From: Lepisosteus oculatus
Taxonomy: Eukaryota > Chordata > Actinopteri > Semionotiformes > Lepisosteidae
Direction of reading: 5' to 3'
Assembly (NCBI RefSeq): GCF_040954835.1
Contig: NC_090699.1
Coordinates: 14,439,817-14,503,816 of the forward strand
DNA: 64,000 nt
The notes below the pieces were generated by a model that saw nothing but the letters and a program-made list of their open reading frames with translations, was not told where the DNA came from and searched no databases. Both the position numbers and the translations under genes were made by a program. Shown here piece after piece: positions 1 to 64,000 of the stretch (positions are counted from its first letter, which is position 1; every line of letters begins with the position of its first letter).

Positions 1-233
1 TTATTGTTTTCAACAGCACAAAGCAGAGGAGCGACTCGTTAGCCACACTGGCACGCGCGCTAACGAGGTCCTGGCAGAGCGCCAAAACTAAAAAAACACA
101 AAACGTCATGAATACTGGCTACTACTACACAAGCAGCTCCTGGAAACAGCGGGACCACTTGCTGGGGGCCTGCGGGGGGGGTCAACAGCGGCCGCTGCCC
201 AGCAGGGTGACCTCCTCCTCCTCCTCCTCCTCC
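1..233 (-). other. fen1: fen1 3' untranslated region (partial)
   Basis: This follows the fen1 stop codon (TGA at 236-234). It starts with about eight GGA/GAG triplets on the sense strand (about 205-233). The window begins at plus-strand ttatt, which in sense reads AATAA, so a poly(A) signal may lie exactly at the window edge. No other feature is seen. Confidence 0.6.
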
Positions 234-3200
234 TCACTTGGCCTTCTTGAACTTGCCTGGCGTCGCACCGGTCTTCTGCTTCTTCTTCGCCGGCCCCTTG
301 ACCTCAGGCTCCTGAGCGACAAAGAGCGAGAGAGGAAGTTGGCATGGCGTAGGGACAGGAAGGGGAGAGAGAGAGGAAGAGGAAGAGGCCATGGCGTAGC
401 AACAGGAAGGAGAGAGAGAGGAAGAGGCCGTGGCATAGGGACAGGAAGGAGAGAGAGAGAGGAAGAGGCCGTGGCGTAGGGACAGGAAGGGGAGAGAGGA
501 AGAGGAAGAGGCCGTGGCGTAGGGACAGGAAGGAGAGAGAGAGGAAGAGGAAGAGGCCGTGGCGTAGGGACAGGAAGGAGAGAGAGAGGAAGAGGAAGAG
601 GCCGTGGCGTAGGGACAGGAAGGAGAGAGAGGAAGAGGAAGAGGCCGTGGCGTAGGGACAGGAAGGAGAGAGAGGAAGAGGAAGAGGCCGTGGCGTGGGG
701 ACAGGAAGGGGAGAGAGGAAGAGGAAGAGGCCGTGGCGTGGGGACAGGAAGGGGAGAGAGAGAGAGAGGAAGAGGCCGTGGCGTGGGGACAGGAAGGGGA
801 GAGAGGAAGAGGAAGAGGCCGTGGCGTGGGGACAGGAAGGGGAGAGAGGAAGAGGAAGAGGCCGTGGCGTAGGGACAGGAAGGGGAGAGAGGAAGAGGAA
901 GAGGCCGTGGCGTAGGGACAGGAAGGGGAGAGAGAGAGGAAGAGGAAGAGGCCGTGGCGTGGGGACAGGAAGGGGAGAGAGAGAGGAAGAGGAAGAGGCC
1001 GTGGCGTGGGGACAGGAAGGGGAGAGAGAGAGGAAGAGGAAGAGGCCGTGGCGTGGGGACAGGAAGGGGAGAGAGAGAGGAAGAGGCCGTGGCGTAGGGA
1101 CAGGAAGGAAAGAGAGAGGAAGAGGCCGTGGCGTAGGGACAGGAAGGAGAGAGAGAGGAAGAGGAAGAGGCCGTGGCGTGGGGACAGGAAGGGGAGAGAG
1201 GAAGAGGAAGAGGCCGTGGCGTGGGGACAGGAAGGAGAGAGAGAGGAAGAGGAAGAGGCCGTGGCGTAGGGACAGGAAGGGGAGAGAGAGAGAGGAAGAG
1301 GAAGAGGCCGTGGTGTGGGGACAGGAAGGGGAGAGAGAGAGGAAGAGGAAGAGGCCGTGGCGTAGGGACAGGAAGGAGAGAGAGAGAGAGGAAGAGGAAG
1401 AGGCCGTGGCGTGGGGACAGGAAGGGGAGAGAGAGAGGAAGAGGAAGAGGCCGTGGCGTGGGGACAGGAAGGGGAGAGAGAGAGGAAGAGGAAGAGGCCG
1501 TGGCGTGGGGACAGGAAGGGGAGAGAGAGGAAGAGGCCGTGGCGTGGGGACAGGAAGGAGAGAGAGAGGAAGAGGAAGAGGCCGTGGCGTAGGGACAGGA
1601 AGGAGAGAGAGAGGAAGAGGAAGAGGCCGTGGCGTGGGGACAGGAAGGGGAGAGAGGAAGAGGAAGAGGCCGTGGCGTGGGGACAGGAAGGAGAGAGAGA
1701 GGAAGAGGAAGAGGCCGTGGCGTAGGGACAGGAAGGGGAGAGAGAGAGAGGAAGAGGAAGAGGCCGTGGCGTGGGGACAGGAAGGGGAGAGAGAGAGGAA
1801 GAGGAAGAGGCCGTGGCGTAGGGACAGGAAGGAGAGAGAGAGAGAGGAAGAGGAAGAGGCTGTGGTGTGGGGACAGGAAGGGGAGAGAGAGAGGAAGAGG
1901 AAGAGGCCGTGGCGTAGGGACAGGAAGGAGAGAGAGAGGAAGAGGCCGTGGCGTAGGGACAGGAAGGAGAGAGAGAGGAAGAGGCCGTGGCGTAGGGACA
2001 GGAAGGAGAGAGAGAGGAAGAGGAAGAGGCCGTGGCGTAGGGACAGGAAGGGGAGAGAGAGAGAGGAAGAGGAAGAGGCCGTGGTGTGGGGACAGGAAGG
2101 GGAGAGAGAGAGGAAGAGGAAGAGGCCGTGGCGTAGGGACAGGAAGGAGAGAGAGAGAGAGAAAGAGGCCGTGGTGTGGGGACAGGAAGGGGAGAGAGAG
2201 AGGAAGAGGCCGTGGCGTAGGGACAGGAAGGGGAGAGAGAGAGGAAGAGGCCGTGGCGTAGGGACAGGGAGAGAGAGAGGAAGAGGCCGTGGCGTAGGGA
2301 CAGGAAGGAGAGAGAGAGGAAGAGGAAGAGGCCGTGGCGTAGGGACAGGAAGGAGAGAGAGAGGAAGAGGAAGAGGCCGTGGTGTGGGGACAGGAAGGGG
2401 AGAGAGAGAGAGGAAGAGGAAGAGGCCGTGGCGTGGGGACAGGAAGGGGAGAGAGAGAGGAAGAGGAAGAGGCCGTGGCGTAGGGACAGGAAGGAGAGAG
2501 AGAGAAAGAGGAAGAGGCCGTGGTGTGGGGACAGGAAGGGGAGAGAGAGAGGAAGAGGAAGAGGCCGTGGCGTAGGGACAGGAAGGAGAGAGAGAGGAAG
2601 AGGAAGAGGCCGTGGCGTAGGGACAGGAAGGAGAGAGAGAGGAAGAGGAAGAGGCCGTGGCGTAGGGACAGGAAGGGGAGAGAGAGAGAGGAAGAGGAAG
2701 AGGCCGTGGCGTGGGGACAGGAAGGGGAGAGAGAGAGGAAGAGGAAGAGGCCATGGCGTAGGGACAGGAAGGAGAGAGAGAGAGAGAAAGAGGAAGAGGC
2801 CGTGGCGTAGGGACAGGAAGGAGAGAGAGAGGAAGAGGAAGAGGCCGTGGCGTAGGGACAGGAAGGAGAGAGAGAGGAAGAGGAAGAGGCCGTGGCGTAG
2901 GGACAGGAAGGGGAGAGAGAGGAAGAGGAAGAGGCCGTGGCGTAGGGACAGGAAGGGGAGAGAGAGAGAGGAAGAGGAAGAGGCCGTGGTGTGGGGACAG
3001 GAAGGGGAGAGAGAGAGGAAGAGGAAGAGGCCATGGCGTAGGGACAGGAAGGAGAGAGAGAGAGAGAAAGAGGAAGAGGCCGTGGCGTAGGGACAGGAAG
3101 GAGAGAGAGAGGAAGAGGAAGAGGCCGTGGCGTAGGGACAGGAAGGGGAGAGAGAGAGAGAAAGAGGAAGAGGCCGTGGTGTGGGGACAGGAAGGGGAGA

Positions 3201-6200
3201 GAGAGAGAGAAAGAGGAAGAGGCCGTGGCGTAGGGACAGGAAGGAGAGAGAGAGGAAGAGGAAGAGGCCGTGGCGCAGGGACAGGAAGGGGAGAGAGAGA
3301 GAGAAAGAGGAAGAGGCCGTGGTGTGGGGACAGGAAGGGGAGAGAGAGAGAGAAAGAGGAAGAGGCCGTGGTGTGGGGACAGGAAGGGGAGAGAGAGAGA
3401 AAGAGGAAGAGGCCGTGGCGTAGGGACAGGAAAGGGAGAGAGAGAGGAAGAGGCCGTGGCGTGGGGACAGGAAGGGGAGAGAGAGAGGAAGAGGAAGAGG
3501 CCGTGGCGCAGGGACAGGAAGGGGAGAGAGAGAGGAAGAGGAAGAGGCCGTGGCGTGGGGACAGGAAGGGGAGAGAGGAAGAGGAAGAGGCCGTGGCGTG
3601 GGGACAGGAAGGAGAGAGAGAGGAAGAGGAAGAGGCCGTGGCGTAGGGACAGGAAGGAGAGAGAGAGGAAGAGGAAGAGGCCGTGGCGTAGGGACAGGAA
3701 GGAGAGAGAGGAAGAGGAAGAGGCCGTGGCGTAGGGACAGGAAGGAGAGAGAGGAAGAGGAAGAGGCCGTGGCGTGGGGACAGGAAGGGGAGAGAGGAAG
3801 AGGAAGAGGCCGTGGCGTGGGGACAGGAAGGGGAGAGAGAGAGAGAGGAAGAGGCCGTGGCGTGGGGACAGGAAGGGGAGAGAGGAAGAGGAAGAGGCCG
3901 TGGCGTGGGGACAGGAAGGGGAGAGAGGAAGAGGAAGAGGCCGTGGCGTAGGGACAGGAAGGGGAGAGAGGAAGAGGAAGAGGCCGTGGCGTAGGGACAG
4001 GAAGGGGAGAGAGAGAGGAAGAGGAAGAGGCCGTGGCGTGGGGACAGGAAGGGGAGAGAGAGAGGAAGAGGAAGAGGCCGTGGCGTGGGGACAGGAAGGG
4101 GAGAGAGAGAGGAAGAGGAAGAGGCCGTGGCGTGGGGACAGGAAGGGGAGAGAGAGAGGAAGAGGCCGTGGCGTAGGGACAGGAAGGAAAGAGAGAGGAA
4201 GAGGCCGTGGCGTAGGGACAGGAAGGAGAGAGAGAGGAAGAGGAAGAGGCCGTGGCGTGGGGACAGGAAGGGGAGAGAGGAAGAGGAAGAGGCCGTGGCG
4301 TGGGGACAGGAAGGAGAGAGAGAGGAAGAGGAAGAGGCCGTGGCGTAGGGACAGGAAGGGGAGAGAGAGAGAGGAAGAGGAAGAGGCCGTGGTGTGGGGA
4401 CAGGAAGGGGAGAGAGAGAGGAAGAGGAAGAGGCCGTGGCGTAGGGACAGGAAGGAGAGAGAGAGAGAGGAAGAGGAAGAGGCCGTGGCGTGGGGACAGG
4501 AAGGGGAGAGAGAGAGGAAGAGGAAGAGGCCGTGGCGTGGGGACAGGAAGGGGAGAGAGAGAGGAAGAGGAAGAGGCCGTGGCGTGGGGACAGGAAGGGG
4601 AGAGAGAGGAAGAGGCCGTGGCGTGGGGACAGGAAGGAGAGAGAGAGGAAGAGGAAGAGGCCGTGGCGTAGGGACAGGAAGGAGAGAGAGAGGAAGAGGA
4701 AGAGGCCGTGGCGTGGGGACAGGAAGGGGAGAGAGGAAGAGGAAGAGGCCGTGGCGTGGGGACAGGAAGGAGAGAGAGAGGAAGAGGAAGAGGCCGTGGC
4801 GTAGGGACAGGAAGGGGAGAGAGAGAGAGGAAGAGGAAGAGGCCGTGGCGTGGGGACAGGAAGGGGAGAGAGAGAGGAAGAGGAAGAGGCCGTGGCGTAG
4901 GGACAGGAAGGAGAGAGAGAGAGAGGAAGAGGAAGAGGCTGTGGTGTGGGGACAGGAAGGGGAGAGAGAGAGGAAGAGGAAGAGGCCGTGGCGTAGGGAC
5001 AGGAAGGAGAGAGAGAGGAAGAGGCCGTGGCGTAGGGACAGGAAGGAGAGAGAGAGGAAGAGGCCGTGGCGTAGGGACAGGAAGGAGAGAGAGAGGAAGA
5101 GGAAGAGGCCGTGGCGTAGGGACAGGAAGGGGAGAGAGAGAGAGGAAGAGGAAGAGGCCGTGGTGTGGGGACAGGAAGGGGAGAGAGAGAGGAAGAGGAA
5201 GAGGCCGTGGCGTAGGGACAGGAAGGAGAGAGAGAGAGAGAAAGAGGCCGTGGTGTGGGGACAGGAAGGGGAGAGAGAGAGGAAGAGGCCGTGGCGTAGG
5301 GACAGGAAGGGGAGAGAGAGAGGAAGAGGCCGTGGCGTAGGGACAGGGAGAGAGAGAGGAAGAGGCCGTGGCGTAGGGACAGGAAGGAGAGAGAGAGGAA
5401 GAGGAAGAGGCCGTGGCGTAGGGACAGGAAGGAGAGAGAGAGGAAGAGGAAGAGGCCGTGGTGTGGGGACAGGAAGGGGAGAGAGAGAGAGGAAGAGGAA
5501 GAGGCCGTGGCGTGGGGACAGGAAGGGGAGAGAGAGAGGAAGAGGAAGAGGCCGTGGCGTAGGGACAGGAAGGAGAGAGAGAGAAAGAGGAAGAGGCCGT
5601 GGTGTGGGGACAGGAAGGGGAGAGAGAGAGGAAGAGGAAGAGGCCGTGGCGTAGGGACAGGAAGGAGAGAGAGAGGAAGAGGAAGAGGCCGTGGCGTAGG
5701 GACAGGAAGGAGAGAGAGAGGAAGAGGAAGAGGCCGTGGCGTAGGGACAGGAAGGGGAGAGAGAGAGAGGAAGAGGAAGAGGCCGTGGCGTGGGGACAGG
5801 AAGGGGAGAGAGAGAGGAAGAGGAAGAGGCCATGGCGTAGGGACAGGAAGGAGAGAGAGAGAGAGAAAGAGGAAGAGGCCGTGGCGTAGGGACAGGAAGG
5901 AGAGAGAGAGGAAGAGGAAGAGGCCGTGGCGTAGGGACAGGAAGGAGAGAGAGAGGAAGAGGAAGAGGCCGTGGCGTAGGGACAGGAAGGGGAGAGAGAG
6001 GAAGAGGAAGAGGCCGTGGCGTAGGGACAGGAAGGGGAGAGAGAGAGAGGAAGAGGAAGAGGCCGTGGTGTGGGGACAGGAAGGGGAGAGAGAGAGGAAG
6101 AGGAAGAGGCCATGGCGTAGGGACAGGAAGGAGAGAGAGAGAGAGAAAGAGGAAGAGGCCGTGGCGTAGGGACAGGAAGGAGAGAGAGAGGAAGAGGAAG

Positions 6201-9200
6201 AGGCCGTGGCGTAGGGACAGGAAGGGGAGAGAGAGAGAGAAAGAGGAAGAGGCCGTGGTGTGGGGACAGGAAGGGGAGAGAGAGAGAGAAAGAGGAAGAG
6301 GCCGTGGCGTAGGGACAGGAAGGAGAGAGAGAGGAAGAGGAAGAGGCCGTGGCGCAGGGACAGGAAGGGGAGAGAGAGAGAGAAAGAGGAAGAGGCCGTG
6401 GTGTGGGGACAGGAAGGGGAGAGAGAGAGAGAAAGAGGAAGAGGCCGTGGTGTGGGGACAGGAAGGGGAGAGAGAGAGAAAGAGGAAGAGGCCGTGGCGT
6501 AGGGACAGGAAAGGGAGAGAGAGAGGAAGAGGCCGTGGCGTGGGGACAGGAAGGGGAGAGAGAGAGGAAGAGGAAGAGGCCGTGGCGCAGGGACAGGAAG
6601 GGGAGAGAGAGAGGAAGAGGAAGAGGCCGTGGCGTGGGGACAGGAAGGGGAGAGAGGAAGAGGAAGAGGCCGTGGCGTGGGGACAGGAAGGAGAGAGAGA
6701 GGAAGAGGAAGAGGCCGTGGCGTAGGGACAGGAAGGGGAGAGAGAGAGAGGAAGAGGAAGAGGCCGTGGTGTGGGGACAGGAAGGGGAGAGAGAGAGGAA
6801 GAGGAAGAGGCCGTGGCGTAGGGACAGGAAGGAGAGAGAGAGGAAGAGGCCGTGGCGTAGGGACAGGAAGGAGAGAGAGAGGAAGAGGCCGTGGCGTAGG
6901 GACAGGAAGGAGAGAGAGAGGAAGAGGAAGAGGCCGTGGCGTAGGGACAGGAAGGGGAGAGAGAGAGAGGAAGAGGAAGAGGCCGTGGTGTGGGGACAGG
7001 AAGGGGAGAGAGAGAGGAAGAGGAAGAGGCCGTGGCGTAGGGACAGGAAGGAGAGAGAGAGAGAGAAAGAGGAAGAGGCCGTGGTGTGGGGACAGGAAGG
7101 GGAGAGAGAGAGGAAGAGGCCGTGGCGTAGGGACAGGGAGAGAGAGAGGAAGAGGCCGTGGCGTAGGGACAGGAAGGAGAGAGAGAGGAAGAGGAAGAGG
7201 CCGTGGCGTAGGGACAGGAAGGAGAGAGAGAGGAAGAGGAAGAGGCCGTGGCGTAGGGACAGGAAGGGGAGAGAGAGAGAGGAAGAGGAAGAGGCCGTGG
7301 TGTGGGGACAGGAAGGGGAGAGAGAGAGGAAGAGGAAGAGGCCGTGGCGTAGGGACAGGAAGGAGAGAGAGAGAAAGAGGAAGAGGCCGTGGTGTGGGGA
7401 CAGGAAGGGGAGAGAGAGAGGAAGAGGAAGAGGCCGTGGCGTAGGGACAGGAAGGAGAGAGAGAGGAAGAGGAAGAGGCCGTGGCGTAGGGACAGGAAGG
7501 AGAGAGAGAGGAAGAGGAAGAGGCCGTGGCGTAGGGACAGGAAGGGGAGAGAGAGAGAGGAAGAGGAAGAGGCCGTGGTGTGGGGACAGGAAGGGGAGAG
7601 AGAGAGGAAGAGGAAGAGGCCATGGCGTAGGGACAGGAAGGAGAGAGAGAGAGAGAAAGAGGAAGAGGCCGTGGCGTAGGGACAGGAAGGAGAGAGAGAG
7701 GAAGAGGAAGAGGCCGTGGCGTAGGGACAGGAAGGAGAGAGAGAGGAAGAGGAAGAGGCCGTGGCGTAGGGACAGGAAGGGGAGAGAGAGGAAGAGGAAG
7801 AGGCCGTGGCGTAGGGACAGGAAGGGGAGAGAGAGAGAGGAAGAGGAAGAGGCCGTGGTGTGGGGACAGGAAGGGGAGAGAGAGAGGAAGAGGAAGAGGC
7901 CATGGCGTAGGGACAGGAAGGAGAGAGAGAGAGAGAAAGAGGAAGAGGCCGTGGCGTAGGGACAGGAAGGAGAGAGAGAGGAAGAGGAAGAGGCCGTGGC
8001 GTAGGGACAGGAAGGGGAGAGAGAGAGAGAAAGAGGAAGAGGCCGTGGTGTGGGGACAGGAAGGGGAGAGAGAGAGAGAAAGAGGAAGAGGCCGTGGCGT
8101 AGGGACAGGAAGGAGAGAGAGAGGAAGAGGAAGAGGCCGTGGCGCAGGGACAGGAAGGGGAGAGAGAGAGAGAAAGAGGAAGAGGCCGTGGTGTGGGGAC
8201 AGGAAGGGGAGAGAGAGAGAGAAAGAGGAAGAGGCCGTGGTGTGGGGACAGGAAGGGGAGAGAGAGAGAAAGAGGAAGAGGCCGTGGCGTAGGGACAGGA
8301 AAGGGAGAGAGAGAGGAAGAGGCCGTGGCGTGGGGACAGGAAGGGGAGAGAGAGAGGAAGAGGAAGAGGCCGTGGCGCAGGGACAGGAAGGGGAGAGAGA
8401 GAGGAAGAGGAAGAGGCCGTGGCGTGGGGACAGGAAGGGGCCGGTACCTTGCGCTTGGAGGAGAGGGATCCGGTGACGGTGAAGAAGGAGTCCAGGCGGC
8501 CCTGGGTGCTGCCCTGCCGGCTCTTGGCGATCTTCCTGCAGCCGTTACGGATCCGATCCTCACTGGGGACACGACAACCACAGGGTGGAGTGAGAGTCAG
8601 CCCGCCGGGTCAGTCTGCCAAGCCAGTGGGTCAGCGCGCGAGCCGGTCCAGTGGGCCGGTCCGTCAGTCCGGTACGCCAGCTCGCCGGTCCGTCAGTCCG
8701 CTCGCCGGTCCGTCAGTCCGCTCGCCAGCTCGCCGGTCCGTCAGTCCGGTACGCCAGCTCGCCCGGTACGCCAGCTCGCCGGTCCGTCAGTCTGTCAGCG
8801 CGGCACGCCAGCTCGCCGGTCCGTCAGCGCGGCACGCCAGCTCGCCCGGTACGCCAGCTTGCCGGTCCGCTCGCCGGTCCGTCAGCCCGGCACGCCAGCT
8901 CGCCGGTCCGTCAGTCCGGTACGCCAGCTCGCCGGTCCGTCATCCCGGTACGCCAGCTCGCCGGTCCGTCATCCCGGTACGCCAGCTCGCCGGTCCGTCA
9001 GTCCGGTACGCCAGCTCGCCGGTCCGTCAGTCCGGCACGCCAGCTCGCCGGTCCGTCAGTCCTGCACGCCAGCTCGCCGGTCCGTCAGTCCGGCACGCCA
9101 GCTCGCCGGTCCGTCAGCGCGGTACGCCAGCTCGCCGGTCCGTCAGCGCGGTACGCCAGCTCGCCGGTCCGTCAGTCCTGTACGCCAGCTCGCCGGTCCG

Positions 9201-12200
9201 TCAGCGCGGTACGCCAGCTCGCCGGTCCGTCAGCGCGGTACGCCAGCTCGCCGGTCCGTCAGCCCTGTACGCCAGCTCGCCGGTCCGTCAGTCCGGCACG
9301 CCAGCTCGCCGGTCCGTCAGCGCGGTACGCCAGCTCGCCGGTCCGTCAGCGCGGCACGCCAGCTCGCCGGTCCGTCAGTCCTGTACGCCAGCTCGCCGGT
9401 CCGTCAGCGCGGTACGCCAGCTCGCCGGTCCGTCAGTCCTGTACGCCAGCTCGCCGGTCCGTCAGTCCTGTACGCCAGCTCGCCGGTCCGTCAGCGCGGT
9501 ACGCCAGCTCGCCGGTCCGTCAGTCCTGTACGCCAGCTCGCCGGTCCGTCAGCCCGGTATGCCAGCTCGCCGGTCCGTCAGTCCTGTACGCCAGCTCGCC
9601 GGTCCGAACCGGCCCATCAGAGCCCAGTACCTGAACTGCTTCTCCCCGCACATGAACCGGAGCAGCCCCTCCTCGTCCGGCTCGCTCCAGCGCAGCTCCA
9701 CCGACTCGCCCTGCACCACGTCGGGGTTCAGGAACAGGGCGCGCGCCTCCTTGTACAGCCAGGGCTCGGGCGCAGGGTGCTTCTGCAGGGGGCAGGGAGC
9801 GGGGCGTCACACTCCTGCACACTGTCTGGGGGTCCCCAGGGAAACAGGACCTCCAGCGCCCCCAGGTGCAGCCCACCAGCAGGGAAAATCGACGCTCTCA
9901 AACAAAATAACCTGTAGTGGTTTCTACTGTGCGGCACAAAAATTCACTGTTGTACTGCAGCGTGGAGCTGATCTGAGGCTCATTATTGCACTACCACACT
10001 GCGGTGTGGCTCAGACTGGAGGCTCAGACTGGAGACTCACTACCGCACTGCGGTGTGGCTCAGACTGGAGGCTCACTAGCGCACTGCGGTGTGGCTCAGA
10101 CTGGAGGCTCACTACCGCACTGCGGTGTGGCTCAGACTGGAGGCTCACTATTGCACTGCGGTGTGGCTCAGACTGGAGACTCACTACCGCACTGCGGTGT
10201 GGCTCAGACTGGAGGCTCACTATTGCACTGCGGTGTGGCTCAGACTGGAGGCTCACTAGCGCACTGCGGTGTGGCTCAGACTGGAGGCTCACTAGCGCAC
10301 TGCGGTGTGGCTCAGACTGGAGACTCACTACCGCACTGCGGTGTGGCTCAGACTGGAGACTCACTACCGCACTGCGGTGTGGCTCAGACTGGAGACTCAC
10401 TACCGCACTGCGGTGTGGCTCAGACTGGAGGCTCAGACTGGAGGCTCACTATTGCACTGCGGTGTGGCTCAGACTGGAGACTCACTATTGCACTGCGGTG
10501 TGGCTCAGACTGGAGGCTCACTAGCGCACTGCGGTGTGGCTCAGACTGGAGGCTCACTATTGCACTGCGGTGTGGCTCAGACTGGAGGCTCACTAGCGCA
10601 CTGCGGTGTGGCTCAGACTGGAGGCTCACTATTGCACTGCGGTGTGGCTCAGACTGGAGACTCACTACCGCACTGCGGTGTGGCTCAGACTGGAGGCTCA
10701 GACTGGAGACTCACTATCGCACTGCGGTGTGGCTCAGACTGGGGGCTCACTACCGCACTGCAGTGTGGCTCAGACTGGAGACTCACTACCGCACTGTGGT
10801 GTGGCTCAGACTGGAGACTCACTACCGCACTGTGGTGTGGCTCAGACTGGAGACTCACTACCGCACTGCGGTGTGGCTCAGACTGGAGGCTCACTACCAC
10901 ACTGCGGTGTGGCTCAGACTGGAGGCTCAGACTGGAGACTCACTACCGCACTGTGGTGTGGCTCAGACTGGAGGCTCAGACTGGAGACTCACTACCGCAC
11001 TGCGGTGTGGTTCAGACTGGAGGCTCACTATTGCACTGCGGTGTGGCTCAGACTGGAGGCTCAGACTGGAGGCTCACTACCGCACTGCGGTGTGGCTCAG
11101 ACTGGGGGCTCAGACTGGAGGCTCACTACCGCACTGCGGTGTGGCTCAGACTGGGGGCTCACTACCGCACTGCGGTGTGGCTCAGACTGGAGGCTCAGAC
11201 TGGAGACTCACTACCGCACTGCGGTGTGGCTCAGACTGGAGGCTCACTATTGCACTGCGGTGTGGCTCAGACTGGAGGCTCACTACTGCACTGCGGTGTG
11301 GCTCAGACTGGGGGCTCACTACCACACTGCGGTGTGGCTCAGACTGGAGGCTCAGACTGGAGACTCACTACCGCACTGTGGTGTGGCTCAGACTGGAGAC
11401 TCACTACCGCACTGTGGTGTGGCTCAGACTGGAGACTCACTACCGCACTGCGGTGTGGCTCAGACTGGAGGCTCACTATTGCACTGCGGTGTGGCTCAGA
11501 CTGGAGGCTCACTAGCGCACTGCGGTGTTGCTCAGACTGGAGGCTCAGTACCGCACTGTGGTGTGGTTCAGACTGGAGGCTCAGACTGGAGGCTCACTAT
11601 TGCACTGCGGTGTGGCTCAGACTGGAGGCTCAGACTGGAGACTCACTACCGCACTGCGGTGTGGCTCAGACTGGAGGCTCACTATTGCACTGTGGTGTGG
11701 CTCAGACTGGAGGCTCACTATTGCACTGCGGTGTGGCTCAGACTGGAGACTCACTACCGCACTGCGGTGTGGCTCAGACTGGAGGCTCACTACCGCACTG
11801 CGGTGTGGCTCAGACTGGAGGCTCACTACCGCACTGCGGTGTGGCTCAGACTGGAGGCTCACTACCGCACTGCGGTGTGGCTCAGACTGGAGACTCACTA
11901 TTGCACTGCGGTGTGGCTCAGACTGGAGGCTCAGACTGGAGGCTCACTAGCGCACTGCGGTGTGGCTCAGACTGGAGGCTCAGACTGGAGGCTCACTAGC
12001 GCACTGCGGTGTGGCTCAGACTGGAGGCTCAGACTGGAGGCTCAGTACCGCACTGTGGTGTGGTTCAGACTGGAGGCTCAGACTGGAGGCTCACTATTGC
12101 ACTGCGGTGTGGCTCAGACTGGAGGCTCAGACTGGAGACTCACTACCGCACTGCGGTGTGGCTCAGACTGGAGGCTCACTATTGCACTGTGGTGTGGCTC

Positions 12201-15200
12201 AGACTGGAGGCTCACTATTGCACTGCGGTGTGGCTCAGACTGGAGACTCACTACCGCACTGCGGTGTGGCTCAGACTGGAGGCTCACTACCGCACTGCGG
12301 TGTGGCTCAGACTGGAGGCTCACTACCGCACTGCGGTGTGGCTCAGACTGGAGGCTCACTACCGCACTGCGGTGTGGCTCAGACTGGAGGCTCACTACCG
12401 CACTGCGGTGTGGCTCAGACTGGAGACTCACTACCGCACTGCGGTGTGGCTCAGACTGGAGACTCACTACCGCACTGCGGTGTGGCTCAGACTGGAGACT
12501 CACTATCACACTGTGGTGTGGCTCAGACTGGAGGCTCACTACTGCACTGCGGTGTGGCTCAGACTGGGGGCTCACTATCGCACTGTGGTGTGGCTCAGAC
12601 TGGAGACTCAGACTGGAGACTCACTACCGCACTGCGGTGTGGCTCAGACTGGGGGCTCACTACCGCACTGCGGTGTGGCTCAGACTGGGGGCTCAGACTG
12701 GAGGCTCACTACCGCACTGCAGTTTGGTTCACTGTTTAGGTTGTACTGTACTGTCAAGCAGTGAACAAGCAGAGACTCACAGAGGAATCGATGTTCTCCA
12801 GTATCTCCTCGATGCAGCCATGCTGTCTGATCAGGTCAATGGCTCTCTTGGGGCCGATCCCTTTGATGGTACCACAGTAATCACAGCCCAGGAGAATACA
12901 CAAGTCTACAAACTGAGACAGAGAGAGGGGTTAATACACACACACACTGACTGGACACTCCAGTACATTAACACTGCACTGAGAGAGAGGGGTTAATACA
13001 GACACACTGACTGACTGGACACTCCAGTACATTAACACTGCACTGAGAGAGAGGGGTTCATACAGACACACTGACTGACTGGACACTCCAGTACATTAAC
13101 ACCGCACTGAGAGAGAGGGGTTCATACAGGCACACTGACTGACTGGACACTCCAGTACATTAACACTGCACTGAGAGAGAGGGGTTCATACAGACACACT
13201 GACTGACTGGACACTCCAGTCCATTAACACTGCACTGAGAGAGAGGGGTTCATACAGACACACTGACTGGACACTCCAGTACATTAACACTGCACTGAGA
13301 GAGGGGTTCATACAGACACACTGACTGGACACTCCAGTACATTAACACTGCACTGAGAGAGGGGTTCATACAGACACACTGACTGGACACTCCAGTACAT
13401 TCACACTGCACTGAGAGAGAGGGGTTAGTACACACACACTGACTGACTGGAAATGAACACTGAGTGTACCTGTTCATGTGTCAGTCCCATGTCTTGTAAA
13501 ACTCTATTAAAATGAAATTCCTGAATCGGCAGTTTCCTAGGGACAGAGGAGTTAAAGATACACACAGTGACTGACCAGTATAAGACAGATCATTAGAAAC
13601 AACTGTGCTGCAGAGGGTGTGTTGTACACAGAGTACAGCAGGTGCATCAGTACTTGGCTTCACTGGCGGTCAGATGTCGCAGCAGCACTGTTGTTCCGAA
13701 GGTCAGCCCATCCATATCCTCAGTTGCTGTGGCATAAACTTTCCCTGCTTTTACGAGGGCTGCACAGCTCGCCTCTGCCTCACAGGTGGCCTGGGAGAGA
13801 GAGAGGGGTTACATTAACACTGCACTGAGAGAGAGGGGTTCATACAGACACACTGACTGACTGGACACTCCAGTACATTGACACTGCACTGAGAGAGAGG
13901 GGTTCATACAGACACACTGACTGACTGGACACTCCAGTACATTAACACTGCACCGAGAGAGAGGGGTTCATACAGACACACTGACTGACTGGACACTCCA
14001 GTACATTAACACTGCACTGAGAGAGAGGGGTTCATACAGACACACTGACTGACTGGACACTCCAGTACGTTAACACTGCACCGAGAGAAAGACAGACACT
14101 GGTTATAGACATCACCTCGATATAAGGCACTCCCATCAGTGACAGCAGTTTCTTGCACTCTTCGTTGTGTTGGGGGGTGACTTTCACCAGTCGTTTGTTG
14201 AACTTTTCGATGTTCTCCTGCTCCCCTGACATTAAGCAACACAAAATAATGTCACAGCATAGCACTCACTGTATATGAACACTGACACTGTGCGTGACCC
14301 CTGTGCTGTATCCATTTGCCCCATATTACACACTGTGAACTCACAATCATCCACACAAGGGCAGTGTGTTGTGTTGTTGCTCCGCCCTCCCCCCCACAAA
14401 GCCAGTGTTGTGGCTCCGCCCCCCTCCCCACAATGCCCCTCGATGTGATCCCGGCCCCTCCCCACAATGCCCCTCGATGTGACCCCGTCACCCTCCCCAC
14501 AATGCCCCTGTGCTGAAGTCAGTCACCTGCTTCCTGTGCCTTTGCCAGCTGCTTCTCCGCCTCGGCCCGTCTCTCTCCTCGCTTCGCCAGCTGCCGGCAA
14601 AGAACAGCGCCCGGTCAGGCAGCGTCGCCACAAAAGGCGTGCACCGGTGCACCCCGCTGTTTCGGGGAGCCCAGTCGGACTTGAGCGCTCTCTACCCCAG
14701 CACCCCCAACAGCCAGACTGTCCTGCAACACAGCCCTTCCCTTCCTCCTCCTGTCAGGAGCCCTGAGCGGGGAGCCAACGAGGGACAGGGGGACAGCGCG
14801 GGGGACAGCGCAGCCGCAGTAGCGGTACGCGTTGCGGGGCGACGAACCGCTTCCGTTTCCCAGAGGAGAGGAAACGGTCGCGCTTGAGCGCCACAGACAG
14901 AGCTCAACGAGCTGCAGACAGAATCATGTTTCTGCACCATCCTTGCCTGCAGACGGAAAAGACAGTGAGGACAGACTGTCTCAACTGCTCCACATTGCCC
15001 CTCGACCCTTCTGCCCCACACCGCGACCCCAGTGCCCCCTGACCCCTCTGTTCTGTGACCCCTCTGCCCCTCACCACGACTCCAGTGCCCCTGACCCCAC
15101 TGCGACCCCTCTGTCCTGCAGGTCAAGGGATCATCAGACAGACATGCTTGTGGAGCAGAGTCCAGAGTTGTCCATACCCACTCAGGACACAGACTGAATC

Positions 15201-16817
15201 TGAATCTCAGAACAGGGACAATCCCGAGCTACACCAGCGGGTCGGGGGAGTGAGTCCTCTGTCTCATTCTTATTGCGAGAGCAAAACAGACAGGCTGCGA
15301 CGACCTCTGACCTCTCCAGATTTCAGCTCTGGTGGTTTGCCATCAAACACATAGACAGGCTTGATCCCATTTTCCAACATCCGGATAGTTCTGTAGAACA
15401 TTCCCATCAGGTGACTGACGGGAACAGAGAGAGGGGTGAATACAGACACACTGACTGGACACTCCAGTACATTAACAGGTAGGCAGTGAGACAGGTTTTT
15501 TACCTGGTGGTCTCTCCTTCCTCGTTGTGCAGCACGTTGCCGTCCAGTCTCACAGCTATCAGGAACTGGTAGATACTCATGGATGCGTCGATGGCGATCT
15601 TACGGCCTATCGGGTTGGATCGTGAAACAGTGATGCACAGAGACACCGACATGAAAGATAATTCCAATTCAATTCAAGCTTCTTTTTTGGCATGACAAAT
15701 GAGTAAGATGAGTGTTACCAAAGCAAATCAAATATAATTAACATAAAACAATCTACCGACATTTACAATAAAGACACATCATAAGATATTTTCATATAAA
15801 CATATGGAGCATTACTGGGAGACAGACTCACTGTTCCTCAGGCTGTGACATGAGATCACATACTGGGCTGCCAGTTCAACTGAGTTCCCTCCTCCCTCTC
15901 CCAGTAGGATTGGGACCTGTTGTGATTCTGGCAGGTGTGGGAACTCTGGGATTAGATTTCTGAATTTTGGGAAGAATGTTTCTCTAATCCCAGAGTATCT
16001 GTCACAGTGCAGTAGGAAGTGCACCTCTGTCTCTATTTCTCCCCGCTGGCAGTGGGAGCACAGCCTGTCCTCTCTGGGCAGCCAGGTCTGCCTGTGTCCA
16101 GGCTGTGGTCACTGAGCCTGTCCTCTCTGGTCAGCCAGGTCTGTCCTCTCTGGGCAGCCAGGTCTGCCTGTGTCCAGGCTGTGGTCACTGAGGCTGTCCT
16201 CTCTGAACAGACAGGTCTGTCCTCTCTGGGCAGCAAGGTCTGCCTGTGTCCAGGCTGTGGTCACTGAGGCTGTCCTCTCTGGACAGTCAGGTCTGTCTGT
16301 ATCCAGGCTGTGGTCACTGAGCCTGTCCTCTCTGGACAGCCAGGTCTGTCTGTGTCCAGGCTGTGGTCACTGAGGCTGTCCTCTGAACAGTCAGGTCTGT
16401 CCTCTCTGGACAGTCAGGTCTGTCTGTGTCCAGGCTGTGGTCACTGAGGCTGTCCTCTCTGGACAGTCAGGTCTGCCTGTGTCGCCCAGTTTCTGTGGCC
16501 AGGCTGTGCTCACTGAGCCTGTACTTCATCAGGGTCTGGTTCGTTTTGCTGTTATTTATCTTGGTTAGATATTCGGCTAGTGCTTAAGGTTCTCACAACA
16601 TGCTCACAACGTTAGACAACAAGCCCCCCCTCCCCTCACGCCACTCGGGGCACTTCAGCTCCCGGGGGTATTTCACAGCGGGGGGCACAGCGCACCCCTC
16701 TCACCACAGCCCGGGAGACGGCAGGCGGTCAGTACCGAAGTAGTTCTTCATGTCGTTCTCCTTGATGGCGCCGGGCGCCTGGTCCGCGATCAGCTTGGCC
16801 AGCCCGTGGATTCCCAT
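234..16817 (-). CDS. fen1: Flap endonuclease 1, complete, 11 coding exons
   Basis: FEN1 is a structure-specific nuclease that removes 5' flaps in Okazaki fragment maturation and long-patch base excision repair, bound to PCNA. Coding exons in transcription order: 16817-16736, 15606-15504, 15414-15312, 14590-14527, 14225-14116, 13790-13654, 13536-13470, 12912-12781, 9782-9631, 8562-8448, 311-234. They sum to 1,143 nt, giving 380 aa plus stop, exactly the usual family length. All introns are GT/AG and the phases join cleanly. Visible metal ligands are Asp34 (IAIDAS), Asp86 (VFDGKPP), Glu158/Glu160 (CEAEAS), Asp179/Asp181 (TEDMDG) and Asp233 (GCDYCG). The PCNA-binding PIP box is at residues 337-344 (QGRLDSFF), followed by a Lys-rich tail (KKKQKT, KFKKAK). 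The start is the conserved [10 protein letters not shown]; an acceptor AG lies just upstream, with the exon beginning at 16843, implying a separate 5' noncoding exon. The coding sequence is only 7% of the gene; introns 8, 9 and 10 are minisatellites. Human FEN1, by contrast, has an uninterrupted coding exon. Confidence 0.95.
340..8440. repeat. Giant 45-bp-type minisatellite filling fen1 intron 10
   Basis: About 180 tandem units of roughly 40-54 bp. Each has a conserved core (plus strand: gccgtggcgtagggacagg, or the variant gtggtgtggggacagg) followed by a variable purine run of GA/GGA. The plus strand is almost pure purine apart from the core, so the fen1 pre-mRNA is C/T-rich. A higher-order structure is visible: a block of about 3,079 bp (about 522-3600) is repeated next door (about 3601-6680), and a third copy shortened by about 1.29 kb follows (about 6680-8440; positions 6255 and 8045 match at an offset of 1,790). 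Very long open frames occur on both strands because the unit lacks stop trinucleotides. I regard them as non-coding. Confidence 0.95.
8640..9606. repeat. 29-bp minisatellite in fen1 intron 9
   Basis: Roughly 33 tandem units of 29 bp with the core cgccagctcgccggtccgtc and a variable segment (agtccggta, agcgcggta, agtcctgta). It is GC-rich and CpG-dense. It lies between fen1 exon 10 (ends at 8562) and exon 9 (begins at 9631) and takes up most of that 1.07-kb intron. The first third is irregular, with partial units. Confidence 0.95.
9985..12725. repeat. 36-bp minisatellite in fen1 intron 8
   Basis: About 70 units of 36 bp: a constant part (gcactgcggtgtggctcaga) then ctggaggctcacta with a variable dinucleotide (cc, tt, gc). 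Scattered units carry an extra 12-bp duplication (ctcagactggag), giving 48-bp forms. The array fills the intron between fen1 exon 9 (up to 9782) and exon 8 (from 12781), leaving about 200 bp of unique flank at the donor-proximal end of exon 9 and about 55 bp next to exon 8. Confidence 0.95.
12922..13465 (-). repeat. 60/64-bp splice-acceptor minisatellite, fen1 intron 7
   Basis: About nine units of the dispersed 60/64-bp family. The C-rich strand is the fen1 sense strand (minus). Each sense unit ends with a pyrimidine tract and AG, and the last unit runs directly into the acceptor of exon 8 (exon begins at 12912). Nothing else occupies this 557-nt intron. Confidence 0.9.
13795..14095 (-). repeat. 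60/64-bp splice-acceptor minisatellite, fen1 intron 5
   Basis: About five units of the same family in the same sense orientation, filling the 325-nt intron between exon 5 (ends at 14116) and exon 6 (begins at 13790). The acceptor of exon 6 is formed by the C/T tract of the terminal unit. Confidence 0.9.
14226..14526 (-). other. fen1 intron 4
   Basis: A 301-nt intron. About 14380-14515 holds three imperfect copies of a C-rich segment ending in cacaatgcccct. No other feature seen. Confidence 0.6.
14591..15311 (-). other. fen1 intron 3, mostly unique sequence
   Basis: A 721-nt intron of GC-rich, mostly unique sequence. An imperfect C-rich simple repeat (variants of ccctctgcccc) lies at about 14995-15120. 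The overlapping short reading frames have no recognisable domains. Confidence 0.5.
15415..15503 (-). repeat. Single-copy unit of the 60/64-bp family forming fen1 intron 2
   Basis: This 89-nt intron consists of a short donor end plus one copy of the dispersed unit in sense orientation (plus-strand match about 15425-15478). The acceptor, gttcccgtcag, is the modified end of that unit. It is the only place in the window where the unit occurs once rather than in an array. Confidence 0.8.
15640..16520 (-). mobile_element. Non-LTR retrotransposon ORF2 C-terminal remnant with internal tandem expansion
   Basis: The minus strand at about 15812-16060 encodes a reverse-transcriptase C-terminal zinc-finger region. 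A CxxC (RLCSHCQ) is followed by a HxxxxC (HFLLHC) and an IRETFFPKF-like tail, a pattern typical of fish LINEs. Upstream in element orientation (16080-16480), a segment of about 50 bp coding for variants of the residues before the finger is tandemly repeated about seven times. The element lies in fen1 intron 1. A second copy is at 20855-21470. Confidence 0.7.
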
Positions 16818-17009
16818 GGCGACGGCCGCGGCTCCCTGGGACCCTGGGGGGCGAAACCAACGAGCCCGTCAGCCCCGTCGCGCGCCGCACGCCACAGCCC
16901 GGCGGCCCGCGGATCTCACTGGGGCCCGTCGCCAGGCTGCGCCCTGCGTCGTCGCAGACTGCAGCTGCGTGGGTGGGCCAGACGAACCCCTCGCTGGTGT
17001 TTCCCCCCC

Positions 17010-17600
17010 ACAATCGATTACTGCAGCGCCCCCGCTCGCTGGGGTACCCCGAGGCTGCCCTGAACAAACTTCATCAGCCAGGCTCCTGCCCCGGTCTAGT
17101 GCAAGTGATCACATCACTCCTGTCCTGGAGTCCCTGCACTGGCTTCCAGTCAAATTCCGTGTGGACTTTAAAATCCTCATGCTCACCTCTAAGGCTCTGC
17201 ATGGCTTGGCACGTCAGTACCTTTTTTTTTTTTTTTTTTTATAATGATAATGTTTCTTTATTAGCCCTATACAATTTCTTGCATTAGGAATGCATCTTTT
17301 CGCATACCCCAGCTTTTCTCCATGGAGACACAGACACAGAGACAGGGAGAGAAACCTGTCTGAGCTATTATCGCCCTACTCCCCACCTCGCGACCTTCGC
17401 TCTTCTAATTCTGGGCTCCTGTCTGTGCCCCGAGCCCGTCCACACGGGGTGACAGACACTTCTCCTCCTGCGCCCTTAAGCTCTGGAACTGTCTCCGAAA
17501 GGATAGCAAAGTCACCTTTCCCCGACCGTTTTCAAATCCGAGACTCCAAACCATCATCTTCTACAATTAAAAGCCTTTTAGTCAACTGTGTTCAGTGATA
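17010..17600 (+). mobile_element. L2/CR1-like LINE fragment split by a nested poly(T) insertion
   Basis: Plus-strand translation at about 17100-17225 gives a typical LINE reverse-transcriptase tail (SDHITPVLESLHWLPVKFR, then DFKILMLTSKALHGLA). The same protein resumes at about 17357 (SELLSPYSPPRDLRSS, LLSVPRAR). Between them is a run of about 18 T plus about 110 nt, consistent with the reverse-oriented 3' end of another retroelement inserted in the LINE, with acct repeated at both edges as a possible target duplication. Frameshifts show it is dead. Confidence 0.75.
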
Positions 17601-19480
17601 GCATCAGCGTCCGTCCCGTGCGGGTCTCGACGGGGGGTCTTGAACCCGCGTTTCGCGGCCACGGCTCCCACCAGCCGGTCCTGCACACAAATCATCACCC
17701 CTGAACCCGAAAACACAGCCGCACGCTGGACAGTGGGGCCAGCTCCGTGCTGGACGAGACGAGCGCGGACAAAAGGGCTTCACCCCCCGGGTTCAGCGCT
17801 GCGCCTCTTGCAGCTACTCCTGGGACACAAGGCGGGACCGCTTCTGGATAAACAGCATCATCCTTACCAAACCACTATGTCGTTTCCGAAATTCCTTCCA
17901 CAGCCCTTTCGGCAAACAGCGGTGCCCGAGTGCTGCTCTCACGCCCGGCTGCAGCTACCGCGCCAATACCATGCGTCGCTTTCGCGCGAAACTCGGCGAC
18001 CAAGCATCTCTCATCGACCGTCGAGCGAGTCCACGTTCGAGTCAGGGGGATCGATCAGTTGCATTTGATTGGTGTTGCCTGACGAGGAGTGATCCAGGAA
18101 AGGGCGTCGATCGACGCAACATTGATGCCATTTTTAATGTCATTGACGTGTGGCGCTAAGGCTCGATACGCGATATGTTATGCCTGCAAAGGCTTTCGCT
18201 CCAACCGTGAGCAGCCTTGAAGCCTTTGAGGCGCCATTTTGGTAATGGGAGAGAATGTTACCGAAAGGACAAGTATCTTTTTTTCTTTTTTTTTAATCTA
18301 AAAATTGAAAAAATATCACAATCAAAATCTGAATTTCGTCTTAACCCTCACCAGCTTTGATTCCTATAAAAGATTATGATCATAGCTTTCAAAACAAGCT
18401 GTATTTTCAAGTTTCTAAATAGATAGTATTTTTCAGTGTCACTGAAGGAACAAATGTACCAGAAATCGCCTGAGGTGATGCGAGCGTCTTCTCTATTAAT
18501 CTGTTGCGGTTTGATAGCTCACTAACTTATTTTCTAAATGAAAACTTTCCTTTACAGCATATCTCCAGACTATTTCCAAATGTAAAAACACGAAAGCTGT
18601 GCGTACCTTATCTTTAATTACCTCATTTAATCTTTTTTTGGGGGTAAAATACAACTGTATTAAGTACTCCTGATAAAGTTGTATGTACTTTTGCAATGAG
18701 TGTATGTAGTTCTGTTGCTACAATAAAAAAAAGTTTCCTTTACCAATATGGCCACCACACCTACACGCCCCTTTGGCGTCGTCACACACACACACCTATC
18801 TCCTCCGTGGTGACGTCCTCGGGGCAGGCCCCGCCCCACCCGGAACAGCCCGGCTGGAGGTGTTTGTTTGGAAGTTGACGTGGATTAGGTGTCTGCTCTG
18901 CGCCTGCCGCGGAACCCAGCTCGGGTTGAGACCAGCCGGCGACATCCGAGATCCCGCGGGGCCCTGGCCTTGGTGGAAGACGGAGAAGAAGAAACAGGTC
19001 GCAGCACCCCCCCACACACACCACACACACACACCGAGGACTGCGAGCGGCGTGTCGCCGGAGTCGGAGCCCGCTTCTCCGGCAGCTGAAACGGGCAGCC
19101 CCGGGGAACGGACGGGGACGAGGAAACGGGCCGGGGTACGAGCCTAACATTTCGCTGCGATTTTAGACGTACAGGAGCAGCGCCTGGCAATCTCTCTCTC
19201 TCTCTCTCGGTCGGGACAGGCGGAGGGAGAGAGTGTTTGCGCCTGGCCGGGCTGGACGCAGAGTGACTTGTCCTTCTCCAGAGGCGCCGGTTCTCACCTG
19301 CCCGCGGGGCTGCGCGGTCTCTGCCTCTGTCGATACGGCGGGGCGTCTTTCCAAACCCGAGCTCTTCTCCGCTGTCGGTGCCGGCTCCTTCGGGAACCCT
19401 CCCCGTGTTTGCAAATGTGAGCGGGTGAAATTGTGGATCGGTGCATTTCATGTTCCGTCTACAGAAGGACTTTTGTTCTT
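17600..19480. promoter_or_regulatory. GC-rich divergent interval, likely fen1 and tm9sf1 promoters
   Basis: Two CpG-rich stretches (about 17600-18130 and 18770-19400) flank an AT-rich middle (18250-18720). fen1 runs leftward, and its ATG exon has an acceptor at 16843, so its noncoding first exon should lie to the right. tm9sf1 runs rightward, and its ATG exon also has an acceptor (exon from 21498), so its first exon should lie to the left. This is the only GC-rich interval between them. The exact start sites are not visible; this is inference from layout and composition. Confidence 0.45.
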
Positions 19481-19680
19481 CGTCTTTAAAAAAAAAAATT
19501 GAATGTAGTTTTCCTTTATGAGTGATTAAGCCGCGTGTACAACTTCTCGTGACCTGTCTGTGTATCCAAGTTGGATATTTGTTGGTAAGGGACTGTGTGG
19601 AGTCTGTATGGTCTTCCTGAGTCCACACAGGGTAATTGGTGTCTCTCAATCGTCTCTCCCAAATGTGTTTGGGGTCCGGT

Positions 19681-20440
19681 CAGTGTGTCTGCAGCAGGGC
19701 TGTCCAGTCCTGGTCCTGGAGGGGTCAGTCAGTGTGTCTGCAGCAGGGCTGTCCAGTCCTGGTCCTGGAGGGGTCAGTCAGTGTGTCTGAAGCAGGGCTG
19801 TCCAGTCCTGGTCCTGGAGGGGTCAGTCAGTGTGTCTGCAGCAGGGCTGTCCAGTCCTGGTCCTGGAGGGGTCAGTCAGTGTGTCTGCAGCAGGGCTGTC
19901 CAGTCCTGGTCCTGGAGGGGTCAGTCAGTGTGTCTGCAGCAGGGCTGTCCAGTCCTGGTCCTGGAGGGGTCAGTCAGTGTGTCTGCAGCAGGGCTGTCCA
20001 GTCCTGGTCCTGGAGGGGTCAGTCAGTGTGTCTGCAGCGGGGCTGTCCAGTCCTGGTCCTGGAGGGGTCAGTCAGTGTGTCTGCAGCGGGGCTGTCCAGT
20101 CCTGGTCCTGGAGGGGTCAGTCAGTGTGTCTGCAGCGGGGCTGTCCAGTCCTGGTCCTGGAGGGGTCAGTCAGTGTGTCTGCAGCGGGGCTGTCCAGTCC
20201 TGGTCCTGGAGGGGTCAGTCAGTGTGTCTGAACCCAGGCTGTCCAGTCCTGGTCCTGGAGGGGTCAGTCAGCGTGTCTGCAGCGGGGCTGTCCAGTCCTG
20301 GTCCTGGAGGGGTCAGTCAGTGTGTCTGCAGCAGGGCTGTCCAGTCCTGGTCCTGGAGGGGTCAGTCAGTGTGTCTGCAGCGGGGCTGTCCAGTCCTGGT
20401 CCTGGAGGGGTCAGTCAGTGTGTCTGCAGCAACATGGTTT
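19681..20440. repeat. 49-bp minisatellite in the tm9sf1 5' region
   Basis: About 15.5 nearly identical 49-bp units (period checked: core at 19681 and 19730). The core is gctgtccagtcctggtcctg followed by gaggggtcagtcagtgtgtc. Variation is limited to gcagcaggg, gcagcgggg and rarer forms. It probably lies in the first, noncoding intron of tm9sf1. Confidence 0.95.
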
Positions 20441-20642
20441 GTGTCTTGTAGAACTCGATATACAGGTTCCTCTAAATACCTTCTTAACGGACAGACAGTG
20501 TGCCTTCAGACGTAACACCACAGCCAGTGTGCGCATTGAGTCTGTGTCTCTCTTTAATTCAGGGAGTTATTGGCATGGTTACAGTGTTCCCAAAGCAGTA
20601 ACAATTAGTACAAATACCTACAACAGTAACATATTATTAGTA

Positions 20643-20807
20643 GGAACAAGTAATAGGTTTATTCCATGCTGAAAAAAAGAAGAAAGAGAACACAACGTTT
20701 CGGCCGTGGAGCCTTCTTCAGCTCACACCTGAAGAAGGCTCCACGGCCGAAACGTTGTGTTCTCTTTCTTCTTTTTTTTAGCATGGAATAAACCTGTTAC
20801 TTGTTCC
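20643..20807. repeat. Near-perfect palindrome, 79-bp arms, 7-nt loop
   Basis: Left arm 20643-20721, loop 20722-20728 (ctcacac), right arm 20729-20807. I count about two mismatches between the arms. The arm carries the element-like motif gaaggctccacggccgaaac and a tail gcatggaataaacc. Degraded relatives without the perfect palindrome occur at about 22036-22180 and 45826-45890, so it belongs to a dispersed family, here present as a head-to-head pair. Confidence 0.9.
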
Positions 20808-20854
20808 TTTGCAGCCTATGCATGCTGACGCAGCTACCCATCTGAAATATTATT

Positions 20855-21470
20855 AGTAGGCTGACTCTCTGTTCCTCAGGCTGTGACAGGAGATCACGTG
20901 CTGGGCAGCAGCTCTGTTAAGTTTCTTCTCCCAGTAGGATTGAAGGCTGTTCTGGTTCTGGCAGGTGTGGGAATTCTGGGATTAGATGTGTTATTTTAGG
21001 GAGGAATATTTGGCTTATCTCACAGTGTTTCTCACAGTGCAGCAGAAAGGGGATCTCTGGCTCTGCTTTAACTTGATGGCAGTGAGAGCATAGCCTGTCC
21101 TCTCTGGACAGCAATGTCTGTCTGTGTCCAGGCTGTGGTCCCTTAGCCTGTCCTTTCTGGACAGCGATGTCTGTCTGTGTCCAGGCTGTGGTCACTGAGC
21201 CTGTCCTCTCTGGACAGTCAGGTCTGTCTGTGTCCAGGCTGTGGTCACTGAGCCTGTCCTCTCTGGACAGTCAGGTCTGTCTGTGTCCAGGCTGTGGTCA
21301 CTGAGCCTGTCCTCTCTGGATAGCAATGTCTGTCTGTGTCCAGGCTGTGGTCACTGAGCCTGTCCTCTCTGGATAGCAATGTCTGTCTGTGTCCAGGCTG
21401 TGGTCACTGAGCCTGTGCGCTCTGCCTGTGTCTGGTTTCTGTGTCCAGGCAGTGGTCACTGACGATGTCT
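20855..21470 (-). mobile_element. Second copy of the zinc-finger LINE remnant
   Basis: The minus strand at about 20917-21195 encodes the same C-terminal finger as the copy at 15.8 kb (RLCSHCHQ, then a change to PFLLHC where the other copy has HFLLHC) and the same tail ([10 protein letters not shown]). It also has its own tandem expansion of about 55 bp (21100-21420, about six units). It lies just before the tm9sf1 start exon. Confidence 0.7.
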
Positions 21471-21505
21471 ATAGTCACCCTTCTCTTCCTCTCACAGAGG
21501 CTGTC

Positions 21506-24500
21506 ATGATGATAAGACTGGGGTTGCGATTGGCTGGCGGGGGCCTGTGGGCTTGTCTGCTGAGCTGCTGGCTCCTCCCCTCAGGGGGCGGGGCAGCCAC
21601 CTACAAGCAGGGCGACCCCGTGACCCTGTATGTGAACAAGGTTGGCCCCTACCACAACCCCCAGGAGACCTACCATTACTACACCCTGCCAGTGTGCAGG
21701 CCCAAGGAGGTGAGTGAACTGTGAGTAAGGTGTACCGCAGGGGTTCCCAGCCCTGGTCCTGGTGACGCCCACACCTGCTGGTCTTTCTTCTGATCCTTCA
21801 GTGAACTAGTGAATCCAAGTTTCGGCGGCCAGTGAGTTGGTGGGCTTTGAGCTCTTAAGTCCCCCAAGACTGAAAACCAGTAAAGAGCTTCAGTTGATCC
21901 TATGTCTAGGCCAATTAAGAGCCCGATTGTGCAAAGTGAGAGCTCGTCTAGAACAGAATCTGGCAGGTGTGTGGAGCACCAGTGCACCTGGTGTAAAGGA
22001 AGAGCAGAGTGTGAGCAATATGTGCCAAAGGAAGGAAGCGCAACGTTTCGGCTGTGGAGCCTTCTCCACAGCTCTTCAGAAACTGAAATGTTGTGTTTCT
22101 TTTCTTCTCTTTTCAGCCTGGAATAAACCTTTACTTGTTCCTTTGCAGCCTGCGCATGCTGACGCAGCTCCCTAACTACTAGACATTTCATTACCAGCAG
22201 CTACTGCTGCAGGCTGTATCGTTGTGCTTTTGAGAAATCAACTTTGATTGATTGGTTACCGATGTGTGTAAAGTCTGAGCGCAGTGAATGTAGGAGCTGG
22301 TGGGAAGAAAGTGTGCTCGGTTGCTCTGTCCCGAGCGCGGCGTGTGAAATTTGAGTGCCGTGTGAGAAGGGTCCTGGCGGTCCGTGCGTCGCGTGCGCAG
22401 GCGTGAACAGTGCTCGGCCAGCTGCTGCAGTTCTACCGCTGGGCCTGGGGGGGGGGCGGCGAGAGGGGGCGCTGTTTCTCACTGGCCTGCACCTCTTCCA
22501 GTGCCTGGTTTTGCCTTGCAGGTGCGGCACAAGGCGCTCAGCCTGGGCGAGGTGCTGGACGGGGACAGGATGGCGGAGAGCCTGTACGAGATCCGCTTCC
22601 GGGAGAACGCCGAGCGCAAGGCGCTGTGCGAGCTCACGCTGACGGAGAAGGAGGTGCGCGGGCCGCTGGCGGGGTCCCCCTCGAGACCGTCTCCGTCTTT
22701 GAGCAGCTCTGTCGCCGCCTTTGTCTCGTGACAGGTCACGGAGGAGAGGAGTCCATTTCTCCCATCTCGCTCGTTAGCTCACTAGTCTCTAATTGAGCCA
22801 AGCTTTTCATCCAGCTGTTTCCTGAGAGGAGCCAAAGTATTGGCTTCAACAACAACATGAGACGGAGTCTTTATTGTCCCCCCCTGGGGCATATTTTGTT
22901 TTACAGCAGCGGACAATGTAAAGAAAACCCCAAAGCAAAACGTATATGTACATGGCTGGGCAGGTTGTTCCATGCTCCCACCACCCTTTGTGTAAAGTGC
23001 ACCCTGTTCTCCCTTGTAACTGTATTTCCCTGGCGTTTCCACTGGTCTCCTCTCTATTTCAGGTGGAGCAGCTGAAGGAGGCTGTGGAGGAGCTGTATTA
23101 TTTTGAGTTCGTTCTGGACGAGATCCCCATCTGGGGCTTTGTGGGGTACATGGAGGAGAGTGGCTTCCTGCCTCACAGCCACAAGGTGGGGCTAGAGAGC
23201 CGCTTCCCTGCACTCTGTAGAGCACTGCCCACAATCCACAGTGCACAGCTCATTGCCCACAGTGTGTTTGAGAGTGTCGGTTTGCATGCAAGAGTGTTGG
23301 TGTGCGTGCAAGTGTGAGTGCGAATGTGTGTGTGCATGCGAGAGTGTCTGCGTGTGGGAATGTGTGTGAGGGTTCGTGCGAGAGCATCGTGTGTCTGCGA
23401 GTGCGAGAGCATCGTGTGTCTGCGAGTGCGAGAGCATCGTGAGTGTGAGCGTATCATGTGCATGTGAGAGTGTCTGAATGTGTGCGAGAATATCGTATGC
23501 GTTCGAGTGTGTGTGTGTGTGCGAGAGTATCGTATGCGTTCGAGTGTGTGTGTGTGTGCGAGAGTATCGTATGCGTTCGAGTGTGTGTGTGTGTGCGAGA
23601 GTATCGTATGCGTTCGAGTGTGTGTGTGCGTGCGAGAGTATCGTATGCGTTCGAGTGTGTGTGTGCGCGCGAGAGTATCGTATGCGTTCGAGTGTGTGTG
23701 TGCGCGCGAGAGTATCGTATGCGTTCGAGTGTGTGTGTGTGCGCGAGAGTATCGTATGCGTTCGAGTGTGTGTGTGTGCGCGAGAGTATCGTATGCGTTC
23801 GAGTGTGTGTGTGCGCGCGAGAGTATCGTATGCGTTCGAGTGTGTGTGTGCGCGCGAGAGTATCGTATGCGTTCGAGTGTGTGTGTGTGCGCGAGAGTAT
23901 CGTATGCGTTCGAGTGTGTGTGTGTGCGCGAGAGTATCGTATGCGTTCGAGTGTGTGTGTGCGCGAGAGTATCGTATGCGTTCGAGTGTGTGTGTGTGCG
24001 CGAGAGTATCGTATGCGTTCGAGTGTGTGTGCGAGTGTGTGTGTGTGCGAGAGTATCGTATGCGTTCGAGTGTGTGTGTGCGTTCGGCAATACGTGGGAT
24101 ATTTTTCAGCACACTGGGACACTCATCAGGAATACTCCTCCCTCAGATGCCGCATGACAAAAGGGGCGTGCGGCAGTGTGAGTTGTGGTAACTGGGGTCC
24201 CCCTTTGTTCTCAGGTGGGGCTCTGGACGCACCTGGACTTCAACATCGAGTACAACGGCGACGCGGTCATCTTCGCCAACGTGTCGGTGAAGGACGTGAA
24301 GCCCGTGCCGCTGGACGGCACCGCGGCGGGGGGCCTGGCGGTCACCCACACCTACAGCGTGCGCTGGTTCGAGAGCCCCCTGCCTCATGGGCGGCGCAGC
24401 GAGCGCCTGCGCGACTACAGCTTCTTCCCCAAGACGCTGGAGATCCACTGGCTCTCCATCATCAACTCGCTGGTGCTGGTGGTGCTGCTGCTGGGCTTCG

Positions 24501-27500
24501 TCATCATCATCCTCATGAGGGTCCTGAAGAACGACTTCGCCCGGTGAGAGAGGGACAGCATCCTGTATGAACCCCTCTCTCTCAGTGCAGTGTTAATGTA
24601 CTGGAGTGTCCAGTCAGTCAGTGTGTCTGTATGAACCCCTCTCTCTCAGTGCAGTGTTAATGTACTGGAGTGTCCAGTCAGTGTGTCTGTATGAACCCCT
24701 CTCTCTCAGTGCAGTGTTAATGTACTGGAGTGTCCAGTCAGTCAGTGTGTCTGTATGAACCCCTCTCTCTCAGTGCAGTGTTAATGTACTGGAGTGTCCA
24801 GTCAGTGTGTCTGTATGAACCCCTCTCTCTCAGTGCAGTGTTAATGTACTGGAGTGTCCAGTCAGTCAGTGTGTCTGTATGAACCCATCTCTCTCAGTGC
24901 AGTGTTAATGTACTGGAGTGTCCAGTCAGTGTGTCTGTATGAACCCCTCTCTCTCAGTGCAGTGTAAATGTACTGGAGTGTCCAGTCAGTCAGTGTGTCT
25001 GTATGAACCCCTCTCTCTCAGTGCAGTGTTAATGTACTGGAGTGTCCAGTCAGTCAGTGTGTCTGTATGAACCCCTCTCTCTCAGGTACAATGTAGAGGA
25101 GGAGGGAGGCTGTGATGACCTCGATCAGGGTGACAATGGCTGGAAAATCATCCACACTGATGTGTTCCGCTTCCCTTCCTGTAAGAGCCTGCTGTGTGCT
25201 GTGCTGGGGGTTGGGGCACAGTTTCTCACTCTGGCCACTGGTGAGTACGCAGATCCTGCCACACAGTAGTCACTCATCATGTCCCACATTGATCTCATGC
25301 TCTGTTCACACTCACCGTGCCCCACACTGATCTCATGCTCTGTTCACACTCATCACTCATCTTGCCCCACACTGATCTCATGCTCTGTTCACACTCATCA
25401 CTCATCTTGCCCCACACTGATCTCATGCTCTGTTCACACTCATTACTCATCGTGCCCCACACTGATCTCATGCTCTGTTCACACTCATTACTCACCGTGA
25501 CCCACATTGATCTCATGCTCTGTTCACACTCATTACTCACCGTGACCCACATTGATCTCATGCTCTGTTCACACTCATTACTCATCGTGCCCCACACTGA
25601 TCTCATGCTCTGTTCACACTCATTACTCATCGTGCCCCACACTGATCTCATGCTCTGTTCACACTCATTACTCATCGTGCCCCACACTGATCTCATGCTC
25701 TGTTCACACTCATTACTCACCGTGACCCACATTGATCTCATGCTCTGTTCACACTCATTACTCATCGTGCCCAACACTGATCTCATGCTCTGTTCACACT
25801 CAGATCATTATACAGATTTAGACTTTGTTTCCTTTTATTTGTTCCCGTTCATTATAAAATCTTTACCGGCTTTGGAAAATCAGGACTGTGTACATGCTTC
25901 GTCGCTGTTCAGAATACTGCTCTGTGATCTGGCGTCCCCTCGCGCTGCACGGGCTCAGCGGTGGAACTGCACCTCAACTAGCAGTGATGGTGACAGACTA
26001 CAGTACGCTGACCACCTGCTGTCTCTTTTCTGTAGGGATCATCGTCATGGCACTGCTGGGAATGTTCAATGTGCATCGCCATGGCGCCATCAACTCTGCC
26101 GCGATCGCGCTGTACGCCCTGACCAGCTGCGTGTCGGGATTTGTCTCCTCGCACTTCTACAGGCAGATCGAGGGACAGCGCTGGGTCTGGAACATCATCC
26201 TGACCTCCAGTCTCTTCTCCGGTAACATGTCCTGTCTCTCTACCGGTCTTCCTCTTTGTCGGTCTTTGTCTTGTCTTTAACATCCTGACTTCAGCTTCTT
26301 CTCCAGGAACAGCACCTGTCTGCCTGCTCGTCAGCCTGCCTGTCTCTGTCTACACATCTCTCTGTGTCGCTACACCTCAATGCTTTGGTCTTTAAGTGTC
26401 CTACTGTTCTCCTGTGTCTGTATCCCTGTCATGACACCCAGGTGTGTCTCACTCTCTGTTCCTGACCTGGAGTGTGGTCAACACAGTGCGCTGCCTGTCT
26501 GTCTCTCTGTGACCCTGTCTCTCCCCCCCAGCGCCCCTGTTCCTGACCTGGAGTGTGGTCAACACTGTGCTCTGCCTGTCTGTCTCTCTGTGACCCTGTC
26601 TCTCTCTCCCCCCCCCCAGCGCCCCTGTTCCTGACCTGGAGTGTGGTCAACACTGTGCACTGGCTGAGTGGCTCCACACAGGCCCTGCCTGTGTCCACTG
26701 TGCTGCTGCTGCTGTGCGTCTGGGCGCTGGTGGGCTTCCCGCTGGCCGTCATCGGGGGCATCCTGGGCAAGAACCGCGCTGGCCCCTTCCAGGCCCCCTG
26801 CCGCACCCGCAACATCCCCCGCCAGGTGCCCCCCCAGCCCTGGTACAAGCACACCGCTGTGCACATGGCCATCGGGGGATTCCTGCCCTTCAGGTACTGC
26901 TGGCCGGGGCGGGCAGGGCTGCACAGGTCCAACATCCTGACGCGAGATTGAGCTTTTTAATGTACTGGAGTGTCCAGTCAGTGTGTCTGTATGAACCCCT
27001 CTCTCTCAGTGCAGTGTTAATGTACTGGAGTGTCCAGTCAGTCAGTGTGTCTGTATGAACCCCTCTCTCTCAGTGCAGTGTTAATGTACTGGAGTGTCCA
27101 GTCAGTCAGTGTGTCTGTATGAACCCCTCTCTCTCAGTGCAGTGTTAATGTACTGGAGTGTCCAGTCAGTCAGTGTGTCTGTATGAACCCCTCTCTCTCA
27201 GTGCAGTGTTAATGTACTGGAGTGTCCAGTCAGTCAGTGTGTCTGTATGAACCCCTCTCTCTCAGTGCAGTGTTAATGTACTGGAGTGTCCAGTCAGTCA
27301 GTGTGTCTGTATGAACCCCTCTCTCTCAGTGCAGTGTTAATGTACTGGAGTGTCCAGTCAGTGTGTCTGTATGAACCCCTCTCTCTCTCAGTGCAGTGTT
27401 AATGTACTATAGTGTCCAGTCAGTCAGTGTGTCTGTATGAACCCCTCTCTCTCTCAGTGCAGTGTTAATGTACTATAGTGTCCAGTCAGTCAGTGTGTCT

Positions 27501-28043
27501 GTATGAACCCCTCTCTCTCAGTGCAGTGTTAATGTACTGGAGTGTCCAGTCAGTCAGTGTGTCTGTATGAACCCCTCTCTCTCAGTGCAGTGTTAATGTA
27601 CTGGAGTGTCCCGTCAGTGTGTCTGTATTAACCCCTGTCTCTCTCTCAGCGCTATCTCTGTGGAGCTGTACTACATCTTTGCCACAGTGTGGGGCCGGGA
27701 GCACTACACCCTGTACGGGATCCTGCTGGTGGTCTTCGCCATCCTGCTATCAGTGGGCGCCTGCATCTCGGTGGCGCTGACCTACTTCCTGCTGTCGGGC
27801 GAGGACCACCGCTGGTGGTGGCGCAGCGTGCTCAGCACTGGCTCCACCGGCATCTTCATCTTCCTCTACTCCCTCTTCTACTACCGCAACCGCTCCAGCA
27901 TGAGCGGGCTGGTCCAGAGTGTCGAGTTCTTCGGCTACTCCTTTCTCACCGCCCTCGTCTTCGCCCTCATGCTGGGCACGGTCTCTTTCTGGTCCTCCCT
28001 GGCCTTCATCCGCTACATCTACCGCAACCTCAAGATGGACTGA
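21506..28043 (+). CDS. tm9sf1: Transmembrane 9 superfamily member 1, complete, 8 coding exons
   Basis: TM9SF proteins (nonaspanins) are endomembrane proteins with a large lumenal N-terminal domain and nine C-terminal membrane spans; TM9SF1 has been linked to autophagy and Golgi/endosome sorting. Exons: 21506-21709, 22522-22653, 23063-23185, 24215-24543, 25086-25240, 26036-26221, 26620-26893, 27650-28043, summing to 1,797 nt or 598 aa (human about 606). I see an N-terminal signal peptide (about residues 1-30), TM9SF1-specific blocks ([50 protein letters not shown]), the first membrane span at about 232-258 and the C-terminal KMD, a KXD-type Golgi retention signal. The start is the first of two Met codons after an acceptor (AG at 21496-21497). 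Acceptors of exons 5 and 8 are supplied by a minisatellite. Exon 7's 5' end is duplicated upstream as a decoy. Confidence 0.95.
21730..22200. repeat. Interspersed repeat remnants in tm9sf1 intron 1
   Basis: About 21738-21775 resembles the common fish segment aggggttcccagccctggtc; the same ctggtcctgg core recurs in the 49-bp array. About 22036-22185 is a diverged relative of the palindromic element at 20.6 kb, sharing tggaataaacc, cttgttcctttgcagcctg and catgctgacgcagct. Confidence 0.6.
22795..23060. repeat. Interspersed repeat, family also at 42.1, 46.8 and 50.1 kb
   Basis: Shares segments with the other three copies: cagctgtttcctgagagg, tattggcttcaacaacaac, and a stretch on a Pro/Cys-rich line ending in ccctttgtgtaaag. 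Probably part of a non-LTR element. It occupies most of tm9sf1 intron 2. Confidence 0.5.
23290..24095. repeat. 35-bp GT/GC-rich minisatellite in tm9sf1 intron 3
   Basis: About 17 regular units (from about 23480) of a 34-36 bp repeat: gagagtatcgtatgcgttcg followed by agtgtgtgtgtgcgc. Irregular precursors lie at 23290-23480. Runs of alternating purine-pyrimidine (tgtgtgtgtgcgcgcg) are potential Z-DNA. Long Arg/Thr/His open frames on the minus strand are by-products. Confidence 0.95.
24560..25085 (+). repeat. 60/64-bp splice-acceptor minisatellite, tm9sf1 intron 4
   Basis: About nine units, sense orientation. The array starts about 20 nt after the donor (GT at 24544) and ends in tgaacccctctctctcag, whose AG (25084-25085) is the acceptor of exon 5. 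The intron is essentially nothing but the array. Confidence 0.95.
25265..25802. repeat. 45-bp minisatellite in tm9sf1 intron 5
   Basis: About 12 units of 45 bp, each with cacactgatctcatgctctg and ttcacactcattactc followed by a variable atcgtgcc or accgtgac. Being a multiple of three without stops, it gives long open frames on both strands that have no protein meaning. Confidence 0.95.
26450..26660 (+). repeat. Triplicated 3' splice site and start of tm9sf1 exon 7
   Basis: The segment beginning at cctgacctggagtgtggtca occurs at 26461, 26542 and 26630. The last is the real exon (begins at 26620). The middle copy has its own C-tract and AG (26530-26531) followed by the same first exon codons. 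Use of that decoy would read through about 19 codons to a TGA within the duplicated segment. The first copy lacks a good acceptor. Confidence 0.85.
26958..27649 (+). repeat. 60/64-bp splice-acceptor minisatellite, tm9sf1 intron 7
   Basis: About 11 units in sense orientation, starting about 64 nt after the donor (GT at 26894). The last unit is slightly altered (tgtattaacccctgtctctctctcag) and its AG (27648-27649) is the acceptor of exon 8. Confidence 0.95.
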
Positions 28044-28310
28044 GGAAGAGAAGGAGGAGGGAGAGACTGTCATCTGCTCTACTGCTGGTTGAAGAAGAGG
28101 AGGAGGAGGGAGAGACTGTCATCTGCTCTACTGCTGGTTGAGGAAGAGGAGGAGGAGGGAGAGACTGTCATCTGCTCTACTGCTGGTTGAGGGAGAGACT
28201 GTCATCTGCTCTACTGCTGTTGAGGAAGAGGAGGGGGAGGGAGAGACTGTCATCTGCTCTACTGCTGTTGAGGAAGACGAGGAGGAGGAGGGAGAGTGTT
28301 GTGTGGTGTT
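28044..28310 (+). repeat. ~49-bp minisatellite starting at the tm9sf1 stop codon
   Basis: About five units, each with gagagactgtcatctgctct and actgctggttgaggaagagg, then a variable number of agg triplets. The first unit begins within a few bases of the TGA at 28041-28043, so it lies in the 3' UTR. Confidence 0.9.
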
Positions 28311-28334
28311 CTGCAACTCCGACCAAAAGACAGA

Positions 28335-28720
28335 GAGGGGCGAGCGAGTGTGAGTGTGAGCAAGTGTGAACGAGTGCTGGCGAGTGAGTGTGAGCAAGTG
28401 TGAACGAGTGCTGGCGAACGAGTGTGAGTGTGAGCAAGTGTGAACGAGTGCTGGCGTGCGAGTGTGAGTGTGAGCAAGTGTGAACGAGTGCTGGCCTGCG
28501 AGCAAGTGAGTGTGAACAAGTGTGAACGAGTGCTGGCGTGCGAGCAAGTGTGATTGCGAGCAAGTGCGAGGGACTGAGTGAGCAACTGAGAGTGTGTTGC
28601 GTGTTAGTGTGAGCCAATGTGAGCGTGCGAGTGAGTGTGAATGAGTGTGAGCGTGCAAGGGAGTGTGGGCATGAGTGTAAGCATGTGAGCGAGTGTGAGT
28701 TTGCGAGAGAGTGGGAGTGC
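28335..28720. repeat. Imperfect ~30-bp GAGTGTGAGC repeat in the tm9sf1 3' UTR
   Basis: Repeated gagtgtgagcaagtgtgaac plus gagtgctggcgtgc with many partial units; degenerates after 28560. Still upstream of the poly(A) signal at 29041. Confidence 0.75.
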
Positions 28721-29040
28721 AACAGAGGTGGTGTAGGACTGAGACACTGAAGGACACAGAGTGGGCAGTGTGTGAGTGCTTGTGTTTATGAGTGTGAGTG
28801 TGACGGGTGATGTAGGACTGAGAGAACAAGCCTGGAGCTAATTGTGATTCCAAATCCTGAGATTTGGTGGGAAGGGGGGAGTGATCTCATAATGAAGAAG
28901 TCCCGATTGGGGGGGGCAGACTGTGTGCGCGCGTGTGTCTGTTGGTGTGTGTTGGTGGGGAGCAATATAATATTACATATTATCAACTTCCGTTGACTGG
29001 CTGTGACTCCAGTACTGTTGTAAATATACAATCTGTTTTC

Positions 29041-29046
29041 AATAAA
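29041..29046 (+). terminator. tm9sf1: tm9sf1 poly(A) signal (AATAAA)
   Basis: A canonical aataaa about 1 kb after the stop codon, followed by a T-rich stretch (tcctttttattataat). It is the only canonical hexamer I noticed between the stop and the next gene. Confidence 0.6.
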
Positions 29047-29149
29047 GTCAGTCCTTTTTATTATAATGAATAAATAAGAATAGAAATCCATTGTAATGAC
29101 CTACAAACAATGTCTTGTTTATGCACATCCTGTATTCAGAAGATAAACT

Positions 29150-29850
29150 GTCCGTACAATACATCAGTCCCATTACAATAGGAGCTACAGTCCCGGTACA
29201 GGAGAACAGTCCCGTTACAGTAGGAGCTACAGTCCCGGTACAGGAGAACAGTCCCGTTACAGTAGGAGCTACAGTCCCGGTACAGGAGAACAGTCCCGTT
29301 ACAGTAGGAGCTACAGTCCCGGTACAGGAGAACAGTCCCGTTACAGTAGGAGCTACAATCCCAGTACAGGAGAACAGTCCTGTTACAATAGGAGCTACAG
29401 TCCAGTACAGGAGAACAGTCCTGTTACAATAGGAGCTACAGTCCAGTACAGGAGAACAGTCTGTTACAATAGGAGCTACAGTCCCAGTACAGTAGAACAG
29501 TCCTGTTACAATAGGAGCTACAGTCCAGTACAGGAGAACAGTTCTGTTACAATAGGAGCTACAGTCCAGTACAGGAGAACAGTCTGTTACAATAGGAGCT
29601 ACAGTCCAGTACAGGAGAACAGTCTCACAATAGGAGCTATTGTTATTGTAAGAACAGTCTTACAATAGGAGCTACAGTCCAGTACAGGAGAACAGTCCTG
29701 TTACAATAGGAGCTACAGTCCAGCACAGGAGAACAGTCCTGTTACAATAGGAGCTACAGTCCAGTACAGTAGAACAGTCCTGTTACAATAGGAGCTACAG
29801 TCCAGTACAGGAGAACAGTCTGTTACAATAGGAGCTACAGTATTTAACCA
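29150..29850. repeat. 42-bp minisatellite downstream of tm9sf1
   Basis: About 17 units with the core ataggagctacagtcc, ggtacaggagaacagtcc and cgttaca. Early units are regular at 42 bp; later ones lose 1-4 bases and become irregular. It sits between the tm9sf1 poly(A) signal and the slc22a17 CpG region. Confidence 0.9.
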
Positions 29851-30229
29851 GAAACAGAACACGAGACACCTGTTATATGATAACATGAACAAACGTTCAG
29901 ATCTTCCAGTGTCAGACTCACGAAAGTACAGGTGTTAGTCAAAATAAAGCCCCTTTCTCAGAAATCCCTGTAGAGGGACGCGTGTGAAGAATTTTAACAC
30001 GAATGTCTTTAGTTTCTGACGGGGTGAGAAGAGTGATGTGATCATAACGAATAAATTCTAAGGACTCTGTTCTCGCTCAAACAAGAGTCTCATCACCGCT
30101 ATCGTCAAAATGTACTTTCCTCGCGATAAAGGGGACGATACACCCAACCCTAATTTCCGGATATATTTATTATGACGTTTCTTATCTAAAATATTATAAT
30201 TCCCCTGACCTACTGCTTGTGTGACGCTT

Positions 30230-30811
30230 AGATGTGGAAATTGTAAGCCCAGAGCCTCACAGCGCCCTCCCCTTTAAGGACCTCGGCGCACGTTACACGG
30301 GCACGCTCTTTTTTTTACGTCGGCCGACAACAAACAAAATTAAAAATCCGACAGATGCGGGTCGTGTGAGTAACGTTAGAAACCGGCGACCGGCGAGGCA
30401 GGAAGACGGATCTCGGTCGGTCCCGCATCCTGGGCCAGAGGCAGACGGGCTCGAGTTTGATCCGCTCCCGCCCGCGCAGGTTACGCTGCGGAACAGCGGG
30501 GAGGAAGAGGGGAGAGAGAGAGGGAGAGGAGCAGGAGGAGAGACGACCTCAAGCTGGGAAAGTCGAACAGGAGCAGCGCCGACAGGCACGGACGTAGACG
30601 GGGAGAGGGACTGACGCGGGGGAAATATGTGTCGTTTTCAGTGAGATTGAAGCGGCGGTCGGGGTGGCCCGCCTCCCTGTCCCAGCGTTGAGACTGATCT
30701 CGCATATTTCTGCACCTGCGGTTCCGGTGCATCGCGGTTCTCTCTCCCGGTCCCCGGGCCGGTACCGGCCCTGCATCCTCCTGCCCGCCTCCCGGATACT
30801 GACAGCGAGAG
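30230..30811 (+). promoter_or_regulatory. slc22a17: CpG-rich region and probable slc22a17 noncoding first exon
   Basis: CpG-dense, high-GC stretch following AT-rich intergenic DNA. It ends with a good donor (gacagcgagag then gtaaac, GT at 30812-30813). The ATG exon downstream has an acceptor-like cccacag with the exon starting at 33597. I infer a 5' UTR exon ending at 30811. The transcription start is not determined. Confidence 0.45.
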
Positions 30812-31009
30812 GTAAACGGGCTGGGGCTCCGTGGGTGTCCGTCCGTGGGTCGTGTGCTCATTACTCCCTGTGGGTTGTCGCTGTGCGGTATCTGTGTGTG
30901 TGTGTGATTGTGTATTGTGTGTGTAGATGTGTGTGCGGTTGTGGGGTGTGTGTGTTGTCTGTATTGTCTGTGAACATATGGCAGCGCGTGTTGTGGTCGA
31001 CAGTGTGTG

Positions 31010-32520
31010 TGTGTGGGGGGTGTTTACAGCGCAGTGTGTGTTTAGGGGTGTTGAGGGCGTGTACAGGTCAGTGTGTGCGTGGGGGAGGGTGTTGAAGTTG
31101 TGTACAGGTCAGTGTGTGTGGGGGGGTGTTGAGGGTGTGTACAGGTCAGTGTGTGTGGGGGGGTGTTGAGGGTGTGTACAGGTCAGTGTGTGTGTGTGTG
31201 TTGGGGGGGGGGGTGTACAGGTCAGTGTGTGTTTGTGGGGGGTGTACAGGTCAGTGTGTGTGTGTGGGGGTGTTGAGGGTGTGTACAGGTCAGTGTGTGT
31301 GTGGGGGTGTTGAGGGTGTGTACAGGGCAGTGTGTGTGTGGGGGGGTGTTGAGGGTGTGTACAGGTCAGTGTGTGTGGGGGGGTGTTGAGGGTGTGTACA
31401 GGTCAGTGTGTGTGTGGGGGAGTGTTGAGGGTGTGTACAGGTCAGTGTGTGTGTGGGGGAGTGTTGAGGGTGTGTACAGGTCAGTGTGTGTGTGGGGGTG
31501 TTGAGGGTGTGTACAGGGCAGTGTGTGTGTGGGGGTGTTGAGGGTGTGTACAGGTCAGTGTGTGTGTGGGGGTGTTGAGGGTGTGTACAGGGCAGTGTGT
31601 GTGTGGGGGGGTGTTGAGGGTGTGTACAGGTCAGTGTGTGTGTGGGGGAGGGTGTTGAGGGTGTGTACAGGTCAGTGTGTGTGTGGGGGTGTTGAGGGTG
31701 TGTACAGGTCAGTGTGTGTGGGGGGGTGTTGAGGGTGTGTACAGGTCAGTGTGTGTGTGTGGGGGGGTGTTGAGGGTGTGTACAGGTCCGTGTGTGTGTG
31801 GGGGAGTGTTGAGGGTGTGTACAGGTCAGTGTGTGTGTGAGGGGGTGTTGAGGGTGTGTACAGGTCAGTGTGTGTGTGTGGGGGGGTGTTGAGGGTGTGT
31901 ACAGGTCCGTGTGTGAGGGGGTGTTGAGGGTGTGCACAGGTCAGTGTGTTGGGGGGGTGTTGAGGGTGTGTACAGGTCAGTGTGTGTTGGGGGGGTGTTG
32001 AGGGTGTGTACAGGTCTGTGTGTGTGGGGGGGAGTGTTGAGGGTGTGTACAGGGCAGTGTGTGTGAGGGGGTGTTGAGGGTGTGTACAGGGCAGTGTGTG
32101 TGAGGGGGTGTTGAGGGTGTGTACAGGTCTGTGTGTGTGTGAGGGGGGGTGTTGAGGGTGTGTACAGGGCCGTGTGTGGGGGGTGTTGAGGGTGTGTACA
32201 GGGCCGTGTGTGGGGGGTGTTGAGGGTGTGTACAGGTCAGTGTGTGTGTGTGGGGGGGTGTTGAGGGTGTGTACAGGTCAGTGTGTGTGTGGGGGGGTGT
32301 TGAGGGTGTGTACAGGTCAGTGTGTGTGGGGGGGTGTTGAGGGTGTGTACAGGTCAGTGTGTGTGGGGGGGTGTTGAGGGTGTGTACAGGTCCGTGTGTG
32401 TGTGGGGGAGTGTTGAGGGTGTGTACAGGTCAGTGTGTGTGGGGGGGTGTTGAGGGTGTGTACAGGGCCGTGTGTGGGGGGTGTTCAGGTCAATGTGTGG
32501 GGTGTGGGGTGTTGGGAGTG
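31010..32520. repeat. 37-41-bp G-rich minisatellite in slc22a17 5' intron
   Basis: About 38 units, each with gtgttgagggtgtgtacagg followed by tcagtgtgtgtg and a run of 4-8 G. G runs every 37-41 bp on the plus (sense) strand could support G-quadruplex structures in DNA and pre-mRNA. Length variation comes mostly from the TG and G runs. Confidence 0.95.
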
Positions 32521-32604
32521 TGTAAATTGGGGTGATCGAGCTCGGGTCCTGAGAAGCTTGGAGAAGCTACCAGATTCAGCCAGTTGAGTTTGTTAAACAG
32601 TAAC

Positions 32605-33125
32605 TATATCACCCTGCAGCTCACACTGTCAGCCCACTGGAGCTCAGCAGGTGTGAGCCTGGTCAGTACCTGGAGGGGAGACTCCTGGGACAAACTAAGG
32701 CTGCTGCTGCAAGAGGTGTTAGTGGGGCCAGCAGGGGGCGCTCACCCTGTGGTCTGTGTGGGTCCTAATGCCCCAGGACAGTGATGGGGACAGTAGTATG
32801 TAAAAAGGCACCGTCCTGACTCTCTGTGGTCATTAAAAATCCCAGGGTGTTTCTCGAAGAGAGTAGGGGTGTTACCCCTGTGTCCTGGCCAAATTTCCCC
32901 CCTGTCCTTCACCAGTCATGGCCTCCTAATAACCCCCCTCTCTGAACTGGCTTCATCACTCTGCTCTCCTCCCCACTGAGAGCTGGTGTGTGTGAGCAGA
33001 CTGGAGCATCATCCAGGTGGGGCTTCACACTGCTGGTGGTGGAGGGGATCCCCATTACCTGTAAAGAGCTTTGAGTGGAGTGTCCAGAAAAGCGCTATAG
33101 AAGAGCAGGGTATTAGGAGCCTGAA
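32605..33125 (+). mobile_element. Interspersed element with L2/SINE-like 3' tail
   Basis: About 500 bp sharing many segments with 38795-39325 in inverted orientation: gagcatcatccaggtggggc, tggaggggatccccattacc, aaatcccagggtgtttctcg. It ends with tttgagtggagtgtccagaa and aagcgctat, a 3' tail common to fish LINE/SINE families. Confidence 0.7.
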
Positions 33126-33358
33126 GAGAGCTGAGTTAGAAGCTTTCAGATGCACCAGCCCTCCAGGATCAGAGTCGAGGGGGGTAAATGATGCACCCCT
33201 CTGTCCATATTACACCCGCGGCCTGTAGTGTGAACGAGCATCTGCGTCAGGCCCCACGCAGAGCCCAGGCGGAGCTCTTATCCTGCTGGGCTAGTGCCTC
33301 CTCCGTGTTGTGCTTCATGTTGTGTGTCGTCATTGCTGGTGATGTGGAGACTGAAAAG

Positions 33359-33432
33359 CCTTCTCTCCCCGTCTCCCCGTCTCCCCGTCTCCCCGTCTCC
33401 CCGTCTCCCTGTCTCCCCGTCTCCCCGTCTCC
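33359..33432. repeat. 8-bp microsatellite (tctccccg)n
   Basis: About nine copies of tctccccg with one variant, about 170 bp before the slc22a17 ATG. C-rich on the sense strand. Confidence 0.9.
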
Positions 33433-33605
33433 AGATCTCCCCCTCCCCCCTCTCTCTCTCCTGGGAGCAGGACAGAGGGGGAGAGGGGAACAGCGCAGGG
33501 TTCTGATCGTCTGAGCCGACCCGACCCGACCCGGCCCGGAGAGTCGGCCTGGTTCCTGTTGTCTCTCTCCGTCTCGTCCGCGGGACGCGCCCACAGAGCT
33601 CCGAG

Positions 33606-36600
33606 ATGGACCCCCACTCCGACCCGCTGCCCAGCCCCGGCTCGGCCGCGCCCCCCTGCTCCCTCCCGGAGGCCCCCACGCCCCCCCTCTCCCTCTCGGA
33701 CCCGTCGCCCCCCGCCCCGCCCTCCTCCCTGTCCTCCACCGCGGAGGGCGTGGTGCTGGCCCTGGGCCGGCGCCGGCAGCGCCTCCTGCTGGCCCTGACC
33801 GCCGCGCCCAACCTCTTCCTGGCCTTCGTCCTGTCCTCCGACGCCCTGCTGACGCGGCCGCCCCCGCACCGCTGCGCGCCGGCCCCCGGCACGCGCGCGC
33901 CGCTCAACGCCACGCCCGCCCAGTGCCAGCAGGTCCAGCTGGTGAACGGGACCCCGGCCGGCACCGTGCCCTGCCAGGCGGGCTGGGTCTACAACAGCAC
34001 CGAGGGCCTGAAGCACAACATGGTCACCGAGGTACCGAGGGCCTGCCCTGGTCTGGGGGTGCTGCCTGTGGCACAGGGAGGGGGCGCTGTTTCTTACAGC
34101 ATTATTACTGTTACTGCTGATGGGGACTGCAGTTCCCCCGCTGAGCCTGAGCACAGGGAGGGGGCGCTGTTTCTTACAGCATTATTACTGTTACTGCTGA
34201 TGGGGACTGCAGTTCCCCTGCTGAGCCTGAGCACCGGGAGGGGGCGCTGTTTCTTACAGCATTATTACTGTTACTGCTGATGGGGACTGCAGTTCCCCCG
34301 CTTAGCCTGAGCACCGGGAGGGGGCGCTGTTTCTTACTCTATTATTACTGTTACTGGTGATGGGGACTGCAGTTCCCCCGCTGAGCTTTTGCACCGGGAG
34401 GGGGCGCTGTTTCTTACTCTATTATTACTGTTACTGCTTATGGGGACTGCAGTTCCCCCGCTGAGCCTGAGCACCGGGAGGGGGCGCTGTTTCTTACTCT
34501 ATTATTACTGTTACTGGTGATGGGGACTGCAGTTCCCCTGCTGAGCCTGTGCACAGGGAGGGGGCGCTGTTTCTTACCCTTATTTATTCTTGCTGTTGTT
34601 AATGCATGCTCCTCTTCCTATGCTATGCTTGTTGGCAGTGTGGGGACAATGTTATTTCTAATAGGTGAGCTCCTCAACCCTCCTGTGTCCCTCCACCCTC
34701 TCTCCACAGTGGGACCTAGTGTGTGACCAGTACTGGAAGGTGCCAGTGGAGGAGGTCTGTTTCATACTGGGCATCCTGACCGGATGTTTGATCCTGGGCT
34801 ACATTGCTGACAGGTAGAGAGAGGGGTTCATACAGACACACTGACTGACTGGACACTCCAGTACATTAACACTGCACTGAGAGAGAGGGGTTCATACAGA
34901 CACACTGACTGGACACTCCAGTACATTAACACTGCACTGAGAGAGAGGGGTTCATACAGACACACTGACTGGACACTATAGTACATTAACACTGCACTGA
35001 GAGAGAGGGGTTCATACAGACACACTGACTGACTGGACACTCCAGTACATTAACACTGCACTGAGAGAGAGGGGTTCATACAGACACACTGACTGGACAC
35101 TCCAGTACATTAACACTGCACTGAGAGAGAGGGGTTCATACAGACACACTGACTGGACACTCCAGTACATTAACACTGCACTGAGAGAGAGGGGTTCATA
35201 CAGACACACTGACTGACTGGACACTCCAGTACATTAACACTGCACTGAGAGAGAGGGGTTCATACAGACACACTGACTGACTGGACACTCCAGTACATTA
35301 ACACTGCACTGGGAGAGAGGGGTTCATACAGACACACTGACTGGACACTCCAGTACATTAACACTGCACTGAGAGAGAGGGGTTCATACAGACACACTGA
35401 CTGACTGGACACACCAGTACATTAACACTGCACTGAGAGAGAGGGGTTCATACAGACACACTGACTGACTGGACACTCCAGTACATTAACACTGCACTGA
35501 GAGAGAGGGGTTCATACAGACACACTGACTGACTGGACACACCAGTACATTAACACTGCACTGAGAGAGAGGGGTTCATACAGACACACTGACTGACTGG
35601 ACACTCCAGTACATTAACACTGCACTGGGAGAGAGGGGTTCATACAGACACACTGACTGGACACTCCAGTACATTAACACTGCACTGAGAGAGAGGGGTT
35701 CATACAGACACACTGACTGACTGGACACACCAGTACATTAACACTGCACTGAGAGAGAGGGGTTCATACAGACACACTGACTGACTGGACACTCCAGTAC
35801 ATTAACACTGCACTGAGAGAGAGGGGTTCATACAGACACACTGACTGACTGGACACACCAGTACATTAACACTGCACTGAGAGAGAGGGGTTCATACAGA
35901 CACACTGACTGACTGGACACTCCAGTACATTAACACTGCACTGAGAGAGAGGGGTTCATACAGACACACTGACTTCCTGTCTGTCTCCATCTCAGGTTTG
36001 GGCGGCTGAAGGCCTTCTTGTCCTCCTTGTCCTTGTCAGTGCTGTTCGGGCTGCTGGTGTGTCTCTCCCCCTCCCCTTCCATCTTCATCCTCACGCGCTT
36101 CTTCCTCGCCGCCGCCACGGCCGGAGTCTACCTCACTCTGTACATCACCCGTGAGTGACGGGGTCGGGGGGCAGAGGGCGGGGCGGGCAGAGGGACAGAC
36201 AGGGCTCCTCCGAGCTGACCGCCTCTGTGCTTGACCCACAGGTGTGGAGCTGTGCGACCCATCGCTGCGGCTGATGGTCACCATGGCAGCGGGCCTGGTG
36301 ATGGTTGCCGGGGAGTTCCTGCTGCTGGGCGTGGCTGTGGGCTGCCAGTCCTGGAGGGGCCTGCAGGGGGCGATCACGGCCCCGCTGGCTCTGTTCCTGA
36401 GCTACGGGTGAGAGTCGGGTTCGGGCTATGTGGGTTGTGTGAGATGGGCTGGGTGTGGGGATAGACCAGGCTGGGGTGTGTTGGGTTCGGCTGGGCTGGG
36501 TGTGGGGCTGGGCCGGGCTGTGGTGTGTTGTGTTCGGCTGGGCTTTGCTGGATGTGGGGCTGTGCCAGGCTGGGGTGTGTTGGGATCTGTGGGGCTGGGT

Positions 36601-39600
36601 GTGGGGGGCTGGACTGGGCTGGGGTGTGTTGGGTTCAGTTGAGGTGTGATGGGTTCTGTGAGGCTGGACTGGGCTGGGGTGTGTTGGGTTTAGCTGGGGT
36701 GTGTTGGGTTCTGTGGGGCTGGACTGGGCTGGGGTATATTGGGTTCGGCTGGGCTGGGCTGGGTGTGTGGTTGGGCTGGGCTGGGGTGTGTTGGGTTCGG
36801 ATGGACTGGGCTGGGGTGTGTTGGGTTCGGCTGGGCTGGGCTGGGTGTGGGGCTGGACGGGGCTGGACTGGACTGGGCTGGGGTGTGTTGGGTTCAGCTG
36901 GGCTGGGCCGGGGTGTGTAGGGTTTGGCTGGATGTGGGGCTGGGCCAGGCTGGGGTGTGTTGGGTTCTGTGGGGCTGGGTGTGGGGCTGGACTGGGCTTG
37001 GGTGTGTTGGGTTCAGCTGGGGTTTGTTGGGTTCGGCTGGGCTGGGCTGGACTAGGCTGGGGTGTGTTGGGTTCTGTGGCGATGGGTGTGGGGCTGGACT
37101 GGGTTGGGTTCTGTGGGGGTGGGTTGGGTATGGGGCTGGGCTGGGTTGTGGTGCGTTAGGATTGGCTGGACAGGAGTGGGTGTGGGGCTGGGCCAGTCAG
37201 TCGTCAGTCGGGGCCTCGGTCCTGTCTGGCAGGAAGTGATGTCACGGACATGCTAACCTGCGGCCTGTGTCAGCCTGCCAGGTGTGTTCCCCGAGTCGCC
37301 TCGCTGGCTCCTGCTCTCCAGCCCGGAGCAGACAGACCTGCACTCCTTCCGCGAGCAGAGGGAGAGGGAGAGAGAGGAGGACGGCTTCACAGGTGCGTGC
37401 GTTTGCATGTGCGCGTGTGCCCAGGTTGGCGAGGCAGTGTTGTGTGTTGTGTGTTGGCAGAGGAGTACTTATGTATTCTGGACTGTTGCTGTACATTCCT
37501 GTTGTGTGCTGTTGTGATTTCGTACTTCACCACAGTTGTAGCCTGTGGCTGTGCCTGATCTGTATTGTTAAAGTGCTACACAGTGACACTTGGTGTATTA
37601 CAGTGTTGTGCTGCTGTGTCGACAGAGCTGCTGTTGTAGCTCCCGTTGTGTAGAGTAGAGAGACTTGCGAAGCAGTGTTGGCCGTCCCCTGTGTGTAACT
37701 GTCCTGTGTGTTGACAGAGCTGGACTCGGTGAGCTTGTACAGGCCCCACTCTACTGCCTCCTGGCTGTCGCTCCCTGAACTGCTGCACTGCAGGAACATC
37801 TGGAAGAACCTTTGTGTGCTGGGTTTCACTTCGTGAGTATAACCTCTGTATGTCTGTATGAACCCCTCTCCCTCAGTGCAGTGTTAATGTACTGGAGTGT
37901 CCAGTCAGTCAGTGTGTCTGTATGAACCCCTCTCTCTCAGTGCAGTGTTAATGTACTGGAGTGTCCCGTCAGTCAGTGTGTCTGTATGAACCCCTCTCTC
38001 TCAGTGCAGTGTTAATGTACTGGAGTGTCTAGTCAGTCAGTGTGTCTGTATGAACCCCTCTCTCTCAGTGCAGTGTTAATGTACTGGAGTGTCCAGTCAG
38101 TGTGTCTGTATGAACCCCTCTCTCTCTCAGTGCAGTGTTAATGTACTGGAGTGTCCAGTCAGTGTGTCTGTATGAACCCCTCTCTCTCAGTGCAGTGTTA
38201 ATGTACTGGAGTGTCCAGTCAGTCAGTGTGTCTGTATGAACCCCCCTCTCCCAGTGCAGTGTTAATGTACTGGAGTGTCCAGTCAGTCAGTGTGTCTGTA
38301 TGAACCTCTCTCTCTCTGGCAGGTTCATATCTCATGGTATCCACCACTGCTACAGCTCGTTTCGGGGGGATGTCCGGGGGACCCAGACTGGGTTCTACTC
38401 CTCCTATCTCCTGTCGTGCAGCACGGGGGGCGTGGCCTGTGCTTGTCTCTGCGCCACTGTGGATCGCTGTGGTCGCCGTGGCATCCTGCTCCTTGCTATG
38501 ACGATGACGGGCCTTGCTTCCCTGATACTGCTGGGACTCATAGAGTGTGAGTCAGTGTCATCGTGACTCCTGCTCCCCCTTGTGGCCGAGTGCGTGTATG
38601 ACACAGTTGTTGCATGTTCATTCTTGCGTAGCCTCGTGCTGAGAATCGGTTCATTGCTGACTGACCTGGCAGGGAGGGTGCTGAAGGAGAGGGCATGCGG
38701 GCCTTTCTGCATCATTGAACGGGGACACTGCAATATCCCCTCCTCCCCTCAAAGTCCAGCTCTGAAGAGTAGAAATTGTTATCCAGCCTGATGCCCTAAA
38801 GTATGTAATAAGAATTAATAACTGCTTATATAGCGCTTTCTGGACACTCCACTCAAAGCTCTTTTTGGGTAATGGGGATCCCCTCCTCCAGCACCAGTGT
38901 GCAGCCCCACCTGGATGATGCTCCAGTCTTCTCACACACACCAGCTCTCAGTGGGGAGGAGAGCAGAGTGATGAAGACAGTTCAGAGAGGGGGGTTATTA
39001 GGAGGCCATGACTGGTAAAGGCCAGGGGGAAATTTGGCCAGGACACAGGGGTAACACCCCTACTCTCTTCGAGAAACACCCTGGGATTTTTAATGACCAC
39101 AGACATCTCATCCTAAGGATGGAGCCTTTTTACAGTACAGTGTCCCCGTCACTACACTAGGGCATTAGGATCCACACAGACTGCAGGGTGAGCACCCCCT
39201 GCTGGCCCCACTAACACCTTTTCCAACAGCAACCTTAGATTTTCCCAGGAGGCTCCCACTCAGGTACTGGCCAGGCTCACACCTGCTGAGCTCCAGTGGG
39301 CTGCCAGTGTGAGTTGCTGGGTGACATGCTTCTGGCTATGTGGCAGTGAAGTGTGGGCTCCTGTCACAGTCCAGGATTACAATGACACAAACACTCTGTG
39401 AAAGCCCTGCTCACAGATTTCTGTAAAAACATCTTGCACGCGCAGAGAAAAACTGCTAACAATGAGTGCAGGGAGCAATTAGGCCAATATCGACTGCTAA
39501 TAGATAAACAGAAGAGAGAAATAAAATACACAGTATTGGTTATCTACAGGCTACACCTTAAAAAAAGTTACCAGTCTTCCAACCACCACAAGGCCCTGCT

Positions 39601-41472
39601 GAGCCCAGAGCTGATCCAGCTGGTCCTGAAGCTCACCGACACCAACCAATCTCAGGAGAATCACAATCACAGCTGAAACAACACGAATCGCAGTCAACCC
39701 AATCACAGCACAACACAAACAGCATTACCTCGCACACTGGACACACACCTGCACAACACACACTGGACAGCACTGTCTCACCCACTGGGGGACACACAAG
39801 CACAACACAAACAGCACTACATTACCCACTGGGACACACACACGCACACAACACACACTGGACAGCATTATTTCTCACGCTGGGACACACAGACATGCAC
39901 AGAACAAACCAAGCCCACTGGGACACTGACAACACAAACTTGACACCACTACCTCGCGCGCGTGCACGGCACACACACCGGACAGGGCCGGCTCGCGCGC
40001 GTGCACGGCACACACACCGGACAGGGCCGGCTTGCGCGCGTGCACGGCACACACACCGGACAGGGCCGGCTTGCGCGCGTGCACGCCACACACACCGGAC
40101 AGGGCTGCCTGTGCCGGGCGAATGGGAGTCTTCCTGTTCTAAAGGCGCATCACCGACTAGGAGAGAAGGTCTCTAGTCCGAGGATTCCACAGCCGAGGAA
40201 ATGGGAATTTCCTGTAATGAAATTGGACACGGAGCTCTCCAGACCCAGCTGCTGACTAACTAGCCAGACTCTTGTCTCTGAGACGGATCAGAACCAGATC
40301 CTCTGAGGAGGAGGAGGGTGATGGTGCTTCTTCTTTTTTACGTCTGCCTTCTGTTTCCTTCCTGCTCTGTCCTTTTACCCCGATTTCTGGTGAAGGTCTG
40401 CTCTTTATTATGATTAGCCAGAGTAATTCACCAGAAAATTTCCTTTGATCGCCTGTCTCAGTACGCTTACAGCGATGGGAGCACCACGTGACCCTCATTG
40501 CTTTGGAACTTTGTGCCTCTTAACTCAAAATAGCAGCAATAATAATTTAGCTGTAAATGTCTTGTGGCTTTGGCGACGCTAATTTGCTGGCCGTGCCGAT
40601 AAAACTGGTTGAACTTGAGAAATGAGAAATTTAGTGTGACTGTATGGCTTAGGTGCCCCCTTGTGGTGGAGAGCATGTATTATACAAGATGTGTTGTTCC
40701 TTGCATTTGATTTGCAGTGCTGTTGGTTTGTCGAGCTTCTCTTTTCAGATGAATGTGTGTAAGGCCTGATCTTCTGCCCCTGCATTGATCCTCCTTCTCT
40801 CTCTTTCACAGACCTCAATGAGTGGGCGATCACCATCTTCTCTGTCCTGGGGCTCTTCTCCTCACAGGCTGCGGCCTCGCTCTGCGTCCTCTTCACAGCC
40901 GAGATTGTGCCCACCATCATCCGGTAGGACTGCCCTCTCCACCCCTCATTACAGTTACTGTACTGGAGTGTCCAGTCAGTGTGTCTGTATGAACCCCTCT
41001 CTCTCAGTGCAGTGTTAATGTACTGGAGTGTCCAGTCAGTCAGTGTGTCTGTATGAACCCCTCTCTCTCAGTGCAGTGTTAATGTACTGGAGTGTCCAGT
41101 CAGTGTGTCTGTATGAACCCCTCTCTCTCAGTGCAGTGTTAATGTACTGGAGTGTCCAGTCAGTCAGTGTGTCTGTATTGACCCCTCTCTCTCAGGGGCT
41201 GTGGTGTTGGTGTGATTCTGGCTCTGGGCTCAGTGGGCCGCCTCAGTGCCCCCATCATGGACCTGCACAACCACTACGGCTACTTCCTGCACCACGTGGT
41301 CTACTCCTCCCTCGCCCTGCTGTGCGTCCTGTCCATCCTGCTGCTGCCGGAGAGCAAGAGGAAGCCCCTGCCGGAGACCCTGCCGGACGGCGAGGCGTAC
41401 CGCCGCCCCCCGCTGGGCAGGAGGAGGAAGGACAACGTCCCCCTGCTGTCCACACCCAACCCCTCCATCTGA
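33606..41472 (+). CDS. slc22a17: SLC22A17-type organic-cation-transporter-like protein, complete, 9 coding exons
   Basis: SLC22A17 (BOCT1, lipocalin-2 receptor 24p3R) is an atypical SLC22 major-facilitator membrane protein. Exons: 33606-34031, 34710-34813, 35996-36150, 36242-36407, 37274-37392, 37718-37832, 38323-38546, 40812-40923, 41196-41472, summing to 1,698 nt or 565 aa (human about 520-538). I see a Pro/Ser-rich N-terminus (residues 5-45), an extracellular loop with NAT and NST glycosylation sites, WDLVC, the MFS signature DRFGR after span 2, [27 protein letters not shown], and a C-terminus ([23 protein letters not shown]) close to SLC22A17. SLC22A23 is the alternative; it shares GYFLHH and IHHC. 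Neighbourhood (tm9sf1, cardiac myosin) and the C-terminus favour slc22a17. The ATG is the first in the exon, directly before the Pro-rich segment. Confidence 0.88.
34060..34580. repeat. 80-bp minisatellite in slc22a17 intron 1
   Basis: About six and a half units of 80 bp: gatggggactgcagttcccc, ctgagcctgagcac, gggagggggcgctgtttctt, then attattactgttactgct. Period checked at 34119 and 34199. Each unit contains ttcttacag or ttcttactct, a weak acceptor-like sequence. Confidence 0.95.
34814..35975 (-). repeat. 60/64-bp minisatellite in reverse orientation, slc22a17 intron 2
   Basis: About 19 units, the largest array of this family here, with the C-rich strand on minus, opposite to the gene. It begins at the donor itself: the exon ends gctgacag and the intron opens gtagagagaggggttcatac, the family's unit edge with two or three changes. 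The acceptor (AG at 35994-35995) comes from about 20 nt of non-repeat sequence (ttcctgtctgtctccatctc). Confidence 0.95.
36420..37210. repeat. Degenerate G-rich minisatellite in slc22a17 intron 4
   Basis: Overlapping units built from ggctggactgggctggggtg and tgttgggttcggctgg, spaced 35-55 bp with no fixed period. G-rich on the sense strand. Fills nearly all of the 866-nt intron. Confidence 0.9.
37850..38322 (+). repeat. 60/64-bp splice-acceptor minisatellite, slc22a17 intron 6
   Basis: About eight units in sense orientation starting about 15 nt after the donor (GT at 37833). The terminal unit is modified (tgaacctctctctctctggc then ag) and its AG at 38321-38322 is the acceptor of exon 7. Confidence 0.95.
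38795..39325 (-). mobile_element. Interspersed element, inverted relative of 32.6-33.1 kb
   Basis: Reverse-complement copy of the element at 32605-33125: tatagcgctttctggacact, gtaatggggatcccctcctc, cgagaaacaccctgggattt. It lies in slc22a17 intron 7. The two copies face each other across about 5.7 kb of the gene. Confidence 0.75.
39700..40110. repeat. CA-rich stretch and 39-bp minisatellite in slc22a17 intron 7
   Basis: Imperfect cacacacactgg-type repeats (39700-39940) are followed by four near-identical 39-bp units at about 39955-40110 containing gcgcgcgtgcacggcacaca and ccggacagggccgg. Confidence 0.85.
40955..41195 (+). repeat. 60/64-bp splice-acceptor minisatellite, slc22a17 intron 8
   Basis: About four units in sense orientation. 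The terminal unit (tgtattgacccctctctctcag) supplies the acceptor AG (41194-41195) for the last coding exon. Confidence 0.95.
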
Positions 41473-42034
41473 GGCGGGGGGCTGGCGCGGGACTGCTGAC
41501 GGCCTGCTGCCCTCCTCGCGCTGGTCTGTGGCTGCGCTCGGCCCGCGTGCTGGTTCTGCTCCCGCCTCCCCGCCTCCTCCCTGTGCCCTGCGGTGCGGCT
41601 CTGCAGGAGCCCACGCGGGGTCAGCGCCGCCTCGAACCCGGACAGGTCCGGCGACGGCACGCTTGTGTTCCTCGATCCCGGTCGTCCCCAGCTGGGCGCC
41701 CCCTGGTGGCGGTGGTGGCGGCGGTGGGGCGGTCGTCTCTGGGAGGAGCCAGGCGGGCGCCTGTGGTGGAGTGGCCAGGAACTCCAGGGCCTCCGCTGAT
41801 CCGGCTCCGCGCTCCGTGTGCGGCTGCGTCCTGGGACAGAGCAGTGTGGAAGATGGGGGGTGTGACCCAGAACTGTCCAGCCGGCCCGGTTCTGGGTTTG
41901 AATGGGGAATCCCCCTCCCCCCAGGCCTGGGGGTCCGTGTGGCGCCTCTGCTCTCTCTGCCGCTTCGGCAGCCTCGCGGGTCGCGAGCGGCAGTCCGCCG
42001 GCGCTAGAGTGGGCGGGGGGAGTACAGGAGAGCG

Positions 42035-42475
42035 CAGGAGCTCACAAACGACAGGAGGCCACTGGGCTCCTCTGGCTCGTTTCGGCGTGAATACCTACTG
42101 GACCTGGGCGTCCCGCACCAGCTGTGTCTCGAGAGAGTCCAGGGTATCGGCTTGTTCCCCGACCCTGCCACCCTCTGTGTAAAGAGGAGCCTCCTGTCCT
42201 GACTGGAGGGTCTCACCCAGCTGTGTCTGGAGAGAAGCCAGGGTATCGGCTTCAACAACATGGCTGAGCAGCCTGTTCCCCACCCCCACCACCCTGCTCT
42301 CGGTTTTAAATGCTCTTCCCTGCCGTTTCCTTTTGTGTCCCCTGGCTCTTGTTTTGCAATTGATTCTGAAGAAGCCCGTTTGGGTCGCGTGAGGAGCCCT
42401 GTGCCCTGTGCTCTGTGCTCTGTGCTCTGTGCTCTGTGCCCTGTGCCCTGTGCCCTGTGCTCTGTGCTCTGGGCC
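42035..42475. repeat. Interspersed repeat plus 7-bp microsatellite in the slc22a17 3' UTR
   Basis: About 42035-42390 is a copy of the family at 22.8, 46.8 and 50.1 kb; part of it (cagctgtgtct, gagag, cagggtatcggctt) is present twice, at 42120 and 42220. It is followed by a (ctgtgct/ctgtgcc)n run at about 42402-42470. Confidence 0.7.
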
Positions 42476-42940
42476 TGCACTTCTCGAGCAGGACGCGACA
42501 GGGAACCGTATCCAGACTCACCCCAGGCGTCAAAGCGAATGTCCGCTGTCGGCCCAGAGATGAGCGTTTAGCATGCGGGTTCCGTCGAGAGGCGTGCGTT
42601 CCTTCGTCTCCGCTCTGCAGTATCCTGCAGGGAACAGGGCTGTAGTAACGGGTGACTGCAGCTCGGTGGCCTCCGGTGAAGCTGAGCGGCGTCCTAGGCG
42701 GGCAGTGCCTGCAGAGGCAGCCAGCAACTCTGGCCCGGCCCGGCCCGGCCTGGCCCGCAGGTGGCCAGTGGAAACGAGGAGCCGCACCCGGGGCTGTCGC
42801 CAGACCTTCTGTACCTGAATGTGCTCGGCTGTCGGGCATCTACAGGGACGCTCCTCACAGTGTCCCCTTCAGTGCTGGTGATGGCGGGGACGTCTGTGAG
42901 AGATGTATAACAGTTCTCAGTCTCCAGTTTGAAAAACGAC

Positions 42941-42946
42941 AATAAA
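42941..42946 (+). terminator. slc22a17: slc22a17 poly(A) signal (AATAAA)
   Basis: A canonical aataaa about 1.47 kb after the stop codon at 41470-41472, in a locally AT-rich context. Confidence 0.55.
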
Positions 42947-42999
42947 ATCTGCTGAAAACAACCCCCTCCTGTCTGCTGTTTTTTATGTGTGATGGACTG

Positions 43000-43985
43000 A
43001 TGGGAGTTCGGAATGTTGGAGTTGCCTATTTGCTGTAGTTCGTGCTGTGAAGATTCTCTGTTGTAGTTATTAGCTCTGACCAGCAGAGGCCGCTGTTCCA
43101 GTGATGATTCTCTCTTGCAGTTATTAGCTCTGACTAGCAGTACATGCCACCTAGTGATAATTGTTGTTGCAGTCAGCAAAGCACTGATGTCTTTCCAGTT
43201 TTGACACAGAGATGCTGCAGGTGAGCAACACCCTCCGATTTTCAAGGCAGCTCCTGCTCAGGACAGATTTAATCTCGGATCCAGCCACCCCACCCTTTCC
43301 TCAGGCTATGCATGTACTTAAAGTTCCCTACCTGCATGACCTGCTTAATGTGAGCAATCTCACGTCTTCTCCCGTGGCATAGCATTCATTGGGGCCATTC
43401 AGATGCACTATAATGTAGTTTTCAAGTACCTCTCTTTCACAGAAACTCTCCACCTTGCCCCTGTGCAGCTTTGGAACCTTTTCAATTACAAAAATGTCAC
43501 TTCCACCTGTGAGCTGATATCAAGCTGATACCAATAGCTGTGGGCACCTATTCTGAGCACCTTTCCCTCCAAGGTTAACAGACAAACCTATGGCAAGGGG
43601 ACTTCATTTACACAGAAGAAAGCAGTATCGTCAAAATAGTAAAATGCCAGAAGTATGTATTCCATGCCTGTGGAGTTAAACGTCTTGGGAGTATGCAAGA
43701 GGACACAAGAACAGGAGGAGACTCAACAAGAAGCAAAGGGCTTTACTGGTGTTCTGGTGTTTCCATGTCATTACCGGGCTCGGCCACACGAGGGGGAAAG
43801 AGATCATTTGGCATCATTGTATCTTCTTGGCTGAGAAACTGTCAGGATTCAGGATGTATCAGTTGTGTTTTCTGTATTCTAGGGACAGAGTCAGCGCTCC
43901 GGTATGTCAAGAATGCCACGGGTTTCTCAGCTGCTATTGTGCCTTTAAATATCTTCTCTCTTTGTGCCTCTCTCTAATCTGTTAA
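43000..43985. other. Intergenic sequence, no gene recognised
   Basis: Only short reading frames with no recognisable domain. A short segment (ttattagctctgaccagcag) occurs twice at about 43067 and 43118. Nothing else supported. Confidence 0.4.
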
Positions 43986-43989
43986 TCCC

Positions 43990-44935
43990 CCCACCTCTGT
44001 TCATCTCTCTCAGTGCAGTGTTAATGTACTGGAGTGTCCAGTCAGTGTGTCTGTATGAACCCCTCTCTCTCAGTGCAGTGTTAATGTACTGGAGTGTCCA
44101 GTCAGTCAGTGTGTCTGTATGAACCCCTCTCTCTCAGTGCAGTGTTAATGTACTGGAGTGTCCAGTCAGTGTGTCTGTATGAACCCCTCTCTCTCAGTGC
44201 AGTGTTAATGTACAGGAGTGTCCAGTCAGTCAGTGTGTCTGTATGAACCCCTGTCTCTCAGTGCAGTGTTGATGTACTGGAGTGTCCAGTCAGTGTGTCT
44301 GTATGAACCCCTCTCTCTCAGTGCAGTGTTAATGTACTGGAGTGTCCAGTCAGTGTGTCTGTATGAACCCCTCTCTCTCAGTGCAGTGTTAATGTACTGG
44401 AGTGTCCAGTCAGTGTGTCTGTATGAACCCCTCTCTCTCAGTGCAGTGTTAATGTACTGGAGTGTCCAGTCAGTGTGTCTGTATGAACCCCTCTCTCTCA
44501 GTGCAGTGTTCATGTACTGGAGTGTCCAGTCAGACAGTGTGTCTGTATGAACCCCTCTCTCTCAGTGCAGTGTTAATGTACTGGAGTGTCCAGTCAGTCA
44601 GTGTGTCTGTATGAACCCCTCTCTCAGTGCAGTGTTAATGTACTGGAGTGTCCAGTCAGTCAGTGTGTCTGTATGAACCCCTCTCTCTCAGTGCAGTGTT
44701 AATGTACTGGAGTGTCCAGTCAGTCAGTGTGTCTGTATGAACCCCTCTCTCTCAGTGCAGTGTTAATGTACTGGAGTGTCCAGTCAGTCAGTGTGTCTGT
44801 ATGAACCCCTCTCTCTCAGTGCAGTGTTAATGTACTGGAGTGTCCAGTCAGTCAGTGTGTCTGTATGAACCCCTCTCTCTCAGTGCAGTGCTAATGTACT
44901 GGAGTGTCCAGTCAGTGTGTCTGTATGAACCCTTC
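43990..44935 (+). repeat. 60/64-bp minisatellite array outside any recognised gene
   Basis: About 15 units with the C-rich strand on plus. It ends in tgaacccttctcattgaccc followed by ag, a degraded unit edge. No recognisable exon follows, unlike the other arrays of this family. Confidence 0.95.
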
Positions 44936-44939
44936 TCAT

Positions 44940-46750
44940 TGACCCAGTGGTCAATCTGTATCCTGTCCAGTGGTGAATGTGTAGGCAGGCGGTCATCTTG
45001 TAGATTGATTGACTGTCCAGTGGTCGGTCAGTGCCAAGGGATTTACAGCCCAGTGAAGAATGAGAAACAGTCCGAGTGGAGCAGTATGAAAGTGCAAGAA
45101 GGGGAGGGAATGGAGAGAGACAGAGTGAGGCCAGACAGTACGACCAGGGAGAGACAGTGTGAAAGACACAGCTCTGACAGGCAGGTCTGGTCACACCGCC
45201 ATGCTCTGACAGCAGGAGAGAGTGCTGAGGTGCGATTACTCTGCGGGGGGAGAGATGTCTGAGACGCTTTCACACACGAACCACCTGGGAGTTTTACTCT
45301 GATCCTCGTGTGTAGGTACCGGAGCGATGAAGACGATGAAAGGTTTTGGGTGTGGAAGCAGAGTATTTACACACGAACAGTATCTCCTCACTTGTTGTGC
45401 TGTGCAGCATTTCCAGGCACACCTGGGGTGAATATAGTAGGGGAACGTTTAGCTGTTGTTGGATTTGTCACTGTCACAACCAGCAGCTCATCCGTAATCA
45501 TTCTCCAGGATTAACTGCTGTCACTCTTATAGGCGTTTACTACGCAGCAGTTCCAGCTGCTGCTGATTCCCCAGGTCCTCTGATTCCCTGCTCATGGTGT
45601 GTCACCGGATCCCTAGGGATCAGAGCTCTGGCTCGGAGAGTGATGGGATCTGCGTGAGCTCACCAGAGTGCTGCCATGTGGTCATCTGGTCAGGCCAGAG
45701 TCCCGGAAAACAAGACCGGTTTGACCCGCAGAGGAAACAGATCATTGAACAGAGTGTGAGCCATTTGCTAAAAGATCGATGCTGTTTACAGGAACGGGTG
45801 AAGGTTCATCCTCTGCTAGAAGGTGAAGAAAAGAAAGGCAACGTTCCGGCTGTGGAGTCTTCTTCTGCTGTGAGGGAGAGGGGACAGAGAGTGTCAGAGG
45901 GAGCAAGCACAAGGGAGCAGTGGGGAACCTTCATCAGATCCTTCGCCGCCCAGGTTTGCTGATGGGACTCAGACCTCTGCAACTGTTGTTTAAATACTGG
46001 GAGGCGACATTAACATGTAACTGGATTTTGAGAAACAGATGAGTCCCCAGTCACACATTTTACCGGAGTAGTGCGAGTATCGTTCCCTGGATCAGGGGCG
46101 TAAGAGTGAGTGTCCCAGTATTTGAATCCACAACCGTTCACTTACAAGGTTAGAGCTCTGACCACTGCCCCCTGTTAACTGGCATTAATCATTGAAGAGC
46201 TGTGGTCCAGATAAGGCCGAGGCCAGGTCTTAAATTAGATCAACGGGGTCATTAGGAGCTGCGGTGGGCAGCCGGCAAACTGTGGATCTCCAGGACTTCA
46301 GCCCCTCGCTGTAGCCCAGCCATCCTCCCTCCTGCTCTGGGTTTGCATTCTGGCCCATCAATCCCTGCCCTCGGCCAGTTAGCGTCTGGCTCCGTTAAAC
46401 ACAGCTGCTGCCCAGCCCTTAATCTAGGCGTGTCCGCTCCATCCCCGCTCTTACTGACCTGCGGCAGCTCATTGCTGGCGCTCACGAGCTGATTTAACTG
46501 CCTCTTCCAGTTCTGCCAGTCTGGAAAACACACAGACACACTGGCCTTGGCCACAAGAAGGTGTTTCCTTGAGGCTAGACTGAGCTGTTGCACTTGCATT
46601 TCTCCTGCGCTGTTACTGTCAGAACCTCATTTCACCTTCCCATCCTGTTGCAGCACAGAAACACCCACTGAGCCATTCTTTTATGAGCTTTAGACTGCAT
46701 TGCTTTGATCAGCTGAAAGTCCCCGATATCGAGATACAGTACAATAAGCA
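44940..46750. other. Intergenic sequence with degraded repeats
   Basis: About 45826-45890 is a third, degraded relative of the palindromic element at 20.6 kb (aaaggcaacgttccggctgt, ggagtcttcttc). No gene-like exon chain seen in either orientation. Confidence 0.4.
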
Positions 46751-46759
46751 CGCGACAGG

Positions 46760-46905
46760 TCACAGACAAGAGCAGGCCATTTGGCCCATCTAGCTTGTTT
46801 CCTTTTAATCCGACTATCTCAGCCAGCTGTTTCGTGAGAGAACCCAGCGTGAAGTCTTCAACAATATGTCGGCGCAACCTGTTCCAGCCTCCCGGAGAGA
46901 GAGAG
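46760..46905. repeat. Interspersed repeat copy (same family as 22.8, 42.1 and 50.1 kb)
   Basis: Shares catttggcccatctagctt, cagccagctgtttcgtgaga and cttcaacaatatgtcg with the other copies. Short and diverged. Confidence 0.55.
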
Positions 46906-48070
46906 ACAGTCGTACAACTCGCCGTTACCCACAAACAACACTTCGTCCTCCGTCCAGATGAATTGGTGGGTAATGTCTGAAAATGTTCCGCCTTTTTCGC
47001 CTGTGCGTTATTTCTTCACAATTACTCTGTTCAGAACCGGCAACAGGAGCTGCGATGAACATGTCTGACAGCAACACGAACTGGAAACTTTGAGCGCGGG
47101 GGGGACGCAGGTCCAAGAAAGAGTACGATAACCGCTCCTGTGCTGAATCGTCTGCTGGCACCAGCTTGAGACATTTTCACGGCTCGGTGGGCCGCCAGTC
47201 GGCTTCCTCTGGGATTCACGTGGCCTTGGCTTTCGATTGGCGTTGGAGACCCTCCAGTCCGTCTGGCAGGGGCGGCTCCATTGTTCTCGGGCCGGGTTAT
47301 CTTGGCCGTGGCTGTGCTGACTCTCATCCCGGCCCAGCGGTGAGCGGTGGCCCCTCTCCCCACGGAGCTTCCCGTTGGGGGTTGTTGCAGGCTTTGCTGG
47401 GATGACGCGACGTCGTGGAATTTGGCGGCCAGCAGGGGTGGGAAGGGGGGGGGAGAGAGGTGTGAGGGAGCCCCAGTCCTCCCACCCACCATGGCCATGT
47501 CCCAGAGGTGACATCACAATGCCTCCCTCAGTGCAGCCACCATTGTCTGTCTCTATCCCCACATTTTCGGCATCCCATCGCTCATCGTTGTTGTGCGGTG
47601 CTGTGCATCTCTCTCTCTCTCTGGGACCGGTGTGTGGGCACAGCTAAGAGGTAGGGGATCCAAGTGCATCTGATCTAATTGGGATGGATTGGGGGATATC
47701 CCTGTTCGCATCCCAGCTGTGATGTCAGTCCTTGTGTGCAGAAAGCACAACGGCAGCCTAGGGGACTTCTACAACTGTAAACGGCACTATAGCTGGAGGG
47801 TCGGATGGTCTCTTTGTGGAGCCCCAGTGCCTGAGGAGCTGGGAGAAGCTGTTGAATTGCCCTTATTAAGCCAGTGATGAACGGATTAGGTCTTCAAGAG
47901 CGGAGTCGGAATGGCAAGCAGATACACCAACCCCCCAGGACCAGGATTGGAGCTGGATCCGGCATAAGGCATTGTGGTCCCACAGCTTGTGTTGTGGCAG
48001 TAGCGAGAACGATCTTGAAGCTTCTACGACTGGCAGCACGGTTTTGATTGTAGACGTAATAAGGCCCACA
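46906..48070. other. GC-rich intergenic stretch without a recognised gene
   Basis: About 47080-47480 is locally GC-rich with several overlapping open frames, none of which matches a domain I know. No splice-linked exon chain found. Confidence 0.3.
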
Positions 48071-48074
48071 TTTG

Positions 48075-48150
48075 TTGCTTAGCAGATGCTCTTATAGAAA
48101 CTGAGTTACAGATACAAGGAACTACAACTGTGCCACGGTGATAGCTGCTG
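48075..48150. repeat. Fragment of a common fish interspersed repeat
   Basis: Matches the general pattern of the fish repeat that begins near tttagcagatgctcttat and continues to a gttacagata-type segment. A relative is at 55640-55830. Confidence 0.45.
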
Positions 48151-50100
48151 CTGCAAAGCCAAACGACCGAGAGCAGGCCCTTATCCTGACATCTCATGTG
48201 AAGGACAGAGCACAGAGGGCAGAGGAGAGAGCCAGTACCTCTCTGCGGAGCTCACAAGGGCCGTGGGGCGAACCAGCGCGCTCTTGGTAAGGAGATCTTT
48301 ACCTGTCCAGAAGTGAAAGCTTTCTGTACAATGTGTAACAGTGCTAGCTGGAAGACTAGGGTGTGGCTGATGGGCTGAGGGGAAACATACAGCATTGTGA
48401 AAACAAGGCTGAGGTGTAGTAAAGGACCAGGACAACAATGGTAAAAGCCACAGACTCTAATCTTCTTTTGATGAAAAGTTTGCAAAGCCTTGTGCGGGCA
48501 GAGATTTGTACGTAAGAGGAAAGGAGACCTGTTTAGTATCTCGTAACTTCAACCAGAGGTTTTGTTCTCATATATTGTAATGAGTCTGAATCTGAGTCTG
48601 TTATACTGTTGACCAGAGTTACTCCACGTGAAGCCCCTCTGATCTGCCTCAAAGCAGTACTATAATACATTCACTCCCTTCATCGCTGCACTGATCTTGC
48701 AGTTATTGATCAAGCAGTGGGGAGAAAATGCCTCAGAGGAGTAGACTGCTGCAGGCTGCAAGCTGACTGGCCATGGTGCAGACAGTGGAGGGTATTTTAA
48801 AGGACAATTGGTGATACAAACTGCAGATATCGGACATTAACCACAGACCTTTATACTCCAGTGTACAGTCGGTTGGAGACTTAGGGAGCACTGAAGGAAA
48901 CTGGGAAGTTCTGCTGCATGGACCTTCCACTCAGGGTGCTTCCCAGTACGGGCTCCAGGCCATCGTGACCCTGACTCGGAGAAGTGATGACTGAAAACGA
49001 GTGTCTGAGATGCCTGTGCCTCCCTGCGCCACTCTAACTCATCCCCTGTTCACCCGCAGGGCCGAGGGGAGGGCTGGAGCTGGGAGGAGTGACAGCTCTC
49101 GCCGGCGGTGCTGCAAGCTGGCAGATCCCTTACGACAGTGGCCATCGGGGTCCCAGTCAGCGTCTGGGACATGGCCCAGACCGGAAAGCTGTCCGGCAGA
49201 CGGGGCTCAGGCCCTGCTCCTATCGACTGCCCCCTTTGGAAAGCCCCTAAATCCTGAATTTCATGCTGACATAAGAACTGAGTGTGTACACATATCAAAA
49301 AGAAATTGTCTAAACTAAATCCTAATGGAAAGGAGTCAAATTGTCGGTTGCTACGGTGAACCTTTTCAAGGACGGGCTGCCCTCGAGCTTCGCGCTGTGT
49401 CTGCCGTCTGCCTGCACACCCTGGAAGACTTGCACTGTATATTAACACAATCAGTCACTCTATAAATGGCAAGGCATGAAAATCCTCAGCTGAACACTGT
49501 AATCCTTTTCAAAATCTGAACATTCACAGAGGGTGGCTTGCAACAATCTGAGCCCAATATAGATGAAGTCCCCAGTGTCTCTGGCTTTTGCAGCTACTGA
49601 TCTCTGTCCATGTGCATCTCACTTCAACAACCCATTTTACATATTTCAGGCCAGGGAGTCCTGGGCCTGATCCCACAGGCCTGGTGTGTCTGGAGGTTTT
49701 CTAGGTCTCTTTAAAGCAGCAGTACCAGCAGAGCTCGGGGAAGATGTTAAACTGGTCCAAATAATTCAATAATCAACTGATTTATGTCATTTTGAAAATC
49801 TGCACACACCAGCCCTCGGGTGATAAGGATTGGATACCTTTAGTGCATGCTGCTCTGTGCCTCTTCGACGGCATTGCCATATTAACAACACATTGTGGGC
49901 TTTGTGTTGTAATAACTGTGTCTTTATGCCTCGGCTTACAGCTATGGTCCCTGACCCGTGTAGTCAAGCATGAGGAAGGACAGACGGGCTCCTCTGACCT
50001 GCCCATTCTTATGCCAGTCAGGTTTTGACATGCTGCAAGCTCCACAGTGATCCACAAGATGTCCAGCACCGAATGAAGGAAAAGCACGTCCCCCGTCAAG
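48151..50100. other. Intergenic sequence, no gene recognised
   Basis: Mixed-composition DNA with short open frames only. I see no exon chain, tandem array or RNA gene here. Confidence 0.35.
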
Positions 50101-50104
50101 AACA

Positions 50105-50580
50105 TAAGTTTACAAACGAGAGGCCCATCTGGCCTCATTGGTAGTTAGCAGCTTGCTGGTACTAGGGTCTCATCCAGCAGTTACCTGAAGGAAGCTAGGG
50201 TATCAGCATCCATCACATAGCAGGACAGATTGTCCCGAACTCCCGTAGCCCTTTAGGTAAAGCAATGGCTCCTGTTCTCAGTTTTAAATGCACTTTCAAG
50301 TAGTTTACACTTGTGTCCTCTGGTTTTTCTTGTCCAAAAGATGTCTGCTGGGTTGACTTGGACGGTGCCTTGCAGGATTTCGAATGCCTATACAAGGCTC
50401 CCTCACCATCTTCTCAGTTCAAGAAAAAAAAAGATCAGTTCTTTCGGCCTGTCCGTGTAGGGCATTCCTTAAAACCTGAAAATCTACCTGGTTACTCTTC
50501 TCTGACTGATTTCAGCACAGCAACATCTTATTTGTAACCTGGAGACCACAATTGTACATAATATCCAGATCCTGATCTAG
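50105..50580. repeat. Long copy of an interspersed, probably LINE-derived repeat
   Basis: About 475 bp of a family I recognise from non-teleost ray-finned fish: aagatgtctgctgggttgac, ttctttcggcctgtccgtgt, ggagaccacaattgtacata. The antisense end of the same family appears at about 59550-59965. Confidence 0.6.
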
Positions 50581-51439
50581 AGGCTGAATGTGTGAGCGTC
50601 CCAGATCAAGCTTTTGTTGAGTAATGGGCAGATCGGTCGATGATGGGGTGTCAGTTTGAACCTGTGCATGAAATACATTGAAGCTGTATTAAGCTACTCT
50701 ACAGTTTTGATGAACATATTAATCTGGTTAGAGATGAGTCTAGTGTCAGTATTCTACACAGCAAATGCAGAAAGAATATTGAGTTGAGCCGGTGACAGTT
50801 CATTCAAATACTCAGAGAAATGATCATGATGATGGTAGCATTTTTAAGTTGCAGTTGTGGCTACACTAAGTTGAGCTTCGTCAGAGTTTTGCTACAGATG
50901 TCCGGAAGAGAGAAGGTTCATTTGAAATCATCCCAGCTGTGTTGAGGTTGGCTGTGCATCACAGTGATGCTGTGATGCTAGACAAAACTGGGGTAATGCA
51001 GAAGAGGCCCAGCAACTAAGTTTCTCGTTAGTAGGGTACACATTCATTGATGTTGTTAATGATGGGGGTGTATTGACTGAGCCAAAGCGAGTTTCTATTT
51101 AGTGGTGCCCAGGAATGGTGCTGGAATGTGTGCATTTTGTGGATGATCTCTGGATATAAATGTGCTGGAGTAAGAACAATAACACCAGGAAGGGAATGGC
51201 ATAGTATCTGGTGACCTTGTGTCCCCAGGGGGAGAACAGGAGAGTGAGGGATAGAGGGAGAGGACAGTGGGTCTGACACGCCAGGACAGGGGCATGACTC
51301 ACTGCACAGACATGCCGAATTCCTGGCGTCTTTCCCAGGCTGGAATGCCAGGACTGTCAGGGAGATATTTCGGAGAGACAAAAGCCTGGTTTCTGTGTGT
51401 TTTTTTTCTGTGAAAGGCCTTTGTCCTTGAGGTGAGTGC

Positions 51440-51560
51440 CAGCAGGTCAGAGCCGGGAGGGGGTATTGGACTGTTCCAAGGCCGTCGTCCTTGGCCTTTT
51501 AGGGAGGGCGGTCGAAGGTATAAAGCTGTCCCTTGTCAGTGAGAGCCTTGACTTCTCCAG
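51440..51560 (+). promoter_or_regulatory. Candidate myosin heavy chain core promoter
   Basis: A TATA box (tataaa at 51519-51524, in ggtataaagctgtcc) is preceded by a CArG-like ccttttaggg (51496-51505). M-CAT-type ggaatg elements occur at about 51194 and 51342. This arrangement (MCAT, CArG-like, TATA) suits a striated-muscle promoter and lies 2.1 kb before the myosin ATG. No start site can be shown from sequence alone. Confidence 0.35.
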
Positions 51561-51569
51561 CCTGCCAGA

Positions 51570-52120
51570 CTGCGGTACGATGTCACCCCCCCCATTGTGT
51601 CCATCTGTGTCTGACTGATTGTCTGTCATTGTCTGTCTGGTCCTGTGTCCAACTGTGTCTGATCGATTGTCTCTTATTGTCTGTCTGTCAGTGTGTCCAT
51701 CTGTGTTTGATGGACTGATGCTCTTCGTCTGTCATTGTGTCCATCTGTGTCTGATTGACTGGTGCTTGTTGTCTGTCTTTGTGTCCAACTGTGTTTGAGT
51801 GATTCATATATTTGAGTCTGTCATATATTTCTGATGTACTGCTTGCTGTCCATCTTTCCGTGTCTTACACAATGTTGAGATTCTCACTGTCTGTCACTAA
51901 CCAACTCTCACTGTATGTCTTTGTGTCTGCTTGTCTGTCACTCGCTGTCACTGTCAGTTGTCTGTCAAACAATCTCCCCTTGTGATTGTCTCGCAGTCTG
52001 TCCATCTCTGTATCTCTAACTGCCTGTTTGTCATCTGTTGGTCTGTGTGTCTCTCTGCTCCTGCCTGGGTCTATGGCACTCACTGTCACAGTCATGGTCT
52101 CTGTGTATACTGATACTGCA
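51570..52120. repeat. Degenerate GTCTGTC-type repeat
   Basis: Imperfect repetition of gtgtccatctgtgtctgatt and gtctgtcattgtctgtctg with no fixed period. Probably old. Confidence 0.6.
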
Positions 52121-52802
52121 TGGGACTCTGCCTGTGTGAATGAACTGTACTTGCCTGTACTGATATGGATGTGCACGGGTCTTTCACCGAGTCAGTTCTA
52201 TTGGAGACATTAGTGTCAGAACAGCCGATCCAAGAGTGGGTGAGATAGGAAGCAGTAGGGGGTTTGGTTTGACAACAAAGTTTAAAGGTTTCAGTGAATG
52301 TCTGTGGGAGAAAAGGTGTGCCTCTAGACAGGTCTCCTTGACATGTTTATAGACCAATGGGCCTTTACATTTGAACATGCCTAAAATAAGTGTTCACGTC
52401 TTTACCCTTCTTTTTCATTTAAATAGAACTTTTGGAATAGTAAGTAAAAATGGAACTGGAGTCAATGGGAAGTCAATGGGAAGGGCAGGGATATGGACAG
52501 GCGTGTGTGTGTTTGTGCTCACAGGGGCGTGCGTGCCTCTGAGGCTGAGGACGGGGTCCTGTAAACAGACGAGAGAAGAGTGCGAGAGGCGGTGTGAGAT
52601 ACGGATATCGAGACAGTCAGCGATCCGAAGGCTACAGCGCACACAATGACATATTTGGAGAAATGTTTTTAACTATGAGTTGCTCGCATGGCAGGGTTTC
52701 AGATGCTATGGGCATGTAGAAACAAATCAGGAGAGCTTTCAGCTGTCAGGTGTGAGCGGCGGGGTCTCTCTGACCCCTTCCTCTGTTCTCGTCTCTCTCC
52801 AG

Positions 52803-52855
52803 GTATTTTGCCTGACAAGCCTCCTTCCCTCCTGAAGTGACAGTTCAGCCTGCAG
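52803..52855 (+). other. Possible 5' noncoding exon of the myosin gene
   Basis: A strong acceptor (ctctgttctcgtctctctcc then ag at 52801-52802) is followed by 53 nt ending tgcag and a donor gtcagt (from 52856). Striated-muscle myosin genes usually carry one or two noncoding exons before the ATG exon, and this is the best-looking candidate upstream of 53680. Unproven. Confidence 0.35.
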
Positions 52856-53224
52856 GTCAGTCCGCCTTGCTTGCATCGCATGCGAACAGAAGACAGACAC
52901 AGGTGATGTGACCATGTGCTCCGCATGTAGGAGCTGGAATTGTAGATTTCCCGATTTCCAACAGGGACACCTGTTTAAAAACGGGTCTTGGAGGCGGATT
53001 TTTATAGTCTTGATATTGAATTTAGAACTCGCCAACAGAGGGCCTGAGCCAGGGCCAACTTTTGGTTTGATGAAATGGAAGGATTTCTGCACTATAAATT
53101 TCAGGATGAAACAGATCACACAGGTCGCATTCTCTGTGCTGTATAATACTCATACTAAAAATACACTCTTTTCCTCTCTGCTGTACTGTATGGCAATGTG
53201 TAGCAGGGTACAGCCTCATACAAG

Positions 53225-53600
53225 TAAACAGAGAATCCCTTAGTAATACACACTAAAACAGGACAGGAGAGACAGTGAGAGAGAGGAGATCACAGAGAAT
53301 CCCTCAGTAATAAACACACACAACAGGACAGGAGACACAGTGAGAGAGAGGAGATCACAGAGAAGCCCTCAGTAATAAACACACACAACAGGACAGGAGA
53401 CACAGTGAGAGAGAAAGGAAATAACAGAATCTTCCAGTAATACACACACACAACAGGACAGGAGACACAGTGAGAGAGGAGAGGAGATCACAGAGAATCC
53501 CTCAGTGATAAACACACACAACAGGACGGGAGACACAGTGACAGAGAAAGGAAATAACAGAGAATCCTCCAGTAATAAATACAAACGACGGGACAGGAGG
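53225..53600. repeat. ~65-bp minisatellite just before the myosin ATG exon
   Basis: About six units: acacaacaggacaggagaca, cagtgagagagaggagatca, cagagaatccctcagtaata. It lies within 100 bp of the acceptor of the first coding exon. Confidence 0.9.
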
Positions 53601-53686
53601 CACACTGAAAGCGTGGGAGTGACAGTTGGGTTCACATCTCTGTTTGCTGACAATTTTTTCACAATGTGTCTGCTTTCAGAGCAGCC

Positions 53687-64000
<10,314 letters not shown>

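Follow-up and report, generated by a model that had tools for sequence, protein, structure and literature searches.

How does one tandem repeat come to fill introns of unrelated genes, and to do so in a position where its last unit adjoins the next exon? The question is raised by a stretch of vertebrate DNA of 64,000 nucleotides (hereafter the window), in which eight introns of three unrelated neighbouring genes carry the same minisatellite. Such a family could be an element that forms introns, or a repeat that has taken over introns already in place.

Genes and introns of the window

The window contains four genes: fen1 on the minus strand, followed on the plus strand by a gene that we take, from synteny, to be tm9sf1, by slc22a17 and by a myosin heavy chain gene, presumably, also from synteny, of the cardiac type. 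FEN1 aligns without gaps to a solved flap endonuclease 1 over residues 1–354, and SLC22A17 aligns to a solved SLC22A17, the junctions of introns 2, 6 and 8 being free of gaps. The product of the third gene is an EMP70 protein (Pfam), for which no PDB match was found, and that of the fourth has a myosin head (Pfam). Exon junctions were read by hand and the exons were then joined for protein alignment. The analysis covers 37 coding introns placed by reading frame (9 in fen1, 7 in tm9sf1, 8 in slc22a17 and 13 in the myosin gene); UTR introns, and a tenth fen1 intron that enters an 8-kb array and lies beyond the annotation, were excluded. Because they are constrained by reading frame and protein alignments, the junctions in FEN1 and SLC22A17 are hardly movable.

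A 64-bp minisatellite family in introns of three genes

In gene sense the unit reads TGCAGTGTTAATGTACTGGAGTGTCCAGTCAGTCAGTGTGTCTGTATGAACCCCTCTCTCTCAG; it is 64 bp long, or 60 bp when one AGTC is absent, and stands head to tail, as is usual for minisatellites (units of roughly 10–100 bp). Tandem Repeats Finder (TRF) reports it, in part also as a 124-bp dimer, at eight stretches of 3.9 to 18.5 copies each. An nhmmer search recovers complete units with E values of 1.9e-9 to 4.6e-16; hits to partial edge units are weaker, with E values of up to 0.13, and of the shortened terminal unit in fen1 intron 5 the search retrieves a fragment only (E = 6.6). The two programs bear out the claim of an earlier note on this DNA that a single 64/60-bp family occupies fen1 introns 2, 5 and 7, tm9sf1 introns 4 and 7, slc22a17 introns 2, 6 and 8 and an intergenic site; the observation of the family at these introns is real. 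Its occurrences are as follows.

12920-13451, 13810-14088, 24563-25085, 26957-27643, 34816-35974, 37851-38316, 40954-41195 and 44004-44937: stretches of the 64-bp unit reported by TRF
12913..13469, minus strand: fen1 intron 7 (557 bp), 8 units and a diverged 5' edge unit; terminal unit at 12913-12978 with TTAAC as branch candidate and the predicted acceptor
13791..14115, minus strand: fen1 intron 5 (325 bp), 4 complete units; terminal unit at 13791-13824 shortened by a deletion
15415..15503, minus strand: fen1 intron 2 (89 bp), a single unit (15415-15477) with TTCAC as branch candidate, a longer C/T tract and the predicted acceptor
24544..25085, plus strand: tm9sf1 intron 4 (542 bp), terminal unit at 25022-25085 identical to the interior consensus (TGAAC), with the predicted acceptor
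26894..27649, plus strand: tm9sf1 intron 7 (756 bp), terminal unit at 27586-27649 with TTAAC as branch candidate, a C/T tract longer by 4 nt and the predicted acceptor
34814..35995, units on the minus strand, gene on the plus strand: slc22a17 intron 2 (1182 bp), inverted array with a native acceptor
37833..38322, plus strand: slc22a17 intron 6 (490 bp), terminal unit at 38255-38322 with TGAAC, a lengthened C/T tract and the predicted acceptor
40924..41195, plus strand: slc22a17 intron 8 (272 bp), terminal unit at 41132-41195 with TTGAC as branch candidate and the predicted acceptor
44004..44937, plus strand: intergenic array between slc22a17 and the myosin heavy chain gene, with no known exon junction at its ends

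The repeat makes up 86–98 per cent of the length of the seven multi-unit introns, and one unit accounts for most of the 89 bp of fen1 intron 2. Family-bearing introns number 8 of 24 in fen1, tm9sf1 and slc22a17 and 0 of 13 in the myosin gene, where neither TRF nor nhmmer finds the family (P = 0.03). That the repeat is oriented with its host gene, as had been claimed, holds for seven of the eight introns, a count that weighs little by itself. In the inverted array of slc22a17 intron 2, the C/T end of the unit starts 2 nt inside the donor (GT followed by AGAGAGAGG), and the far edge of the array yields CTGAC 23 nt upstream of the native acceptor. A weak likeness to the unit in fen1 intron 6 (z = 3.8, reached by 1 of 300 shuffles, with 37 introns scanned) is not claimed here as an older, decayed copy. 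Exact unit patterns have no matches in viral contigs or in prokaryote genomes, a result that is uninformative on vertebrates.

Interior units (66 units in 8 arrays) differ by substitutions at 1.30 per cent within arrays and 1.42 per cent between arrays (permutation P = 0.20). As units of different arrays differ about as little as units of the same array, they form one recent pool, so that the arrays either spread recently or still exchange sequence between loci. An alternation of 64- and 60-bp units common to the arrays, which would be a sign of block transfer, was not significant (31 alternations vs 32.4 in shuffles).

Array ends and predicted acceptors

The proposal that the terminal unit is itself the acceptor of the next exon stands for seven of the eight introns, in which the C/T tract and CAG of the family end at the predicted acceptor AG. 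As a control, we took the 16 other tandem arrays in coding introns, after merging the 124 TRF rows by hand into 28 stretches. Fourteen of them end 92 nt or more short of the acceptor; the remaining two are a (TAA)n array, which ends 18 nt from it, and an 81-bp duplication lying across an acceptor (tm9sf1 intron 6). The sequence ACCCCTCTCTCT matches the C/T tract at 10–12 of 12 positions in all seven array acceptors and at no more than 9 in 30 other introns, and this higher score identifies the terminal C/T tracts as family sequence.

Under an acceptor matrix built from the 30 other introns, the seven array acceptors score 8.6–12.9 and the interior consensus scores 7.3. Since the latter value exceeds those of 10 of the 30 other native acceptors, interior copies are credible second-rate acceptors and not obviously dead. 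The best donor in the unit, on either strand, scores 4.1 under a matrix derived from the same 37 introns that were scored, where the native median is 7.4 and 35 of 37 native donors reach at least 4.1. Because the unit has no good donor, interior copies presumably could not easily define exons.

Branch-point candidates in terminal and interior units

The motif TTAATG, which the earlier note had put forward as branch point, is unlikely to serve as one: four AGs separate it from the acceptor, which is 53 nt away, and intervening AGs are expected to halt the scanning spliceosome early. Only in fen1 intron 5 does it come within reach, where the deletion in the terminal unit brings TTAAT to a distance of 23 nt from the acceptor AG and leaves no other AG in the interval. 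The motif directly before the C/T tract appears to be the better branch candidate. The vertebrate branch consensus is yUnAy, with U preferred where interior units have G; at this candidate, 65 of 66 interior units read TGAAC.

The difference between terminal and interior units in this motif is the most useful new point of the analysis. U at −2 of the branch motif occurs in five of the seven terminal units predicted to work as acceptors and in 1 of 66 interior units (Fisher P = 8e-6, with units treated as independent), and TGAAC is retained at both of the array ends that do not serve as acceptors (U in 0 of 2). The distance from branch motif to AG is 18–22 nt in five of seven terminal units vs 12–16 nt in all 66 interior units. 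When the terminal unit was drawn at random within each of 6 arrays, with 5' edge units excluded, the probability was 0.0017 for the observed 4 of 6 with U, 0.0004 for 4 of 6 with a distance of at least 18 nt and 0.0002 for 5 of 6 with either.

The changes that bring in the U differ from unit to unit (TTAAC twice, in fen1 intron 7 and tm9sf1 intron 7; TTCAC in fen1 intron 2; TTGAC in slc22a17 intron 8; a deletion in fen1 intron 5), which suits repeated repair. The independent events are few (7). A repaired motif is not obligatory, since TGAAC is found in tm9sf1 intron 4, whose terminal unit is unmodified, and in slc22a17 intron 6, where only the tract is longer. A yUnAy motif is within reach in only 17 of the 30 other acceptors of the window. 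Because U at −2 is also carried by 2 of 8 5' edge units (fen1 introns 5 and 7) and by one interior unit (fen1 intron 7), position at an edge, or retention there of an older type of unit, may explain part of the pattern.

The distribution of changes along the unit bears on this possibility. After trimming of the fen1 intron 2 unit to the part that belongs to the family, mismatches to the consensus upstream of the branch motif amount to 2 of 281 sites in terminal units vs 23 of 3014 in interior units; from the branch motif onward (the last ~17 nt) they amount to 7 of 118 vs 8 of 1116 (P = 2e-4), and five of the seven terminal units have insertions of 4–8 nt. That the differences are confined mainly to the 3' part of the unit argues against the view that edge units differ solely because they are old. 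As a separate observation, the RNA of the unit folds, and a hairpin might hide AGs.

Probable takeover of existing introns

The earlier note had likened the family to a mobile, intron-forming unit such as an introner, or else to the product of selection that keeps only splice-compatible arrays. The mobile part of the first reading is supported in that one family, with a 3' splice site of its own, occurs in unrelated genes, lies in sense orientation in 7 of the 8 introns and has spread from locus to locus; its intron-forming part does not agree with the donor sides. Donor-side stubs, delimited by eye, are 2–63 nt long in the eight array introns. Two of them (fen1 intron 7, slc22a17 intron 2) are too short for comparison, and the 15 pairs among the other six are unrelated, the best (slc22a17 intron 6 and fen1 intron 5) being reached by 4 of 300 shuffles. 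The array introns are thus not alike from end to end, donor side included, in the way of introners. Target duplications were not found at them either, 7–10 of 24 positions matching in register with the splice consensus included.

An introner copied as a whole would share its donor end, and unrelated donor ends speak against one. Together with the missing target duplications they favour a takeover of existing introns, so that, judged from these sequence features, a repeat with its own acceptor is likelier to have invaded introns than to have formed them. An intron-forming element is possible and less likely than takeover, and selection keeping splice-compatible arrays also fits better than an intron-forming unit. 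Counting against takeover is the excess of phase 2, found in 6 of 8 array introns vs 3 of 16 other introns of the same three genes (P = 0.02, uncorrected), since existing introns need not be rich in phase 2.

With a probability of roughly 0.6, we favour the explanation that a minisatellite with a 3' splice-site module recently spread among introns, replacing existing intron bodies up to the splice signals. The unit would bring a weak branch motif, a C/T tract and CAG. We infer that it spread at the DNA level among introns of a region dense in genes, through ectopic conversion, template switching or the re-integration of repeat circles, and that the arrays replaced the bodies of introns older than themselves. 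Having an acceptor in the unit, sense arrays could reach the next exon, whereas most other minisatellites of the window end about 100 nt or more short of it. The last unit would then become the working acceptor, and selection may have improved or kept it by U at −2, a longer C/T tract or both. Interior units, with their weak branch motif and no good donor, would be poor competitors and would make no false exons. On the other side, the inverted and intergenic arrays show that the spread is not tied to splicing.

A bolder form of this explanation, which we hold to be doubtful, treats the unit as an 'acceptor cassette' that spreads between introns and takes their 3' splice sites, the exon-proximal unit keeping or regaining a branch point and the interior units acting as weak decoys. 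At its boldest, the cassette would also found introns, as an introner-like family of a vertebrate; the single-unit fen1 intron 2 would suggest such founding.

Alternative origins

The unit could instead descend from a tandem duplication over the 3' junction of one gene, as in the mirages of amphioxus, with unequal exchange and conversion spreading it afterwards; terminal units would then be older and unhomogenised and not repaired. The 81-bp duplication in tm9sf1 intron 6 (26456-26666), which spans an acceptor and its exon in one of the genes concerned, means that this genome also makes mirage-like repeats. Units at the boundaries of mirage clusters are described as lying outside homogenisation (PMC3087553), and some edge units of the 64-bp family retain a U-containing motif. 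We nevertheless regard this origin as unlikely. Upstream of the branch motif, terminal units deviate from the consensus no more than interior ones do (2 of 281 sites), and the unit contains no exon sequence, the family ending at the AG in the seven acceptors. Moreover, 12-mers of the unit occur beyond the arrays and a 49-bp relative (below) at only five places, none in a placed coding exon, and the terminal C/T tracts do not resemble the other acceptors of the window.

An introner-like origin, in which single units with a 3' splice site inserted into exons, made introns and later expanded, leaving fen1 intron 2 least changed, appears improbable to us. It would account for that single-unit intron, for the common sequence in introns of unrelated genes and for the phase-2 excess, and mammalian FEN1 has an intronless coding sequence. 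The donor end of tm9sf1 intron 4 is, in addition, a partial inverted repeat of its acceptor end (score 9, the highest of 37 introns, in low-complexity purine/pyrimidine sequence); however, the other seven array introns score 3–7, within the range of 29 other introns (3–8). The unrelated donor ends, the lack of target duplications, the inverted copy with its native acceptor and the intergenic copy also tell against this origin.

It is very improbable that a transposon or LINE carried the minisatellite and landed in introns by chance, with purifying selection removing the copies that broke splicing. A different minisatellite of the window, with 53-bp units, adjoins a LINE-like tail (by eye), and one 12-mer of the unit recurs in a dispersed repeat, at 33076 and in inverted form at 38840, where chance may account for it; yet there are no target duplications, the donor-side flanks are unrelated (the flanks of the intergenic array were judged by eye), and array ends coincide with splice signals. 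An assembly artefact, one array having been pasted into several gaps, is hardly credible: arrays of different genes are near-identical, but the window has no N, each array has a length, a unit order and private variants of its own, and their junctions fall at splice sites with reading frames intact.

Comparison with known systems

Closest in logic to the 64-bp family, as far as they are described, are the amphioxus mirages, minisatellite-like duplications of intron–exon boundaries that reportedly do not disturb splicing (PMC3087553, PMC3902484). In both, tandem repeats duplicate splice signals at the intron end. Mirage units are described as spanning the boundary, including exon sequence and occurring at single loci, whereas the 64-bp unit stops at the AG and serves three genes. 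Introners likewise place one sequence family in introns of unrelated genes, and some are reported to carry just a 3' splice site (PMC9860276). The same survey gives introners for 5% of the species searched and, within animals and land plants, for only two groups. Unlike introners as characterized there, the 64-bp family has no common donor end and no target duplication, and any creation of introns by it would be putative.

In the potato RdRp gene, an intron was reportedly gained by tandem duplication across an intron–exon boundary (PMC4974935). The duplicated segment, like the 64-bp unit, carries a branch site, a C/T tract and a 3' splice site; the potato case, as reported, differs in comprising one locus and one duplication, with the newness of the intron established by species comparison. 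In fish, minisatellites are described in sea bream GH introns, and a segment of ~320 bp as common to MSTN-2 intron 1 and osteocalcin intron 2 (PMC3045353), a likeness in intronic minisatellites and in intron sequence common to genes, in an account that does not state a supply of acceptors. Polyubiquitin genes are described as having dual-specific splice sites, both donor and acceptor, in tandem repeats (PMC10809524); repeat units with splice signals are thus common to both systems, and the 64-bp unit differs in having no good donor. CT- and T-rich tandem repeats of Daphnia pulex are reported to be favoured on the sense strand of introns (PMC3152781) and provide a precedent for the sense bias of repeats with C/T tracts, although those described are simple and include no single family at acceptors, unlike the family studied here. 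For the satellite-like TCAST elements dispersed in euchromatin near genes of Tribolium, the description (PMC3411249) includes no role in splice signals, in contrast to the 64-bp family. An account of intron gain in humans mentions introners and, in the part available, not tandem repeats (PMC12124190). Searches of the open-access literature yielded no vertebrate repeat family from which several genes obtain their acceptors.

If the pattern holds genome-wide, the arrays would offer natural test cases of how the spliceosome chooses among many near-identical acceptors, since the last unit of an array is expected to be its single working one and the bases by which it differs are known. The family would also represent a way in which the 3' ends of vertebrate introns are rewritten by selfish tandem DNA; for vertebrates, the introner survey reports no pattern of intron gain (PMC9860276).

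Related repeats in the window

Twelve minisatellite families of the window were compared with the unit, and one is convincing as a relative:

19671..20431, plus strand: 49-bp minisatellite between fen1 and tm9sf1, with the exact 17-mer GTCAGTCAGTGTGTCTG in common with the 64-bp unit

The best of 200 shuffles reaches a common word of 11 nucleotides, and on this ground the 49-bp minisatellite is probably a relative of the 64-bp unit. It is without the C/T tract and CAG of the latter; the splice module may have joined an older repeat or been lost from it. Two other families match the unit by 10- and 11-mers, which 0 of 200 shuffles reached and which consist of simple sequence.

Repeats besides the 64-bp unit

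An 81-bp unit is tandemly duplicated in about 2.5 copies (26456–26666) across the 3' splice site that ends tm9sf1 intron 6 and into the beginning of the exon that follows, and the C/T tract and CAG are duplicated within it. This structure is mirage-like, resembling the minisatellite-like duplications of intron–exon boundaries in amphioxus.

Between fen1 and tm9sf1, a 49-bp minisatellite (19671–20431) has an exact 17-mer in common with the 64-bp unit, the minisatellite repeat that fills introns of both genes and of slc22a17. The acceptor region of fen1 intron 6 (13537–13653, 117 bp), TTTAACTCCTCTGTCCCTAG, weakly resembles this unit and is perhaps a decayed copy or perhaps a chance likeness. The 12-mer TGGAGTGTCCAG, included in a dispersed repeat with two oppositely oriented copies (33076 and 38840), occurs in the 64-bp unit too, possibly by chance.

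A second minisatellite family, of 53 bp, occupies two sites:

16062–16522, first site, fen1 intron 1
21092–21462, second site, upstream of the tm9sf1 start-codon exon

A LINE-like 3' tail, recognized by eye, adjoins the first site. Immediately past the last fen1 donor (placed by eye) lies a purine-rich 45/47-bp array of 8.1 kb (323–8438). Inspection by eye also revealed a short MITE-like repeat at 20690–20830, 22047–22170 and 45845–45900; its copies have a stretch in common, with aaacgttgtgttct...ggaataaacc at the first two places.
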